Part shown: positions 1-64,000 of the stretch, in pieces | Layout: the number at the start of each line of letters is the position of its first letter | Position numbering within the stretch: the first letter of the stretch is position 1 | NCBI RefSeq assembly: GCF_021513255.1 | Contig: NZ_CP090977.1 | Span: 2,046,001 to 2,110,000 of the forward strand | Direction: 5' to 3' | From: Planococcus sp. 107-1 | GTDB lineage: Bacteria; Bacillota; Bacilli; Bacillales_A; Planococcaceae | DNA: 64,000 nt | The notes under the pieces: model-generated | Seen by the model: the letters and a program-made list of their open reading frames with translations, nothing else | What the model was told of the DNA's origin: nothing | Database searches by the model: none | Program-made: the position numbers and the translations under genes

Positions 1-247
1 TCCACGGGAATACCACCCATGTATCAAGGTCCGGGAACAAATACATATCCGACTCTTCGATCCGTACGAATCCATCGATAGAAGATCCATCGAACATCAT
101 TTTGTTGTCGAGTGCTTTGTCCAGCTGCGATGTAGGGATCTCTACGTTTTTGATAACACCTAGAATATCGGTGAATTGCAAGCGGATAAAATTGACGTCT
201 TCCTCTTTAACTAGTCGTTGAATGTCTTCTTTTGAATATTTACCCAT
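1..247 (-). CDS. glnA: Glutamine synthetase, type I (N-terminal part, runs off the window)
   Basis: The 82 visible N-terminal residues (start ATG at 247) match the beta-Grasp region of GlnA, which makes glutamine from glutamate, ammonia and ATP in the cytoplasm. Recognisable segments are [11 protein letters not shown] near residue 20 and [11 protein letters not shown] near residue 50, the latter highly conserved in GSI. The active-site half lies beyond base 1. It sits 40 bp downstream of glnR in the same direction, the usual glnRA dicistron, so it should be transcribed from the GlnR-controlled promoter at 710-738. In B. subtilis feedback-inhibited GlnA also controls GlnR and TnrA; that is known for the family, not visible here. 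Confidence 0.95.
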
Positions 248-286
248 GAATTCTCCACTCTCCTATTAATAGTATGTAAGCCCGTC

Positions 287-676
287 TCAGTTTGGAAAGA
301 AACGGGATAATTCACCATGCCTAAAACCACTTTGGCTAAGCGGCCTTGCCTGTTGTTGAAGTTCCTCCCGCAAAATCCGTCGAAGTTCCGTATCGGTCAA
401 CGTTTTTGGTTCAGCTGTAACATTTACCGGTACGGATTTCATCGCATAGATCTTCTTGATTCCCGCCATGTTCAACCCTTGGTCCAAATAATCCTTGATT
501 TCAAGCAATGTATCGACATCGTTCAATGAGAACATGCGCTTATTGCCTTCCGTGCGGGCAGGGCTGATCAATCCATGCTCTTCGTAATAGCGGATCTGGC
601 GCGCAGTCAATTCTGTCAGCTGCATCACAATGCTGATGGGCAGAAGCGGCATCGTTCGACGAACCCGATTCGTCAT
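287..676 (-). CDS. glnR: MerR-family nitrogen repressor GlnR
   Basis: This 129-residue protein has an N-terminal MerR winged-helix region (TARQIRYYEEHGLI, residues about 25-38), followed by a coiled dimerisation segment and a short basic/glutamine-rich tail, as in GlnR. The frame is open to 721, but ATG 676 is chosen because an AAGGGTGA ribosome site lies 8 bases upstream and the promoter -10 (710-715) would otherwise fall at the gene start. GlnR represses glnRA when glutamine is plentiful. Two sites of the GlnR/TnrA type (TGTNA-N7-TNACA) overlap and precede the promoter, so autoregulation is very likely. glnA follows after 40 bp. Confidence 0.95.
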   Translation of the reverse strand: MTNRVRRTMPLLPISIVMQLTELTARQIRYYEEHGLISPARTEGNKRMFSLNDVDTLLEIKDYLDQGLNMAGIKKIYAMKSVPVNVTAEPKTLTDTELRRILREELQQQARPLSQSGFRHGELSRFFPN

Positions 677-709
677 TATTTTCACCCTTTTCAGTTTTAC
701 TACTCTTTC

Positions 710-738
710 AGTATAAAACATGTTAGATAAATTGTCAA
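710..738 (-). promoter_or_regulatory. glnRA sigma-A promoter
   Basis: On the minus strand, -35 TTGACA (733-738) and -10 TATACT (710-715) are separated by exactly 17 bases. Transcription would start near 703 and give a leader of roughly 27 bases before glnR. Confidence 0.85.
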
Positions 739-760
739 ACTCATGTTATGTTTTCTAACA
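721..760 (-). promoter_or_regulatory. Tandem GlnR operators
   Basis: The site at 744-760 reads TGTTA-N7-TAACA, a perfect match to TGTNA-N7-TNACA. A second at 721-737 reads, on the minus strand, TGACA-N7-TAACA, with one deviation, and overlaps the -35 element. B. subtilis glnRA has the same pair, one site upstream of and one within the promoter. Confidence 0.8.
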
Positions 761-761
761 C

Positions 762-794
762 AAAAATATTCCTGCACTCTTTCAAGTGCAGGAA
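762..794 (-). terminator. Terminator after the ynbB-like gene
   Basis: A 10-bp stem (769-778 with 785-794, TTCCTGCACT/AGTGCAGGAA) and a 6-base loop are followed on the minus strand by TATTTTTG. It separates the upstream lyase gene from glnR. Confidence 0.8.
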
Positions 795-797
795 CAC

Positions 798-2031
798 TTA
801 TAAAAGACCGGATTCTTCTAAAGCTGCGATTGAATTCAATACCGCAATTTTCACATGTTCATAAGTTAATCCGCCTTGCACAAAGGCGGTGTAGGGCGGC
901 CGAATCGGGCCGTCTGCTGTGAGTTCGATGCTGGAGCCTTGGACAAATGTCCCAGCTGCCATGATGACATCATCTTCATATCCCGGCATATAGGCCGGTT
1001 CCGGTTTGAACTGTGCATTTACCGGCGAACTGTTTTGGATCGTTTGGCAAAAGGCGATCATCTGCTCTGCCGTTTTAAAAGAAACGGATTGGATAAGGTC
1101 AGTCCGCGGCGCAGAATAATGCGGCGTCGTTTCCATCCCTACCGATTCCAAAAGAGCCGACGTGAAGATCGCCCCTTTTAAGGCTTGCGAGACAATGTGC
1201 GGAGCCATAAAAAAGCCTTGATACATATCAGGCAACGCGTTCAACGAAGCTCCTGCCTCTCCTCCTATACCCGGAGAAGTCATCCGGTAACCGCATTTTT
1301 CGACTAAATCTGCTTTTCCGGCAATATAGCCGCCGATTTTCGCCAAACCGCCTCCCGGATTTTTGATTAAAGAGCCGGCAATCAAATCTGCACCAGCCTC
1401 GATCGGTTCCCGCCTCTTCCACAAACTCTCCGTAGCAATTGTCCACAAAAATGATGGCATCTTCCTTTATTACTTTGACACGCCGGACCATCTCTTCAAT
1501 TTCACCGACGGTAAAAGAGGGCCGTGTATCGTAGCCGCGTGATCGCTGGATTGCAACCACTTTTGTTTTTTCTGAAACAGCGCTTTCAACATTGGCCCAG
1601 TCGATCTGATTGCTCCTCGTTAAATCGATATGCTGATAGCCAATGCCAAAATCCTTAAGGGAGCCCGTATCCTTTTCGCCTCCCGAGACGATGGCGTCTA
1701 AAGTGTCATAAGGCTTTCCTGTGATGTACATCAATTCATCCCCCGGTCGCAGCACGCCAAAAAGCGCAATGGTAATTGCGTGGGTTCCGGAAATGATTTG
1801 TGGGCGGACCAAAGCTGCTTGCGCTTTGAAGACATCCGCATAGACTTTTTCTAAAGTGTCCCGTCCTTCATCATCGTAGCCATACCCTGTAGAAGGGTTG
1901 AAATGATGGTCGCTCACTTTTTGACGATGGAAAGCATCCAATACTTTCTTCTGATTCAGGAAGGCGATGTCGTCTGCACGCCGCAATTCTTTTTGGATTG
2001 TTTCTTCGATTGTTCTGATTGTTGTCTGCAT
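798..2031 (-). CDS. ynbB: PLP-dependent cystathionine/methionine gamma-lyase-like protein, YnbB family (frameshifted)
   Basis: Joined across one frame break the product is about 410 residues, the usual YnbB size (often labelled aluminium resistance protein). The N-terminal part has the PLP fold (VRPQIISGTHAI, FVDNCYGEF). The C-terminal part has SLIKNPGGG, whose lysine should carry the cofactor. The start is ATG 2031 with GGAGATTAAC in front. The frame breaks at about 1413: after FVEE the protein resumes as REPIEAGADL if one G/C base is removed from the GGCGGG run, so this is probably an extra base in the sequence. The true substrate is unknown for the family. Position just upstream of glnR is as in B. 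subtilis. Confidence 0.88.
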
Positions 2032-2078
2032 GTTAATCTCCATTCATTTTTAATGCCATTTCCATTATTGCGCGAAAC

Positions 2079-2106
2079 TTGAAATTGCGTCAAACTCTGA
2101 TACAAT
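2079..2106 (+). promoter_or_regulatory. Promoter of the TRIC-like gene
   Basis: TTGAAA (2079-2084) and TACAAT (2101-2106) are spaced by 16 bases. The coding start at 2141 has a GGGAGGATC ribosome site. This is the only clear plus-strand promoter in the window. Confidence 0.6.
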
Positions 2107-2140
2107 TCATAGAGTTAGTTTTTCAGGGAGGATCAGTGCA

Positions 2141-2746
2141 ATGGCTTGGGAAGTTTTAAGTGCAATCGGGACAATCGCGTTTGCCATTTCCGGCGCAATT
2201 ATCGCAATGGAAGAAGAATATGATATTTTTGGCGTTTACCTTCTCGGAGTCGTTACCGCTTTCGGCGGCGGAGCTATCCGCAATTTACTGATCGGCGTTC
2301 CTGTTTCAGCCTTATGGGAACAGGAAATGATGTTTCAGTTAGCCGCCATTTCCATCACCATCGTTTTTCTTTTCCCGCATAAATTACTCGGGCCATGGAG
2401 CCGATGGGGCAATTTCTTCGATGCGATCGGCTTGTCCGCATTTGCTGTACAAGGTGCATTATATGCAGTCGATTTGAATATGCCCATTATCGCTGTCATG
2501 GTCGCCGCAATTTTAACGGGTTCCGGCGGCGGAATGATCCGTGATTTACTGGCGGGCCGAAAGCCGCTTGTCTTAAAAGCGGAAATCTATGCTTTATGGG
2601 CTGCCATCGCAGGCATCTTGATCAGCATTGATATGATCCGCTCGGACTTCGTCTTATACGGCCTGTTCCTAGTGATCACCGTTTTGCGCATTCTATCTTA
2701 TACGTACAACTGGCGGCTGCCATCAAGAAAAATCCAGCTGCCTTAA
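2141..2746 (+). CDS. TRIC-type small cation channel / UPF0126 membrane protein
   Basis: This 201-residue, very hydrophobic protein has about seven membrane helices arranged as an internal duplication. Each half carries the glycine-rich signature of the TRIC/UPF0126 family: TAFGGGAIRNLL near residue 45 and TGSGGGMIRDLL near residue 127. Prokaryotic TRIC homologues form homotrimeric potassium-permeable channels, so a role in monovalent cation flux is likely by family, but no specific function can be read here. It is the only gene on the plus strand and is divergent from the ynbB-like gene. It ends in a terminator shared with the rhodanese gene. Confidence 0.85.
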   Translation: MAWEVLSAIGTIAFAISGAIIAMEEEYDIFGVYLLGVVTAFGGGAIRNLLIGVPVSALWEQEMMFQLAAISITIVFLFPHKLLGPWSRWGNFFDAIGLSAFAVQGALYAVDLNMPIIAVMVAAILTGSGGGMIRDLLAGRKPLVLKAEIYALWAAIAGILISIDMIRSDFVLYGLFLVITVLRILSYTYNWRLPSRKIQLP

Positions 2747-2788
2747 AAAAACAAGCCATGCGGCAAAAAGCTGCATGGCTTGTTTTTT
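2744..2788. terminator. Bidirectional terminator between convergent genes
   Basis: An 11-bp perfect stem (2751-2761 with 2773-2783) is flanked by an A run on the left and a T run on the right, so it can stop transcription from both the plus-strand channel gene and the minus-strand rhodanese gene. Confidence 0.85.
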
Positions 2789-2789
2789 A

Positions 2790-3089
2790 TTAAGCGATGA
2801 CTTCCCCGTTCCAGTTCATCATGCCGCCTTCGATATTAATTGTTTCAATGCCATTCGACTCCAAAAAGTCGCAAGCCATTGCGCTTCTGCCGCCAGCTTT
2901 GCAGATCACATGGACATCTGCACCTGCCCCGATTTCATCTAAACGTTCCGGTAGCTGCCCGAGTGGAATATGCTTTGCTCCAGGGACCATGCCATAAGCT
3001 ACTTCTTCGTCTTCACGCACATCTATCAGGTAAATTTCTTCCCCTTTTTCGACGAGTTCTTGCAATTCATCTGTTGTAATGGATTTCAC
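2790..3089 (-). CDS. Single-domain rhodanese-like protein
   Basis: This 99-residue protein is one rhodanese fold. It has LIDVREDEEVAYGMVPGAKH near residues 20-40 and the active loop CKAGGRS near residues 63-69, with the cysteine expected to carry a persulfide. The reaction is sulfur transfer or relay in the cytoplasm; the physiological partner is not evident. The start is GTG 3089 with GGAGGAAATAAATC in front. It lies downstream of hfq, separated by a terminator, and probably has its own promoter just inside that terminator's T tract. Confidence 0.9.
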   Translation of the reverse strand: MKSITTDELQELVEKGEEIYLIDVREDEEVAYGMVPGAKHIPLGQLPERLDEIGAGADVHVICKAGGRSAMACDFLESNGIETINIEGGMMNWNGEVIA

Positions 3090-3136
3090 GATTTATTTCC
3101 TCCTGCCAAATGTTTAAGATTAAGCTACTTAAAAAG

Positions 3137-3163
3137 GGTATACTCACCTTCTGCTTCTGTCAA
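3137..3163 (-). promoter_or_regulatory. Possible promoter of the rhodanese gene
   Basis: On the minus strand TTGACA (3158-3163) and TATACC (3137-3142) are separated by 15 bases. The boxes are good but the spacer is short. Confidence 0.4.
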
Positions 3164-3166
3164 ATG

Positions 3167-3197
3167 AAAAAACCAGCTGGGTTGCCCCCGGCTGGTT
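3167..3197 (-). terminator. hfq terminator
   Basis: A stem AACCAGC/GCTGGTT (3171-3177 with 3191-3197), with possible extra G-C pairs in the loop, is followed on the minus strand by six T. It starts 7 bases after the hfq stop. Confidence 0.8.
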
Positions 3198-3203
3198 GAT
3201 CAC

Positions 3204-3428
3204 TTATTCCTGATGTTCAATGTTCACAGCCTTAGCAGGCGAGAATGTTGAAATCGCATGTTTGTAGATCAATTGCTGTTTGCCATCCGTTTCAACCAGC
3301 ACCGTAAAATTATCATAGGATTTAATGGTTCCTTTTAACTGGAAGCCATTTAGTAAAAAGACGGTTACAAAAATATTATTTTTACGCAGCTGATTTAAAT
3401 AGACATCTTGAATATTGACTGGTTTCAT
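3204..3428 (-). CDS. hfq: RNA chaperone Hfq
   Basis: This 74-residue protein carries the Sm fold: Sm1 with [19 protein letters not shown] and Sm2 with [10 protein letters not shown], the YKHA form typical of Hfq. It forms a hexameric ring binding small RNAs and A-rich tails. The start ATG 3428 has a strong site (AAGGGGGATATTC), so it is translated on its own. As written, the miaA frame runs into hfq without a stop, giving an apparent 398-residue fusion. A single extra G near 3493-3495 explains this (see miaA). The miaA-hfq order is conserved in Bacillales. Confidence 0.95.
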
Positions 3429-3451
3429 GAATATCCCCCTTAGAATAAACC

Positions 3452-4400
3452 CTACTCTGTGATTTGCCGTGCTATTAGCTCTATTCGACGGTCCCGCTTC
3501 TTTTTCCTGCATCATCGTTTCAATTTCTGCCAGTTTTTTTTCATTTTCTTCTAAGGCATCAATCCAAAAGATCGGCAACTTGTTTTTAAAATAAGTAAAC
3601 TGCCGTTTGGCGTACTTCCGGGAATTTTGCTTGATTTTGCTGATGGCATCATCCAAGGACAATTGGCCGTCAAAATAAGCATAAATTTCTTTGTAGCCAA
3701 TCGCTTGAACCGATTGGACCCCACGAACCCCCTGGTCATACAAGCCCTTTACTTCTTCTAAGAGCCCTTTTTGGAGCATGGCATCCACCCGCCCATTGAT
3801 CCGTTCATATAGGATTGGCCGTGGAATATCCAAGCCTACGATCAGTTCGTTGTACATGGGAGACAATGCTTTGGTCCGTTCTTCCTTCGCCTGCCCGCCC
3901 ATATTGATTTCAATGGCACGCAGCACTCTGCGTGTGTTATTCGGATGGATATCAGCATCCGGGTCAAGTGCAAGCAATTTTTCGTGCATCGCCAGAGGGC
4001 CCCGTAGTTTCAGTTCTTCAGCCAGTTTCTCGCGAAGTTCTTCATCCGCTTGCTGATCTGAAAAGCGGTAGTCAAAGAGCACAGCTTGGACATATAGCCC
4101 GGAACCGCCGACGATAATGGGGAATTTGCCGCGCAACTTTATTTCCGCAATCTTCCCTCTAACTAGTTGCTGATACTCCGCAACGGAAAAAGGCTCTTTT
4201 GGGTCTTTGATATCCAGTAAATGATGGACGACCCCATCCATTTCATGCGCCTCAATTTTAGCGGTGCCAATCGACAACCCCTGGTAAACTTGCATCGAGT
4301 CGCCGTTGATGATTTCCCCGTCATACCGTTTTGCCATTTCTAAACTTAATGCCGTTTTGCCGGAAGCAGTCGGTCCGACAATGGCCATTACATCAATCAT
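3452..4400 (-). CDS. miaA: tRNA dimethylallyltransferase MiaA (3' frameshift)
   Basis: MiaA adds the dimethylallyl group to A37 of tRNAs reading UNN codons. The P-loop GPTASGKT is at residues 9-16, and [10 protein letters not shown] and the tRNA-binding SVQAIGYKE segment are clear. In the given sequence the frame continues into hfq. Removing one G from the GCGGG at 3493-3497 gives a natural tail ([15 protein letters not shown]) and a TAG at 3452-3454, about 315 residues, 23 bases before hfq. The fusion is therefore probably a sequencing artefact. The start overlaps the upstream hydrolase gene by 8 bases, implying translational coupling. Confidence 0.9.
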
Positions 4401-5313
4401 CTTTTCTCATCCATTCTACTAATGTGCCAAAATGCTGTTGCTTATTGGTTTCATGAAGCAATTCATGCCGGCCGCCTTCTGCCAGATACAATTGGACATT
4501 CGTCAGCCCAGCTTCCTGATATTGCTTGGCGGTTGAAAACAGCCCTTTCCCGTTGTCTCCTACAGGATCTTCTGCCCCACTGATCAGGAGCACCGGTAAG
4601 TCTTTCCGAATTTTAGCGACTTCCACTTTTTTATGGATTAAGCTCAGCCCGTGGAACAAATCCACATAGAACTGATTGGTCGAGGGCTGTCCGCTCATCG
4701 GATCCTTTTCGTATTTTTCGACTGCTTCTTTATCCCGGCTGAGCCAGGCAAATAACGACCCTTCGTCTTTGAACGGCTTGATGAAACTGCCGAAAGTCAA
4801 TTTGCCGAGCATAGGATTGACGGCTTCTTTGCCGGAAAATCTTGCGGCAGCTAAAGCGAAAGCGAGTCCCGCTTTCCCTGCTATCCCTGGATCTCCCCCG
4901 GTTCCGGAAATAATAGCTTTGCTTATTTTATCGCTGTGCAATTGAATATAGCGTCTTGCGACGAAAGAGCCCATGCTATGGCCGAAGAGGATCAATGGCA
5001 ATTGCCCGATTTGTGATTGTACACCTTTTAATACCTCATCAACATCTTCTACAACGCGGTTAAAGCCATCAAATTCACCAAAAAACCCCTGTGTTCCGTT
5101 CCGTTTTGCCGTCCGGCCGTGCCCCCGTTGGTCGTGGCCCGATACAACAAAACCATGCTGCGCCAGAAAACTTGCAAACTCTTCATAGCGACCGACATGT
5201 TCCGCCATGCCATGAATGATGTGCACATGGGCAACCGGATTTTCCGGTTCGTAAATTTCGTAGTAAATTTCCACTCGATCACTTGCGCGAATAAAATTCT
5301 TCGTGATTTTCAA
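4393..5313 (-). CDS. Alpha/beta hydrolase, monoacylglycerol lipase-like
   Basis: This 306-residue protein belongs to the serine aminopeptidase S33/lysophospholipase group. [13 protein letters not shown] near residue 35 holds the oxyanion region, [13 protein letters not shown] near residue 105 the nucleophile serine (GHSMG). An acid (SGAEDPVGD) and a late histidine (GGRHELLHE) complete the triad. No signal peptide is seen, so it acts in the cytoplasm or at the inner face of the membrane. Hydrolysis of monoglycerides or lysophospholipids is inferred from family. TTG 5313 is chosen as start because GGGAGG lies 9 bases upstream. It lies between mutL and miaA and overlaps miaA by 8 bases. Confidence 0.85.
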
Positions 5314-5365
5314 TGCATGATCCCTCCCGAAAACAAGATAGGCAATATTCATTTTCTATAGCCGT

Positions 5366-7221
5366 TTACATGACGCGCTTAAACATTTTTTCCACATCAT
5401 AGGTTTTAAAGTGGATAATGACTGGACGGCCATGCGGACAAGTGAATGGTTGTTCTGCATCCTTGAGATCCGCCAACAACCGCTCCATCTCATGCTTTTG
5501 AAGATAATGATTCGCCTTGATGGAACGTTTGCAGCTCATCATGATCGCCGCATCTTCCCGCAGTTTTTTTACATCCACTTTTCGTTCATTCAACACTTGT
5601 TCGATTAAATCTTCAATCACTTCCTGCTCAAATCCCGAAGGAAACCAAGTCGGATGCTCCCGAACGATAAACGAAGTGTCCCCGAACTCTTCCAAAAAAA
5701 CGCCGCTTTCAGCCAAGACATGCAAACTGTCTTTCAAGCGCAGCGCCTCGTCCCGGCTATAGTGGAAAGTCAGCGGCAAGAGTAGAGCCTGCCGTTCTCC
5801 AGCATCAATATCGCCGACTTTTTCCCGAAAGAACTCATATTTGATCCGTTCCTGTGCCGCGTGCTGGTCGATCAAATAAAAACCATCATCGCTTTGCGCC
5901 ACAATATACGTGCCATGAATTTGGCCAACGACTTCAAGTTCCGGAAATTGAGGGCTAGTATCTTCTTCAAATTCCGGTTCTACTTGAAGATTTTCAGGCT
6001 GTTCATCGTACAGCCTTTCTTCCGGCGTTTCAAAAGGCGTCGTTTCTACCACGTTGCTTTCTTCTGGTGGAAGATGATGCACGGGCTTCAAAACAGGCAG
6101 AGTTTCCTCAATATCCGGTTCTTCTTTTCCACGCAGTTCCTGCACCACTTCTTTGACTGTAAACGATGATTTCCAAATATCCAATTGCTTGGAAGGGGTT
6201 TGTTTCGGCGCTTTCGGCTTTTCGATGACCGGCGCCCGGACGGCTGAAGAAATGGTCCGCGTATCGTTGTATGGATCAGTTCCATCAATTCTTTTTCTTT
6301 GCTGAGCCGGATTTGCTGTTTCGCTGGATGTACGTTGACATCGGTCAAATAAGGGTCGCCTTCAATATTCATAACGACGATGGGCTGCCGCTCCAGCGGC
6401 AAAAATGTATGATATGCCTTATGGACGGTGTTCGCAATCGCATAATGTTTTACCCAGCGCCCATTCACGAATAACGAAATGTAGTTTTTATTAGCCCGCG
6501 TGATTTCAGGCAGGGATGCGTATCCTGATATTTTGTAGTCATGCGACTCCCCTTCAAAGGGGATCATTTTCTTGGCAATCGAAACTCCATAAATATCCGA
6601 GATCACCCGTTTGATGTCACCGCTGCCGGAAGTCTGGAGAATCATCCGTCCATCGTGCGACAATTTAAATGAAATTCCCGGATAGCTCAAAGCGAAACGG
6701 TTCATCAGGTCAATTGAATGCCCCAGTTCTGTCTGCAAGGTTTTCATGTATTTCAAACGCGCTGGCGTATTGAAGAACAATTGGTCGATTTGGATATCGG
6801 TGCCTTTTCGAAGAGCGCCTGCACGGTGTTCGATCAAACGGCCGCCTTCCATATGCACATACGTGCCGGATTCGCCGTTTGACGTATGCAGCGTCACTTT
6901 TGAAACGGAAGCGATACTTGCTAATGCCTCTCCCCGGAAACCGAGCGTTCGAATGCGGAATAAATCATGTTCGTTTGCAATTTTACTGGTAGCATGGCGT
7001 GAAAATGACAATAGCGCATCTTCTGAATCCATTCCAGCGCCATTATCGACGATCTGGATAGAAGTCAGCCCCGCTTCGGTTAACAGCACTTCAATAGCGG
7101 TACTTCCAGCGTCGATTGCGTTTTCAACCAATTCTTTGACGACGGATGTGGGCCTTTCGACCACTTCACCCGCTGCTATTTTGTTTGATAACGGCTCGTC
7201 CATTAATCGAATAATCCCCAT
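5366..7221 (-). CDS. mutL: DNA mismatch repair endonuclease MutL (frameshifted)
   Basis: Repaired length is about 618 residues. The N-terminal GHKL ATPase shows NKIAAGEVVERP, the ENAIDAG motif and LGFRGEALASI. The C-terminal dimerisation domain has DQHAAQERIKYE near residue 450, the DQHA-X2-E-X4-E metal motif of nicking MutL proteins, so this MutL should cut the nascent strand in mismatch repair. The frame is lost near 6257-6260 (CCGC on the plus strand): after HTTIR the protein continues as TISSAVRAP if one base is restored. Loss of MutL would make a mutator, but the break matches the pattern seen in essential genes here. mutS ends 4 bp upstream. Confidence 0.93.
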
Positions 7222-7225
7222 ATCC

Positions 7226-9751
7226 TCACCCCTTCTTGCTTAATTTCACCTGCAGGTCATTCAAGAGCTGCAGCGATTGCAATGGCGTCATTGCCGCGAT
7301 ATTGGCATCGGAAATCGCTTGCAGCACTTCTTCGCTTTCGGTGTCACGGTCATCAAAAAACGATAACTGCTCCACTTCGCTGACATGCTTCTTGTTTTCC
7401 GATTCAAAGCTGACGAGCAGTTCTCTTGCCCGCGAAAGAATCGGCTGTGGCAATTCAGCGAGTTCTGCCACATGGATGCCGTAGCTTTTATCAGCTGGCC
7501 CTTTTTTCACTTTATGCAGGAACACGACTTTGCCGGATTGCTCCATGGCCGCCACGTGCACATTGCTCAATTTATCCAAAGTTTGGTCGAGTGCTGTCAA
7601 TTCATGATAATGGGTGGAAAACAGTGTATTCGCCCCAATATTCTCATGAATGTATTCGATCATGGATTGTGCAAGCGCCATACCGTCGTACGTGGATGTC
7701 CCCCGCCCGATTTCATCGAATAGCAGCAGGCTGCGTTCAGTCGCATGCGTGATCGCATATTGCGATTCAAGCATTTCGACCATGAACGTACTTTGCCCGG
7801 AAACTAAGTCATCTGCTGCACCGATGCGTGTGAAGATCTGGTCGACGATCGGTAAATTTGCCGATTCTGCCGGCACATAAGAGCCGATTTGAGCCATGAC
7901 AATGGTCAACGCCACTTGGCGCATATACGTACTTTTACCGGACATATTCGGCCCTGTAATCAATAGCATATTTTGGTCATTGGTCAAAACACAATCGTTC
8001 GGCACATAATGCTGTTTATTGAGCATTTTTTCTACGACCGGATGGCGTCCCTCAATGATGGAAATTTCTCTTGAATTATTGAAGTCCGGCTTCACAAAAC
8101 GATACTTTTCCGCCACATTCGCGAAGCTCATAAAGACATCAAGGCCGCTTAATGTCGAAGCCAATTCTTGAATACGTGAAATGTATTGCTTGACTTCTTC
8201 GCGGATTTTTACAAACAGTTCATATTCCAGCGACAAGCTTTCTTCTTCTGCCGTTAGGATCAAACTTTCTTTTTCTTTTAATTCAGGTGTGATATAGCGT
8301 TCTGCATTCGCCAATGTCTGTTTGCGTTCATAGCGTTCCAGATCTGCTAAATGCATATTGGCTTTTGAAATTTCAATGTAGTAGCCGAATATCCGGTTAT
8401 AGCCGATTTTCAACGACTTAATTCCCGTCCGCTGACGCTCCTGCTGCTCTAATTGGGCAATCCAATCTTTTCCGTTGCGTGAAGCGTAGCGGTATTCATC
8501 CAGTTTCTCGTGGTAACCGTCACGGATAACGCCGCCTTCTTTAGATGACAAAGGCGGATTTTCACTGATGGCATCGAGCAATTCACATACTTCTCCGCAG
8601 CGATCCAATTTGCGGCTGAAATCCTGCAGCACATCATCCCCGGAGTTTTGGAGTTCGTCAATAATTCCCGGAATTTTCTCCAATGAACTTCGCAATTGCG
8701 CTAGATCACTTGCGCTCGCACTGCCAAAAGCGATGCGGCCGCTCAAGCGTTCCAGGTCATACACTTCTTTTAGCAAAGTCTGCAATTCAACTCGCACAAA
8801 ATAATTCTCAATCAAAGATTCGACCATGAATTGGCGTCTTTCGATTTGCCGCTTATTGGCAAGCGGCTGATGCAGCCATTGCTTTAGCTTCCGGCTGCCC
8901 ATTGCCGTGACCGTTTCATCCAGCAGCCAAAGCAAGGTCCCTTTCGTGTCGCCTCCGCGAATCGATTGCAGCAATTCCAAGTTCCGCTTTGAGTGGAAAT
9001 CGATCGATAGGAGCTGGCCGCTTTCATTATAGGAAAAAGCTTGGATATGCTCGAGCGACTGCTTTTGCGTCCGTGCAATATAAGAAAGCAAACGCAAGAT
9101 GGAAAGCCTCAAGTCTTCAGGGCATGCCGCTAGTAGGCGTTCCTCTGCCTGGTAGACTTCATCCATCGTTTCAATCGATAGCACGAGATCTTGTGCATCT
9201 TCATTAAGCAGCAAGAATAATTGGTTGGATACTACCAACTCACGGATTTGCAAAGACTGCAGTTCCTGAAGCAAGGACTTTTCAGTTCCGGTTATGTATG
9301 TAGCTCTCGCTTCCCCCGTGCTGATATCCACATAAGACAAGGCAAAGCCATCAGGCAATTGATCGGCTGCCGCCAAAAATAAATTCGATTTGGAATCGAT
9401 GCTTTTTCCTTCCGTATGCGTCCCTGGCGTAATTAACCGAACCACTTCCCGTTTGACGACGCCTTTCGTTAATTTTGGATCTTCCACTTGTTCACAAATG
9501 GCCACTTTATGCCCTTTTTGAATCAATTGGTCGATATAATTCTGGGCTGCATGATGCGGAACACCGCACATCGGAATTCGTTCATCGCCATTTCCGCCTC
9601 TGCTCGTCAATGTAATTTCAAGCAATTGTGAGGCTTTTAGCGCATCATCATAAAACATTTCATAAAAATCCCCAAGACGGAAAAACAGAAACGCATCCTG
9701 GTATTCAGACTTCACTTGCAAATATTGTTGGATCATCGGTGTAGGTGCCAT
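7226..9751 (-). CDS. mutS: DNA mismatch recognition protein MutS
   Basis: This 841-residue protein is intact, slightly short of the usual 850-870. In order: the mismatch-binding domain with LGDFYEMFYDDA near residue 27 (the Phe-x-Glu wedge), connector and lever/clamp helices, then the ATPase with Walker A GPNMSGKST, Walker B LLFDEIGRGTSTYDG and STHYHELT. It binds mismatches as a dimer and recruits MutL, encoded 4 bp downstream. Start ATG 9751 has AGAGGT 9 bases in front. A terminator and a repeat separate it from ricA, so the mutSL-hydrolase-miaA-hfq unit probably starts at its own promoter near 9790. Confidence 0.97.
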   Translation of the reverse strand: MAPTPMIQQYLQVKSEYQDAFLFFRLGDFYEMFYDDALKASQLLEITLTSRGGNGDERIPMCGVPHHAAQNYIDQLIQKGHKVAICEQVEDPKLTKGVVKREVVRLITPGTHTEGKSIDSKSNLFLAAADQLPDGFALSYVDISTGEARATYITGTEKSLLQELQSLQIRELVVSNQLFLLLNEDAQDLVLSIETMDEVYQAEERLLAACPEDLRLSILRLLSYIARTQKQSLEHIQAFSYNESGQLLSIDFHSKRNLELLQSIRGGDTKGTLLWLLDETVTAMGSRKLKQWLHQPLANKRQIERRQFMVESLIENYFVRVELQTLLKEVYDLERLSGRIAFGSASASDLAQLRSSLEKIPGIIDELQNSGDDVLQDFSRKLDRCGEVCELLDAISENPPLSSKEGGVIRDGYHEKLDEYRYASRNGKDWIAQLEQQERQRTGIKSLKIGYNRIFGYYIEISKANMHLADLERYERKQTLANAERYITPELKEKESLILTAEEESLSLEYELFVKIREEVKQYISRIQELASTLSGLDVFMSFANVAEKYRFVKPDFNNSREISIIEGRHPVVEKMLNKQHYVPNDCVLTNDQNMLLITGPNMSGKSTYMRQVALTIVMAQIGSYVPAESANLPIVDQIFTRIGAADDLVSGQSTFMVEMLESQYAITHATERSLLLFDEIGRGTSTYDGMALAQSMIEYIHENIGANTLFSTHYHELTALDQTLDKLSNVHVAAMEQSGKVVFLHKVKKGPADKSYGIHVAELAELPQPILSRARELLVSFESENKKHVSEVEQLSFFDDRDTESEEVLQAISDANIAAMTPLQSLQLLNDLQVKLSKKG

Positions 9752-9788
9752 TTTAATACCTCTTTCGCGAACTTTTCGTAGTTTCTCT

Positions 9789-9797
9789 ATTATAACA
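9789..9797 (-). promoter_or_regulatory. Extended -10 promoter of mutS
   Basis: On the minus strand TGTTATAAT, an extended -10 (TGn-TATAAT), lies about 40 bases before the mutS start and just after the ricA terminator. The -35 region is T-rich and weak. Confidence 0.5.
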
Positions 9798-9813
9798 AAA
9801 AGATGAAGGGAAA

Positions 9814-9843
9814 AGAAAAAACTGAAAGAGCAAGCTCTTTCAG
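9814..9843 (-). terminator. Terminator between ricA and mutS
   Basis: A perfect 10-bp stem CTGAAAGAGC/GCTCTTTCAG (9822-9831 with 9834-9843) is followed on the minus strand by a TTTTTT run. It lies beyond the repeat at 9894-10025, so it is some 180 bases from the ricA stop. Confidence 0.8.
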
Positions 9844-9893
9844 CTTTTGTTTCAAATCGGCCTGCTTTCGCTTACAAAAGCTGAACGGCCGTT

Positions 9894-10025
9894 TCCGCTT
9901 TTCTTTGTCCAGGCTCCAACGGCCAGCTCCTCGGGTCATAAGCCGTTCTTCCTGTGCGGCAAAAAACGCCGCTTCGGAAGCCCGTCTTATGCCTTTCGGA
10001 GCTGAACAGGCACCTCCGCTTTTCT
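9894..10025. repeat. Palindromic intergenic repeat element (putative)
   Basis: This non-coding block is bounded by an 11-base direct repeat TCCGCTTTTCT (9894-9904 and 10015-10025). It holds an imperfect inverted repeat, AGCTCC...CATAAG at 9925-9942 against its complement at 9986-10003, with a GC-rich hairpin-prone centre. It resembles the short GC-rich intergenic repeats common in Bacillaceae and Planococcaceae. It abuts the ricA stop codon. No second full copy is in the window. A 74-codon plus-strand frame across it has no recognisable product. Confidence 0.55.
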
Positions 10026-10027
10026 AA

Positions 10028-10453
10028 TTAGCAGTTTCCTGGTGTGCTGTTTTTCACTTGGGATCCTGTTTCGCCGCGAAGAAGGTCTCCGCCAGTTGAA
10101 ACGATGATGTTGTTTGTCACTTGATTGGCAATGGCGGTCGACACCATTTGAAGCAATGCATTGACATCGCTTTGAGACTGTTTGAACTCTTGTACGATTG
10201 GCACCGCATCGATTTCTTCTTCGATTTTCTGGATTTTGCTTTCGATCAAATTCAATGCACGTTCTTTGCCGTATGCTTGGAAGTTGACTGCTTGTTTTTG
10301 CAAACTCTTCATGCTGGCAATTTTCTCACGTACTTTTTGGTTTTCGTTTATTTGAGCTTCTGCACGTTTGAAGAATTCCACTTCTTCCGTTTCAGCGATC
10401 ATATCCGCCACTTCACGTGCTTTAGCAATAATCTCTTCTTTTGAATACGCCAT
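10028..10453 (-). CDS. ricA: RicA (YmcA), RNase Y specificity factor
   Basis: This 141-residue helical protein has the YmcA/YlbF fold (AYSKEEIIAKAREVADMI at the start) and the conserved tail TGGDLLRGETGS...STPGNC. Its only cysteine is the last residue, 141. In B. subtilis RicA acts with RicF and RicT, a complex carrying iron-sulfur clusters, to direct RNase Y cleavage of transcripts and to promote biofilm formation and competence. Here it is encoded next to ymdB and rny, which supports that role. The start ATG 10453 follows 3 bases after the stop of an apparent miaB remnant. Confidence 0.88.
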   Translation of the reverse strand: MAYSKEEIIAKAREVADMIAETEEVEFFKRAEAQINENQKVREKIASMKSLQKQAVNFQAYGKERALNLIESKIQKIEEEIDAVPIVQEFKQSQSDVNALLQMVSTAIANQVTNNIIVSTGGDLLRGETGSQVKNSTPGNC

Positions 10454-10456
10454 TCT

Positions 10457-10519
10457 CTAGACACCCACTTCTTGGCCGTTCATGGTTTCAACGAGTCCGC
10501 CACTCAAAGGCCATATTTT
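10457..10519 (-). pseudogene. Possible 3' remnant of miaB
   Basis: Reading into ricA, a 20-codon open stretch (KIWPLSGGLVETMNGQ..., stop TAG 10457-10459) resembles the end of MiaB, whose C-terminal TRAM domain usually closes with a KTWSLNGE-like segment. An in-frame stop directly precedes it and nothing upstream to 10718 is coding. In B. subtilis miaB lies immediately upstream of ricA, so this could be what is left after a deletion that kept the ricA ribosome site. The match is short and made from memory. Confidence 0.35.
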
Positions 10520-10644
10520 TTATTGTTGGTATTTTTCACTTTCACTAAATCGAAATATAATTTTTCAGTTTGCCCAAGGAGTCCGGGGCTCCGGCAGCCT
10601 TAAATGGCCAGCATTCGTGAAAAATCCCTTTCAATCAATACCTT

Positions 10645-10674
10645 ATTATACTGAATAAGCCCATCACTCTACAA
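10645..10674 (-). promoter_or_regulatory. Promoter upstream of ricA
   Basis: On the minus strand TTGTAG (10669-10674) and TATAAT (10645-10650) are separated by 18 bases. It would drive ricA with a leader of about 190 bases containing the putative miaB remnant. Confidence 0.55.
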
Positions 10675-10718
10675 GGAAGCCGCACCAATTGTCGGAGAAT
10701 CGACAAGAAGCATGAAGA

Positions 10719-11516
10719 TTATCCTTTAAAAGGATAGTCTTCGTTGATATACACGCGTTCAAATGAAACTGCTTTTCCTGTAGTGTCGTCAAGCTCTGTA
10801 AAGAATCCGCTGACAACTGAACGACCGCGCTTCGGCACTTCAAACCGGGTCGGCATATTCGTTTTAAATCGGTACAAGACCGATTCCTTCGTCATCCCGA
10901 GGATTTCATCGTACGGCCCCGTCATGCCGACATCCGAGATATATGCTGTGCCATTCGGCAGGATGCGTGCATCTGCTGTCTGTACATGTGTATGGGTGCC
11001 GACTACTACTGAAGCCCGGCCATCTAAATGCCAGCCCATCGCAATTTTCTCACTCGTCGCTTCAGCATGGAAATCGACAAACACTAGGGGAGAAATTGCT
11101 TTCGCTTCTGCCAAGAGTTCATCCGCTTTTTGGAATGGATCTTCGTGCGGCGGCAAGAATACACGGCCATGAAGATTGATTACCGAAAGCGTTTTTCCGT
11201 TTTTGGTCACCGTAGCCATTCCGCGACCCGGTGCTTCGTCCGAAAAGTTTGCAGGACGGATTAAATAATCCACTTCGTCAATGAAATCAAAAATCTCTTT
11301 TTGGTCCCATGTGTGGTTGCCCATCGTGATCATATCGACGCCCATGAATAGCAAGTCTTGATAAATCGCTTTTGTAATTCCGCGTCCCGCTGCTGCATTC
11401 TCACCGTTCGCGATGACCACATCCGGGTTGTATTTTCTTTTCAAGCGCGGCAAATAGGACTCCAGTGCTTCTCTGCCGATTGAACCCACAATATCTCCAA
11501 TAAATAATACTTTCAT
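10719..11516 (-). CDS. ymdB: YmdB-family metallophosphoesterase
   Basis: This 265-residue calcineurin-like phosphoesterase has the metal motifs GDIVG (residues 7-11), ANGENAAAG near residue 40, GNHTWDQ near residue 70, DFHAEATSEK near residue 150 and GTHTHVQTAD near residue 180. In B. subtilis YmdB is a 2',3'-cyclic nucleotide phosphodiesterase affecting biofilm and sporulation choices. ATG 11516 is preferred over an upstream in-frame GTG because that GTG lies inside the AGGTGA ribosome site. It is downstream of rny across a terminator-like hairpin, as in B. subtilis, where spoVS follows; spoVS is missing here. Confidence 0.92.
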   Translation of the reverse strand: MKVLFIGDIVGSIGREALESYLPRLKRKYNPDVVIANGENAAAGRGITKAIYQDLLFMGVDMITMGNHTWDQKEIFDFIDEVDYLIRPANFSDEAPGRGMATVTKNGKTLSVINLHGRVFLPPHEDPFQKADELLAEAKAISPLVFVDFHAEATSEKIAMGWHLDGRASVVVGTHTHVQTADARILPNGTAYISDVGMTGPYDEILGMTKESVLYRFKTNMPTRFEVPKRGRSVVSGFFTELDDTTGKAVSFERVYINEDYPFKG

Positions 11517-11536
11517 TCTGTTCACCTTTTTCCATA

Positions 11537-11576
11537 AGAAAAAGGCTTCTTTGAATAGACATTCATCGAAGCCTTT
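11537..11576 (-). terminator. Terminator-like hairpin between rny and ymdB
   Basis: A stem AAAGGCTTC/GAAGCCTTT (11541-11549 with 11568-11576) is followed on the minus strand by TTC and mixed T. It starts 7 bases after the rny stop and may give partial read-through into ymdB. Confidence 0.6.
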
Positions 11577-11582
11577 ATCCTA

Positions 11583-13142
11583 TTATTTTGCGTATTCAAC
11601 TGCTCTCGTTTCTCGAATGACGGTCACTTTGATGTGGCCTGGGTAATCCAGTTCTTCTTCAATCCGTTTACGGATGTCGCGCGCCAGACGATGCGCAGTC
11701 ATATCATCAATCTGTTCCGGACGAACCATAATGCGGATTTCGCGTCCTGCTTGAATCGCAAATGATTTCTCTACGCCTTCATAAGACTCGGAAATCTCTT
11801 CAAGTTTTTCAAGGCGGCGAATATAGTTTTCCAATGTTTCGCTCCGTGCACCTGGACGAGCAGCGGACAAGGCATCAGCTGCGGCTACAATTACCGAAAT
11901 GATCGATGTCGCTTCTGTATCGCCATGGTGGGAAGCAATACTGTTAATGACCACTGGATGTTCTTTGTATTTCGTTCCTAATTCGACTCCGATTTCCACA
12001 TGGCTGCCTTCGACTTCATGGTCGATTGCTTTACCGATGTCATGCAATAAACCGGCGCGTCTTGCTAAAGTCACATCTTCACCAAGTTCCGCTGCCATTA
12101 ATCCGGACAGGAACGCTACTTCTACAGAATGCTTCAAGACATTCTGTCCATAGCTTGTACGGTAACGGAGACGGCCAAGAATCTTGATCAAATCAGGGTG
12201 GAGGTTATGGACGCCGACATCAAATGTCGTCTGCTCTCCGATTTCCCGGATTTGCTCATCCACTTCTCTTCTTGATTTTTCGACCATTTCTTCGATGCGC
12301 GCTGGATGGATACGGCCATCGGAAACCAATTTTTCAAGCGCCAATCGAGCAGTCTCGCGGCGAATTGGATCAAAGCCGGATAAGATAACCGCTTCCGGCG
12401 TATCATCAATGATTAAATCGATGCCTGTCAAAGTTTCGAGTGTTCGGATGTTTCTTCCTTCACGTCCGATGATTCGGCCTTTCATCTCATCATTCGGCAA
12501 GTTGACCACTGAAACCGTCGTTTCGGCTACATGATCAGCAGCAAAGCGCTGCATTGCCAACGACAGGATATTCTTAGCTTTTTTGTCCGATTCTTCTTTC
12601 GCGCGCGCTTCTGATTCTTTGACCATAACCGCAAGGTCCGTTGAAAGTTCATTTTCAACTTGCTCGATGATAATGGCTTTCGCTTCTTCGCGGGTTAAAG
12701 AAGAAATACGTTCCATTTCGGACTGTTGCTGACGAACTAGTTCTTCAGCTTTGCTTTCCATCTGTCCAATATGCTGTTGTTTTTCTGCAAGCGATTCATC
12801 TTTGCGTTCCAGACTCGCTTCTCGTTTGTTCAATGCATCATCCTTGCGATCTAAATTTTCTTCTCTCTGCAACAGCCGACTTTCTTGTCTTTGCAATTCA
12901 GATCGGCGTTCCCGAATTTCAGATTCTGTTTCAGTACGCAATTTATGATTTTCGTCTTTCGCTTCCAATAACGCTTCTTTCTTCAACGCTTCAGCTTCTC
13001 GTTTTGCATCTTCAACAATTTGCTCCGCAGAATTTTTAGCGCCTGCTATACTGGAATCGTTTGCTTTCTTTAATGCAAAATACCCAACAACTACACCGAC
13101 GATGATACCAAGCAAAGCGAAGATGATCTCGGTAAACCCCAT
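11583..13142 (-). CDS. rny: Ribonuclease Y
   Basis: This 519-residue membrane-anchored endoribonuclease starts bulk mRNA decay. One N-terminal membrane helix ([17 protein letters not shown], residues about 8-24) is followed by a long charged coiled coil to about residue 200. A KH domain ([15 protein letters not shown] near residue 225) and an HD domain ([12 protein letters not shown], with histidine-aspartate near residue 365) complete the usual layout and length. A consensus promoter at 13246-13274 lies upstream. ricA, whose product steers RNase Y, is two genes downstream. Confidence 0.97.
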
Positions 13143-13245
13143 TCGGACACCTCCTCTTGCTATTCTTTTACTTTTTCAAAAGATCAATTAATATTGCGGG
13201 TCACACTTTTCAATCGTTGAAAAATTAGTAAATTATACAATTTTA

Positions 13246-13274
13246 ATTGTATAGATGGAGTTATAAAGTGTCAA
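13246..13274 (-). promoter_or_regulatory. rny promoter
   Basis: On the minus strand TTGACA (13269-13274) and TACAAT (13246-13251) are separated by 17 bases, with an AT-rich leader of about 100 bases before rny. Confidence 0.8.
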
Positions 13275-13335
13275 CCCATTGAGAATAAGGATTCAGCACA
13301 CCTAGAAGCCGAGCCGGCAATCTGCATGCATAGAG

Positions 13336-13366
13336 AAAAGCCGCAAAGCATATTGCTTCGCGGCTT
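13336..13366 (-). terminator. recA terminator
   Basis: A long hairpin AAGCCGC-AAGCA with one mismatch (arms 13338-13350 and 13354-13366) lies shortly after the recA stop and is followed on the minus strand by TTTTC. Confidence 0.75.
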
Positions 13367-13379
13367 CGGATCCTCTTTT

Positions 13380-14439
13380 TTATTCCTCTTCGTCAATCAG
13401 AAGATTAAACTCTTCCGGCTCTTCGTCTTTATTGGCGGCAATCGTATAAGTTGCTGCTGCCATGCCATAAGATTCGCGGATTTTGTTTGAAATTTCGTTG
13501 CGGATTTCCGGATTTGCAAGCAAGAACTGCTTCACATTTTCACGGCCTTGTCCAATGCGCTCGTCATTATAAGAATACCAAGATCCACTCTTCTGGATGA
13601 TTTCAAGATCTGATCCGATATCCACGATTTCACCTTCGCGGAAATCCCTTTACCGTACATGATATCGAGTTCAGCTGTACGGAACGGCGGAGCTACCTTG
13701 TTTTTCACAATCTTAATTTTCGTTCTGTTACCGATAATTTCAGCACCTGATTTCAATGCCTCAGCACGGCGCACCTCTAAACGGACAGATGAATAGAATT
13801 TCAAAGCACGTCCGCCTGGTGTTGTTTCCGGGTTACCGAACATAACGCCGATCTTTTCACGAATCTGGTTAATGAAAATAACGATCGTGTTTGACTTGTT
13901 GATAACGCCTGACAATTTACGAAGGGCTTGGGACATCAAACGTGCCTGCAACCCCATATGGGAGTCGCCCATTTCGCCTTCGATTTCCGCTTTTGGCACC
14001 AATGCCGCAACAGAATCGACGACTACGATATCAACAGCGCCGCTTCGTACAAGCGCTTCAGCGATTTCCAATGCTTGCTCCCCTGTGTCCGGCTGAGACA
14101 AGAGCAGCTCATCAATATTAACGCCAAGATTTTTTGCATAAACTGGATCTAATGCATGCTCAGCATCGATAAATGCAGCTGTTCCGCCTGTCGCTTGAAC
14201 TTCTGCGATAGCATGAAGGGAAACTGTCGTTTTACCTGAACTTTCAGGTCCATATATTTCAATAACACGCCGCGCGGATATCCGCCTATTCCTAACGCCG
14301 TATCAAGTGCCAATGAACCACTCGAAACCGATGATACATTACGGTCGCTTTTCTCGCCTAATTTCATTACAGATCCTTTACCGAACTGCTTTTCTATACT
14401 TTTTAACGCCATGTCTAACGCTGCTTTACGATCGCTCAA
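13380..14439 (-). CDS. recA: Recombinase RecA (two frameshifts)
   Basis: With two single bases restored the product is about 353 residues, normal for RecA. The N-terminal [20 protein letters not shown], Walker [58 protein letters not shown] and [17 protein letters not shown] segments are all present, but in three frame pieces. Breaks: about 14270 (CGCGG/CGTG, before [12 protein letters not shown]) and about 13640 (CGCGGAAA on the plus strand, before [10 protein letters not shown]). Both are single missing bases at GCGG, so error is far more likely than two real mutations. The start is TTG 14439, 7 bases after GGAGG. Promoter and LexA box lie upstream. Confidence 0.95.
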
Positions 14440-14483
14440 AAGAAATCCTCCTCTAATTAAAACCAATTTTTCTACCTGTCTCT

Positions 14484-14512
14484 AGTATACTTGCTCATTG
14501 AGAAATACGCAA
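14484..14512 (-). promoter_or_regulatory. recA promoter
   Basis: On the minus strand TTGCGT (14507-14512) and TATACT (14484-14489) are separated by 17 bases, about 45 bases before the TTG start. Confidence 0.8.
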
Positions 14513-14520
14513 GGAAAATG

Positions 14521-14534
14521 CGAACGTTTATTCG
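14521..14534 (-). promoter_or_regulatory. LexA (SOS) box of recA
   Basis: On the minus strand CGAATAAACGTTCG fits the Bacillus LexA/DinR consensus CGAACRNRYGTTYG at 13 of 14 positions (T for C at position 5). It lies just upstream of the -35 element. DNA-damage induction is inferred. Confidence 0.7.
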
Positions 14535-14596
14535 TGTTCGCATATTAAAAATGATTTTTGATCGGCTTATACAGCCCATTTTCCCTTTTTGAGCAT

Positions 14597-14626
14597 AAAA
14601 AAACACGCAAAATTAAATTTTGCGTG
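14597..14626 (-). terminator. cinA terminator overlapping the cinA stop
   Basis: A perfect 10-bp stem CACGCAAAAT/ATTTTGCGTG (14604-14613 with 14617-14626) is followed on the minus strand by seven T. The first arm encodes the last cinA codons and the TAA stop (14613-14615) sits at the loop. Confidence 0.85.
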
Positions 14627-15866
14627 CATTTCCGTCAGTCAGTGTTCGTATTATATACGACAGCGCCAATTTCACTGCTCTGAGACGGTTCGTGTTGCGC
14701 ATCCCGGACAATTGCAGCCGGTAGGCTCTCGTTTCTTCTTCTGTTGAAATCCCGATCCATACAGTCCCGGCAGGCTGGTCGCCATGAGCGTCTGGACCTG
14801 CAGCCCCCGTTAAACTGACACTGATGTCCGTGTTGAATTTCATGCGGACCGCTTCAGCCATCGCAATAGCGGTTTCTTCACTGACGACGCCGTACTCGGC
14901 AAGCAGTTCACTTGAAATGCCCAATTGGCTGATTTTCATTTCTTCATTATAGGTGATGACGCCGCCAGCAAGCGCTGAACTAGCTCCTGCTACAGCAGCC
15001 AATTCAGATTGGAAGAGCCCGGCAGTCAAACTCTCGGCAGCTGAGATTGTCTTCTGCTGTTCGCGAAGCAACTCAATCGCTTTTGAAGCCAGCGAATCGT
15101 TGTCATAACCGTACAAATAGTCGCCTGCGCGCTCAAGAAGAGATGCTTTCGCCTCTTCTATCAACTTCCAAGCCTGCTCTTCTGTATTGGTCTTCGCTGT
15201 AATACGCAGCGTTACTTCCCCGTCAGAAGCAAGCGGAGCGATAGTCGGATTCGTCTGCTGCTCCAGAATATCTTGGATGCGGTCTTCAAGTTCCGCTTCC
15301 CCGATGCCGTAAAAACGCAAAACGTGGGAAACGATGACGTCAGCTTGGTTTAGCATTTTCGCAAGTTTCGGTTTCGCTTCATACTGGAACATCGGCTCCA
15401 TTTCTTTAGGAGGCCCTGGCAATAGCATATACGTATGCGTTTCGGTTTTGTAAAGCATCCCGGGTGCCATTCCGTGGTTATTGACCAATACGTCGCTGTC
15501 TTTTAATACCAATGCCTGCTTTTTATTGTTTTCCGTCATTGCTCTCCCAGCCCGTTCGAAAAAAGCCACAATGGAATCAAGCGCTTCCTGGTCCATGTCT
15601 AAAGTTGTCCCTAAATGGCGTGCAATCGTTTCCTTCGTCAAATCATCTTTCGTCGGTCCTAAGCCGCCAGTGAAAATAATCAAATCTGCACGGCTTTCTG
15701 CAATTTTGATTGTTTCTTTCAAACGCTCTGAATTGTCCCCGACTACCGTATGGTAATATACATTAATTCCAAGCTCTGCTAAATGGTTCGATAAAAAGCG
15801 GGCATTTGAATTTGTAATCTGCCCGAGCAGCAGTTCAGATCCTACAGCAATAATTTCAGCATTCAT
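14613..15866 (-). CDS. cinA: CinA: competence-damage protein / NMN amidohydrolase
   Basis: This 417-residue full-length CinA has two domains. The N-terminal molybdopterin-binding-like domain (about 1-170) has VGSELLLGQITNSNARF and FTGGLGPTKDDLTKE. The C-terminal PncC domain (about 255-410) has AAESLTAGLFQ and SLTGAAGPDA. The PncC part deamidates nicotinamide mononucleotide for NAD recycling; the N-terminal part of related proteins has ADP-ribose pyrophosphatase activity. The pgsA-cinA-recA order is conserved in Bacillales, and cinA can be co-transcribed with recA in some relatives. Here a strong terminator and a separate recA promoter intervene. Confidence 0.95.
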   Translation of the reverse strand: MNAEIIAVGSELLLGQITNSNARFLSNHLAELGINVYYHTVVGDNSERLKETIKIAESRADLIIFTGGLGPTKDDLTKETIARHLGTTLDMDQEALDSIVAFFERAGRAMTENNKKQALVLKDSDVLVNNHGMAPGMLYKTETHTYMLLPGPPKEMEPMFQYEAKPKLAKMLNQADVIVSHVLRFYGIGEAELEDRIQDILEQQTNPTIAPLASDGEVTLRITAKTNTEEQAWKLIEEAKASLLERAGDYLYGYDNDSLASKAIELLREQQKTISAAESLTAGLFQSELAAVAGASSALAGGVITYNEEMKISQLGISSELLAEYGVVSEETAIAMAEAVRMKFNTDISVSLTGAAGPDAHGDQPAGTVWIGISTEEETRAYRLQLSGMRNTNRLRAVKLALSYIIRTLTDGNARKI

Positions 15867-15900
15867 CCATCTTCACCCCTTGAATGTTTTTTGGAAATCC

Positions 15901-16479
15901 TTACTTAGATGCCATCAAGCCTTTGCGGTTGGCGTAGAAATAATCCCAACCTGACCAAACAGTGAAAATCAATGCGATGTAGAGCATGATTTCGCCAAAT
16001 GGCACGCCCATTAAAACAAAGATGGTATCGTGGAGCAATAATGCCGAAATGGCTAAAATTTGAGCAGTGGTTTTAATTTTACCTAAACTTCCGGCAGCGA
16101 CCACTTCGCCTTCACCTGCAAGCACTAAGCGCAATCCCGTAACAGCAAACTCACGGCTGATGATGATGATAACAATCCATGATGCAGCGAAGCCAAGCTC
16201 CACTAAAATGATCAAAGCTGCCGACACCAGCAATTTATCGGCAAGCGGATCCAAAAATTTGCCGAAGGTCGTGACAAGATTGTATTTTCTCGCATAATAT
16301 CCGTCAATCCAGTCGGTCAATGATGCAATGATGAAAATCAGCCCTCCGATAAAATGAGAAACCGGCATTTCTGCACCGAATAACGTCATCGTACCCCAAT
16401 TAAAATCGACTAGCATGATCAACATGAATACCGGAATCAATAATATCCTCGATATCGTAATGCGGTTTGGAATATTCAT
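15901..16479 (-). CDS. pgsA: CDP-diacylglycerol-glycerol-3-phosphate 3-phosphatidyltransferase
   Basis: This 192-residue membrane enzyme makes phosphatidylglycerol phosphate, the first step to PG and cardiolipin. The CDP-alcohol phosphotransferase motif DG-X2-AR-X8-G-X3-D-X3-D is complete in the segment DGYYARKYNLVTTFG..D..D near residue 60. Several further membrane helices follow. ATG 16479 is chosen (MNIPNRITISRI, the usual PgsA start) because AAAGGGGC lies 6 bases upstream. It lies between rodZ and cinA. Confidence 0.95.
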   Translation of the reverse strand: MNIPNRITISRILLIPVFMLIMLVDFNWGTMTLFGAEMPVSHFIGGLIFIIASLTDWIDGYYARKYNLVTTFGKFLDPLADKLLVSAALIILVELGFAASWIVIIIISREFAVTGLRLVLAGEGEVVAAGSLGKIKTTAQILAISALLLHDTIFVLMGVPFGEIMLYIALIFTVWSGWDYFYANRKGLMASK

Positions 16480-16503
16480 TTGTTTGCCCCTTTCCTTTCT
16501 CAA

Positions 16504-16531
16504 GAAAAATAGCCATCAAAAGATGGCTATT
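16504..16531 (-). terminator. Hairpin terminator at the end of rodZ
   Basis: A perfect 10-bp stem AATAGCCATC/GATGGCTATT (16508-16517 with 16522-16531) and a four-base loop are followed on the minus strand by TTTTTC. The rodZ stop codon (16527-16529) lies within the stem. Confidence 0.8.
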
Positions 16532-17395
16532 CTGCGTCCGTAAATTGAATAACAATATTTTGTGTGATCAAGTCTTGCGTATATTCAATCGGTTCGCCAT
16601 TTACAGTAAGTTTTACATTTGAGCTCGCTCCCAGTCTGACACGCACTTGCGCAACACCTGAAACGTCTATTGCTTCACTGTCGCTCGCCTGCATTGTGCG
16701 TGCCGGCTGCATCAACTCCTGCTGATCTGGGCCAGTAGCCGATACCCAAGATGGGCCGCTCGCTTCAATTTTCAATTCCGCGTCGCAGGACCTTGCCAAG
16801 CAAACGTAGTCGTTTCCCCTTCGGTCCCTACTACAGAAATGCTGGTTTCCGGTTTAGCAGGTTCCTCTGGCTCTTCAGCCGGAGCTTCTTCTGGTTCTTC
16901 CTCAACTGGCGCCGCTTCTTCATCTTCACCGTTTGGTTCTTCGTACGGAACGCCTTCTTCATCTGTCGCATCTTCCAATGGATCATTGGTCGCCAAATTA
17001 TTATAAAAGAAAATAACAACTGCTAATATGACGACAATAAATAAAGCGACAATCACTTTTGGCATAATTTCACCAAGGCCATTAGAAGAACTTTTTGCTA
17101 AAGTTTGGCGCCGGGAAGGAGTTGGCGGCGTAAGCGTCGGCCGAACTTCCTCTTTCACTGAAACCGGAACCTCGGATTTATGCTGTTCGAGCAGTTCATC
17201 CGAATTCAAGCCTACCGCTTCCGCGTATTGTTTAATGAACGCACGAACATAAAATGGTCCGGGCATCATGCTATGATTGCCTTCTTCAATCCCTGCCAAA
17301 TAGCGTTTTTGTATCTTTGTCACATCCTGTAAATCCTCTAAACTGTACCCTTTGGCGATTCTCGCCTCTTTCAAACGAGTACCTAATTCACTCAA
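16527..17395 (-). CDS. rodZ: Cell-shape protein RodZ (YmfM-like, frameshifted)
   Basis: Repaired length is about 289 residues. Residues 1-70 form the cytoplasmic helix-turn-helix that contacts MreB (LGTRLKEARIAKGYSLEDLQ). After a linker comes one membrane helix (KVIVALFIVVILAVVIFFY, about 115-133), an acidic Glu/Pro-rich stretch (EEAAPVEEEPEEAPAEE) and a periplasm-facing DUF4115 beta domain. TTG 17395 is taken as start (MSELGTRL), 5 bases after AGGTGA. The frame breaks near 16778-16781 (CCGC): after WQGPAT one base is missing, and LKIEASGPSWVSATG continues in another frame. It sits with pgsA and ymfK, as in B. subtilis. Confidence 0.88.
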
Positions 17396-17412
17396 TACGA
17401 TCACCTGCCCAC

Positions 17413-18209
17413 TTAAAAGTTAAATCCGCCGAACATATCCGCTTGATTTTGGTCGCCCATGAAGTGGTTTTTCTCCAACACTTCATATGTAATCTTTTCT
17501 TCTGGATGATGGCGCAATTCGATAATATAATCGAAATCTTCGATGCTGTACTCAGATTGCTGGACAAACATATCCGGATGTTCCACAACTTTAATCGTTG
17601 GCATGCGCATCATTTCTCGAACCAGCTGCATATGGCGTTCATCTCCGGAACGGCGTGTGACGATGCCGTCCAGTATGAAGATATTATTCGCGTTATGCTC
17701 ATCTCCCATCAACTGATTCCGCACCGTCTGCTTGATCATCGTTGAAGATAGGAAAATCCATTTCTTATTGGCACTCACACTCGCTGCGACGATCGATTCT
17801 GTTTTTCCGACCCTCGGCATCCGCGCAAACCGACTAATTTATGGCCTTCCTGCTTGAAAATCTCAGCCATGAAATCTACTAATAATCCGAGCTCATCACG
17901 GACAAAACGAAACGTCTTGCGATCGTCCGCATCTCTTTGTATATAACGGCCATGGCGAACTGCTAAAATATCGCGGAGTTTCGGTTCACGGAATTTCTTC
18001 ACTGCGATTGTCTCGATAGTAGAAACAATTTGTTCGAAGCGCTCCAATTGAACATCATGCTCTGCGCGTAAAAGCATTCCTCGCCTGCCTTGGTCTACGC
18101 CATTGATAGTGACGATATTTACTCGGAGCATACCAAGAAGAGAAGCTATATCTCCTAATAAACCCGGACGATTCACTTGAATTTCGTATTCAAAATACCA
18201 TTCTCTCAT
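17413..18209 (-). CDS. ymfK: DUF3388 protein YmfK (ACT-like plus P-loop, frameshifted)
   Basis: Repaired length is 265 residues. The N-terminal 80 residues look like an ACT-type ligand domain (YEIQVNRPGLLGDIASLLGM, VNIVTINGVDQGRRGML). The rest has a P-loop-like GMPRVGKTES near residue 133 and a SIMIBI/RecA-like flavour (IFILDGIVTRRSGDERH). The function is not known to me. The frame breaks at about 17820 (CCGC on the plus strand): one missing G between GLRG and MPRVGKTES. It lies between ymfI and rodZ; ymfJ, found between ymfI and ymfK in B. subtilis, is absent. Confidence 0.82.
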
Positions 18210-18303
18210 TCATCATCCGACCTTCCATTGCCAATATTTGACCAAAAAGTTCCTAACTCTTATGATAGCTGATTTATTGCACTAAGAAAAGGGGCAATAA
18301 GAA

Positions 18304-18337
18304 AGGAGTTGGCCCAAAACCAATGGGAACAACTCCT
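18304..18337 (-). terminator. Possible terminator between ymfI and ymfK
   Basis: An 8-bp stem AGGAGTTG/CAACTCCT (18304-18311 with 18330-18337) is followed on the minus strand by a weak T stretch. The 189-base gap around it, where B. subtilis has ymfJ, holds no coding frame. Confidence 0.5.
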
Positions 18338-18398
18338 CTGTAATGAAGCTAACGGAGCAACTAGATGGATAATTAAGTAAAATTCCAAAGGGCTTCAC

Positions 18399-19118
18399 TT
18401 ACATATGCCATCCGCCATTGATCCGGAGAACTTGTCCTGTCATATAATCCGCTTTGCCGTTCACTAGAAAATCGACCGCATCAGCTACATGGTGAGGCAA
18501 CCCTAACCCAAGCGGAATTTCGTCCTGGATCATAGCGAGTTCTTCTTCTGTCAAGTTCCCATTCATTTTTGTTTGAATGAAACCAGGAGAAATCGCATTT
18601 ACCCGTGTACCGGAAGCGGCCATTTCTTTGGCATAGGCTTTGACAAATGCCAATTGTGCCCCTTTTACAGAAGAATAGACGGTTTCAAGAGCAGCCCCTA
18701 TTTCTCCCCATATAGACGAGATAAATACGACATAAGTTGCCGGATAGCGATGAAAATAAGGTGAAATTCTGCGAATTGCCGAAATCGGATTTTTGACATG
18801 GACATTCCACAAGGCTTCCATTTCTGCATCTTCCGTATCAATCAACATTTTCTGCAAAGCATGGCCGCTCGCTACAACGATGCAAGCGGCATCATAAACT
18901 TGAGTTGCCAGCCGCTCCGCCCCGTCTGTACGGGTGAAATCGGCTTGCACAGCAATAAACTCCTGCTTTGTAAAGTTTCTGCTCAGTTCTTCTGCAAGCC
19001 CGTTTACGGGAGTGGAGTTCCAGTGGAGATAAAGTGACCAGCCATCGCTCGCCAGTTGGTTGGCAATCGCTTCGCCAATTGCTCCGGAAGCTCCCATTAT
19101 GACGGCAAATCGTTTCAC
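18399..19118 (-). CDS. ymfI: Short-chain dehydrogenase/reductase YmfI
   Basis: This 239-residue classical SDR has the cofactor motif GASGAIG at residues 9-15, the catalytic serine in FISSIWGE near residue 133, YSSVKG with the Tyr-x3-Lys pair near residue 148, and SPGFIQTKMNG after it. It resembles FabG (3-oxoacyl-ACP reductase), but the substrate cannot be read from sequence. The start GTG 19118 overlaps the ymfH stop by 4 bases (GTGA), so it is coupled to the peptidase-like genes upstream. The ymfF-ymfH-ymfI order is conserved in Bacillales. Confidence 0.9.
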   Translation of the reverse strand: MKRFAVIMGASGAIGEAIANQLASDGWSLYLHWNSTPVNGLAEELSRNFTKQEFIAVQADFTRTDGAERLATQVYDAACIVVASGHALQKMLIDTEDAEMEALWNVHVKNPISAIRRISPYFHRYPATYVVFISSIWGEIGAALETVYSSVKGAQLAFVKAYAKEMAASGTRVNAISPGFIQTKMNGNLTEEELAMIQDEIPLGLGLPHHVADAVDFLVNGKADYMTGQVLRINGGWHM

Positions 19119-20416
19119 TTGCCATCCTTCTTCGGCGGCATAATGGTAAAGGTCGAACGCTGGCTGTCTAAGCTCACTGTTGCAAAAGCGGCTTGCAGAT
19201 CCGGCACTTCTATTTCTTCGAGCATTGGCACCACGTCGAATAAGTTCATGTCGTTGAAGGCATACCGTGTGAATTGGTTAGCGATAAATTCAGGCGAATT
19301 TAATGCTCTCAGGAAAAAGCCAATTTTCTTGCGGCGGATCCGGTCAAGATCTGCTTGTCCGAATGGCCATTTTTCCATTGCTTGATCGAGTGTATGGTTG
19401 ATTTCTTTTATTAGTTTCTCGGGTTCGTTTGTATCGGAACCGATCAACGCATAGCCAAAGCCGTTTTCTAGTGAGTAATCAAATGAATAGGACTCATCGA
19501 TTAAATTGCTTTCGTATGCATGATGGTAGAAATCTGAAGTCCGTCCAAATAGCAATTCGAAAGCCAGTTCAGCCGCCAACTCGTGCTTCAGCATCGCTTT
19601 TCCGGAGTAATCGAGCACTTCCGGCTTAATGCCGACAAAGATTTTCGGTTTTTGCACGCTCATTTCAAGCGTCCGTTCTTTGATCGCCGCTTCAATCGGC
19701 TCTTCCGGATAAATCCGTTTGATTTCTTTCGGCTCTTCAAACGTCTTTTGGTCCTGATTTGCTTTGATGAATTCCATCATTTGCTCCGGATTCACTGCAC
19801 CGACAACGAACAGCACCATATTGGATGGATGATAGAACGTGTTATAGCAGGTGTATAAATGTTCCGCTGTAATATCTTGGATGGAATCGACGGTTCCGGC
19901 GATATCAATTTTCACCGGGTGGTTCTTATACAGGTTTTCAATCATGCCGAAATACAAACGCCAGTCCGCCTGATCGTCGTACATCGTGATTTCCTGTGCG
20001 ATAATGCCTTTTTCCTTTTCCACCGTTTTCTCAGTGAAATATGGGCTTTGGACAAAATCCAGCAGCGTTTCCACATTTTCATTGATTTGCCCGGTCGCTG
20101 AAAACAGATAAGCGGTACGGGTAAAGGAAGTGAACGCATTAGCAGAAGCGCCTTGTTTACTGAATTGCTGAAAGATATCGCCGTCTTCTTTTTCAAACAT
20201 TTTATGCTCTAAGAAATGGGCAATGCCGTCCGGCACTTTAATCGGCTCTTCTTCACCATAAGGCACAAAATGATTGTCGATTGAACCATATTTGGTCGTG
20301 AACGTAGCAAAAGTCTTTGAAAACCCTTTTTTCGGCAAAATATAAACTTCAAGCCCGTTGGCCAGTTTTTCATGGTACAGCGTTTCATCTAATTGTTCGA
20401 ATTGAACTTTATTCAA
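19115..20416 (-). CDS. ymfH: M16 zinc peptidase YmfH
   Basis: This intact 433-residue M16 (pitrilysin/MPP) family protein has the inverted zinc motif HFLEHKMF near residues 68-75 with a downstream ITMYDDQADWRL glutamate/aspartate region, so it is the likely catalytic partner. M16 proteins usually pair two half-clamshell subunits, one active and one inactive. The upstream gene (ymfF) encodes a relative without the motif and overlaps by 8 bases. The physiological substrate is unknown; peptide processing or degradation is inferred. Confidence 0.93.
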   Translation of the reverse strand: MNKVQFEQLDETLYHEKLANGLEVYILPKKGFSKTFATFTTKYGSIDNHFVPYGEEEPIKVPDGIAHFLEHKMFEKEDGDIFQQFSKQGASANAFTSFTRTAYLFSATGQINENVETLLDFVQSPYFTEKTVEKEKGIIAQEITMYDDQADWRLYFGMIENLYKNHPVKIDIAGTVDSIQDITAEHLYTCYNTFYHPSNMVLFVVGAVNPEQMMEFIKANQDQKTFEEPKEIKRIYPEEPIEAAIKERTLEMSVQKPKIFVGIKPEVLDYSGKAMLKHELAAELAFELLFGRTSDFYHHAYESNLIDESYSFDYSLENGFGYALIGSDTNEPEKLIKEINHTLDQAMEKWPFGQADLDRIRRKKIGFFLRALNSPEFIANQFTRYAFNDMNLFDVVPMLEEIEVPDLQAAFATVSLDSQRSTFTIMPPKKDGK

Positions 20417-21682
20417 CTGAATCGTCCTCCTTGCCAGCTAGGAAATACGTCATTTCCAATGATAATGATTGAGCCGCATCGGCAATATCTTCTTTTGTCA
20501 CAGCATTCCATCTGCTGATCAAATAATCGGGTTCAAATGCTTTATCGAGTTCCATGTATTGATCGTAAATGTCAATTTGGCCTCTCGCCGAATCCAAAGC
20601 TTCTTTTAATTGATTGATCAAAAGCGCTTTTGTCTGATCCAGTTCTACGTCCGAAATATTGGCTCGTTTCACTTCTTCCAATTGTTCAAGTATGAGCTTC
20701 ACAGCTTTGCCTTCCAGTTTCGAATCAATGCCGGCAAGCACAAACATCAAACCGAACTGAGAAGCGTACGAACTTGAAACGTAGTAAGCCATGCTTTCTT
20801 TCTCTCGGATATTGACGAATAATTTCGAATGGGCATAACCGCCAAGAACTCCGTTCATCAATTGCATAACCGGGAACTTTTCGTCGCGGAAAGTGATCGG
20901 CGTGAAGAAGGCCATGTGCAATTTCCCTTGTTTCATGTCTTCGTATTCGATAACCCGTGAAGTTTCAGGAGAGGTCAATTGCGTTGACGGCCCTTCCACT
21001 GCCTGTTCGCGGTCTTCGAAATGGAAGTATTGTTTAATATAGGAAGCAATTATTTCCGGCTTGATGTCGCCGACCACATAAATTTCAATTTCATTATTGT
21101 TCAATAATGTTTGGTATTCTTTCAGCAGCTGGTCGTTCGTCACTTTTTCCAATTCTTCAAGCGATCCATTCGCTTGGATGGAAGCAGGGTGCCCTGGCAA
21201 TGCGAGTTCCATCATGCGCTGCTGCGCGTAGCGGTTTTTTCATCAAAGATTGACTCAATCCGTTCTTTAATCGTCTGCTTTTCACGCAGGAAAATGGATT
21301 CTTTGAAAAGCCCGTTTTCCATATTCGGCTTGAATAGGACAACATACATCAAGTTCAGGACTTTTTCCAACACCCCTTCTTCGGATAAATACTGGTCATT
21401 CACCGTTTCTACATTCAAAGTCACGATGTGTTCATTGCCCCGTTTAGAAGAATCTATGTAGAGGGATGTGCCGTACAGACCGTCCAGCACCATGCGCAGC
21501 GCCGTATGAGATGGATACACCTCATTGCTATGCTGAAGCACATTTGCCAAAATAGAACGGGCAGATGCCTTTTCAGGTGTTAAGCGATCCTTGAATTTAA
21601 AAGAAAAATTTATCGTCTTAAATTGAGTTGTTTCATTTACATGGACATTAACGCCTTTTGCAATATTAATAGATTGAAACAT
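20409..21682 (-). CDS. ymfF: M16 peptidase-like protein YmfF, no zinc motif (frameshifted)
   Basis: Repaired length is about 424 residues. It is related to YmfH, but where HxxEH is expected it reads VLQHSNEVYP, so it is probably the non-catalytic partner. The frame breaks near 21231-21234 (GCGG): FDEKT resumes as RYAQQRMMELALPGHP after restoring one G/C base. The two pieces otherwise abut exactly. Its 3' end overlaps ymfH by 8 bases, supporting one heterodimeric unit. Confidence 0.87.
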
Positions 21683-21767
21683 CAGTAAATCCCCTCTCAG
21701 CTTTCTTATTCTAACTATACCGAACCCCTGGAACTAAATGCAAATAATGAAGAATGCCCTTATGTCC

Positions 21768-21805
21768 AAAAGAAAAAGAACCGCCGCTTGGGCGATTCTT
21801 TTTTT
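21768..21805. terminator. Terminator at the end of the nup operon
   Basis: A 10-bp stem with one mismatch (21776-21785 with 21791-21800) is flanked by A- and T-rich tracts on both sides. It closes the transporter operon before ymfF. Confidence 0.75.
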
Positions 21806-21809
21806 AAAA

Positions 21810-22769
21810 TTAGCGCTGCCCTTTGATATAAGGGATTCCGTTCGCTTTTGGCGCATTTGCACGGCCGATGAAACCAGCTAGAGCAAAAATAGTCAAAACG
21901 TATGGAAGAATCAGCAAGAAGACATTCGGGATGTCTTGGATAATAGGGATGGATGAACTGGCGATACTTAATGCCTGGGCTAAACCGAAGAATAAAGCGG
22001 CTCCCATTGCACCAAGTGGATGCCATTTACCGAAAATCATCGCAGCGAGCGCCATGAACCCTTGTCCATTGATGGTCGCGTGCCCGAAATCTCCGGAAAT
22101 TGTCTGCGCATAGATTGCACCGCCGATTCCAGCTAATGCACCGGAAATCATAACAGCGATATAACGCATTCTGTTTACATTGATCCCCATCGTATCTGCA
22201 GCCATTGGATGTTCCCCGACCGAACGGAGACGCAAGCCAAACGGCGTTTTATAGATGACAAACCAGGCAATGATGGCAATGATGATTGCCAAGAAAGAAG
22301 TATTGTAAATTTTTGTAAAGAACATCGGCCCGATAAAAGGGATGTCCGATAACACCGGAAAATCATAGCGCGTAAAACGCTCTGTGATGAAATCTGTCTG
22401 CCCTTTTCCGAAGATTTTCTTAACCAGGTAAAGAGACAAAGCGATTGCCAGCAAGTTGATGGCAACGCCAGAAACCGTTTGGTCTGCACGGAAGGAAATA
22501 GAAGCGACCGCGTGAACCAATGAAAGCAAGAGCGCTGCAACCATGGCAGCGATTAACGAAAGCCAAGGAGTCGCATTGCCAAAAGTATCGGCAAATAACA
22601 AGTTGAACAAAATGCCTACGAATGCGCCAATGACCATCAAACCTTCGAGGCCGATATTAATAACGCCCGATCGCTCGGAGAACACACCGCCGATTGCAAC
22701 TAAAATAAGCGGAGCTGCATAAAATATCGCTGAAGGAACGATGAAATACAAAACTTCTAAGAAACTCAT
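21810..22769 (-). CDS. nupQ: Nucleoside ABC transporter permease (NupQ type)
   Basis: This 319-residue inner-membrane permease of the branched-chain/ribose/nucleoside (BPD_transp_2) family has about eight to ten helices and the family signatures GVFSERSGVINIGLEGLMVIG near residues 28-48 and SVGEHPMAADTMGINV near residue 195. It follows the second permease gene with one intervening base. With NupP, NupO and the lipoprotein NupN it forms a nucleoside importer, as in the B. subtilis guanosine system; the substrate here is inferred. Confidence 0.92.
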   Translation of the reverse strand: MSFLEVLYFIVPSAIFYAAPLILVAIGGVFSERSGVINIGLEGLMVIGAFVGILFNLLFADTFGNATPWLSLIAAMVAALLLSLVHAVASISFRADQTVSGVAINLLAIALSLYLVKKIFGKGQTDFITERFTRYDFPVLSDIPFIGPMFFTKIYNTSFLAIIIAIIAWFVIYKTPFGLRLRSVGEHPMAADTMGINVNRMRYIAVMISGALAGIGGAIYAQTISGDFGHATINGQGFMALAAMIFGKWHPLGAMGAALFFGLAQALSIASSSIPIIQDIPNVFLLILPYVLTIFALAGFIGRANAPKANGIPYIKGQR

Positions 22770-22770
22770 A

Positions 22771-23817
22771 TTACTTCGCCTCCTTCTTCTTAGCCGCGCG
22801 CAGCAGGAATAGACGGATGATGTATCCTGATGCTACAAAGAAAATAATAACGGCAATAACAATTTCTACAATTTCAAGCGGAATGCCCGCAGCATTCGGC
22901 ATATTAAGTGCCCCGTATTTCAAAGAGCCAAATAGTGTTGCACCAAAAATAACGCCGAGTGGAGTATTCATTCCAAGCAAGGCTACAGCGATACCATCAA
23001 ATCCGATACCCGTAAATCCAGCTTTAGAAGATACATATTCGAATGTTCCAAGAGCTTCCATTGCACCGCCAAGGCCGGCAAATGCCCCTGAAATGACCAT
23101 TGCCAAAATGATGTTTTTGTTTACATTCATCCCAGCGTATTGAGAAGCGTTGTGGTTGAACCCAACCGCTTTCAATTCAAAACCAAGCGTCGTTTTTTCC
23201 AGAATGAACCACATAACCCCAACCATCACTAGGGCAATGACGATGCCGAAATGCAGGCAGGAGAATTCAGTCAAATTCTCAAGGAACTCTGAACGTAATG
23301 AAGCACTGGCGAAAATGGATTCTGTTCGGTCTCCGCCGCCAGATACTGTTTTAATCAACGCATTGGTTGTATGAAGTGCAATATAGTTCATCATAATTGT
23401 GACGATAACTTCATGCACATGGAATTTCGCTTTTAAGAGACCAGGAATGAATCCCCAAATTGCCCCTGCTGCTGCCGCTGCTAAAATCGCTAGCGGCAAG
23501 TGGATAATCATTGGCAGTTCAACAGCTACCCCGACGTACGCGGCAGCGAACCATCCAACGATCAATTGCCCTTCAACACCGATATTGAACAAGCCCGAAC
23601 GGAAAGCAAATGCTACCGCAAGCCCTGCAAGTAAATACGGCGTAATTTGGCGGATTGTTTCTCCGATTGTGTATAGGTCACCGAAAATCCCGTTCCATAA
23701 AGCGGCATAGCCATCGATTGGATTATAGCCACTGACCAACATGATTATTGCTCCGACTATTAAACCAAGAATTACGGAAATGACGGGGACCAGTATATTT
23801 GTTGCTTTAGTCGACAT
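22771..23817 (-). CDS. nupP: Nucleoside ABC transporter permease (NupP type)
   Basis: This 348-residue permease of the same family as its downstream neighbour carries FRSGLFNIGVEGQLIVGW near residue 75 and AVGFNHNASQYAGMNV near residue 215, with about nine helices. ATG 23817 is chosen (MSTKATNILVPV) because GGAGGATCAGC stands directly in front; a longer in-frame start at 23853 would have no such site. It overlaps the ATPase gene by 11 bases, so the proteins should be made together. Confidence 0.92.
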   Translation of the reverse strand: MSTKATNILVPVISVILGLIVGAIIMLVSGYNPIDGYAALWNGIFGDLYTIGETIRQITPYLLAGLAVAFAFRSGLFNIGVEGQLIVGWFAAAYVGVAVELPMIIHLPLAILAAAAAGAIWGFIPGLLKAKFHVHEVIVTIMMNYIALHTTNALIKTVSGGGDRTESIFASASLRSEFLENLTEFSCLHFGIVIALVMVGVMWFILEKTTLGFELKAVGFNHNASQYAGMNVNKNIILAMVISGAFAGLGGAMEALGTFEYVSSKAGFTGIGFDGIAVALLGMNTPLGVIFGATLFGSLKYGALNMPNAAGIPLEIVEIVIAVIIFFVASGYIIRLFLLRAAKKKEAK

Positions 23818-25350
23818 GCTGATCCTCCTTATGATTAGAACCTCGAACGGCATGCCCTGCCATCAGCAAGCCCAGTTCCTGTTCTGTCGTTTCTTCTGGA
23901 AGCACCGTATCTACAATTTCACCGTCATGGATAACGGCGATGCGGTCGGATACGTTCATGACTTCATCCAATTCGAACGAGATCAATAGAACCGCTTTTC
24001 CGTTATCCCGCTGTTCAATCAAACGGCTATGGATAAATTCAATCGCCCCTACGTCTAACCCCCGTGTTGGCAAGGCCGCTATCAGCAGTTCAGGATTCCG
24101 GTCAACTTCACGGCCGATAATCGCTTTTTGCTGGTTACCGCCTGATAATGCTCGGGCAGGTTCGTGCGGTCCTTGAGTCCGGACATCGTACGCTTCAATG
24201 ATTGCTTTCGCTTTTTCATCAATCTTGTTGTAATCGATAATGCCATTTTTTGAAATCGGCTGTTGATAATAAGTCTGCAATGAAATATTATGGCCGATTG
24301 GGAAATCTAACACCAAACCGTGTTTATGCCGATCCTGAGGAATATGGCCAATACCAGCTTCAGTTACTTTACGCGGTTTTAATCCGGTAATGTTCTTGCC
24401 ATGAAGCGAAATTGTTCCGCTCTTCACTTTGCGCAGTCCGGTAATCGCTTCAATCAATTCTGACTGACCATTTCCGTCTATACCGGCAATTCCGACAATT
24501 TCACCTGCACGGACATCCAAGTTCAGCTTTTTGACTTTCGCTACCCGCGGTAATCGTCAACTACTAAATCTTTGACGCTTAAAATATTCTCTTTAGGAGA
24601 AGCGGGACTTTTCACTGTCTTGAATTCAACTTGGCGGCCGACCATCAAAGAAGCCAGTTCTTGCGGATTGGTCTCAGATGTAATGACTGTCCCAATGCCT
24701 TGCCCTTTTCTGATAACGGTTACGCGATCGGAAACATCCATAATCTCTTTTAGTTTATGCGTAATCAAGATGATGGATTTACCTTCTGCGATCAATCGTT
24801 TCATAATTTGGATCAATTCTGTAATTTCCTGAGGCGTCAAGGAAGCAGTCGGCTCATCGAAAATCAGGATTTCTGCACCGCGGTACAAAGTTTTTAAAAT
24901 TTCGACGCGCTGCTGCATACCTACTGAAATGTCTTCGATGATTGCATATGGATCGACATTCAAACCGTACTGCTCAGATAGTGCTTGAACTTTCTTGGCA
25001 GCGTCTTTTTTGTTGGTCACCCCGTATTTAGTAGGCTCACTGCCCAGGATGATGTTTTCTGTTACCGAGAAATTCTCGACTAGCATAAAGTGCTGGTGCA
25101 CCATGCCGATCCCTAAATCATTTGCTACGTTCGGGTCTGTAATGTCCACTTTTTCTCCGCGGACCCGGATTTCTCCGCCTTCAGGCTGGTAAAGCCCAAA
25201 CAGCACGTTCATTAAAGTTGATTTTCCTGCCCCATTCTCTCCCAATAACGCATGAATTTCGCCTTTTTTGAGTTGAAGCGTTATATTGTCATTGGCAACG
25301 AATGTCCCAAACTCTTTACGAATATTGAGCATTTCGATTACATATTCCAT
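23807..25350 (-). CDS. nupO: Nucleoside ABC transporter ATPase, duplicated (NupO type, frameshifted)
   Basis: Repaired length is 514 residues with two fused ATPase domains, as in the RbsA/YufO group. Domain 1 has Walker A GENGAGKST near residue 38 and DEPTASL; its ABC signature region reads EDISVGMQQRVE. Domain 2 has the degenerate Walker A GIDGNGQSEL and signature LSGGNQQKAI. The break is at 24544-24548: GATTACCGCGGG loses one G, so DDYRG meets a stop instead of continuing VAKVKKLNLDVRAGEIVG. Start ATG 25350 follows AAGGAGTG. The two-domain fusion itself is normal for the family. Confidence 0.92.
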
Positions 25351-25401
25351 TGTTTTCACTCCTTCGAAAACTGGTAACTTAAAATTTTTAAAAATTAATA
25401 C

Positions 25402-25433
25402 ATGAAAGGCTTTTACTTAGAAAAGCCTTTCAT
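25402..25433 (-). other. Intercistronic hairpin upstream of nupO
   Basis: A perfect 13-bp stem ATGAAAGGCTTTT/AAAAGCCTTTCAT (25402-25414 with 25421-25433) with a six-base loop lies between the nupN terminator and nupO. It lacks a clean T run on the minus strand, so it may act as an RNA-stability or processing element rather than a terminator. Confidence 0.5.
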
Positions 25434-25457
25434 CTAATAATTCATTAAAAATAGGCG

Positions 25458-25497
25458 AAAAAAAATCATAAAGGCCGGCAAGACCGGCCTTTATGAT
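25458..25497 (-). terminator. Strong terminator between nupN and nupO
   Basis: A perfect 14-bp stem (25465-25478 with 25484-25497) with a five-base loop is followed on the minus strand by eight T. It lies 18 bases after the nupN stop and should limit read-through into the transporter genes, giving excess binding protein. Confidence 0.88.
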
Positions 25498-25515
25498 GAC
25501 CGTATTGAGTAATGC

Positions 25516-26599
25516 TTAGTTTTCTAGAGTTTCAGGAACGACGATTTCGCCGCTAGCGATTTTCTCTTTGTACTCATCAATTTTAGCCATAACGTCTTCA
25601 GTGATTGCTCCGCGTGAATCCGCAAGGCCAACCCCGTCTTCAGCCAAACCGTAAGTCAATGTTTCGCCGCCAGGGAAGTTTCCTTCCATTGCTTGAGTTG
25701 AGATATCGATTACCGCTTGATCTACACCTTTAAGAACTGAAGTAAGTGTTACGTTTGCATCGCCGACTTGACCTTCGTCGTATTGGTCAGCATCTACACC
25801 GATAACCCAGATGTTCGTGTCTGGATCAGCTTCTTTGCGTTCTTTTGCTTCCGTGAATACACCGTTTCCTGTTCCGCCAGCTGCGTGGAATACGATATCC
25901 GCTCCAGCAGAGTACATGCGGTTAGCAGTTGTTTTACCTAATTCCGCTTTATCAAAAGCACCTGTATATTGTACATCGACTTCAACTGCAGGATCTGCAG
26001 CTTCAACACCCGCTTAGGAATCCAGCTTCAAAACGCTCGATTACCGGAATTTCCATTCCGCCAACGAAACCGATCTTGCCAGTTTCTGTCATAAGAGCTG
26101 CAGCTACACCCGCAAGGAATGCACCTTCTTGCTCTTTGAACAATACGCTAGCTACGTTTGGAGCATCAACGACAGCATCGATAATTGCGATTTGAGCGTC
26201 CGGCTGCTGTTCAGCAATTTCTTTTACAGCGCCTTCCATCAAGAACCCAATTCCATAAACGACGTCGAAGTCACGACGGATCAAGTTGTTTAAGTTCGTA
26301 TTATAGTCTGCATCAGAAGCCGACTGAAGATAGTCAAATCCGCCGTCTCCTTTTTCAAGGCCGTTTTCTTCACCAAATTCTTGGATACCTTCCCAAGCTG
26401 ATTGGTTGAATGATTTATCATCCACACCGCCGACATCTGTAACCATAGCTACTGAGAAGTCGCTTGTTTCTTCTGAACTTCCGCCGTCGCCAGATCCAGC
26501 GTCACCGTTTGAAGTATCTTCGTCGCTGCCACACGCGGCAAGCATCGTTCCCGCTGCAAGCATTAAAGATAGACCTAGACCAAATTTACGTTTCGTCAA
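25516..26599 (-). CDS. nupN: Nucleoside-binding lipoprotein, BMP/NupN family (frameshifted)
   Basis: Repaired length is about 360 residues. The type II signal peptide ends in LAAC (cysteine about residue 22), followed by a Gly/Ser/Asp-rich tether. The basic membrane protein domain then shows [39 protein letters not shown] and [17 protein letters not shown]. It is the extracellular binding protein of the ABC importer encoded downstream. The frame breaks near 26010-26013 (CCGC): one extra G after GFLS; removing it gives [16 protein letters not shown]. The start is TTG 26599, preceded by GGGGGTTATTACA. Confidence 0.92.
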
Positions 26600-26647
26600 T
26601 GTAATAACCCCCTGAGGTATGTTTGATATTAGCAGGAATTTGCCGTT

Positions 26648-27375
26648 TTACACACGTTTTCGAACTACATGAAAACTAAACTTATCAGCTCTGAAGTAAT
26701 TCTTTGAGTAAAGCACCACACGATCGTCCTCATCGTAATGGAGCTGTTTTAACACCAATAATGCTGTTTCCGGATCGCATTCAAGAATCGGGGATGCATC
26801 TTCATGATACCCGATTGGATCGATGAATGTGACCGCATAGGCAATGCGGTTTCTCCGGACTCTTCTATCGCTGAGAAGATCGAGCTTTCTTTGCGCCCGA
26901 GAAAATCAGCCGGCAGGTAAGCCGCTGGCACTTTGTCGATGCAATAGACGACAGGTTCACCATTTGCTGTTCGGACGCGTTCAATAGTTATTATGGATTC
27001 ATCGGCATCGCAATGAAAGCGTTTTATATCCTCTTCGGACGAAAGGCTTTTCCCAGTGCTTAAATAGATAACGCCGGGTTCCATGCCCGCTTGGCGAATC
27101 ATGTCGGAGACGCTTGTCAATTGTTCGATGCCTGTGGAAAATACAGGTTTTGGATTGACAAAAGTCCCGACGCCATGCCGCCTTACGATAATATTATCTT
27201 CTTCCAATAAACGCAGTGCTTCTCTTAAAGTCGCACGGCTGACGCCAAGTGATTTTGCAAGTTCGAATTCGGATGGCAACTTCTCTTTCTCTTTGTACAA
27301 CCCGGCCGCAATATCTTGCTTCATTCGATCGATCACTTGGAGATACAACGCGCGATGATCCGATTTAATTGTCAT
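26648..27375 (-). CDS. ymfC: GntR/HutC-family regulator YmfC (frameshifted)
   Basis: Repaired length is 242 residues: an N-terminal GntR winged helix ([23 protein letters not shown], residues about 35-57) and a C-terminal UTRA ligand domain. The frame breaks at 26846-26849 (GCGG): after EESGE one base is missing, and [19 protein letters not shown] continues to a stop at 26648-26650. Without repair the protein would end early at 26749. ATG 27375 has GGTGGTGAG in front. It lies 48 bases upstream of the nucleoside transporter genes and probably regulates them. A 14-base palindrome in its leader could be its operator. Confidence 0.87.
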
Positions 27376-27398
27376 AAGACTCACCACCAATGACAGAG

Positions 27399-27412
27399 AT
27401 CAGACATCTGAT
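27399..27412. promoter_or_regulatory. Palindrome in the ymfC leader, possible GntR operator
   Basis: ATCAGACATCTGAT is a perfect inverted repeat (ATCAGA-CA-TCTGAT) 24 bases upstream of the ymfC start. HutC-type repressors bind such short palindromes and often autoregulate. A weaker half-similar site (ATCAGCTCTGAA) occurs near 26693, inside the 3' end of the gene. Confidence 0.4.
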
Positions 27413-27551
27413 GTAAAACATTCCTACTAATCAAAATTACTATAACACTTATTCTAAACGAAATAAATAGTCTTTTGTCGAATTTCGCGAATTTTCATTG
27501 CAAATATTTCATTCAATGTAATCAGATTGTCACAAAAGTTCTGATATTTCC

Positions 27552-29874
27552 TTAATATTCCTCCTGCTTTGGAACTAAAACAGTTCGCGGTTTGCTGCCT
27601 TCATAAGGTCCGACAACCCCGCGCTGTTCCATCTGGTCAATGATTCGAGCCGCTCTTGAATAGCCGACTCGGAATCGCCGCTGCAGCATGGAAACCGAAG
27701 CTGTCTGCATTTCTGAAACCAATTGAACGGCCTCGTCATAAATTTCATCTGTCTCGTCGTCAATCGCCGTTTCTTCAATCTCGGATGGAATCATGTCTTC
27801 CTGGTATTGGGCTTTCTGCTGTTCAATGGCAAAATCCACCACTTTTTCGACTTCCGAATCCGACAAGAATGCCCCTTGTACCCGAACCGGTTTTGATTGA
27901 CCAGCTCCTAGGAACAGCATATCTCCTCGTCCAAGCAATTTTTCTGCTCCGCCCATATCCAAAATTGTCCGGGAGTCAATCGCAGAAGAAACCGCAAAAG
28001 CAATTCGAGAAGGAATATTGGCTTTAATGACTCCTGTAATAACGTTGACGCTTGGGCGTTGTGTGGCGATAATCAAATGGATTCCTGCCGCACGTGCCAT
28101 CTGCGCCAAACGAGTGATCGCGTCTTCTACCTCATTGGAGGCAACCATCATCAAATCCGCTAACTCGTCGACAATGACGACGATGAATGGAAGTTTCGGA
28201 TGCTTCTCTTCGTTCTCCTCATTGAAAATGCGTACATAATCGTTATAGCCTTCAATATTGCGCGTTCCGGTATGCGAGAACAATTCATAGCGCCGCTCCA
28301 TTTCGGAAACGATTTTTTTCAACGCTTGAGCCGCTTTACGGGGATCCGTCACAACCGGCGCCAATAGATGGGGAATGCCGTTATAGACGTTCAGCTCCAC
28401 CATTTTTCGGGTCAATCATCATCATTTTCACTTCATGCGGCTTTGCACGCATAATGATGCTGGTGATGATGCCGTTGATGCAGACAGACTTACCGCTCCC
28501 TGTAGAACCTGCTACTAATAAATGGGGCATTTTATTCAGTTGCGTCATTACGGCTTGTCCAGTTACATCACGGCCAAGGCCAAAGAGCAACTTCGCATCC
28601 GGCTTGTTATTTTCTTCTGATTCCAGCACTTCACGCAAACTGACAATGGCCACTTCCGAATTCGGCACTTCGATGCCGATGGCCGACTTTCCAGGGATTG
28701 GCGCTTCAATGCGGATATCCCGGGCTGCAAGAGCAAGTGCCAAATCATCGTGCAGACTGACAATCTTGCTTACTTTTACGCCTGTGTCCGGAAGCACTTC
28801 ATATTTTGTCACAGCGGGCCCTAAATGGACTTGCGTCACTTTTGCGCGCACCCCGAAGCTTTGGAAGGTTTTTTCAAGCTTCTTGGCGTTTTTCTGGATG
28901 CCTGCATATTCGCCGCTTTGGTCGCTGTGCGGCGGCAAGGTCAACAAATCGATCGGCGGAAGCTGGTATTCTTCATTTTCCATTTCTTCATGCGTAGACA
29001 TGAGTTTAACTTCCCCGTCATCTGAACTTTCCAGTTCCGGTTCAACCGGAGCCGCTTCAACTTTTTTCGGTTTTACATTTTCAGTAAATGCTGAAATGAT
29101 CGGTTCTTCATGTACATCGGGGTAAACCGTTTCTTCGTCGTCGTATTCAAGCGCGTCATCGACTTCAATGACCTGTTCCGCCTGTTCTGTATCTTCCAGT
29201 TTGGCCGCTTTTTTCCGCGGCGCTGCGATGCGCTTCGTTTTTGGCTGTTTCAAGCGAACCAATAAGCCGTCAATTACCGGGCGCATGCTTGGGATTTTTT
29301 CTGCAATATAAGGTGCAGCAGTTTTCCCTGTTAAAATGATTGCTCCAATCGAAAGAAGAAGGATGGCAATAATCCATGTTCCGGCTGTATCAAACAATAC
29401 ATGGAACAGTGCATATAAGAAACCGCCGAATAAACCGGCGCCGCTGGCATCATAGCTTTGCCAAATCGAACCCGTCAATTGGGTGGACTTAATCGTTTCG
29501 GCTATCACATTGTTGGAAGTGAGCGGCAAAATGGAACCTGCTGCATAGACCAAGTGGCAAATCAACGCAATGCCCGTCAAAATGAACAGCGAACTAACTG
29601 CCGTCTTCAGCTTTGGCTTCGGCCATCTTCGACGTACCATGACGTGGATAGCTGTGAAGAGCAAAGCCAGCGGTATAAGAAACGCTAAGTTGCCCATTAA
29701 AAGTTCTGCCGTATTTAAAAGCATTTTTCCGATGATTCCTAATTGAAATGCCATAAGTACCGAAAGTACAATTAATAGCAAACCGATGACTTCATAGCCA
29801 ATAGGAGGAAACTGCTGTTTTTTCTTCGATGCCGGTTTTTTCTTTTTCTTGTTTCTTGCTGGAGTCCGCGGCAT
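27552..29874 (-). CDS. spoIIIE: DNA translocase SpoIIIE/FtsK (frameshifted)
   Basis: Repaired length is about 773 residues. A basic N-terminus ([12 protein letters not shown]) precedes about four membrane helices up to residue 170 and an acidic linker. The hexameric motor follows with Walker [16 protein letters not shown] and Walker [14 protein letters not shown], then the winged-helix gamma domain ([20 protein letters not shown]) that reads SRS/KOPS-like signals. It pumps chromosomal DNA at the septum. The break at 28403-28407 is one extra base in an A5 run: DPKNGG should read [12 protein letters not shown]. This is one of two breaks not at a GCGG site. Position next to ymfC and rnjB matches B. 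subtilis spoIIIE. Confidence 0.93.
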
Positions 29875-29987
29875 TTTGATCCCTCATTTCCTTCATTTTT
29901 AAGAAAAGCGCAATCTCTTTATCAAGGTTTCAAACCCGACTGAGAGCCGTAAATTCATTTGCGCCTTATCTTATTTCGTAAGCATTG

Positions 29988-30029
29988 AAAAAGGATTTCC
30001 ACCGTGTCAGACGGTTTGGAAATCCTTTC
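29988..30029 (-). terminator. rnjB terminator
   Basis: A two-part stem AAAGGATTTCC-ACCGT / ACGGT-GGAAATCCTTT (29990-30005 with 30011-30028) is followed on the minus strand by TTTTT. Confidence 0.85.
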
Positions 30030-30041
30030 ACTTTTACTCTC

Positions 30042-31709
30042 TTAATATTCCATAATAATCGGGATGATCATTGGGCGGCGCTTTGTCTGTTGGAATAAAT
30101 AAGAATTCAATGTGTCGCGAATTTCCTGTTTAATATTATTCCATTCAAAAGCATCTTTAATGACGTACTTCTCGACTACTTTCCGTACTAACTGTGTAGA
30201 TTCTTCCATTAATTGTTCTGATTCGCGGACATAGACGAATCCTCTTGAAATCATTTCTGGCCCTGAAGCAATTTTCTTTTCTTTGCGGTTCAAGGTCACA
30301 ACAACGATGAAAATCCCGTCTTGCGACAATAATTTGCGGTCGCGAAGGACAATATTGCCGACGTCTCCGATTCCAATGCCGTCAATCAGTACATTCCCGG
30401 CAGTAACGCGCCCACTCATCCGTACTTTTCCATCTTTGTATTCGACGATATCGCCTTTATCTGCAATGAAAATATCCGATTTGTGCATGCCGACTTGCTG
30501 GGCCAATTTAGAATGTGCAATTAACATTTTGTATTCACCTTGGATGGGGATGAAATATTTTGGTTTCATCATGTTAAGCATCATTTTTAAATCTTCTTGG
30601 CTGCCGTGTCCGGATACGTGGACTTTCTTGCTGGACGTTAAAACATTCGCGCCGGCTTTCGCCAATTTATTCATTGTTTGGAACATCGGCACTTCCATGC
30701 CTGGAGATGGTGTAAATGTAATTAAAACGGTATCCGTCTCTTTGATCTTCACATCTTTATGCTGTTTGCGGACCATTTTATCCAATGCCTCTAGAGGTTC
30801 GCCCTGATTCCCTGTTACAATGATGACCACTTCTTCATCATTGTAGTTTTCAAGGTCTTTCAATGAAATGACCGTGTCTTCATGGACTGTCAAATAGCCT
30901 AATCGCAATCCTACTTCATAGCTGCTTTCCAAGCTTTTCCCAGCAACTGCAACTTTTTTGCCTGTCGCATGCGCTGTATCGAAAACTTGTTGGATCCGTA
31001 TGAAGTTCGATGAATACAAGGAAACGAGAATGCGCCCTTGAGCTGCGATAAACGCAGACAGCAAATGATCTGCAATGACCGTTTCAGAAGTCGTATAGCC
31101 TGGGCGTTCCGCTTCTGTGGAATCAGAAAGAAGCATCAAGACGCCGTCTTCACCAAGTTTCGCCATTTTCGCGATATCTGGCTTGTAGCTGCCTTTAGCC
31201 GACTGATCAAATTTGAATTCCCCGGTATGGACGATTGCACCTTCAGATGTATGGAAGACAATTCCTAAAGCATCCGGGATACTGTGCGTTGTATGGAAAA
31301 ACGTCACATGGGTTTTATCGAAATTCATCCGGCTCTTGTTCGTTACTTCGAAGAACTTCACTTGTTTTAATGAACCCTGTTCTTTCACATGCTCTTTGGC
31401 TAATGCGATCGTCAATTTAGATCCATAAACAGGAGCCTGTACTTTTTTCAGCAAGTAAGCGATTGAACCGATAGCATCTTCATGCCCGTGAGTCAGGAAA
31501 ATCCCTTTTACGCGGTCTTTATTTTCTTCTAAAAACGTAATATCCGGAATAACGATATCGATGCCCAGCATTTCATCTTCCGGGAACATCAATCCGCTGT
31601 CTACGACAAATAGATCTTCATCAATTTCAATGACATACATCGCTTTTCCGATTTCGCTGACTCCGCCGAGCGGAATAACTCTGATTACTTCATTTTTAAC
31701 TTTACTCAA
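30042..31709 (-). CDS. rnjB: Ribonuclease J2
   Basis: This 555-residue metallo-beta-lactamase/beta-CASP RNase is intact. The metal motif reads LTHGHEDAIGSI near residue 75: the usual HxHxDH has its last histidine replaced by alanine, a change typical of RNase J2, which has weak activity and works as partner of J1 in mRNA decay and 16S rRNA maturation. DSGLMFPEDEMLGIDIVIPD near residue 35 and the C-terminal ISRGFVYVRES segment support the family. The start is TTG 31709 after GGAGGAAATAA. B. subtilis tepA, normally between rnjB and spoIIIE, is absent. Confidence 0.92.
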   Translation of the reverse strand: MSKVKNEVIRVIPLGGVSEIGKAMYVIEIDEDLFVVDSGLMFPEDEMLGIDIVIPDITFLEENKDRVKGIFLTHGHEDAIGSIAYLLKKVQAPVYGSKLTIALAKEHVKEQGSLKQVKFFEVTNKSRMNFDKTHVTFFHTTHSIPDALGIVFHTSEGAIVHTGEFKFDQSAKGSYKPDIAKMAKLGEDGVLMLLSDSTEAERPGYTTSETVIADHLLSAFIAAQGRILVSLYSSNFIRIQQVFDTAHATGKKVAVAGKSLESSYEVGLRLGYLTVHEDTVISLKDLENYNDEEVVIIVTGNQGEPLEALDKMVRKQHKDVKIKETDTVLITFTPSPGMEVPMFQTMNKLAKAGANVLTSSKKVHVSGHGSQEDLKMMLNMMKPKYFIPIQGEYKMLIAHSKLAQQVGMHKSDIFIADKGDIVEYKDGKVRMSGRVTAGNVLIDGIGIGDVGNIVLRDRKLLSQDGIFIVVVTLNRKEKKIASGPEMISRGFVYVRESEQLMEESTQLVRKVVEKYVIKDAFEWNNIKQEIRDTLNSYLFQQTKRRPMIIPIIMEY

Positions 31710-31752
31710 ATTATTTCCTCCTAAAATTCACCCGTACACATCCATAGACTTT

Positions 31753-31782
31753 ATTATACGGGAATCACTGGTAACAGTCCAA
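31753..31782 (-). promoter_or_regulatory. rnjB promoter
   Basis: On the minus strand TTGGAC (31777-31782) and TATAAT (31753-31758) are separated by 18 bases, directly after the asd terminator. Confidence 0.65.
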
Positions 31783-31785
31783 AGA

Positions 31786-31816
31786 AAAAAATAAACCGAA
31801 CGGCTGTCCGGTTTAT
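31786..31816 (-). terminator. asd terminator
   Basis: A stem ATAAACCG/CGGTTTAT (31791-31798 with 31809-31816) is followed on the minus strand by seven T. Confidence 0.8.
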
Positions 31817-31842
31817 ATTCCCCCTATTTTTCTAAAGTAACC

Positions 31843-32877
31843 TTAGATGATTTCCTGTTCAATCATCGATTCGGCAATTTGAACCGAGTTTAAGGCTGCC
31901 CCTTTAATCAAGTTATCGGCAACTACCCATAAATGGAATCCGCGCAGGTTATCCAAGTCTTGGCGCACTCTTCCAACAAACACTTCGTCTTTGCCGGCAG
32001 CCATTAGCGGCATCGGGTAAACCTGGTTGGAAGGATCGTCCAGCAATACGACGCCAGGCGCCTCGGCCAAAGCTTTTTTCACTTCGTCAATTGTCGGTGC
32101 ACCGGATAGTTCGACGTAAACGGATTCGGAGTGGCCTGTCACAACTGGTAAACGGACGCACGTAGCAGCTACTGATAAGTCAGCGTCATGCATGATCTTT
32201 TTCGTTTCGTTGATCATTTTCATTTCTTCAAATGTATAGCCATTGTCCGTAAACTGATCGATCTGCGGAATCGCATTGAAAGCGATCGGGAAATGCCGTT
32301 CGGCTGATTTTACCGGCAAGACTTTTGCTTCTGCATTCGGTGCATTTTCAAAGTCTGCAGCTTGGCTTTTCAACTCATTGATTGCTGCTAGCCCAGCACC
32401 AGAAACGGCTTGATACGTCGATACCACCACTTTTTTAAGACCATATTGCTCTTTTAATGGCTGCAGCGCGCAGACCATTTGGATGGTGGAGCAATTCGGG
32501 TTCGCAATAATGCCCTTATGTAAAGTTAAATCTTCTTTATTCACTTCCGGCACTACAAGCGGCACTTCTTTATCCATCCGAAAAGCGCTTGTATTATCAA
32601 TGACGACCGCTCCGCGCTTCACTGCTTCCGGGGCAAACTTTTCAGAAATGCTTCCGCCGGCACTGAAAAGTGCAATATCGATTTCTTCGAAAGATTCCGG
32701 GACCGCTTCCTGGATGATATGTGTTTTTCCATTAAATTCGATTTCTTGGCCTGCTGAACGACTAGATGCTAAAAATACAATCTCTTTTACCGGGAAATTC
32801 CTTTTTTCCAGTTGTTCTTTCATCTGTTGTCCAACTGCTCCTGAGGCTCCCATAATTGCTACATTATATGTTTTCAC
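31843..32877 (-). CDS. asd: Aspartate-semialdehyde dehydrogenase
   Basis: This 344-residue enzyme reduces aspartyl phosphate to aspartate semialdehyde with NADPH, feeding lysine/diaminopimelate, threonine and methionine synthesis. The NADP loop GASGAVGQQM is at residues 10-19, the catalytic cysteine in NPNCSTIQMV near residue 130, and the histidine region GHSESVYVEL near residue 245. In B. subtilis asd is followed by dapG and dapA and preceded by spoVFAB. None of these is here, so the lysine branch genes must lie elsewhere. Confidence 0.96.
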   Translation of the reverse strand: MKTYNVAIMGASGAVGQQMKEQLEKRNFPVKEIVFLASSRSAGQEIEFNGKTHIIQEAVPESFEEIDIALFSAGGSISEKFAPEAVKRGAVVIDNTSAFRMDKEVPLVVPEVNKEDLTLHKGIIANPNCSTIQMVCALQPLKEQYGLKKVVVSTYQAVSGAGLAAINELKSQAADFENAPNAEAKVLPVKSAERHFPIAFNAIPQIDQFTDNGYTFEEMKMINETKKIMHDADLSVAATCVRLPVVTGHSESVYVELSGAPTIDEVKKALAEAPGVVLLDDPSNQVYPMPLMAAGKDEVFVGRVRQDLDNLRGFHLWVVADNLIKGAALNSVQIAESMIEQEII

Positions 32878-32908
32878 AAAATTCGCTCCTTATTCATTGA
32901 TTGGCGTT

Positions 32909-32918
32909 ATTGTACCAT
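32909..32918 (-). promoter_or_regulatory. Possible extended -10 promoter of asd
   Basis: On the minus strand ATGGTACAAT (TG-n-TACAAT) lies about 30 bases before the asd start. The -35 region is poor. No lysine riboswitch fits in the 75-base leader space. Confidence 0.4.
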
Positions 32919-32950
32919 AATTCACCCTGATAAAGCAGTGAATTCCAAAC

Positions 32951-32986
32951 AAAAAATGCTTCCTTAAGTTAAGGAAGCATTTTTGG
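32951..32986 (-). terminator. Terminator at the 3' end of the M16 peptidase gene
   Basis: A perfect 16-bp stem (32953-32968 with 32970-32985) has A and T runs on its flanks. The peptidase stop codon (32964-32966) is inside the stem. Confidence 0.85.
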
Positions 32987-34190
32987 CACGTATGATCGAA
33001 ATGGCAGGATTCTCAGTCAATAAACTCATCAAGTTTTGGACTTTATCAGTAGTCACTTGTTCAATCAACTGGATAATTTCTTTATGGGATTGATGCCTTT
33101 GCAATAATAATTCATTTTTCCCGTTGCGGCTCATCCGGGAGGAAGTGCTTTCCAAACCAAGAATGACATTGCCTTTCAACTGCTCTTTTGTATCTTCGAC
33201 TTCTTCACGAGTCAGACCGTCCGCTTTAATTGCTGCCAGTGTATCTAAAATCACTTCCTGCAACTCCGGCATCTGTTCATTTGAAGTGCCGCCGTAAATC
33301 GCTAAGGCTCCATGGTCAGAATAAGCGGAATGGTAGCTATAGATGGAATACGCAAGCCCCCGCTCCTCCCGGATTTCCTGGAATAGGCGCGAGGACATGG
33401 AACCGCCAATGACATTATTCAATACCGCCAAATTGAAAATATCAGGATGCTGCATCGATAATCCCGGATACCCTAGACAAAGATGGCCTTGTTCGGTCTC
33501 TTTATTTTTAAATGAGTGGCCGGCAGTAAAATCGGGCAGCACGTAATTTTTCGGCAGATTCGTTCTGTTAAATCCACCGAATAGCTTCTCGATCAATCGG
33601 ATCAATTCCGGCGTAATGTTCCCTGCTACCGAAATCACCGTATTTTGAGGAGTGTAATGGCGTTCCATGAAATCTTCGATCTTTTCTTTTGTGAAACTTT
33701 GCAGCGTCTGGACAGTGCCGAGAATCGGCGCACCGATTGAATGTCGCGGATACATGACTTTCCACAATTGCTCATGGACATCGTCATCCGGCATATCTTC
33801 GGTCATGCTGATTTCTTCCAAAACAACTTGCCGCTCTTTCTCAATCTCAACCGGATCCATTTTCGAATTGAAAAACATATCCGCGAGCACTGTCACCGCA
33901 AGTTCTGCATGATGGTCAAGCACTTTTGCGTAGTAGCACGTGTATTCTTTTGATGTATAGGCATTCATGTCTCCGCCAATGCGGTCAAATTCCCGGGCAA
34001 TCTGCTTTGCAGACCGTGTTTCAGTTCCTTTGAACAGCATATGTTCAATGAAATGCGTCAATCCATTTTCTTCTGGCAGTTCATCTCTCGAACCGGCATT
34101 CACAAAAACCCCGACGGCCACTGAACGAAAATGCGGAATCTTTTCAGAAACGATCCGAAGCCCGTTTCCGCATACATGTGTATTTACCAA
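32964..34190 (-). CDS. mlpA: M16 zinc peptidase (MlpA/YmxG)
   Basis: This 408-residue M16B peptidase has the zinc motif HFIEHMLFKGT near residues 46-56 and EISMTEDMPDDDVHE with the third ligand near residue 125. VNAGSRDE and the C-terminal inactive half are as in mitochondrial processing peptidase relatives. The start is TTG 34190, 9 bases after GAGGGGG. In B. subtilis it follows pnpA and ylxY; ylxY is missing here. The substrate is not established; a role in protein or peptide turnover is inferred. Confidence 0.93.
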   Translation of the reverse strand: MVNTHVCGNGLRIVSEKIPHFRSVAVGVFVNAGSRDELPEENGLTHFIEHMLFKGTETRSAKQIAREFDRIGGDMNAYTSKEYTCYYAKVLDHHAELAVTVLADMFFNSKMDPVEIEKERQVVLEEISMTEDMPDDDVHEQLWKVMYPRHSIGAPILGTVQTLQSFTKEKIEDFMERHYTPQNTVISVAGNITPELIRLIEKLFGGFNRTNLPKNYVLPDFTAGHSFKNKETEQGHLCLGYPGLSMQHPDIFNLAVLNNVIGGSMSSRLFQEIREERGLAYSIYSYHSAYSDHGALAIYGGTSNEQMPELQEVILDTLAAIKADGLTREEVEDTKEQLKGNVILGLESTSSRMSRNGKNELLLQRHQSHKEIIQLIEQVTTDKVQNLMSLLTENPAISIIRAKNASLT

Positions 34191-34333
34191 ATTTAATTTC
34201 CCCCTCAGTTAAAAAAAGCGAAAGCGCTCTCTATACCGTATAGCTTAAAATTAAACTCACAGCTTTAAAATCCTGAGCGCTGATGCTTGGATGCATCCTC
34301 GAATGCTTCCATTCTTAACTATGCTGTCATTTG

Positions 34334-34367
34334 AAAAAAATTGCCAACATATGTTGGCAATTTTTTT
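34334..34367. terminator. pnp terminator, perfect palindrome
   Basis: A 17-bp perfect inverted repeat centred at 34350/34351 (AAAAAAATTGCCAACAT and its complement) can work in both directions. It closes pnp. Confidence 0.85.
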
Positions 34368-34374
34368 TGAGTAC

Positions 34375-36488
34375 TTATTGATTTTCTTTTTCAGCTGCTT
34401 CTTTTTCTTCTTTCAAGACCACTTTGCGAGAAAGGTTGACGCGTCCTTGACGGTCGATTTCAATGACTTTCACTTTAACAACTTGGTCCATTTTCAGGAC
34501 ATCTTCAACTTCCTTCGTCCGTTCTTCCTGAATTTCAGAAATGTGAAGAAGTCCGTCTTTGCCAGGGAATAGTTCGACAAAAGCACCGAATTTCTCAATT
34601 CGCTTCACTTTGCCTTCATAGTATTCTCCGACTTTCGCTTCACGTACAATATTTTCGATCATTGCTTTAGCTTTTGCGTTCATTTCTTCATCTACAGAAG
34701 AAATGAAGATTGTGCCGTCTTGCTCCGTATCAATCTTAACGCCAGTTTCATCAATGATTTTGTTGATGACTTTACCGCCAGGTCCGATAACATCGCGGAT
34801 CTTATCAGGATTGATCTTAACCATGATAATTTTCGGTGCGTACTTAGAAAGCGTCGTTCTTGGTTCAGCAATTGTCGCAAGCATCGATTCCAGGATGTGA
34901 ATCCGTCCGATTTGCGCTTGTGTCAACGCTTCTTCCAAAATTTCGCGGATAAGCCGTCAATTTTAATATCCATCTGAAGCGCTGTGATCCCTTTTGCTGT
35001 GCCGGCCACTTTAAAGTCCATATCGCCAAGATGGTCTTCCATCCCTTGGATATCCGAAAGAACTGTATAGTTGTCGCCTTTTTTCACAAGGCCCATTGCA
35101 ATACCCGCAACCGGAGCTTTTAAAGGTACACCTGCATCCATCATCGCAAGCGTTGATGCACAGATACTTGCTTGGGAAGTAGAACCGTTTGATTCCAATA
35201 CTTCCGCAACAAGGCGGATTGTGTATGGGAAATCTTTTTCGTTCGGAATGACCGCTTCAAGCGCACGTTCGCCAAGTGCCCCGTGTCCGATTTCACGGCG
35301 TCCCGGCCCGCGAAGGAATCCAGTTTCACCTACTGAGAACAACGGGAAGTTGTAATGGTGCATAAAGCGTTTTGTATCTTCGATGCCAAGGCCGTCGATG
35401 ATTTGAACATCACCTAAAGCGCCTAACGTACAAATGCTCATTGCTTGGGTTTGTCCACGTGTGAATAATCCAGAACCGTGTGTACGGTTCAAGATGCCCA
35501 CTTCAGAAGATAATGGGCGGATTTCAGAAGGTGTACGGCCATCCGGACGGATTTTTTCGTCCGTGATCAGGCGGCGCACTTCGTCTTTGACCATTTTATC
35601 AAGAATTTGGCCGGCTTGTTTCTTAACAGCCTCATCCGATTCTTCATAAGCAGCTAAAGCGCGAGCTTTCACTTCATCAATCGCTTCGTTGCGCGCTTGT
35701 TTTTCATTGATTTGGACTGCTGCATTCATTTCAGCTTCCACCGCTTCTTTAAGTGTAGCCGTCAATTCTGCATCCAATTCATAAAGCTGGATTTCCGTTT
35801 TTTCTTTGCCGACTTCTGCAGCAATCTGTTCTTGGAAAGCGATCAATTTCTTGATTTCTTCGTGGCCGAACATGATAGCTTCTAGAATAACGTCTTCTGA
35901 AACTTCTTTCGCTCCAGCTTCTACCATATTAATGGCATCTTTCGTACCGGCAACTGTCAAGTTGATCGAGCTTTGCTCAAGCTGTTCGTTTGTCGGGTTG
36001 ATGATGTATTCGCCATCGATTAAACCGACGATGACACCTGCAATCGGTCCATCGAACGGAATATCCGAGATCATCAATGACAGCGAAGAACCGAACATAG
36101 CAGCCATTTCTGACGGGCAGTCCTGATCAACTGACATCACCATCGAAATCACTTGGACTTCGTTGCGGAAACCGTCTGGGAATAGCGGACGGATTGGACG
36201 GTCGATTAAACGGCTTGTCAAGGTCGCTTTTTCAGAAGGACGCCCTTCACGCTTAATGAATCCACCCGGTATTTTGCCGACTGCGTATAAACGCTCTTCA
36301 TAGTTTACAGTCAATGGGAAGAAATCTAATGGTTTTGGCGTTTTTGATGCCGTTGCAGTAGAAAGCACTGCTGTATCGCCGTAACGGATTAAAGCAGCTC
36401 CGTTTGCTTGTTTTGCCAATTGGCCAACTTCAACTTGCAATTCGCGGCCGGCCCAATCGAATGAATAGACTTTTTTCGTTTGCTCCAT
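34375..36488 (-). CDS. pnp: Polynucleotide phosphorylase (frameshifted)
   Basis: Repaired length is 704 residues. It has two RNase PH-like halves ([21 protein letters not shown] and [19 protein letters not shown]), a KH domain ([20 protein letters not shown] near residue 555) and an S1 domain ([18 protein letters not shown] near residue 620). It degrades RNA 3'-5' by phosphorolysis. The break is at 34945-34948 (GCGG): IDGLS should continue [15 protein letters not shown] after restoring one C/G, the same TCC(C)GCGAA context as one of the recA breaks. The rpsO-pnp order is conserved. Confidence 0.95.
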
Positions 36489-36602
36489 AATCGAGCTCCT
36501 CTCTCTTACAATGTTTCACTATATGTATCCAATAGTCGTGTATCTAGTGTATCAAAAATCCATTCGGAGTGCGATTGAATGAGATAAATTTTATCCATAA
36601 AG

Positions 36603-36628
36603 AAAAAGCGGGACGAATCCCGCTTTTA
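36603..36628 (-). terminator. Hairpin terminator between rpsO and pnp
   Basis: A perfect 10-bp stem AAAAGCGGGA/TCCCGCTTTT with a CGAA/TTCG tetraloop (36604-36613 with 36618-36627) is followed by TTTTTC on the minus strand. Confidence 0.85.
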
Positions 36629-36638
36629 CTAATTGCTA

Positions 36639-36908
36639 TTATCGGCGTAAGCCTAATTTTGAGATTAACTCGCGGTAGCGTGCTACATCGTTCTCGCGCA
36701 AGTATTTAAGCAAGTTACGACGGCGACCTACCATTTTGAATAGACCACGACGTGAGTGATGATCTTTCTTGTGAGTACGCAAGTGCTCGTTCAAGTTGTT
36801 GATGTCTTCTGTAAGAATGGCGATTTGAATTTCTGCAGACCCAGTATCTGTGTCATGCACTTTGTATTCATTGATCAATTCATTTTTACGTTCTTGAGTG
36901 ATTGCCAT
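36639..36908 (-). CDS. rpsO: 30S ribosomal protein S15
   Basis: This 89-residue protein matches S15 over its full length ([55 protein letters not shown]). It binds the central 16S rRNA junction and organises the platform. Start ATG 36908 has a strong AGGAGGTGG site. Its own promoter lies about 100 bases upstream, and the leader can fold, so S15 autoregulation is possible. Confidence 0.98.
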
Positions 36909-37007
36909 ACTGTTTCCACCTCCTAATTTCTAATATCCCCAATTACTGAGCAAACGTTGGTGATTCGATTTGCCAAGCAACGGTTCGTACGTTTTCAGTA
37001 CTTTTAA

Positions 37008-37036
37008 ATGATAGCATAAGACATTTCCAAAATCAA
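37008..37036 (-). promoter_or_regulatory. rpsO promoter
   Basis: On the minus strand TTGATT (37031-37036) and TATCAT (37008-37013) are separated by 17 bases, just after the ribF stop. The roughly 90-base leader contains a CGTTG...CAACG pairing that could belong to an S15-type leader. Confidence 0.7.
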
Positions 37037-37045
37037 CTCTGCGTC

Positions 37046-37996
37046 TTATTTCTCCTCGGCAAAGTATTCGATTGCCGTTTCTTTGTCTTTCTGGATTTGC
37101 GCCTTCAGCTCGTCGATGCCCGAGAATTTCTGTTCATCGCGGATGCGCAGCAGCCAGTCCACATCTACCATCTCGCCATAGATATTTTTATCGAAATCGA
37201 TGATGTAAACTTCGATGGTATTTTTCTTAATATCAGGATTATTGAAAGTGGGTTTATAGCCTACATTGCATACGCCGTTGTAAAATTGGCCCTGCACTTG
37301 AATCCTTACTGCATAAACGCCGCGGCCGGGCACAAAAGTGCCGATTTCCGGTTCCACGTTGGCTGTCGGAAATCCGATTGTTCTTCCGCGCTTATCCCCG
37401 TTTACAACCGTTCCGGAAATTCGGTACGGCCGACCAAGGAGGCCGCTCACTTCTTTAACATCTCCTGTTTTCAATAAGCTGCGGATGCGGGTGGAACTGA
37501 TCTTTTCTTCAGCTTCCACTTGCTTTTCGATTGTCGTAACAGCAAAAAAACCTTCGCCTTTTTGTTGCATCGTCTCCATATTGCCTTTTCCTTTGCTGCC
37601 AAATGAATAATCAAACCCGGCAGCGACATGGACCACATTCAAACCTTTAATGAAATGGTCAATAAATTCATCGGGGCTTAATTGCGCAAAATCCGATGTA
37701 AACCGGACAATAAAGCAAATATCCACGTTCATTGACTCAAGGATTTCCATTTTCTTTTGCAGCGGCGTGATATAAAAAACTTCTTCTTTTCTGCCGCCGA
37801 GAACCACGGAAGGATGCGGATCGAATGTCATGACCGCTGATTTGATGTTCAATTTTTTTGCTTGGGCAATCGCTTCCCCAATTACGCGCTGATGCCCTCT
37901 ATGTACGCCGTCAAAAAATCCAAGCGCGAGTGATATGGGACCGAATGGCGCATCCGGCTCAATATGATTTGGATAACTTAAATGAATTATTTCCAT
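37046..37996 (-). CDS. ribF: Bifunctional riboflavin kinase/FAD synthetase
   Basis: This 316-residue enzyme turns riboflavin into FMN and FAD. The N-terminal nucleotidyltransferase has GFFDGVHRGHQRVI near residue 30 (HxGH motif) and SSTRIRSLL near residue 160. The C-terminal flavokinase has GDKRGRTIGFPTANV near residue 195 and VYAVRIQVQG. ATG 37996 is preferred over an in-frame start at 38008, because GAGGTG in the truB tail serves as ribosome site. It begins directly after the truB stop. Confidence 0.95.
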   Translation of the reverse strand: MEIIHLSYPNHIEPDAPFGPISLALGFFDGVHRGHQRVIGEAIAQAKKLNIKSAVMTFDPHPSVVLGGRKEEVFYITPLQKKMEILESMNVDICFIVRFTSDFAQLSPDEFIDHFIKGLNVVHVAAGFDYSFGSKGKGNMETMQQKGEGFFAVTTIEKQVEAEEKISSTRIRSLLKTGDVKEVSGLLGRPYRISGTVVNGDKRGRTIGFPTANVEPEIGTFVPGRGVYAVRIQVQGQFYNGVCNVGYKPTFNNPDIKKNTIEVYIIDFDKNIYGEMVDVDWLLRIRDEQKFSGIDELKAQIQKDKETAIEYFAEEK

Positions 37997-37997
37997 C

Positions 37998-38927
37998 TTA
38001 CACCTCATCCATCTTCGGATAACCGAACATTTTTTCAGGCTTCATTTTGTCCGCTTTTTCCGGGTGGCGCTTGTAAAGTGCCAGCGGCTCGCCGCCTACG
38101 GTGAAAACAAGGAATTCATGTTCTTCCATTAACGGATGGCGGTTTAGAACTTGACCATTTTTAACTGCAAAAAGATCTTTAGGATCGATTTCAAAAAACG
38201 GAAAGTTGCTAAGCCCGTAACTTAACGGTTTCAAAATTGTGCCGATAGCTCCATTTTGAGCAAGTTCCTCCACTTCGGCAAGTGTTTTGCAATCTCTCAC
38301 ATCAAATTTTCCGGAAGCCGTCCGCGTAAGTTTCGACATATGTGCCGGATAACCTAGCTTTTCCCCTATCTGAACTGCCAGAGTCCGGATGTATGTCCCT
38401 TTACCGCATTGGATGCGAATGGAGAATTTCAGCTCTTGGCCGCTCCACTGCTCATCTTCATCAAGCAGTTCAATAGAGTCGATGCGGACGATGCGTTTTG
38501 GCCGCTCGACAGGAATGCCTTGACGTGCGTATTCATAGAGTTTTTTGCCATTCACTTTCACAGCAGAATACATGGGTGGAATTTGTGTAATCTCTCCTGT
38601 TAAGGCTTCTAGTGCTTCAAGTAATTGCTTTCGCGTCAAAACCTTATCTGAAGGGTCTGATTCTACGAGCGCTCCGGTAGCATCTTCTGTTTCTGTCGAA
38701 AAGCCGATTGTCACTTCCGCTTTATATGTTTTGCCTTGATCCGTGATGTATTCAGCCACTTTAGTGGCTCTGCCGATGCAGATTGGCAAGACGCCATCGA
38801 CTTCAGGATCCAATGTTCCTGTATGTCCTACTTTTTTTGTTTTCAGGATTTTTCTTAATTTGAAGACGCAATCGTGTGACGTCATGCCTTTTTCTTTCCA
38901 TAATGGAAGCACTCCGTTAATAGCCAT
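37998..38927 (-). CDS. truB: tRNA pseudouridine-55 synthase TruB
   Basis: This 309-residue enzyme makes pseudouridine 55 in the T-loop of tRNAs. The catalytic aspartate lies in KVGHTGTLDPEVDGVLP near residue 37, with KTYKAEVTIGFSTETEDATG near residue 67 and the RIQCGKGTYIRTLA motif near residue 170. The C-terminal region is of the PUA-like type. A terminator separates it from rbfA upstream. Confidence 0.96.
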   Translation of the reverse strand: MAINGVLPLWKEKGMTSHDCVFKLRKILKTKKVGHTGTLDPEVDGVLPICIGRATKVAEYITDQGKTYKAEVTIGFSTETEDATGALVESDPSDKVLTRKQLLEALEALTGEITQIPPMYSAVKVNGKKLYEYARQGIPVERPKRIVRIDSIELLDEDEQWSGQELKFSIRIQCGKGTYIRTLAVQIGEKLGYPAHMSKLTRTASGKFDVRDCKTLAEVEELAQNGAIGTILKPLSYGLSNFPFFEIDPKDLFAVKNGQVLNRHPLMEEHEFLVFTVGGEPLALYKRHPEKADKMKPEKMFGYPKMDEV

Positions 38928-38955
38928 TACTTGCCAACCCCTTTTTCAATATGTA

Positions 38956-38995
38956 TAAAAAAAGCCTGCTTATCTATAGTAGACAGCAGGCTTTT
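38956..38995 (-). terminator. Terminator between rbfA and truB
   Basis: A perfect 11-bp stem AAAAGCCTGCT/AGCAGGCTTTT (38960-38970 with 38985-38995) is followed on the minus strand by seven T. A second small hairpin (CTTCCATA/TATGGAAG) lies near 39019-39039, upstream of it. The 39000-39100 stretch has no gene. Confidence 0.85.
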
Positions 38996-39104
38996 ACTAA
39001 GCTTAGGCGGTCAAACCCTTCCATATCCTCTATGGAAGAAGCGGCCGCCGGCAAAGTTGAACTTGCACTGATTTACTGCAATGCAATGGAAATCAATGAA
39101 ATCC

Positions 39105-39458
39105 TTATTGGTCTTCTTTTGGTTCTTTAATATCACGCAAAAGTGAATCGATCCGATTTCCGTAAGCAACAGAAGTATCGAATTCAAAAGCTAGTTCAGG
39201 CGTTTTGCGCAAACGGATCCGTTGGCCAATTTCCGACCGAATAAACCCTTTTGACTTAGACAGCCCGAGCAAAGTCTGTTCTTTTGTTTTTTCATCACCT
39301 AGCACACTGATATATACGGTCGCTTGCTGCAAGTCTCCCGTTACTTCAACATCGGTTACAGTAACAAATCCGATTCTCGGGTCTTTCAATTTACGGCCGA
39401 TGATATCGCTAAGCTCTTTTTTCATTTGCTCGCCTACACGATTTGAGCGCATTGTCAT
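39105..39458 (-). CDS. rbfA: Ribosome-binding factor A
   Basis: This 117-residue KH-like protein has [17 protein letters not shown] at the start and [18 protein letters not shown], the RbfA core. It helps mature the 5' end of 16S rRNA on the 30S subunit and supports growth in the cold. It closes the rimP-nusA-ylxR-ylxQ-infB-ylxP-rbfA cluster as in B. subtilis. ATG 39458 has GAGGTG in front. Confidence 0.95.
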
Positions 39459-39476
39459 TGATTATTCACCTCGTTC

Positions 39477-39755
39477 TCACAAATATTCTTGATGAACTTC
39501 AAGACATTCCCATGCAGGATTGCTTTCCAAATAATAGAGCACTTGCGCCATTTCTTTATCTGCCACTTCTTTCGATGAAGAAACGGTGACAAAGGCCAGG
39601 CGCGTGCGCTGCCAGACATTTTGGTGGTCAATCTCTGCCGCTGAAACGTTGAATTTCTGCTTGGAACGGGTCAGCATGCTTTTTAATACTGCCCGTTTTT
39701 CTTTCAATGAATGCGCAACAGGAATGAAGAATTCACATTCCATGTAGAGGATCAT
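39477..39755 (-). CDS. ylxP: DUF503 protein YlxP
   Basis: This 92-residue ferredoxin-like DUF503 protein has the conserved [13 protein letters not shown] near residue 17 and [14 protein letters not shown]. YlxP relatives are small ribosome-associated proteins proposed to act in 30S maturation beside RbfA; the exact role is not settled. The start overlaps the infB stop by four bases (ATGA), so it is translationally coupled to IF-2. Confidence 0.9.
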
Positions 39756-42063
39756 TTACGTTCGATTTCTTCCATTACGAAGGCTTCAATAATGTCATTT
39801 TCTTTTACATCATTAAAGTTTTTAATCGTGATCCCGCATTCGTAGCCTTTAGCTACTTCTTTAGCATCGTCTTTAAATCGTTTCAATGTATCGATTTCAC
39901 CTTCGAAAACGACAATTCCTTCACGAATGACACGCACACCGCTATCACGTGTAATCTTGCCTTCAATTACATAGCTTCCGGCAATCGTTCCGACTTTAGA
40001 AACTTTGAACGTGCTGCGGACTTCTGCTTGGCCGATGACTTTTTCTTCAAACTCGGGGTCAAGCAAGCCTTTCATTGCAAATTCAATTTCTTCAATTACT
40101 TTATAAATGATACGGTGCAAGCGAATATCTACGCCTTCTGCTTCTGCCGCACGTTTCGCATTTACATCTGGACGGACGTTAAATCCGATTACGATTGCGT
40201 TTGAAGCAGCTGCGAGTGAAATATCGGATTCGGTAATCGCACCAGCGCCAGTATGGATGATTTTCACATTTACGCCTTCAACATCGATTTTCATAAGAGA
40301 AGCAGCCATCGCTTCAACTGCACCTTGAACGTCAGCTTTAACAATGAGGTTCAATTCTTTCATTTCCCCTTGTTTCAACTGGTCAAACAAATTGTCGAGG
40401 GTAACACGTGTTTTTTCAGAACGCTGCACTTGAAGCGCAGAAGTTGCACGGGTTTCACCGACTTGGCGAGCCGTTTTCTCATCTTCAAACACAACAAAAC
40501 GATCTCCTGCTTGAGGCACATCGTTCAATCCCGTAATTTCAACTGGGGTTGACGGGCCGGCATCTTTTACGCGGCGGCCAATATCATTGACCATTGCACG
40601 GACGCGTCCGTAAGTATTGCCGACAACAATCGGATCTCCTACGTTCAACGTACCATCTTGAACAAGCAAAGTAGCGACAGAACCGCGGCCTTTATCAAGT
40701 TCCGCTTCAATTACTGTACCGATAGCGCGGCGAGCTGGATTGGCTTTTAATTCCCCTACTTCAGAAACAAGCAAGATCATTTCTAAAAGTGTATCGATTC
40801 CTTCGCCTTTTAAAGCAGAAATCGGCACAAAAATTGTATCTCCGCCCCAAGCTTCAGGGACTAAACCGTGCTCTGTCAATTCCTGCATAACGCGGTCAGG
40901 GTTAGCGCTTGGCTTATCCATTTTATTGACGGCAATGATGATTGGCACTTCTGCAGCTTTTGCATGGTTGATCGCTTCTACAGTCTGCGGCATTACTCCA
41001 TCATCTGCAGCTACTACGATAATTGCAAGGTCAGTCACTTTCGCTCCCGCGCCCGCATTGTTGTAAACGCTGCGTGGCCTGGAGTATCAAGGAACGTAAT
41101 TTTCTTGCCATTTTCCACAACTTGGTATGCACCGATATGCTGTGTGATTCCGCCGGCTTCGCCTGCAGTCACTTTTGTATGGCGGATTGAATCCAGTAAA
41201 GTTGTTTTACCATGGTCAACGTGGCCCATGATTGTGACAACTGGCGGACGCTCTTCATTCAAGGTTTCATCTTCTGCTTCGAAGTAAACTTCCAAGTCAG
41301 ATTTATCAACGATGATTTCTTCTTCCACTTCCACTTCATATTCTGCACAGATCAATTCGATTGCATCTTTATCCAGCTCTTGGTTGATGGTCGCCATAAC
41401 TCCAAGCATGAATAATTTTTTAATGATTTCAGAAGGCTCACGCCCTAATTTTTTCGCTAATTCACCAACTGTCAACGATTCAGAGAACGTAATTTTAGCT
41501 GGCAATTCTTTTTCTTTCTTAGGCATAGGCGGCATCGGATTTACTGGACGCTGCTGCTTTCCTTTATTGCGGTTGCGGTTTCCACCGCCGCCTGGACGGT
41601 TTGAATTGCGCTGTCCTGGACCCGCAGTCGGTTTTGCAGCTTTCGGCGTAAAGTTCGAGCCGGATTTTGCTGGCGCTGCCGGGCGTTGGCCATTTCCTTG
41701 TGAACGGGACTGCCCTTGGCTTGGTGAAGCTGGACGGGATTGCCCTTGCCCTGATGGACGGTTTTGTCCTTGTCCAGCCGGACGGGATTGACCCTGTCCT
41801 GATGGACGCGAACTGTTTTGTCCACCTTGTGGACGAGAACCTTGTCCGCCTTGCGGACTTTTTTGAGCGTGCTGTTGGCGCATTTGCGTTTGCTGTCCTT
41901 GCACAGATTTCTTATAAATGCCGTCCAATTTTGAAACAGCATTGTCCTCTAATGTAGCCATATGGTTGGCAACTTCAATATTTAGCTTTGATAACTGGTC
42001 AATAATCTCTTTTGTCGGTTTATCTACTTTTTTAGCGTATTCATGTACTCGAATTTTGGTCAT
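39752..42063 (-). CDS. infB: Translation initiation factor IF-2 (frameshifted)
   Basis: Repaired length is about 770 residues. The N-terminal IF2N domain ([19 protein letters not shown]) is followed by a Gln/Gly/Pro/Ser-rich low-complexity linker (about 60-170) and a second N-domain. The GTPase has [27 protein letters not shown] and NKMD, followed by the C-terminal fMet-tRNA-binding domains. The break is at 41047-41050 (CCGC): [11 protein letters not shown] loses one G in GCGGGGAG. ATG 42063 with GGGGGTGAGCAG in front is the start. The gene is essential, so this break is a strong case for sequence error. Confidence 0.96.
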
Positions 42064-42067
42064 CTGC

Positions 42068-42385
42068 TCACCCCCGGTTTTTTTCATCGAACAAGCTTAT
42101 CAGTTTTTTAGCAAATCCTGAATCAGTGATCGCGATCACAACTCGTTCTTCTTTGCCGATTGCATGTCCAAGTTCGAAACGTGTTCCGAATACTCGAATC
42201 TCGACATCATACGATTTGCATTTGTCATGCAATTTCTTACTCGTATTATCTGAAGCATCTTCAGACAATATGATTAATTTTGCGTTTCCATTGCGAACTT
42301 CGTTTACAGCCATTTCCTCACCAGTGGTGGTCATGCGCGCACGAGTCGCCAATCCTAATAATTGCAGGATTTTTTGATCATTCAT
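42068..42385 (-). CDS. rplGA: L7Ae-family ribosomal protein YlxQ
   Basis: This 105-residue protein of the L7Ae/L30e/Gadd45 family has [15 protein letters not shown] near residue 9 and [16 protein letters not shown] near residue 80. It should bind kink-turn RNA; the B. subtilis homologue is associated with the ribosome. It sits between rnpM and infB and touches rnpM by one base. Its absence is tolerated in relatives. Confidence 0.9.
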
Positions 42386-42666
42386 TATTTCTTCAACTGC
42401 TCTCTGAGGACAACGCGAATTAATTCGTCGTAAATTTCAGCTGGAACTTTAACTTCCAATTGATTGTCCAATACTTTCTTTTTCTGCGCCAAGGCGATTG
42501 CATCTTCCGATTTGGAAACATACGCGCCCCGGCCTGATTTCTTGCCCGTCAAGTCGACAAACACTTCGCCTTCTTTTGTACGGACAACTCGGATCATTTC
42601 TTTTTTAGGATGCATCTCGCCTGTAGCTACACACTTCCGAAGTGGAATTTTCTTTTGCAGAGCCAA
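42385..42666 (-). CDS. rnpM: YlxR / RnpM, RNase P-modulating nucleoid-associated protein
   Basis: This 93-residue DUF448 protein begins KKIPLRKCVATGEMHPKKEMIRVVR and has the GRGAYV motif (SGRGAYVSKSEDAI). The family binds RNA and nucleic acids and has been reported to modulate RNase P, hence the name RnpM. It lies between nusA and rplGA, typical of Firmicutes. Confidence 0.92.
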   Translation of the reverse strand: MALQKKIPLRKCVATGEMHPKKEMIRVVRTKEGEVFVDLTGKKSGRGAYVSKSEDAIALAQKKKVLDNQLEVKVPAEIYDELIRVVLREQLKK

Positions 42667-42686
42667 CCGACATCACCTTTTCTTTC

Positions 42687-43843
42687 TTATTCTTCTTCGT
42701 TGTAGAAATCGAAATCGTCCAATTCTTCTCCAGATTCGACCAACTCGATTGATGAGTTTTCATTCGGATAAATTCCCATTTCACGGGCATCCGTTTCACT
42801 CTTGATATCAATTTTCCAACCCGTCAATTTAGCAGCTAAACGTGCGTTTTGACCGCGCTTGCCAATTGCTAGTGAAAGCTGGTAATCCGGCACGACAACT
42901 GTTGTCGATTTTTCATCTTCATTGACTTGAACATCTAGAACTTTTGAAGGGCTAAGCGCATTCGCAACAAATACAACTGGCTCTTCCGACCATTCCACGA
43001 TATCGATTTTTTCTCCGCTTAGTTCATTGACAATGGTTTGAACGCGTGCGCCTTTTGCTCCGACACACGAACCTACTGGATCGATGTCTTCACGGTGTGC
43101 GACAACAGAGATTTTCGAACGGTCTCCGCTTCGCGTGCGATCGATTTGATTTCGACAATTCCTTCAAAAATTTCCGGAACTTCGTTTTCAAACAAACGGC
43201 GAAGAAGGCCTGGATGTGTACGGGAAACGAACACTTGCGGTCCCCGTGTCGTGCGCTCGACTTTAGTGATGTAAACTTTGATGCGGTCATGAGGCTGGTA
43301 AGACTCATTCGGCATTTGTTCAGTCTGAGGAAGCACGGCTTCCACTTTTCCAAGACCCACATAAAGATTGCGTGCGTCCGTCCGCTCTACAATTCCGTTA
43401 ACGATATCATCAGCACGGTCAACGAATTCTTCGAAAATCAAACCACGTTCCGCTTCGCGCACGCGTTGCGTCACAACTTGCTTCGCTGTTTGGGCAGCAA
43501 TGCGGCCAAAATCACGAGGCGTCACTTCTTCCTCTACAACATCGCCAAGTTCGTAAGCTGGATTGATCGCTTTTGCATCTTCAAGCGAAATGTGAAGACG
43601 TTCATCTTCCACTTCTTCCATAACATCTTTGCGCGAATAGACGAGCATTGTACCGGTGCCCAAATTCAAATCTACACGAACGTTTTGTGCTTGGTTGAAA
43701 TTACGCTTATACGCTGTTACTAAAGCAGCTTCAATCGCTTCAATCAGCACTTCTCTAGAAATCCCTTTTTGCTTTTCCAAAGCATCCAATGCTTCTAGCA
43801 GCTCATTGCTGCTGTTCTTGCTTGTTTTCTTGCTCTTAGCCAT
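42687..43843 (-). CDS. nusA: Transcription elongation/termination factor NusA (frameshifted)
   Basis: Repaired length is about 385 residues. The N-terminal RNA polymerase-binding domain is followed by S1 ([32 protein letters not shown]) and two KH domains ([37 protein letters not shown]). It controls pausing and termination. The break at 43126-43129 (CCGC): SIAREAG should continue [18 protein letters not shown] after restoring one G, so the piece 43073-43843 and the rest join. There is no C-terminal acidic repeat beyond a short Glu/Asp tail, as in Bacillus. It ends 20 bases before rnpM. Confidence 0.95.
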
Positions 43844-43867
43844 TAGTCAATTCACTCCCAAGTTTCT

Positions 43868-44352
43868 TCAATCAGGTTTCACAGAAAAGTCAATTGCCAG
43901 ACGGATTACTGCAATTTTTTCCCGTGGAATCGCAATTGTTTTTCTGCGTGTTTTGATTTTAATTTCAATTTCTACTTGTTCCTCATTATACGATAGCAAA
44001 TATCCTTCAAATTCTTTCGCGTCTTCAATCGGTTCATAGGTTTTAATGTAGATGAATTTTCCCGGGCATTATCGAAGTCCTTGTCTTTTTTCAACGGACG
44101 TTCAGCTCCTGGAGAAGAAACTTCCAGGAAATAATTTTGCTCGATCGGATCGATTTCATCTAAGATTTCACTTAATTTTTCGCTGACCACTGCACATTGC
44201 TCAATATCAATCGGCGCTTCCGGATTATCTACAAACACCCGTAAAAACCAGCTGCGGCCTTCTTTTACAAATTCCACATCAACGAGTTCCAAATTCAGTT
44301 CTTCGATGATGGGCAAAGCCAGTTGTTCAATTTGTTCTGTAATTTTGCTCAT
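43868..44352 (-). CDS. rimP: Ribosome maturation factor RimP (frameshifted)
   Basis: Repaired length is 161 residues. The N-terminal domain ([21 protein letters not shown]) and [14 protein letters not shown] near residue 85 are RimP hallmarks. The frame is lost at 44061-44066 (CCCGGG): after DNA the protein continues [19 protein letters not shown] once a C is restored, and ends DFSVKPD at a TGA (43868-43870). RimP assists 30S assembly. It heads the nusA-infB cluster. This is the second break not at GCGG, though still a C/G run. Confidence 0.92.
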
Positions 44353-44386
44353 ACGTGCCTCCTGCCAAATTTATGCCATAACAACA

Positions 44387-44412
44387 GAAAAGAGCGGGAG
44401 ATCCCACTCTTC
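44387..44412 (-). terminator. polC terminator
   Basis: A 10-bp stem with one G-U pair (44390-44399 with 44402-44411) and a short loop is followed on the minus strand by TTTTCTG. It lies between polC and rimP. Confidence 0.65.
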
Positions 44413-44476
44413 TGCGACAGAGCTATCAGTAAATGTTATTACAATAATACCATAATTATCGGAATGGTGCAAACGC

Positions 44477-47400
44477 CTAGAAGAGCGACAACTGGTTGGC
44501 ATCAGGCATTCCTTCAAGGCACCCGTGGTCGTCCATGTATTCGATGATGGTTTTCGACACACGCCCGCTGTTGAAGATCTTCTTTTGATAAGAATGTCCC
44601 ATGTTCCCGAGCGGCAACAATTGATTTGGCCGCATTGGTTCCAAGTCCTGGAATGGCATTGAACGGGGGAATCAAGGAAGTTCCGTCGATGATGAATTCA
44701 TCCGCTTTCGATTTATACAAATCGACTTTCTGGAAAGTAAATCCGCGTTCCACCATTTCGAGTGCGAGTTCCATTACCGTCATCAAGTTCTTCTCTTTCG
44801 TCGATGCCTCTAAGCCTTTTGAATTGATTTCCTCTACCCGTGCGCGGATAGAGGAAGAACCTTTCGCCATGGCGTTGACATCAAAATCTTCAGCACGCAC
44901 CGTGAAGTACGCTGCGTAATAAAGGATCGGGAAATGCACTTTGAAATAAGCGATCCGGACAGCCATTAAAACATAAGCTGCAGCGTGAGCTTTCGGGAAC
45001 ATGTATTTGATCTTTTTACACGATTCAATATACCAGTTCGGCACGCCTTCTTTTTTCATCGCTTCTTCCATTTCCGGCGTCAGCCCTTTACCTTTACGGA
45101 CCGATTCCATAATTTTAAAAGCGAGCGATGATTCAAGCCCTTGATAAATCAAATAAACCATAATATCATCCCGGCAGCCAATTACATCCGATAATTGGCA
45201 TGTCCCGTTTTGAATCAGCTCTTGTGCATTACTGAGCCAAACATCTGTCCCATGCGATAGTCCGGAAATCTGAACCAATTCCGAAAACGTCGTCGGCTTT
45301 GTTTCTTCGAGCATTTGGCGAACGAAACGCGTACCAAATTCCGGAATGCCGAGCGTCCCGGTTTTACAGCCGATTTGCTTTTCGGTAACGCCAAGCGATT
45401 CTACGCCCGAAAAGATTTTCATCACTTCGGGATCATCTGTCGGAATCGTTTTTGGATCTATCCCCGACAAATCTTGCAGCATCCGGATAACAGTCGGATC
45501 ATCGTGTCCCAGAATATCAAGCTTCAGCAAATTATCATGGATCGAATGGAAGTCGAAATGCGTCGTTTTCCATTCGGAATCCTGTGCATCTGCGGGAAAC
45601 TGGATCGGAGAGAAATCGTATATATCCATATAGTCCGGAACAACAATAATCCCGCCTGGGTGCTGTCCTGTACTTCGCTTAACGCCTGAACACCCTTGGA
45701 CGAGCCGATCGATTTCTGCGCCGCGAAGCGTCATGTCACGGTCATTGGCATAGCCGCGGACGTAACCGTAAGCCGTTTTTTCTGCGACCGTACCAATTGT
45801 ACCCGCACGGAATACATTGTCTTCCCCGAACAATTCTTTTGTGTAGTTGTGGGCTCGTGCCTGGTAGTCACCACTAAAGTTCAAATCGATATCGGGAACT
45901 TTATCCCCTTTAAATCCAAGGAAAGTTTCAAATGGGATATCCTGCCCCTCTTTTTGGAAAGGGATGTTGCAGTCCGGACAAAGTTTGTCCGGCAAATCAA
46001 AGCCAGATCCGACGGAACCGTCATCAAAGAATTCCGATTTCTGGCATTTCGAACAAATATAATGAGGCGGCAATGGATTGACTTCCGTAATCTCCGTGAG
46101 CGTCGCAACCAGCGACGATCCGACCGATCCACGGGAACCTACCAAATACCCGTCATCCAAAGATTTTTTCACCAGTTTATGCGAGATCAAATAGATGACC
46201 GCAAAACCGTGTCCGATAATGGATTTCAACTCTTTTTCAATTCGGGCTTCTACAATTTCAGGCAGCTTCTCTCCGTAGATTTTATGGGCCATATTATAGC
46301 TTAATTCACGGACTTCTTCATCTGCCCCTTCAATTTTCGGTGTATACAAATCATCTTTGATCGGTTTGACCGTATCAATCATATCCGCAATTTTATTCGA
46401 ATTGCCCACGACGATTTCATGGGCTGTTTCTGCACCAAGAAATTCAAAAGCATCCAGCATTTCATTGGTTGTACGGAAATGGACTTTCGGCAATTTATGG
46501 CGATTCAGCGGATTGGCCCCGCCTTGGGAACCAATCAATACTTGTCTGAAAATCGCATCGTTTTCATTTAAATAATGGACGTTGCCTGTTGCAACGAGCG
46601 GAATTTCCAGCTTTTTGCTGACCTTCACTAGTTTGCGGATGACATCTTCCAGATTCCACTCATCCCGGATCAATTCACGTTCGATCAAATGTGAGTAGAC
46701 TTCTTTCGGATGGACTTCTAAATAATCATAGAACTTCGCTGTCTGCTCTACTTCTTCCATGGATTTCTGCATAACCGCTTCAAATACTTCCCCTTTGTCG
46801 CAGCCAGAGCCGACGAGCAGGCCTTTTCGGTGGCGCTGCAGCAAAGAACGCGGGATGCGCGGTACGCGGTAGAAATAATCGATATGTGAAGCGGATACTA
46901 ATTTGAACAGGTTTTTCAAGCCTTCATCATTTTGGGCAAGCAAGGTGCAATGCGTCGGCCGGGAGCGTTTATAAGAATCCCCGCCGCCCACGTAATCATT
47001 GAGCTCATCGTGATAAAGAATCCCTTTTTGGTGAGCTTCTTTCAACAGATGCGTCAGTAGATATGATGTCGCTTCCGTATCGTAGATTGCCCGGTGATGC
47101 TGGGTTAACTCGATGCCGAATTTTTTTGCCAGCGTATTCAACCGGTGATTTTTCAATTCGGGATGCAGCATACGGGCGAGTTCCAAAGTATCGATTGTAG
47201 CATGCTTTGTATCAATGCCGTATTTTTTATAGCTGACGTATAGGAAACCCATATCAAATGAAGCATTATGGGCAACCATGATATGATCGCCGGCCCACTC
47301 ATGGTAATTGCGGATGACTTCCTCGACTTCAGGTGCATTTTTCACCATATCATCCGTGATGCCGGTCAAGTCGATGGTCGTTGCTGACAATTCATGATGC

Positions 47401-48782
47401 GGATTGGCGAAGCTCTCGAATTTATCAATAATCTGTCCGCCTTTGATCTTTACAGCCGCGAGTTCAATGATTGTATCGTAAACAGCCGAGAGACCTGTCG
47501 TTTCCAAGTCAAAGACCACAAAGGTTTCGTCTTCTAAAAGCGCATGGCGTTCCTCGTAGGCAATCGGCACACCATCGTCGACTAGATTGGCTTCCAGCCC
47601 GAAAATCGCCTTAATGCCATGCTTTTTGCTTGCTGCGTATGCATCCGGGAAAGATTGGACACCTGCATGATCCGTGATAGCAATTGCAGGATGTCCCCAT
47701 TTAGCCGCTTGCGCCACCAGGGAATCAACAGATGAAACAGCATCCATTGCACTCATCGGCGTATGCAGGTGCAATTCCACACGTTTTTCTTCAGCGGTAT
47801 CTTTCCGGAAATCCGGTTTGATTTCTGCCATATCCTGTGCCATCATGACCAAATCGCGCACGAATGTATCCATTTGGATTGAACCGCGTGCTCTCAGCCA
47901 CATGCCCTTTTTCAGGCTGGCCATTAACGCTGCATCTTCCTTGTCGCGTGAGAACATCTTCACAAGGATTGAATCGGTATAATCGGTCATTTTGACTGTC
48001 AATAGCGAACGGCCGCTTCGAAGTTCACGGACTTCCACATCAAAGACATAGCCTTCGATGGTAACTCGACGTTCTTCATCGACGATTGACTTGATCTCTG
48101 AAATGGTTTCATCCGGTTTGATCGCCGTACCCATTTGGAATGGCCCCGTAGGCACTCCGTTATCAACCCGATCCGTTTCTCTTTTCTTCATATCGGCGAG
48201 TGCTTTTTTCGCCATTTCTTCTTCTTCGATTTTACGCTGTTCCATAAAGGCGAGGTGAGCAGCTTCCTGATCGCCTTCTGCCAATTGGAAATCGATGCCG
48301 ATGCGTGGAAAACCGAATTGCTGGTATACGGAAACCAATTTTTCGGTGTATTTGGATTTCAATGCCATCATTTCATGCTCATGGCTGCAGCAAAGCATCA
48401 GCTTTGAGCCGCTCCATTCCGGAACTTGAGACAATAGCTGATCTCGTAAAGGCGGTGCCATGTCGGAAAATTCTTCAACGACATATCTCCAGTACTCCAT
48501 TACCAAATCACCGTCTGCATTAGCGGTTTCACTTTCAATGGTTAATTGGATACTGGCAATGCTTGAAAACGTTGTATGCAGCCGCTCTTTCAATAATAGG
48601 AATAATTCAAGCGGCAATACTTGTTTGACTTTGATCAAAAACCGCCATGTCCGCTCTTTCTTATGGACGGTCATCCGAGTCAATTCCGCCTCCTCAAAAT
48701 ATGGCATATGTACATCTTCTATTAGGTCGAGATGCTGAAGAAGTAGCTTGAAGCGCATCTTTGAATCTTGCTGGTTTGTCAT
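44477..48782 (-). CDS. polC: DNA polymerase III PolC, Gram-positive type (3' frameshift)
   Basis: Repaired length is about 1435 residues. In order: N-terminal domains, an OB domain, the PHP domain split by the exonuclease ([13 protein letters not shown]; then [13 protein letters not shown] with the DxE pair), the zinc module CSKCQK...CPDCN near residue 925, the palm with [13 protein letters not shown], fingers, and the beta-clamp tail QLSLF. It is the replicative polymerase with 3'-5' proofreading. The break at 44565-44568 (CCGC): LQQR should continue (G)[14 protein letters not shown]; a loss of two bases keeps the family glycine, a gain of one does not. ATG 48782 follows AAGGGGATAGTT. Confidence 0.97.
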
Positions 48783-48996
48783 AACTATCCCCTTCGTCAA
48801 AATGTATTCCCATGATCTATAAGGTGAGTCTTTTATATATGCTGATTTCCCGGAAAACCTCTGCTTTCAGGAATGTTTTCCAGTATCGTGTTCTTACTGA
48901 ATCCATGTTGCTCATTGGTTAATTGTTAACCGTAGCCTTAAGGCGGTTAGCGAAAAAACCGCTCAAGAAACTGAAATTTCATTATTTAGGATAAAA

Positions 48997-49030
48997 ATAA
49001 AGAAAGGAAAGTACAATTGTACTTTCCTTT
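48997..49030 (-). terminator. proS terminator
   Basis: A perfect 12-bp stem AAAGGAAAGTAC/GTACTTTCCTTT (49003-49014 with 49019-49030) is followed on the minus strand by CTTTATTTTTA. The roughly 210 bases between it and polC hold no gene and no clear promoter that I can defend. Confidence 0.8.
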
Positions 49031-49050
49031 AATCATATCAGATTTAACGA

Positions 49051-50754
49051 TTATTTTTTAAAGAATTGCTGCACTTGTTCCAATAATTCTTCGCGTTTCC
49101 ACTCGAATGTCTCACCAGTACGGCGATCCTTCACTTCTAAAATTCCTTCTGCCGCTTTCTTGCCGATCGTTACGCGAAGAGGTATACCGATTAAATCGGC
49201 GTCTGCAAATTTTACACCGGCACGCTCGTTGCGGTCATCCAGCAGCACTTCATAACGATTCGACTTCAGCAGTTCGTGCAATTCTTCCCCAAGCGTACGC
49301 TGCGTTTCATCCTTCATATTGACAGGGACAAGGTGGACTTCATACGGTGCTACCGCATCCGGCCAAGTAAAGCCGTTGTCGTCTTGGAATTGTTCAGCAA
49401 TTGCAGCCACTACGCGCGATACTCCGATGCCGTAGCATCCCATAATATAAGGCGTCGCTCTGCCTTGGTCATTTAAGAATGTCGCTTTCATATCTTCACT
49501 GTATCGCGTTCCCAGTTTGAAGATATGACCCACTTCAATTCCTTTTGCAAAACGGATCGTGCCTTGGCCGTCCGGCGACAAATCGCCTTCTTGGACAAAG
49601 CGGAGATCTGCATATGCTTCAACAGCAAAATCTTTTTCTGGATTTACATTGATGTAATGGAAGCCTTCTTCGTTCGCTCCAGTTATCCCGTTTACAATCG
49701 ATTTCACTGCCTTGTCTGCAAACACACGAATCGAATCCGGCAATTGGACCGGTCCGAGAGAACCGATTTCACAGTTCAACAATTCTTTCACTTCTTCTGG
49801 CGTCGCCATTTCGACGACCGTTGCACCTGTTGCATGTTTCACTTTCACATCATTGATTTCGTGGTCGCCGCGTGACAGTACAACAACAAAATCTTCATCT
49901 GCTTTGAAAACCAACGTTTTGATGCATTTTTCTGGAGAGGTGTTTAAGAAAGCTGATACTTCCGCAATCGTTTTCTGGTCTGGAGTCGGCACTTTTTCCA
50001 TTTCTTTCGGAGCTTCTTCCGATTTCGGATAGTCCATGTTCACTGCCGCCATTTCGATATTCGCTGCATAAGACGATGAATCCGAATAAGCAATCGTATC
50101 TTCTCCGATTTCTGAAAGAACCATGAATTCATGGTTGTCTTTCCCGCCGATCGCACCGGAATCCGCAATCACTGCACGGAAATTCAAACCAAGACGCGTA
50201 AAGATATTCGTATAAGCCTGCATCATTACATCATACGTCTCATCAAGGCTTTCTTTCGTTGCATGGAACGAATACGCATCTTTCATCAAGAATTCACGGC
50301 CGCGAAGCAAACCGAAGCGCGGACGTTTTTCGTCGCGGAATTTTGATTGAATTTGGAAAAGGTTCAATGGCAATTTTTTATAGGACTTGATTTCGTCGCG
50401 CAATAAACTTGTGATGACTTCTTCATGGGTTGCGCCCAATGCAAATTCACGGTTATTACGATCAGTCAATCTCATCAATTCGTCGCCGTATGAATACCAG
50501 CGGCCTGTTTCCTGCCATAGCTCGGCTTGCTGCAAAGCCGGAAGAAAGACTTCCACACTGTTTGCTGCTTCCATCTCTTCGCGGATAATCGTTTCCACTT
50601 TTTGCAGAACTCGCTTGCCCATCGGCAAGAATGAATAGATTCCGCTTGTGTTTTGGCGGATAAAGCCCGCTCTTAATAATAGTTGATGCGATTTCACATC
50701 GGCATCTGCTGGCGTTTCTCTTAATGTAGGGATAAAAGTTGCTGATTGTTTCAT
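49051..50754 (-). CDS. proS: Prolyl-tRNA synthetase
   Basis: This 567-residue class II bacterial-type ProRS has motif 2 ([23 protein letters not shown]) near residue 145, the inserted YbaK-like editing domain (residues about 240-380, [21 protein letters not shown]), motif 3 ([17 protein letters not shown]) near residue 445, and the anticodon-binding domain. It charges tRNA-Pro and edits mischarged alanine. ATG 50754 ([10 protein letters not shown]) is preferred; the upstream in-frame GTG lies in the GAGGTG ribosome site. There is no T-box leader in the short gap to rseP. Confidence 0.97.
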
Positions 50755-50792
50755 TCCAAAATACACCTCAACTGACTATGAATTTTTACTCT

Positions 50793-52052
50793 TTAAAAGA
50801 AGAACTTCTGAATATCGTTCCAAGTAACCACGATCATCAATAGCATGAGGAGCATGATCCCGACAAAATGGACCATCCCTTCTTTCTGGCGGTCTACCGG
50901 CTTTCCTCTCAATGCTTCAAGGATAAAGAACATCAATCGGCCACCGTCTAATGCCGGCAGCGGAAGCAAGTTCATGATCCCTAAGTTTATGCTGAGCATC
51001 CCTGCCCAGCTCATCAATGTGAAAATACCGTATTTCGCTACTTCTTCTGTCGTTTTGTAAATGCCGACTGGCCCTGATAACGCATCAATCGTGAATTGTC
51101 CGGTTACAAGCATCCCAAGCAAGCGGAAAATCTCCTGGAACCAGAACACGGTACGATCCGCTCCATAAACGAAGGAGCCTAAAAAGTCCTTTTCAAATGG
51201 GCTTTGGTATAAAACGCCGATCACTCCGATTTTTTCCGGAGACTGCTCGGAAACTTCCGGCGTGATTGTGAAATTCAGCATCTCTTCGCCGCGCTCTACT
51301 TGGAATGGCAATGGATTTCCTGCATTATCCTGGACAATTGCTACTAATTCATCCCAATTCGCAATCGCTTTTCCGTCGATATTCGTTACTAAATCACCGT
51401 TTTGCATGCCCGCTTCAGCAGCTGGGCTGTCTTCAGTCACTTCCGTAATGATCGGTTCGTTTGTTGGAATACCCTGCATCATTCCGAGTGCTGAAAAAAT
51501 GAAGAATGCCAAGATAAAGTTAAATAGCGGACCTGCAAAGATTGTCATAAAGCGATGTCCGATGCTCTTCGAATCGAATTGGCGGTCATATGGCGCCAAA
51601 ATGGTTTCTTTGCCATTTTCTTCGACTACCGCATCCCGGGCAACTTCGATACGGACGAACTTCTCTTCTTCATCGTATCCTTTAATATAAAGATCTTTTT
51701 CCAAGTCTGCTTCTTCGACTTCAAGCAATAAAATATCCGGATACATCGTTTTCTGATTCATGATGATTTTTTCGGCTTTGCCTTCTGAATTGAGCAAAAC
51801 TCCAATCCGGTGCCCTGCTTGAATTTGGATCGTATCCAAATCTTCCCCTGCCATACGGACATAGCCGCCTATCGGCAACAGCCGAACCGTATAAATGGTT
51901 TCACCTTTGGTGATGCCAAGAATTTTAGGACCCATGCCAATCGCAAATTCCCGTACTAGTATTCCTGCACGTTTCGCAAAGAGGAAATGCCCCAATTCGT
52001 GAAAAAATACTAAAGCGCCGAAAATTATGATAAACGCTAATACTGTCTCCAT
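50793..52052 (-). CDS. rseP: Site-2 zinc metalloprotease RseP/RasP
   Basis: This 419-residue membrane protease has the zinc motif HELGH at residues 18-22 in the first helix, a PDZ domain (residues about 190-260, EAGMQNGDLVTNIDGK) and NLLPLPALDGGR near residue 360 with the third ligand. It cuts anti-sigma factors, signal peptides and FtsL inside the membrane. The dxr-rseP-proS-polC order is conserved in Bacillales. Confidence 0.96.
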   Translation of the reverse strand: METVLAFIIIFGALVFFHELGHFLFAKRAGILVREFAIGMGPKILGITKGETIYTVRLLPIGGYVRMAGEDLDTIQIQAGHRIGVLLNSEGKAEKIIMNQKTMYPDILLLEVEEADLEKDLYIKGYDEEEKFVRIEVARDAVVEENGKETILAPYDRQFDSKSIGHRFMTIFAGPLFNFILAFFIFSALGMMQGIPTNEPIITEVTEDSPAAEAGMQNGDLVTNIDGKAIANWDELVAIVQDNAGNPLPFQVERGEEMLNFTITPEVSEQSPEKIGVIGVLYQSPFEKDFLGSFVYGADRTVFWFQEIFRLLGMLVTGQFTIDALSGPVGIYKTTEEVAKYGIFTLMSWAGMLSINLGIMNLLPLPALDGGRLMFFILEALRGKPVDRQKEGMVHFVGIMLLMLLMIVVTWNDIQKFFF

Positions 52053-52094
52053 ATAAACCCATCCTTATAAACCGTATTCGGTTTTAATCTTTAG

Positions 52095-53240
52095 CTATTT
52101 TAGCATGTTTTTAACGGATTTTCTTGTTTCAGCATCGACGTGCAGGATCGTTTCCAAATCGGGTACAGAAATAACTTCATGATTGTGCATCGCGCGCTCA
52201 ATCAGCTCTTCGATTTGAAGAAACTTGATTTCTTCATTCAAGAACATCGCCACAGCTTGTTCATTCGCTGCATTTAATACAGTGGTCATCGTGCCGCCCG
52301 TTTTCCCTGCTTCAAAAGCAAGTTTCAGCGCATGGAAACGCTCATAGTCCATTTCACGGAAATGCAATTTCCCAAGTTCAGCAAGATTCAAGCGCTTCGC
52401 TTGTGGACGTGGCAAACGATCCGGGTAGGATAAGGCATATTGGATGGGCACTCTCATATCGGGCGTTCCTAGTTGGGCAATGACGCTTGTGTCTTGAAAT
52501 TCCACCATGGAATGGATGATGCTTTCCCGGTGCAGCAAGACATCAATATCTTCGTACGGAAAATCGAATAGTACGTGGGCTTCGATTACTTCCAGCCCTT
52601 TATTGATCATCGTCGCTGAATCGATGGTGATTTTTGCTCCCATTGACCAATTCGGATGGTTTAGCGCTTCTTTGACTGTGACATTTTTCAGCTCTTCACG
52701 TGTCGAATCGCGGAAACTTCCGCCGGAAGCCGTTAAAATCAAGCGGCTGGCCTGTTCTCTTTTTTCCCCGTTCAACGCCTGGAATAATGCAGAATGTTCA
52801 CTATCCACCGGCAATACGTCAGCTCCGTATTTTTTTGCACTGTCCAAGACGAGATGTCCGGCAGTAACCAATGTTTCTTTATTGGCGATGGCAATGGTGC
52901 GCCCCAGTTTTATAGCTTCCAATGTCGGTTCCAATCCAACACTGCCAATAACTGCATTGACCAGCACATCCGCATCGTATGTAGCCGTCTCGATTAATCC
53001 CGCATGGCCAAAGACAAACGAGACGCCAGGATATTCTCTTCTAAGTTCATTTGCATCTTCTTCTCTCTGTACACAAACAATTTCAGGTCGAAATTCTTGA
53101 ATGAGTTTTTTGACCACGTTAATATTTTTGCCCGCAGAAAATCCTCGCAATGTGAATTCTGTATGATGCTCTCTAATTATGTCAGCTGTTTGCATACCGA
53201 TCGAGCCGGTCGCTCCCAATAAAATGATATTTTTACCCAT
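52095..53240 (-). CDS. dxr: 1-deoxy-D-xylulose 5-phosphate reductoisomerase
   Basis: This 381-residue enzyme catalyses the first committed step of the MEP isoprenoid pathway (DXP to MEP, NADPH and metal dependent). It has the NADPH loop [10 protein letters not shown] at residues 8-17, [12 protein letters not shown] near residue 122, and the metal/substrate signatures [11 protein letters not shown] and LTASGGSFR. It lies upstream of rseP and downstream of cdsA and uppS; UppS uses the isoprenoid product, a sensible grouping. Confidence 0.97.
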
Positions 53241-53256
53241 TCAAATAATTCCTTTC

Positions 53257-54048
53257 TTAGATGAAATGCAAAAAGTGTAGCAAAGGCATAACAAATAGAA
53301 TACTGTCGAAACGATCCAGTATGCCGCCGTGCCCAGGCAAAATAGTACCGGAATCTTTTACATTAAAATGGCGCTTCAGTGCTGATTCGACTAAATCACC
53401 CATTTGTCCGAAAACGGAAGCGATGATGGACACGCCAATAATCAGAAGCACCGGTTTTTCGAGGTCTACAAAGAAGTTGAAGATCAACCCGATAGCAATA
53501 GCCCAGACAATTCCGCCAACAAAACCCTCAATGGTCTTATTTGGCGATATTTCCGGCCAAAGCTTGCGTTTGCCTATTTTGCGCCCAGTAAAATAAGCCC
53601 CGGAATCCGTGAACCAAACCACTAGGAGTGCAAAGACGACAAACGCCAGCCCTTCCACTCGAGTTTCGATCAAGTAATAGAATCCGATTCCTACATATAA
53701 AGTGCCCAGAATCGCAAAAGCGGCATCGTCGAAAGTGAAGCTATTTTTTACGACTACTGTATGAATCAATAAGAGAATGACTGCTAAAAAGGCAATTTCG
53801 ACTTTCACATAGCCGGTCACTTCCGTTAACTCGATTGCCCATTTATCTGGAAGCATGAATGCATAAAGTGCGATAAGGGATATGAGCCCCGGAATGCTCC
53901 ACAAAGTTCTGCCTTTCATTTTTAAGAGCTCTTGCAACCCGATCGTCGCAAGTGCATAAGTAAGCAAGATAAACGGGATTCCGCCAATGATGACAAAAGG
54001 GATGAAGAGGGCAGCCGCTACAATCCCGGTTATGATCCGTTGTTTCAA
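53257..54048 (-). CDS. cdsA: Phosphatidate cytidylyltransferase CdsA
   Basis: This 263-residue polytopic membrane enzyme (about eight helices) makes CDP-diacylglycerol from phosphatidate and CTP. The family signature lies at the C-terminus: SALKRHFNVKDSG followed by LPGHGGILDRFDS near residues 220-250. It overlaps uppS by four bases. Its product feeds PgsA, encoded at 15901. Confidence 0.96.
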   Translation of the reverse strand: MKQRIITGIVAAALFIPFVIIGGIPFILLTYALATIGLQELLKMKGRTLWSIPGLISLIALYAFMLPDKWAIELTEVTGYVKVEIAFLAVILLLIHTVVVKNSFTFDDAAFAILGTLYVGIGFYYLIETRVEGLAFVVFALLVVWFTDSGAYFTGRKIGKRKLWPEISPNKTIEGFVGGIVWAIAIGLIFNFFVDLEKPVLLIIGVSIIASVFGQMGDLVESALKRHFNVKDSGTILPGHGGILDRFDSILFVMPLLHFLHFI

Positions 54049-54836
54049 TTCGCTTCTTCTCCCTTCAATCCTCCAAAACGGCGGTTTCGCTGCTGATAGT
54101 TCTCGATGGCTTCAAGCAATGACTCTTCGCCAAAATCCGGCCATAGGGTTTCGGTAAACCAAAACTCTGTATATGCCAGCTGCCAAAGCATAAAATTGCT
54201 TAAACGGACTTCGCCGCTCGTACGGATCAACAAATCAGGTTCAGGAAGCTGATTGGTCATCAACCCGTTTGTAATATGATCTTCTGTAATATCCTCTATG
54301 GCTAATTTTCCAGCTTGGACTTGTGATGCAATATCTTTAACAGCATCCACAATTTCCGCCCGGCTTCCATAGTTCAAAGCGAAATTCAAAATAAGGCCGG
54401 TATTGTCCTTTGTGGCCTCTTTTGCTTTGCGAATCGCTTCAATGGTGTGCGACGGCAAATTATGATGATAACCCATCATTTCTACACGTACATTTTCTTC
54501 AATTAATTCTGGAAGAAAAGTCGATAAAAATTCTTCAGGCAAACGCATCAAAAAATCCACTTCCATTTTAGGGCGTTTCCAGTTTTCTGTTGAAAACGCA
54601 TAAAGCGTTAAAACACTTACCCCTAAATGATTGGCAAGTTTTGTGATTTTGCGGACCGTCTTCATTCCTTCATGGTGGCCAGCTATTCTAGGTAGTGAAC
54701 GTTTTTTTGCCCAGCGTCCATTCCCATCCATAATAATGGCGATATGCGCCGGCACTTCTTCATTTGCCACGGCTAAAGCACGGCTTTCGTTTTCCGGCGC
54801 AGTATCGGCCATTCTTTTTAGTAGTTTATTGAACAT
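54045..54836 (-). CDS. uppS: Undecaprenyl diphosphate synthase
   Basis: This 263-residue cis-prenyltransferase has HIAIIMDGNGRWAKKR near residues 31-46 (the catalytic aspartate in MDGNGRWA) and AFSTENWKRP near residue 80, with the arginine motif DLLIRTSGEVRLSNF near residue 205. It makes the C55 lipid carrier for cell-wall synthesis. Start ATG 54836; the stop overlaps the cdsA start (ATGA). Confidence 0.97.
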   Translation of the reverse strand: MFNKLLKRMADTAPENESRALAVANEEVPAHIAIIMDGNGRWAKKRSLPRIAGHHEGMKTVRKITKLANHLGVSVLTLYAFSTENWKRPKMEVDFLMRLPEEFLSTFLPELIEENVRVEMMGYHHNLPSHTIEAIRKAKEATKDNTGLILNFALNYGSRAEIVDAVKDIASQVQAGKLAIEDITEDHITNGLMTNQLPEPDLLIRTSGEVRLSNFMLWQLAYTEFWFTETLWPDFGEESLLEAIENYQQRNRRFGGLKGEEAN

Positions 54837-54941
54837 TATCTAATCCTCCACCTATTACAAATCGGCATGTCTAATGCTTATCATATCAAAAAAATCACCT
54901 TCGTGCGCTTTCTTTCACGAAGCACTTGTATTTTTTTGGCA

Positions 54942-54972
54942 TAAAAAAAGCGTCCTGTAAAACAGGACGCTT
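54942..54972 (-). terminator. Terminator between frr and uppS
   Basis: A perfect 10-bp stem AAGCGTCCTG/CAGGACGCTT (54948-54957 with 54963-54972) is followed on the minus strand by seven T. Confidence 0.87.
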
Positions 54973-54992
54973 AATAACGAGTGAAAGTTCGA

Positions 54993-55550
54993 TTAGACTT
55001 CTAAAATTTCTTTTTCTTTGTCTTTAGCGACTTCGTCAATTTTAGCAATATAAGAATCCGTCAATTTTTGGACATCATCTGAATAGCTGCGCAAGTCATC
55101 TTCCGTGATTTCACTCTTTTTCTCGAGTTTTTTCAAGTCATCATTTGCATCACGGCGGATATTGCGGATACCCACTTTCGCTTCTTCCGCTTCTTTTTTC
55201 ACTTGCTTCACTAAGTCTTTGCGCCGTTCTTCTGTTAATGCAGGAATCGCCAAGCGAATGACCGTTCCGTCATTTGATGGGCTTAGACCTAAATCGGATT
55301 TCATGATGGCTTTTTCAATATCGCCCATGACTGTTTTATCATACGGCTGGATTACGATCAAACGTGCTTCCGGAACCGAAATTCCAGCTACTTGGTTGAT
55401 CGGTGTTGGAGCTCCGTAGTATTCTACTGTCAGCTTATTCAGGATTGAAGGGTTTGCACGTCCTGCGCGGATAGAAGAAAGTTCACGTGAAAAAGCTTGA
55501 ATGGCATTTTCCATTTTTGTTTTCGTATCGTTCAATACAGTTTTCGGCAT
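54993..55550 (-). CDS. frr: Ribosome recycling factor
   Basis: This 185-residue RRF is a three-helix bundle plus beta domain ([58 protein letters not shown]). It splits post-termination ribosomes with EF-G. Its ATG shares one base with the pyrH stop (TAATG), so the two are coupled. The pyrH-frr pair is near-universal. Confidence 0.98.
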
Positions 55551-56275
55551 TATATTGTTCTCCTCACTACTGTCCCGATTTTTTCACCGAGAACAGCCCG
55601 TTTTATATTTCCATTTTCCATAATTGAGAATACTACGAGTGGAATGTCATTGTCCATACAAAGTGTAGAAGCAGTAGAATCCATCACTTGCAGCCCTTGC
55701 TGAATTACATCGAAATAGGAAAGCTCTTCGTATTTAACAGCAGTTGAATCTGTTTTCGGATCAGCTGAATATACGCCGTCCACATTGTTCTTCGCCATTA
55801 AAATTACATCTGCTTCAATTTCAGCAGCACGGAGTGCAGCTGTCGTATCTGTCGAGAAGTAAGGATTTCCTGTACCTGCAGCAAAGATGACTACGCGTTT
55901 TTTCTCCAAATGGCGGATCGCTCTTCTGCGGATATAAGGTTCTGCAACTTGGCGCATTTCAATAGAAGAAAGTACGCGCGTTTCAATGCCTTGCTTTTCC
56001 AAGGAATCCTGCAATGCCAATGAATTCATAACGGTTGCAAGCATCCCCATATAATCTGCAGTGGCACGGTCCATTCCCATTTCTGAACCGATTTTGCCTC
56101 TCCAAATGTTGCCGCCGCCTACAACTACAGCAACTTCTACACCCAGCTCTACTACTTCTTTGACTTGGCTGGCTACCGTTTTGATGATTTCAGGAGACAA
56201 ACCAAAACCTTGTCCACCTGCCATCGCTTCTCCACTTAGTTTTAGTACAATGCGTTTATATTGTTGAACACTCAT
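55550..56275 (-). CDS. pyrH: UMP kinase
   Basis: This 241-residue hexameric amino-acid-kinase-fold enzyme makes UDP from UMP. It shows [13 protein letters not shown] at residues 8-20, [12 protein letters not shown] near residue 52, [20 protein letters not shown] near residue 130 and [10 protein letters not shown] near residue 165. It lies between tsf and frr, the usual order. A terminator-like hairpin separates it from tsf. Confidence 0.97.
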
Positions 56276-56302
56276 CGGTACCCTCCATTACACTTTTATT
56301 GA

Positions 56303-56330
56303 AAAATAGGGAACACTTGGACGTGTTCCC
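56303..56330 (-). terminator. Terminator between tsf and pyrH
   Basis: An 8-bp stem GGGAACAC/GTGTTCCC (56309-56316 with 56323-56330) is followed on the minus strand by TATTTTT. Confidence 0.8.
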
Positions 56331-56351
56331 CAGGTAAAACATATTAAATGA

Positions 56352-57236
56352 TTATTTTTTGTTGACTTGGCTCATAACTTCATCAGCAAAGTTATCTTCG
56401 CGTTTTTCGATTCCTTCTCCAACTTCATAACGGATGAATTCTTTTACAGATCCGCCAGTTGAAGCTGCGAAATCGCGTACTTTTTGGTCTGAGTTTTTAA
56501 CGAAAGCTTGGTCAAGCAAGCAAACGTCTTCGAAGTATTTACCAAGGCGGCCTTCTACCATCTTCGCAACGATGTTTTCAGGTTTGCCTTCGTTTAGAGC
56601 TTGTTCAGTCAAGATTTTGCGCTCATGTTCTACTTCTTCAGCAGAAACTTCATCGCGTGATACATATTTAGGGTTCAATGCAGCAATGTGCATTGCGATA
56701 TCGCGTGCTGCGCTATCGTCAGTTGAGTTTTCAAGAACAACTAGTACGGAAATGCGGCCACCCATGTGCAGGTATGGACCAAAAGCATCTGCGTCTGTTT
56801 TTGTACGGATTTCAAAACGGCGCAAAGTGATTTTTTCACCGATTTTAGCGATTGCATTTGAGATGTGGTCCGCAACAGTAGAACCGTTAGACATTGTTGA
56901 AGCAGTAGCTTCTTCAATTGTAGCCGGTTTTGTTGTGATCAAGTGCTCACCAAGTTCTTTAACAAGCGTTTGGAAACCTTCGTTTTTCGCTACGAAATCT
57001 GTTTCAGCGTTTACTTCGAAGATGACTGCATCGTTGCCTTGAACAAGGATTGAAGTGATCCCTTCAGCAGCGATTCTGTCCGCTTTTTTAGAAGCGCTTG
57101 AAAGGCCTTTTTCACGCAAGAAATCCATTGCTGCGTCGATGTCGCCATCTGTTTGTACTAGTGCTTTTTTGCAATCCATCATACCTGCGCCTGTTTTTTC
57201 ACGCAATTCTTTTACCATTTGAGCTGTAACTGCCAT
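56352..57236 (-). CDS. tsf: Elongation factor Ts
   Basis: This 294-residue EF-Ts has [16 protein letters not shown] at residues 12-27 and a core with the [11 protein letters not shown] motif near residue 80. It is the exchange factor that reloads EF-Tu with GTP. It lies downstream of rpsB across an internal terminator-like hairpin, the standard rpsB-tsf pair. Confidence 0.98.
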
Positions 57237-57271
57237 GATTAAATTCCTCCTTAAGATGTGTACGATTTCTC

Positions 57272-57309
57272 AAAAAAAGGTGATAAGTGGGTTTGGCCGC
57301 TTATCACCT
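57272..57309 (-). terminator. Hairpin terminator between rpsB and tsf
   Basis: A perfect 10-bp stem AGGTGATAAG/CTTATCACCT (57278-57287 with 57300-57309) is followed by TTTTTT on the minus strand. Its place inside the rpsB-tsf operon suggests partial termination that sets the protein ratio. Confidence 0.8.
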
Positions 57310-57323
57310 GTCATACTTGTGAA

Positions 57324-58040
57324 TTACTCAGCAGATTCTGCTGCTACTTCTTCGTCTTCTTCAGGTTTTGACTCAAGCAAAGCATCAGCCATTTTACCAG
57401 TCAAAAGTTTAACCGCGCGGATTGCATCATCGTTTGCAGGGATTACATAATCGATTTCATCCGGATCACAGTTTGTATCAACGATACCAACGATAGGAAT
57501 GTTCAATTTGATTGCTTCTGCTACTGCAATGCGTTCTTTACGTGGGTCAACTACGAACATTACGTCCGGAAGTGAACTCATATCACGGATACCGCCAAGG
57601 AATTTAACAAGACGTTCGTGTTGTTTTTTCAATTGAACTACTTCTTTTTTCGGTAGAACTTCAAAAGTTCCATCTTCTTCCATGCGTTCGATTTGTTTCA
57701 AACGATTCACACGTTTTTGGATTGTACCGAAGTTAGTAAGTGTTCCACCCAACCAACGTTGGTTGATGTAGTAGTTGCCAGAACGTTCTGCTTCTTCTTT
57801 GATCGCGTCCTGAGCTTGTTTTTTCGTACCAACGAATAGTACTTTACCGCCTTCTTCGCCCACTTGTTTCATGAAGCTATAAGCTTCTTCCAATTTGCGG
57901 ACTGTTTTTTGAAGATCGATAATGTAGATACCGTTACGCTCGACGAAAATATATTTTTTCATTTTCGGGTTCCAACGGCGAGTCTGGTGACCGAAGTGTA
58001 CACCAGCTTCAAGCAATTGTTTCATAGAAATTACTGACAT
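57324..58040 (-). CDS. rpsB: 30S ribosomal protein S2
   Basis: This 238-residue protein matches S2 ([66 protein letters not shown]) with a Glu-rich tail. ATG 58040 is chosen, 8 bases after GGAGG. The open frame extends upstream to 58127, but that part overlaps the structured leader and lacks similarity to S2. The promoter is at 58156-58185. Confidence 0.98.
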
Positions 58041-58155
58041 GTTTGTTTCCTCCTGATAGGTTATTTTTCCCTCCGCATTTTTCTTCTCTGAACCGTTACT
58101 TTTGCAAGCACCTGCGGAACAGATCAAAATGCGTGTGTATTTAACACCATTTGAA
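58041..58155 (-). promoter_or_regulatory. rpsB 5' leader, putative S2 autoregulatory RNA
   Basis: The roughly 110-base leader folds: CGCATTTT and AAAATGCG (58074-58081 with 58126-58133) pair and enclose a structured segment with a GGTGCTTGCAAAAG core. Firmicute rpsB genes carry a conserved S2-binding leader, and this position and shape fit. The identification rests on pairing and place, not on a covariance search. Confidence 0.5.
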
Positions 58156-58185
58156 ATTATACCACGGTCTTCCTTAGTTCCGCAA
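58156..58185 (-). promoter_or_regulatory. rpsB promoter
   Basis: On the minus strand TTGCGG (58180-58185) and TATAAT (58156-58161), with TGG just before the -10, are separated by 18 bases. Confidence 0.75.
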
Positions 58186-58231
58186 CAAGTTTGTTTAACA
58201 AGTTGAATTTGTTCGTAAATATTCTGTAAAA

Positions 58232-58290
58232 CAGCTTCGCTTTCCTACGGGCTCCAAAGGAAAGCGTCCGTCCAGAGCAAAACGCGAGTC
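58232..58290. repeat. Degenerate copy of a GC-rich intergenic repeat (putative)
   Basis: A perfect 9-bp hairpin CGCTTTCCT/AGGAAAGCG (58238-58246 with 58258-58266) is followed by CGTCCGTCCAGAGC and an AAAACGCGAGTC tail. The word pattern resembles short palindromic repeats scattered in Bacillales genomes. It fills the codY-rpsB gap, 58041-58355, which otherwise holds only the rpsB promoter and leader and the codY terminator. Confidence 0.4.
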
Positions 58291-58311
58291 TTCTCATCAG
58301 TGTCTCATCAC

Positions 58312-58346
58312 GCAAAAAAAGACACCGGAATTTATCCGGTGCCTTT
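58312..58346 (-). terminator. codY terminator
   Basis: An 11-base stem with one G-U/mismatch position (58318-58328 with 58336-58346, core CACCGG/CCGGTG) is followed on the minus strand by TTTTTTTG. Confidence 0.85.
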
Positions 58347-58355
58347 CGATTTTAA

Positions 58356-59135
58356 TTAGTTCATTTTCAATTGTTCAAGTTCAGCTAGGAATTTCGTGTT
58401 CAATACTTTAATGTATGTCCCTTTCATCCCTAGAGAGCGTGATTCAATTACGCCAGCACTTTCAAGTTTGCGAAGTGCGTTAACGATAACTGAACGAGTG
58501 ATGCCGACACGGTCAGCGATTTTCGAAGCGACTAGCAAGCCTTCGTTGCCGTCAAGCTCTTCAAAAATATGTTCGATGGCTTCAAGTTCACTGTATGAAA
58601 GTGAAGAAATCGCCATTTGAACAACCGCTTTGCTGCGTGCTTCCTCTTCGATGCGGTCGCCTTTTTCGCGAAGGATTTCCATCCCAACTACTGTAGCGCC
58701 GTATTCTCCAAGAATTAAATCATCATCGTGGAATTCTCCGTTGACGCGGCCTAAAAGAAGCGTACCTAAACGTTCTCCGCCACCGATGATGGGTACGATC
58801 GTTGTTAAAGCTTCTTTGAACAATTCACGCTCTTCCACTGGGAAGATTGTGTGTTCGCTGTTGACATCCAAGTTTTCAGTTGTTTCGTGGATGTTTGAAA
58901 GGTTTTGAGTATACTCAGTTGGGAATTGACGCTCTTCAAGCATCCCGATCATGCGCTCGTTTTCAATTTGCTGGTTGATTGCATATCCAAGAACTTTACC
59001 TTTGCGGCTTACGACGAAAGCGTTGCATTCGATTACTTCGCTTAATGTTTCAGCCATGTCCTTGAAGTTTACAGGTTTCCCTGCAGCAGCTTGCAGCATT
59101 GAGTTAATACGACGTGTTTTTTCCAATAAATTCAT
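58356..59135 (-). CDS. codY: Global nutritional repressor CodY
   Basis: This 259-residue regulator has an N-terminal GAF domain sensing branched-chain amino acids (residues 1-155) and a C-terminal winged helix with [21 protein letters not shown] near residues 203-223, the near-invariant CodY recognition segment. It also binds GTP and controls nutrient-limitation genes. It closes the xerC-hslV-hslU-codY cluster. A partial CodY-like box lies 40 bases upstream of its start. Confidence 0.97.
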
Positions 59136-59175
59136 TTAAATGAACCTCCTACTAATTTACGAACAGTATTTATTT

Positions 59176-59190
59176 AATATTCTAAAGGTT
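59176..59190 (-). promoter_or_regulatory. Weak CodY-box-like sequence upstream of codY
   Basis: AATATTCTAAAGGTT (plus strand) matches 11 of 15 positions of AATTTTCWGAAAATT. A possible -10 (TAGAAT, minus strand) overlaps it. Autoregulation is plausible but the match is weak. Confidence 0.3.
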
Positions 59191-59222
59191 TTTACTACTT
59201 AATGAAACTATTTTGCATGAAA

Positions 59223-60623
59223 TTACAGAATAAATTGTGACAAATCTTTGTTTTTAGCCACATTTTCAAGCTTTTCGTTCACATATTGAGGCGTGATATC
59301 GATTTGAGCCGGCGAAATCTCCGAAGCTTCAAATGACAGATCCTCCAATAAGCGTTCTAAAATCGTATGGAGCCTTCTAGCACCGATATTATCGGTATCC
59401 TGATTCACTTCATACGCTATTTCCGCTAGTCTGGTAATTGACGCATCATTGAAGTGTACCATAACTCCTTCTGTTTCGAGAAGCGCTTTGTACTGATTTA
59501 TCAAAGAATGTTTTGGTTCAGTAAGAATTTTGACGAAATCTTCGACTTCAAGCTTCTGAAGTTCAACACGGATTGGGAAGCGTCCCTGCAATTCCGGGAT
59601 CAAATCAGAAGGTTTTGACATATGGAACGCTCCGGCTGCCACAAACAGCACATAATCCGTTTTCACAGCCCCATATTTCGTCGATACGGTTGACCCTTCA
59701 ACAATCGGCAAGATATCGCGCTGCACCCCTTCCCGAGAAACATCCGCTGATGAAGAGTTGTTTTTGCTTGCAATCTTATCCATTTCATCAATGAAGATAA
59801 TGCCGTGCTGTTCAGCGCGTTGGATAGCTTCTAAAGCTACTTCCTCGTCATCCACCAATTTCGCAGCTTCTTCAGCCGTTAATATCCGGCGGGCTTCCTT
59901 CACTTGCAAACGGCGCTTTTTCTTTTTCTTCGGCATCAATGAAGACAAAGCATCTTGCATATTTGCTCCCATTTGTTCCATTCCCGAACCTTGCAAAGCA
60001 TCAAACATGGACGGCATATTTTCGGTCACTTCCACCATGACCCATTCGTCTTCCAGTTTTCCCGCTTTCAAGTCTGCAGCAATTTCCCGGCGTTTTACGC
60101 GGACTTCCACTTCAGCTGTCGGATCTTCCTCTTCTTGCTGCTCCATTTTCTGCCCGAAAAGCATTTCCAATGGATTTTGGCCATTCGCTTTTTTCTTGCG
60201 GGACGGCGCTAGCAATTTCACTATCCGTTCGTTGGCCGCAGATTCTGCTTGGAACTTGACGGCTTCGAATTTTTCTTCCTTGACGATGCGGACAGCCGCT
60301 TCCACAAGATCGCGGACCATTGATTCCACATCTCGTCCGACATAACCCACTTCTGTAAATTTCGTCGCTTCCACTTTAACAAAAGGCGCACCTGTCAGTT
60401 TTGCAATGCGACGGGCAATTTCCGTTTTCCCTACTCCCGTCGGTCCGATCATTAAAATGTTTTTTGGGATCACTTCGTCTCTCAATTCTTCATCCAACCG
60501 GCTTCTGCGGTAACGGTTTCTGAGTGCGATGGCAATTGAACGTTTAGCATCTTTTTGCCCGACGATGTAACGGTCCAAATGGTCGGTGATTTGTCTAGGA
60601 GTTAAATCTTGTTGTGTTTTCAT
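59223..60623 (-). CDS. hslU: HslU/ClpY ATPase of the HslUV protease
   Basis: This 466-residue AAA+ unfoldase has [17 protein letters not shown] at the start, Walker [10 protein letters not shown] near residue 58, the pore motif GYVGRD near residue 90, an inserted I domain (about 110-240) with a Lys/Arg-rich stretch, and Walker [12 protein letters not shown] near residue 275. It ends DLSQFIL, the C-terminal tail that docks in HslV. It overlaps hslV by four bases (ATGA). Confidence 0.97.
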
Positions 60624-61168
60624 TTCCCCAACTCCTCTACGATGATTTCATGGTTCGTATATACACAAATATCCGCTGCTGTTTCGAGTGCAGACTGTGC
60701 AATTTCTTTAGCAGTCATTTGATCGCCGGCGTATTTTTTCAATGCACGCCCGGCAGCTAATGCGTAATTTCCGCCAGAACCGATCGCGAGTATGCCATCG
60801 TCCGGTTCGATCACTTCGCCTGTTCCGGCTACGAGAAGCAGTTCGCTTTTGTTCATAACGATCAACATCGCTTCTAATTGGCGAAGAATTTTATCTCCAC
60901 GCCATTGTTTTGCCAGTTCAACGGCTGCGCGTTGTAGATTGCCATTGTATTCAGTCAGCTTGTCTTCGAACATTTCAAAAAGCGTAAAAGCATCCGCTAC
61001 TGAACCGGCAAACCCGGTTAGTACCTGGCCGTTGTATAATCTCCGAACTTTTCTCGCTGTATGTTTCATAACGACTGCATTGCCGAAAGTGACTTGCCCG
61101 TCGCCTGACATCGCACATTCGCCGTTATGCCGCACTGCAAATATCGTAGTTGCATGGAATTCTTGCAT
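60620..61168 (-). CDS. hslV: HslV/ClpQ peptidase subunit
   Basis: This 182-residue proteasome-beta-like subunit begins [14 protein letters not shown] with [15 protein letters not shown] after it. A short propeptide should be removed to expose the first Thr of ATTIFAV as nucleophile. The B. subtilis homologue (CodW) uses a serine at its N-terminus; here residue 2 is Gln, so the threonine type is expected. ATG 61168 is preferred, after GGGGGACTTACC; the frame is open to 61201 without a matching site. It lies 13 bases after the xerC stop. Confidence 0.96.
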
Positions 61169-61181
61169 GGTAAGTCCCCCT

Positions 61182-62075
61182 CTAAGCTCTTGGATGAGCA
61201 TTTAAATATGTTTTTCGTAAATGTTCTTTGGTCACATGTGTATAAACTTGCGTCGAACTTAAATGTGAATGCCCGAGCAATTCCTGCACCGTCCGCATAT
61301 CAGCTCCATTATTCAGCAAATGGGTTGCAAAAGTATGGCGGATCATATGGGGATAGATTGTGGAATTGACAGACGCTTTTTTCATGCACTCACTCAAGAT
61401 ATGACGGATGCCTCGGTCTGTCAGCAGTTCGCCGCGATTATTGACGAAGAGCCCTTGATGCTCTTTTTTCTTCATTAATCTAGGACGTGCTTCTTCAATG
61501 TAATGTTCCAATGCCTCATGGGCAAACTGTCCATAAGGGATGTAGCGCTCTTTCCGCCCTTTCCCCATGACTTTGACAATTTGCATGTGGCGGTCTAAAT
61601 CCTGCATCCGGATATTTACGCATTCGCTGACCCGCATGCCGGTCGCATATAACAATTCAAGGATCGCCATATTCCGCATAGACAAATTGTCTTCGCCTTG
61701 AACAGAACGGAATAAAGCCTCCATTTCTTCTTCATAGAAAAATTGCGGCAGGCGTTCCTCTTTTTTCGGATGGTAAAGCGACCGGAAAGCGGCTTCACTT
61801 AGTCCGAATTCACGGTTTCCATATTTGAAAAAGGAACGGATGGATGAGATTTTTCTTGAAATGGTCGTACGCGATAACGTCATTTCGTATAAATTCGTGA
61901 CATAATTTCTAGCATGCAAATATTCTACTTCCCGAATATCCGGAATCCCTTCTTTTTCTAGGAACAGAAAAAAATCCTCCAAATCTTTTTCATAATGGTG
62001 GACGGTGTGTTCAGAATAATTCTTTTCGAGTTGAATGTAGGTCATAAATGATTTGAGCATCTCTTCTTTATTCAT
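61182..62075 (-). CDS. xerC: Tyrosine recombinase XerC (CodV)
   Basis: This 297-residue recombinase has the N-terminal core-binding domain ([22 protein letters not shown]) and the catalytic domain with arginine in [11 protein letters not shown] near residue 150, [10 protein letters not shown] (His-x-x-Arg) near residue 242, [14 protein letters not shown] with the tyrosine near residue 277. With a partner Xer it resolves chromosome dimers at dif. ATG 62075 ([10 protein letters not shown]) follows AGGTGGG; the longer open frame to 62147 would run through the upstream terminator. Confidence 0.95.
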
Positions 62076-62105
62076 CCGATGGACCCACCTTTTTTGTACA
62101 AATAG

Positions 62106-62142
62106 AAAAGCCTCTAAATTATAACAACATTTAGAGGCTTTT
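62106..62142. terminator. Terminator between trmFO and xerC
   Basis: A perfect 14-bp stem AAAAGCCTCTAAAT/ATTTAGAGGCTTTT (62106-62119 with 62129-62142) lies 5 bases after the trmFO stop, with a T run on the plus-strand side and TTTTC on the minus-strand side. On the minus strand its loop and second arm also contain TATAATTT, so it might hold a -10 for xerC. Confidence 0.82.
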
Positions 62143-62147
62143 TTCAA

Positions 62148-63457
62148 TTAAACCGTCACGGTATTCATAAAATTGTGAATCGCTGCCAGTGCACGGTCAG
62201 CGTGCTTCTCTGCGCGTTCCTGCTTGGATTTTACGCGTTCGCCTAAATCCGGGAACAAACCGAAGTTGATGTTCATCGGCTGGAAGTTTTTGCTGTCAGC
62301 TTCCGTGATATAGCGGGCCATGCTTCCCAAAGCCGTTTCCGCCGGGAAGATGATCTGTTCTTCTCCAAGGGCAAGTTTAGCAGCATTGACTCCTGCAAGC
62401 AATCCGCTTCCCGCTGATTCTACGTAGCCTTCAACGCCTGTCATTTGGCCGGCAAAGAAGATATTCGGATTCGCTTTCAATTGATACGTCGGCTTCAATA
62501 CCCGCGGCGAGTTGATGAATGTATTGCGGTGCATTACACCGTATCTGACGATTTCTACATTCTCAAGCCCTGGAATCAAACGAAGCACTTCTTTTTGAGG
62601 TCCCCATTTCAAATGTGTTTGGAAACCGACAATATTGTAAAGCGTACCGGCAGCATCGTCCTGACGAAGCTGTACGACTGCATATGGGCGCTTGCCAGTT
62701 TTCGGATCTTCAAGCCCTACCGGCTTCATCGGTCCGAACGTCAACGTTTTTTCCCGCGTGCCGCCATAACTTCAACCGGCATACAGCCTTCAAAATAAAT
62801 CTCTTTTTCAAATTCTTTCAAAGGCACAACTTCCGCTTCAACTAAAGCCGTATGGAAACGTTTAAATTCTTCTTCCGTCATCGGGCAATTTAAATAAGCC
62901 GCTTCCCCTTTGTCATACCGGGATTTCAAATAGACTTTATCCATATCAATGCTGTCTTTTTCAACAATCGGCGCTGCCGCATCGTAGAAGTAAAGGTATT
63001 CTTCACCCGTCAATTCTCTGATTTTTTCAGCCAAAGCCGGTGAAGTTAGCGGACCTGTTGCAATGATTGTGATGCCTTCTGGTATTTCCGTTACTTCTTC
63101 GTTGATCACTTCGACTAAAGGATGATTGCGGACTTTGTCAGTTACCATCCCAGCAAACTCGTGGCGGTCAACTGCTAATGCTCCACCTGCAGGGACCGAA
63201 GCGCGGTCAGCAGATTCGATGATGACCGAATCCATGTGGCGCATTTCCTCTTTGATCACTCCGACTGCATTTGTAAGAGAGTTTGCACGCAATGAATTGC
63301 TGCATACCAATTCTGCAAATTTATCTGTATGGTGCGCAGGCGTCTGTTTTACTGGACGCATCTCATAAAGACGCACATTAATTCCTCGTTTGGCTACTTG
63401 CCAAGCTGCTTCACTTCCAGCAAGGCCTGCCCCTATCACGTTTACATACTTCGTCAT
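62148..63457 (-). CDS. trmFO: Methylenetetrahydrofolate-tRNA (uracil-5-)-methyltransferase TrmFO (frameshifted)
   Basis: Repaired length is 436 residues. The FAD loop [12 protein letters not shown] is at residues 9-20, followed by [21 protein letters not shown] and a C-terminal part with [20 protein letters not shown]. It makes 5-methyluridine 54 in tRNA using methylene-THF and FAD (Gid family). The break is at 62754-62757 (CCGC): MAARG should continue [16 protein letters not shown] after restoring one G. It lies between topA and xerC as in B. subtilis. ATG 63457 follows AGGTGTTAAAAC. Confidence 0.95.
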
Positions 63458-63476
63458 GTTTTAACACCTCTGTTTA

Positions 63477-64000
63477 TTATTGAACTTCTTCTTTGTAATC
63501 ACAGCTTGTACAATTGATCTGCACGCCTTTTTTGACTTTCTTTTCGACAAGCAGCTCACTGCATTTCGGACACGGCCGTTCGATGGGTTTATCCCAAGAA
63601 ACAAAGTCGCATTCCGGATAGCGTTCACAGCCATAGAAAATTCGGCGTTTCTTGCTTTTGCGTTCCACGATTTCGCCTTCTTTGCAGGTCGGGCATGTGA
63701 CGCCGATATGCTTGACGATCGCTTTTGTATTCCGGCATTCCGGGAAATTGCTGCAAGCCATGAATTTGCCGTACCGGCCAAGCTTAAAGACCATAGCTGA
63801 ACCGCACACTTCACAATCTTCTCCTGCAGGCTCATCTTTAATCTGGACTTTCTCCATTTCATTTTCAGCGACTTCGAGATCTTTTTCAAAATCCTTGAAG
63901 AATACATCAATGATGGCGCGCCAGTCGATATCGCCTTCTTCTACACTGTCCAAGTCATTTTCCATTTTCGCGGTAAACTCAATATTCAAGATATCCGGAA
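63477..64000 (-). CDS. topA: DNA topoisomerase I, C-terminal part (runs off the window)
   Basis: The last ~170 residues of TopA are seen: the end of the catalytic toroid ([20 protein letters not shown]) and three zinc-ribbon modules with Cys pairs [30 protein letters not shown] and [12 protein letters not shown]. TopA relaxes negative supercoils; the ribbons bind single-stranded DNA. The start and active-site tyrosine are beyond base 64000. It precedes trmFO by 19 bases. Confidence 0.96.

Follow-up and report, generated by a model that had tools for sequence, protein, structure and literature searches.

The genes that appear broken in the genome of Planococcus sp. 107-1 are almost certainly sequencing mistakes concentrated at the pentamer CCCGC, a probable methylation target of a restriction-modification system encoded elsewhere in the genome. 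The starting point was a 64,000-nucleotide stretch of the chromosome (the window), for which a preliminary description had reported 18 frame breaks, 16 of them at GCGG/CCGC sites. We hold with high confidence that the breaks are unpolished long-read consensus errors at CCCGC/GCGGG and that this site is m5C-methylated by a BpuJI-type system with two methyltransferases.

Results

Indels were called by aligning 324 ORFs of the nearest relative (G008), each at least 300 nt long and about 90% identical, to a main region spanning 375 kb of the Planococcus sp. 107-1 genome, where 323 of them, amounting to 329,297 bases, could be used. An indel was dropped if its length was a multiple of three, if another indel within 45 nt restored the frame, or if it lay close to the end of a gene. 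The main region contained 224 indels relative to G008, of which 176 had lengths other than a multiple of three, 94 were uncompensated, and 81 lay inside genes. The window accounted for 19 indels in 17 genes, each within 4 nt of one of the 18 reported places, with rimP carrying two neighboring indels. The G008 alignment thus places all 18 reported breaks in the sequence, and with G008 ORFs as the reference, no further window break passed the filters. Alignment to G006 recovered 14 of the 18 places and alignment to G001 recovered 15; these two comparisons, at about 80% identity, also gave 18 and 22 extra indels, most of which were alignment noise in clusters. A second, independent region, a 200 kb stretch 0.9 Mb away covered by 144 of 187 G008 ORFs (138,517 bases), yielded 38 breaks. 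Both regions together gave 119 breaks and sample about 17% of the genome. An Rfam scan of the window returned 0 matches at gathering scores.

For gene naming, the 17 intact G008 orthologues were scanned against NCBIfam with curated cut-offs and a match threshold of E ≤ 1e-20. Ten passed the curated cut-off (miaA, mutL, recA, YfmF, pnp, infB, nusA, rimP, polC, and trmFO) and five matched below it (RodZ, an FtsK/SpoIIIE-type translocase, a GntR regulator, and two ABC-transporter parts); the two genes previously called ynbB and ymfK had no NCBIfam match at this threshold. Each break was then checked for GCGGG within 8 nt in its own sequence and in that of G008. All of the affected genes are on the minus strand. 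The pentamer was present in both sequences at the break in the putative ynbB (1413) and in the window's own sequence at miaA (3495..3497), the ABC transporter ATPase (previously nupO, 24544..24546), the ABC substrate-binding protein (previously nupN, 26011..26015), infB (41047..41048), polC (44566), and trmFO (62753..62755). It was found in the G008 sequence at mutL (6258..6259), the RodZ-like gene (16779..16780), and nusA (43127) and, as CCCGC, at the YfmF-family gene (previously ymfF, 21232..21233) and the GntR regulator (previously ymfC, 26848..26849). Four breaks had GCGGG in neither sequence and retained the tetramer in their own: the first in recA (13640..13641, CCGC), the second in recA (14269..14271, CCGC/GCGG), ymfK (17819..17821, GCGG), and pnp (34947..34948, CCGC). 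Breaks in the FtsK/SpoIIIE-type translocase (28405..28408) and rimP (44060..44064, two indels) had no CCGC nearby and are not attributed to the motif; these are the two exceptions that had been named beforehand, and they are the only window indels away from GCGG/CCGC. Accordingly, 16 of the 19 window indels had GCGG/CCGC within 6 nt, a distance reached by 7.5% of random coding positions. Thirteen of these 16 were deletions.

The clustering at this tetramer had been judged to be far beyond chance, and counts of indels per tetramer in the two regions, a check that had been proposed with it, revealed the same excess. CCGC was the top tetramer near breaks in the main region (44 of 81, 4.84 expected) and again in the second (21 of 38, 2.67 expected). 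In the genome's own sequence, GCGG/CCGC lay within 6 nt of 69 of the 119 breaks, which, read on the gene strand, had GCGG at 42, CCGC at 25, and both at 2. The errors therefore cluster at a single short motif, whichever strand carries it. Among the 69 motif breaks, 45 were single-base deletions and 15 single-base insertions.

Motifs read on the genome's own sequence are misleading, since each error alters the very site at which it occurs, as in the case of CGCGGA, which appeared to be a hot word (18 of 228) and was set aside. When the failing words were read on the G008 sequence, CCCGC was the top pentamer in both regions, broken at 29 of 515 sites in the main region and at 15 of 228 in the second. 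Combined, 44 of 743 CCCGC sites were broken and none of the 15 one-letter variants exceeded 7.1 breaks per 1000 sites, which indicates that all five letters matter. The variant CCCGT was broken at 4 of 565 sites, and at 0 of 516 once those with CCGC neighbors were excluded. The variants also rule out CCGC as the full motif, with breaks at 0 of 997 ACCGC, 2 of 1476 GCCGC, and 7 of 1649 TCCGC sites. The preliminary description had therefore identified the core of the error motif, one base short of CCCGC/GCGGG, and its suggestion of an AciI-type CCGC error site does not hold. The majority of CCCGC sites carry no frame break. GCGG was near in either sequence for 84 breaks, of which 25, including 4 in the window, had GCGGG in neither; for these 25 to agree with CCCGC, a difference between the species would have to mask the site. 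For 35 of the 119 breaks, GCGG was absent within 8 nt.

The letters preceding a run had a strong effect on its failure. Runs of GG failed in 40 of 3741 cases after GC, compared with 1 of 2912 after AC, 1 of 3339 after TC, and 6 of 3889 after CC, and runs of GGG failed in 15 of 448 cases after GC and 11 of 4133 elsewhere. This dependence on a preceding GC rules out homopolymer length alone as the cause. Outside the motif, CGCG failed in 2 of 1242 cases.

Six relatives examined over the window's region had 4 of 115 breaks at GCGGG vs 12 of 19 in the window's genome, and 2 of 434 G008 GCGGG sites were struck in them vs 6 of 89. The systematic, motif-tied error proposed at the outset is thus replicated in a second region and nearly absent from relatives. 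Substitutions were also compared. Own-lineage tetramer changes in the window, polarized with two outgroups, gave no CCGC excess (36 against 30), and no clear substitution excess at CCCGC was found in the aligned G008 comparison. CCCGC was retained in 276 of 747 aligned places, the ninth lowest of 509 pentamers, with other GC-rich pentamers similar. CCCGC to CTCGC changes numbered 22 against 4, as one of 15 comparisons and on a general AT-ward drift. The observed/expected ratio of CCGC was 1.092 in the window's genome and 1.091 in G008. G008 has the higher GC content of the two.

A search for a methyltransferase had also been suggested, and it returned a fitting cytosine-methyltransferase pair. 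The search covered PF00145 and PF01555. PF00145 (C5-cytosine methyltransferase) has two matches in the genome, in neighboring genes on the minus strand (G000:C1, about 3.144-3.147 Mb). They flank, one per side, a gene for a type II restriction enzyme of the BpuJI type, which contains BpuJI_N (PF11564, E 1.4e-82) and NOV_C and matches the solved BpuJI structures (PDB 5hlt/2vla). An McrBC-like gene pair adjoins on the plus strand, opposite to the methyltransferases. Among 46 genus genomes, the BpuJI-type enzyme occurs in the window's genome alone, and the other cassette carriers found were short-read drafts (by contig numbers) or plasmids. BpuJI recognizes CCCGT. From their sequences, the two methyltransferases are a candidate pair, one for each strand of an asymmetric site. 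Because the BpuJI-type enzyme is flanked by both of them, we predict that the system as a whole is specific for CCCGC. A literature search on these two sites brought up nothing, among the papers listed, on a CCCGC specificity.

Discussion

Our current hypothesis is that long reads of native DNA, most likely nanopore reads, were assembled without accurate short-read correction. The two C5 methyltransferases would place 5-methylcytosine on both strands of CCCGC/GCGGG, and the base-caller would misread the methylated site, in most cases dropping one base from a run, which would produce the indels.

Could the breaks instead be real, as in a mismatch-repair mutant? The presence of mutL among the broken genes would suit such a strain, yet recA (twice), polC, infB, nusA, and rimP are broken as well, loss of mismatch repair would affect runs in any context rather than those preceded by GC, and nothing comparable is seen in six relatives. 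With recA, polC, infB, and nusA broken, the fault must lie in the sequence, so the earlier exclusion of real mutation stands, and we regard this alternative as next to inconceivable. A plain base-caller weakness at GC-rich runs, in unmodified DNA, would explain why run length is off by one in most motif breaks. However, runs of equal length that are not preceded by GC fail at least 10 times less often, and CGCG and CCGG outside the motif are spared, which makes this explanation very improbable.

The alternative closest to ours is that all CCGC/GCGG sites are methylated, as in an AciI-type system, and that frame errors arise only at CCCGC, where runs of three are easier to miscount. Such methylation has precedent, m5C at CCGC being documented in Arthrobacter citreus (PMC8112702), and it would agree with CCGC as the top tetramer in the own sequence of both regions and with GCGGA still being broken at 16 of 1683 sites on the G008 sequence. 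Against it are the near absence of breaks at ACCGC and GCCGC, the BpuJI-like nature of the Planococcus restriction enzyme, and the two methyltransferase genes in Planococcus, where AciI is described as having a composite double methyltransferase (PMC4081073). We consider it unlikely and favor methylation of CCCGC itself.

The broken essential genes of this genome should not be taken as biology, and its completeness (94.28) and contamination (4.11) values are probably affected by the errors. Modification-linked assembly errors are already known; the new element is a BpuJI-type system whose specificity is likely CCCGC. The error motif provides a testable specificity for an uncharacterized restriction-modification cassette. 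Near-relative indel calling, combined with reading the failing words on intact sequence, could yield methylation motifs from other unpolished assemblies, and public genomes that were never polished could be screened for such motifs through their frame breaks, without raw reads.

The Planococcus enzyme shares its recognition domain with BpuJI (2vla, 5hlt), and its predicted site, CCCGC, differs from the CCCGT of BpuJI. Glutamine usually prefers A and arginine G, and for this reason the presence of arginine (R211) in place of BpuJI Q208 matches the change from CCCGT to CCCGC. That the BpuJI-family enzyme and the two m5C methyltransferases read CCCGC/GCGGG, with the change from CCCGT set by Q208 to R211, seems to us an evenly balanced proposition, and it would attribute the discrimination of A from G by BpuJI-type enzymes to a single residue. 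N67 of BpuJI, described as required for DNA binding together with Q208 (PMC9240713), is conserved as N73.

Errors of this kind resemble those at Dcm (CCWGG) sites of Klebsiella, where nanopore assemblies of native DNA are reported to owe a large share of their consensus errors to an m5C motif missing from the training data (Wick et al. 2019, PMC6591954); the Planococcus motif is a different one, and its errors are known from the frame breaks of a finished assembly. Modification-mediated errors at GCAGC and GCTGG in Listeria similarly tie a strain-specific pentamer to a strain-specific modification system and are described as fixed by whole-genome amplification, although they are mismatches there and indels in Planococcus (Chiou et al. 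2023, PMC10687267). The AciI system resembles our prediction in placing m5C on each strand of an asymmetric site composed only of G and C (PMC8112702) and differs in its tetramer site and in fusing its methyltransferases into one protein (PMC4081073) where Planococcus has two separate genes. LlaJI (GACGC) is described as having a pair of m5C methyltransferases that act on a single asymmetric site, with McrB/McrC-like genes alongside (PMC1459862), an arrangement that the gene content of Planococcus resembles. In that account, the LlaJI genes share one orientation, whereas in Planococcus the McrBC-like pair runs opposite to the methyltransferases, which have a BpuJI-like enzyme between them.

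Frame breaks within and beyond the window

The genome of Planococcus sp. 107-1 (G000) is a single contig (C1) of 3,513,248 bases, assigned to the genus Planococcus; the window covers its positions 2046001-2110000. To call frame breaks, intact genes of its nearest relative, G008 (∼90% identical), were aligned to it and frame-changing indels were kept, except those compensated within 45 nt or close to a gene end, which were discarded. Over 375 kb around the window (the main region), filtering took 224 indels to 176 whose length is no multiple of three, then to 94 without compensation, and finally to 81 inside genes. With a second region ∼0.9 Mb away, the pooled set comprises 119 breaks in 464,446 coding bases; these counts cover only frame-changing indels in coding DNA.

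The window contains 19 such indels in 17 genes, all within 4 nt of the 18 breaks named in the preliminary description. Its clustering at GCGG/CCGC was reproduced, with 16 of the 19 indels within 6 nt of the tetramer (7.5% for random coding positions). When two further relatives of lower identity served as references, 14 (G006) and 15 (G001) of the 18 places came up again, together with 18 and 22 other indels, respectively. The rimP break (window positions 44060-44064) consists of two adjacent indels next to CCCGGG, with no CCGC. CCCGG showed no excess on the G008 sequence (0/785 sites), and the rimP break is thus not accounted for by CCCGG.

The CCGC-linked breaks are not local to the window. 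CCGC was the top tetramer near breaks in the main region (44/81 versus 4.84 expected), and in the second region, tested with the motif set beforehand, 21 of 38 breaks had it within 6 nt (background 8.9%) and it again ranked first among all tetramers. Across the window's region, GCGGG was found at 4/115 breaks in six relatives versus 12/19 in G000; three of those four came from G019, which had the highest break count of the six (35, including 7 near GCGG).

Sequence context of the breaks

Because the error rewrites the site in G000's own sequence, failure rates per word were taken on the G008 sequence. The analysis revealed that GCGGG fails at 44/743 sites, as compared to 16/1683 for GCGGA, 4/1515 for GCGGC, and 1/1015 for GCGGT. 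CCCGC was the top pentamer in both regions (main 29/515, second 15/228), and in the main region CCCG ranked ahead of CCGC. Once sites and events close to CCCGC were set aside, its 15 one-letter variants failed at 0 to 7.1 per 1000, the higher-scoring ones having few sites or being transitions (CCCGT 4/565, CCCCC 1/147, CCTGC 5/822), as expected if G000 has CCCGC where G008 differs by one base. In either sequence, GCGGG lay within 8 nt of 59/119 breaks (background 2.6%) and GCGG within 8 nt of 84/119 (16.4%); 25 had the tetramer without GCGGG and 35 had neither word. The error site is the pentamer CCCGC/GCGGG, and the tetramer first described, correct as a core, was one base short.

Long A runs also fail, modestly (7/775, both regions). 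Run length alone is nevertheless ruled out as the explanation, since equal G runs fail far less without a preceding GC. Pooled over both regions, GG failed at 40/3741 sites after GC, 1/2912 after AC, 1/3339 after TC, and 6/3889 after CC; GGG at 15/448 after GC and 11/4133 elsewhere; and GGGG at 11/71 and 5/910. CGCG outside the motif was nearly spared (2/1242). Sequence context, not run length, sets where the breaks fall. The frame breaks are a well-explained artefact concentrated at one motif rather than biology; the preliminary description was correct in its observation and in the kind of cause it proposed.

A candidate modification system

The search for a cytosine methyltransferase that the preliminary description called for, a profile search of the genome with PF00145 and PF01555, returned two adjacent PF00145 (C5-cytosine methyltransferase) genes and no PF01555 match. 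The two methyltransferases (L142:11253-12311 and 8785-9804, both minus strand) flank a restriction enzyme (L142:9829-11232, minus strand; BpuJI_N, E 1.4e-82; NOV_C, 5.5e-13) that matches the solved BpuJI domain. An asymmetric CCCGC site fits the presence of two methyltransferases, and this cassette is the likely cause of the CCCGC-linked breaks. Counting G000, its enzyme was found in 1/46 genus genomes (E ≤ 1e-5) and 2/398 genomes sampled across the phylum (E ≤ 1e-20); an Acinetobacter plasmid carries the same three-gene order.

BpuJI recognizes CCCGT; glutamine usually prefers A and arginine usually prefers G. Replacing glutamine with arginine would be predicted to turn CCCGT into CCCGC. Among six aligned enzymes, N73 is invariant, and five have arginine at position 211; the sixth (G777), which is more like BpuJI, has glutamine there. 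N73 and R211 probably correspond to BpuJI N67 and Q208, taking an offset of 3 between two PDB chains and agreement with the published numbering. The BpuJI study reports that N67A and Q208A each lose DNA binding (PMC9240713).

A McrB/McrC-like pair (L142:4947-6719 and 6713-8311, plus strand) lies near the cassette. Together they occupy L142:4611-12762 (contig positions about 3,139,611-3,147,762), a variable defence spot whose flanks are conserved in G008, which instead has ∼14 kb of other DNA between them. An EVE-domain protein (PF01878; L142:339-1151, minus strand) is also nearby; by our reading, a longer AAA protein of another Planococcus, G049 (L162:1325-3460), begins with a similar sequence. 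G049 also has, at L162:4413-10266, three genes read by eye as C5-methyltransferases, one of which aligned at 52% identity to a G000 one, and a protein read by eye as a PLD-type nuclease.

Comparison with known systems

By inference, CCCGC is methylated and the assembly comes from nanopore reads alone. According to two studies, nanopore base-callers trained without a modification err at its motif (PMC6591954, PMC10687267); one benchmark placed ∼70% of consensus errors in Dcm sites (PMC6591954), and two Listeria lineages had errors at GCAGC and GCTGG (PMC10687267). Modification-linked error is therefore not new, although the Listeria errors described are mismatches (PMC10687267) whereas the G000 breaks are indels. 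The predicted CCCGC specificity appears to be new as far as our literature searches go, REBASE aside.
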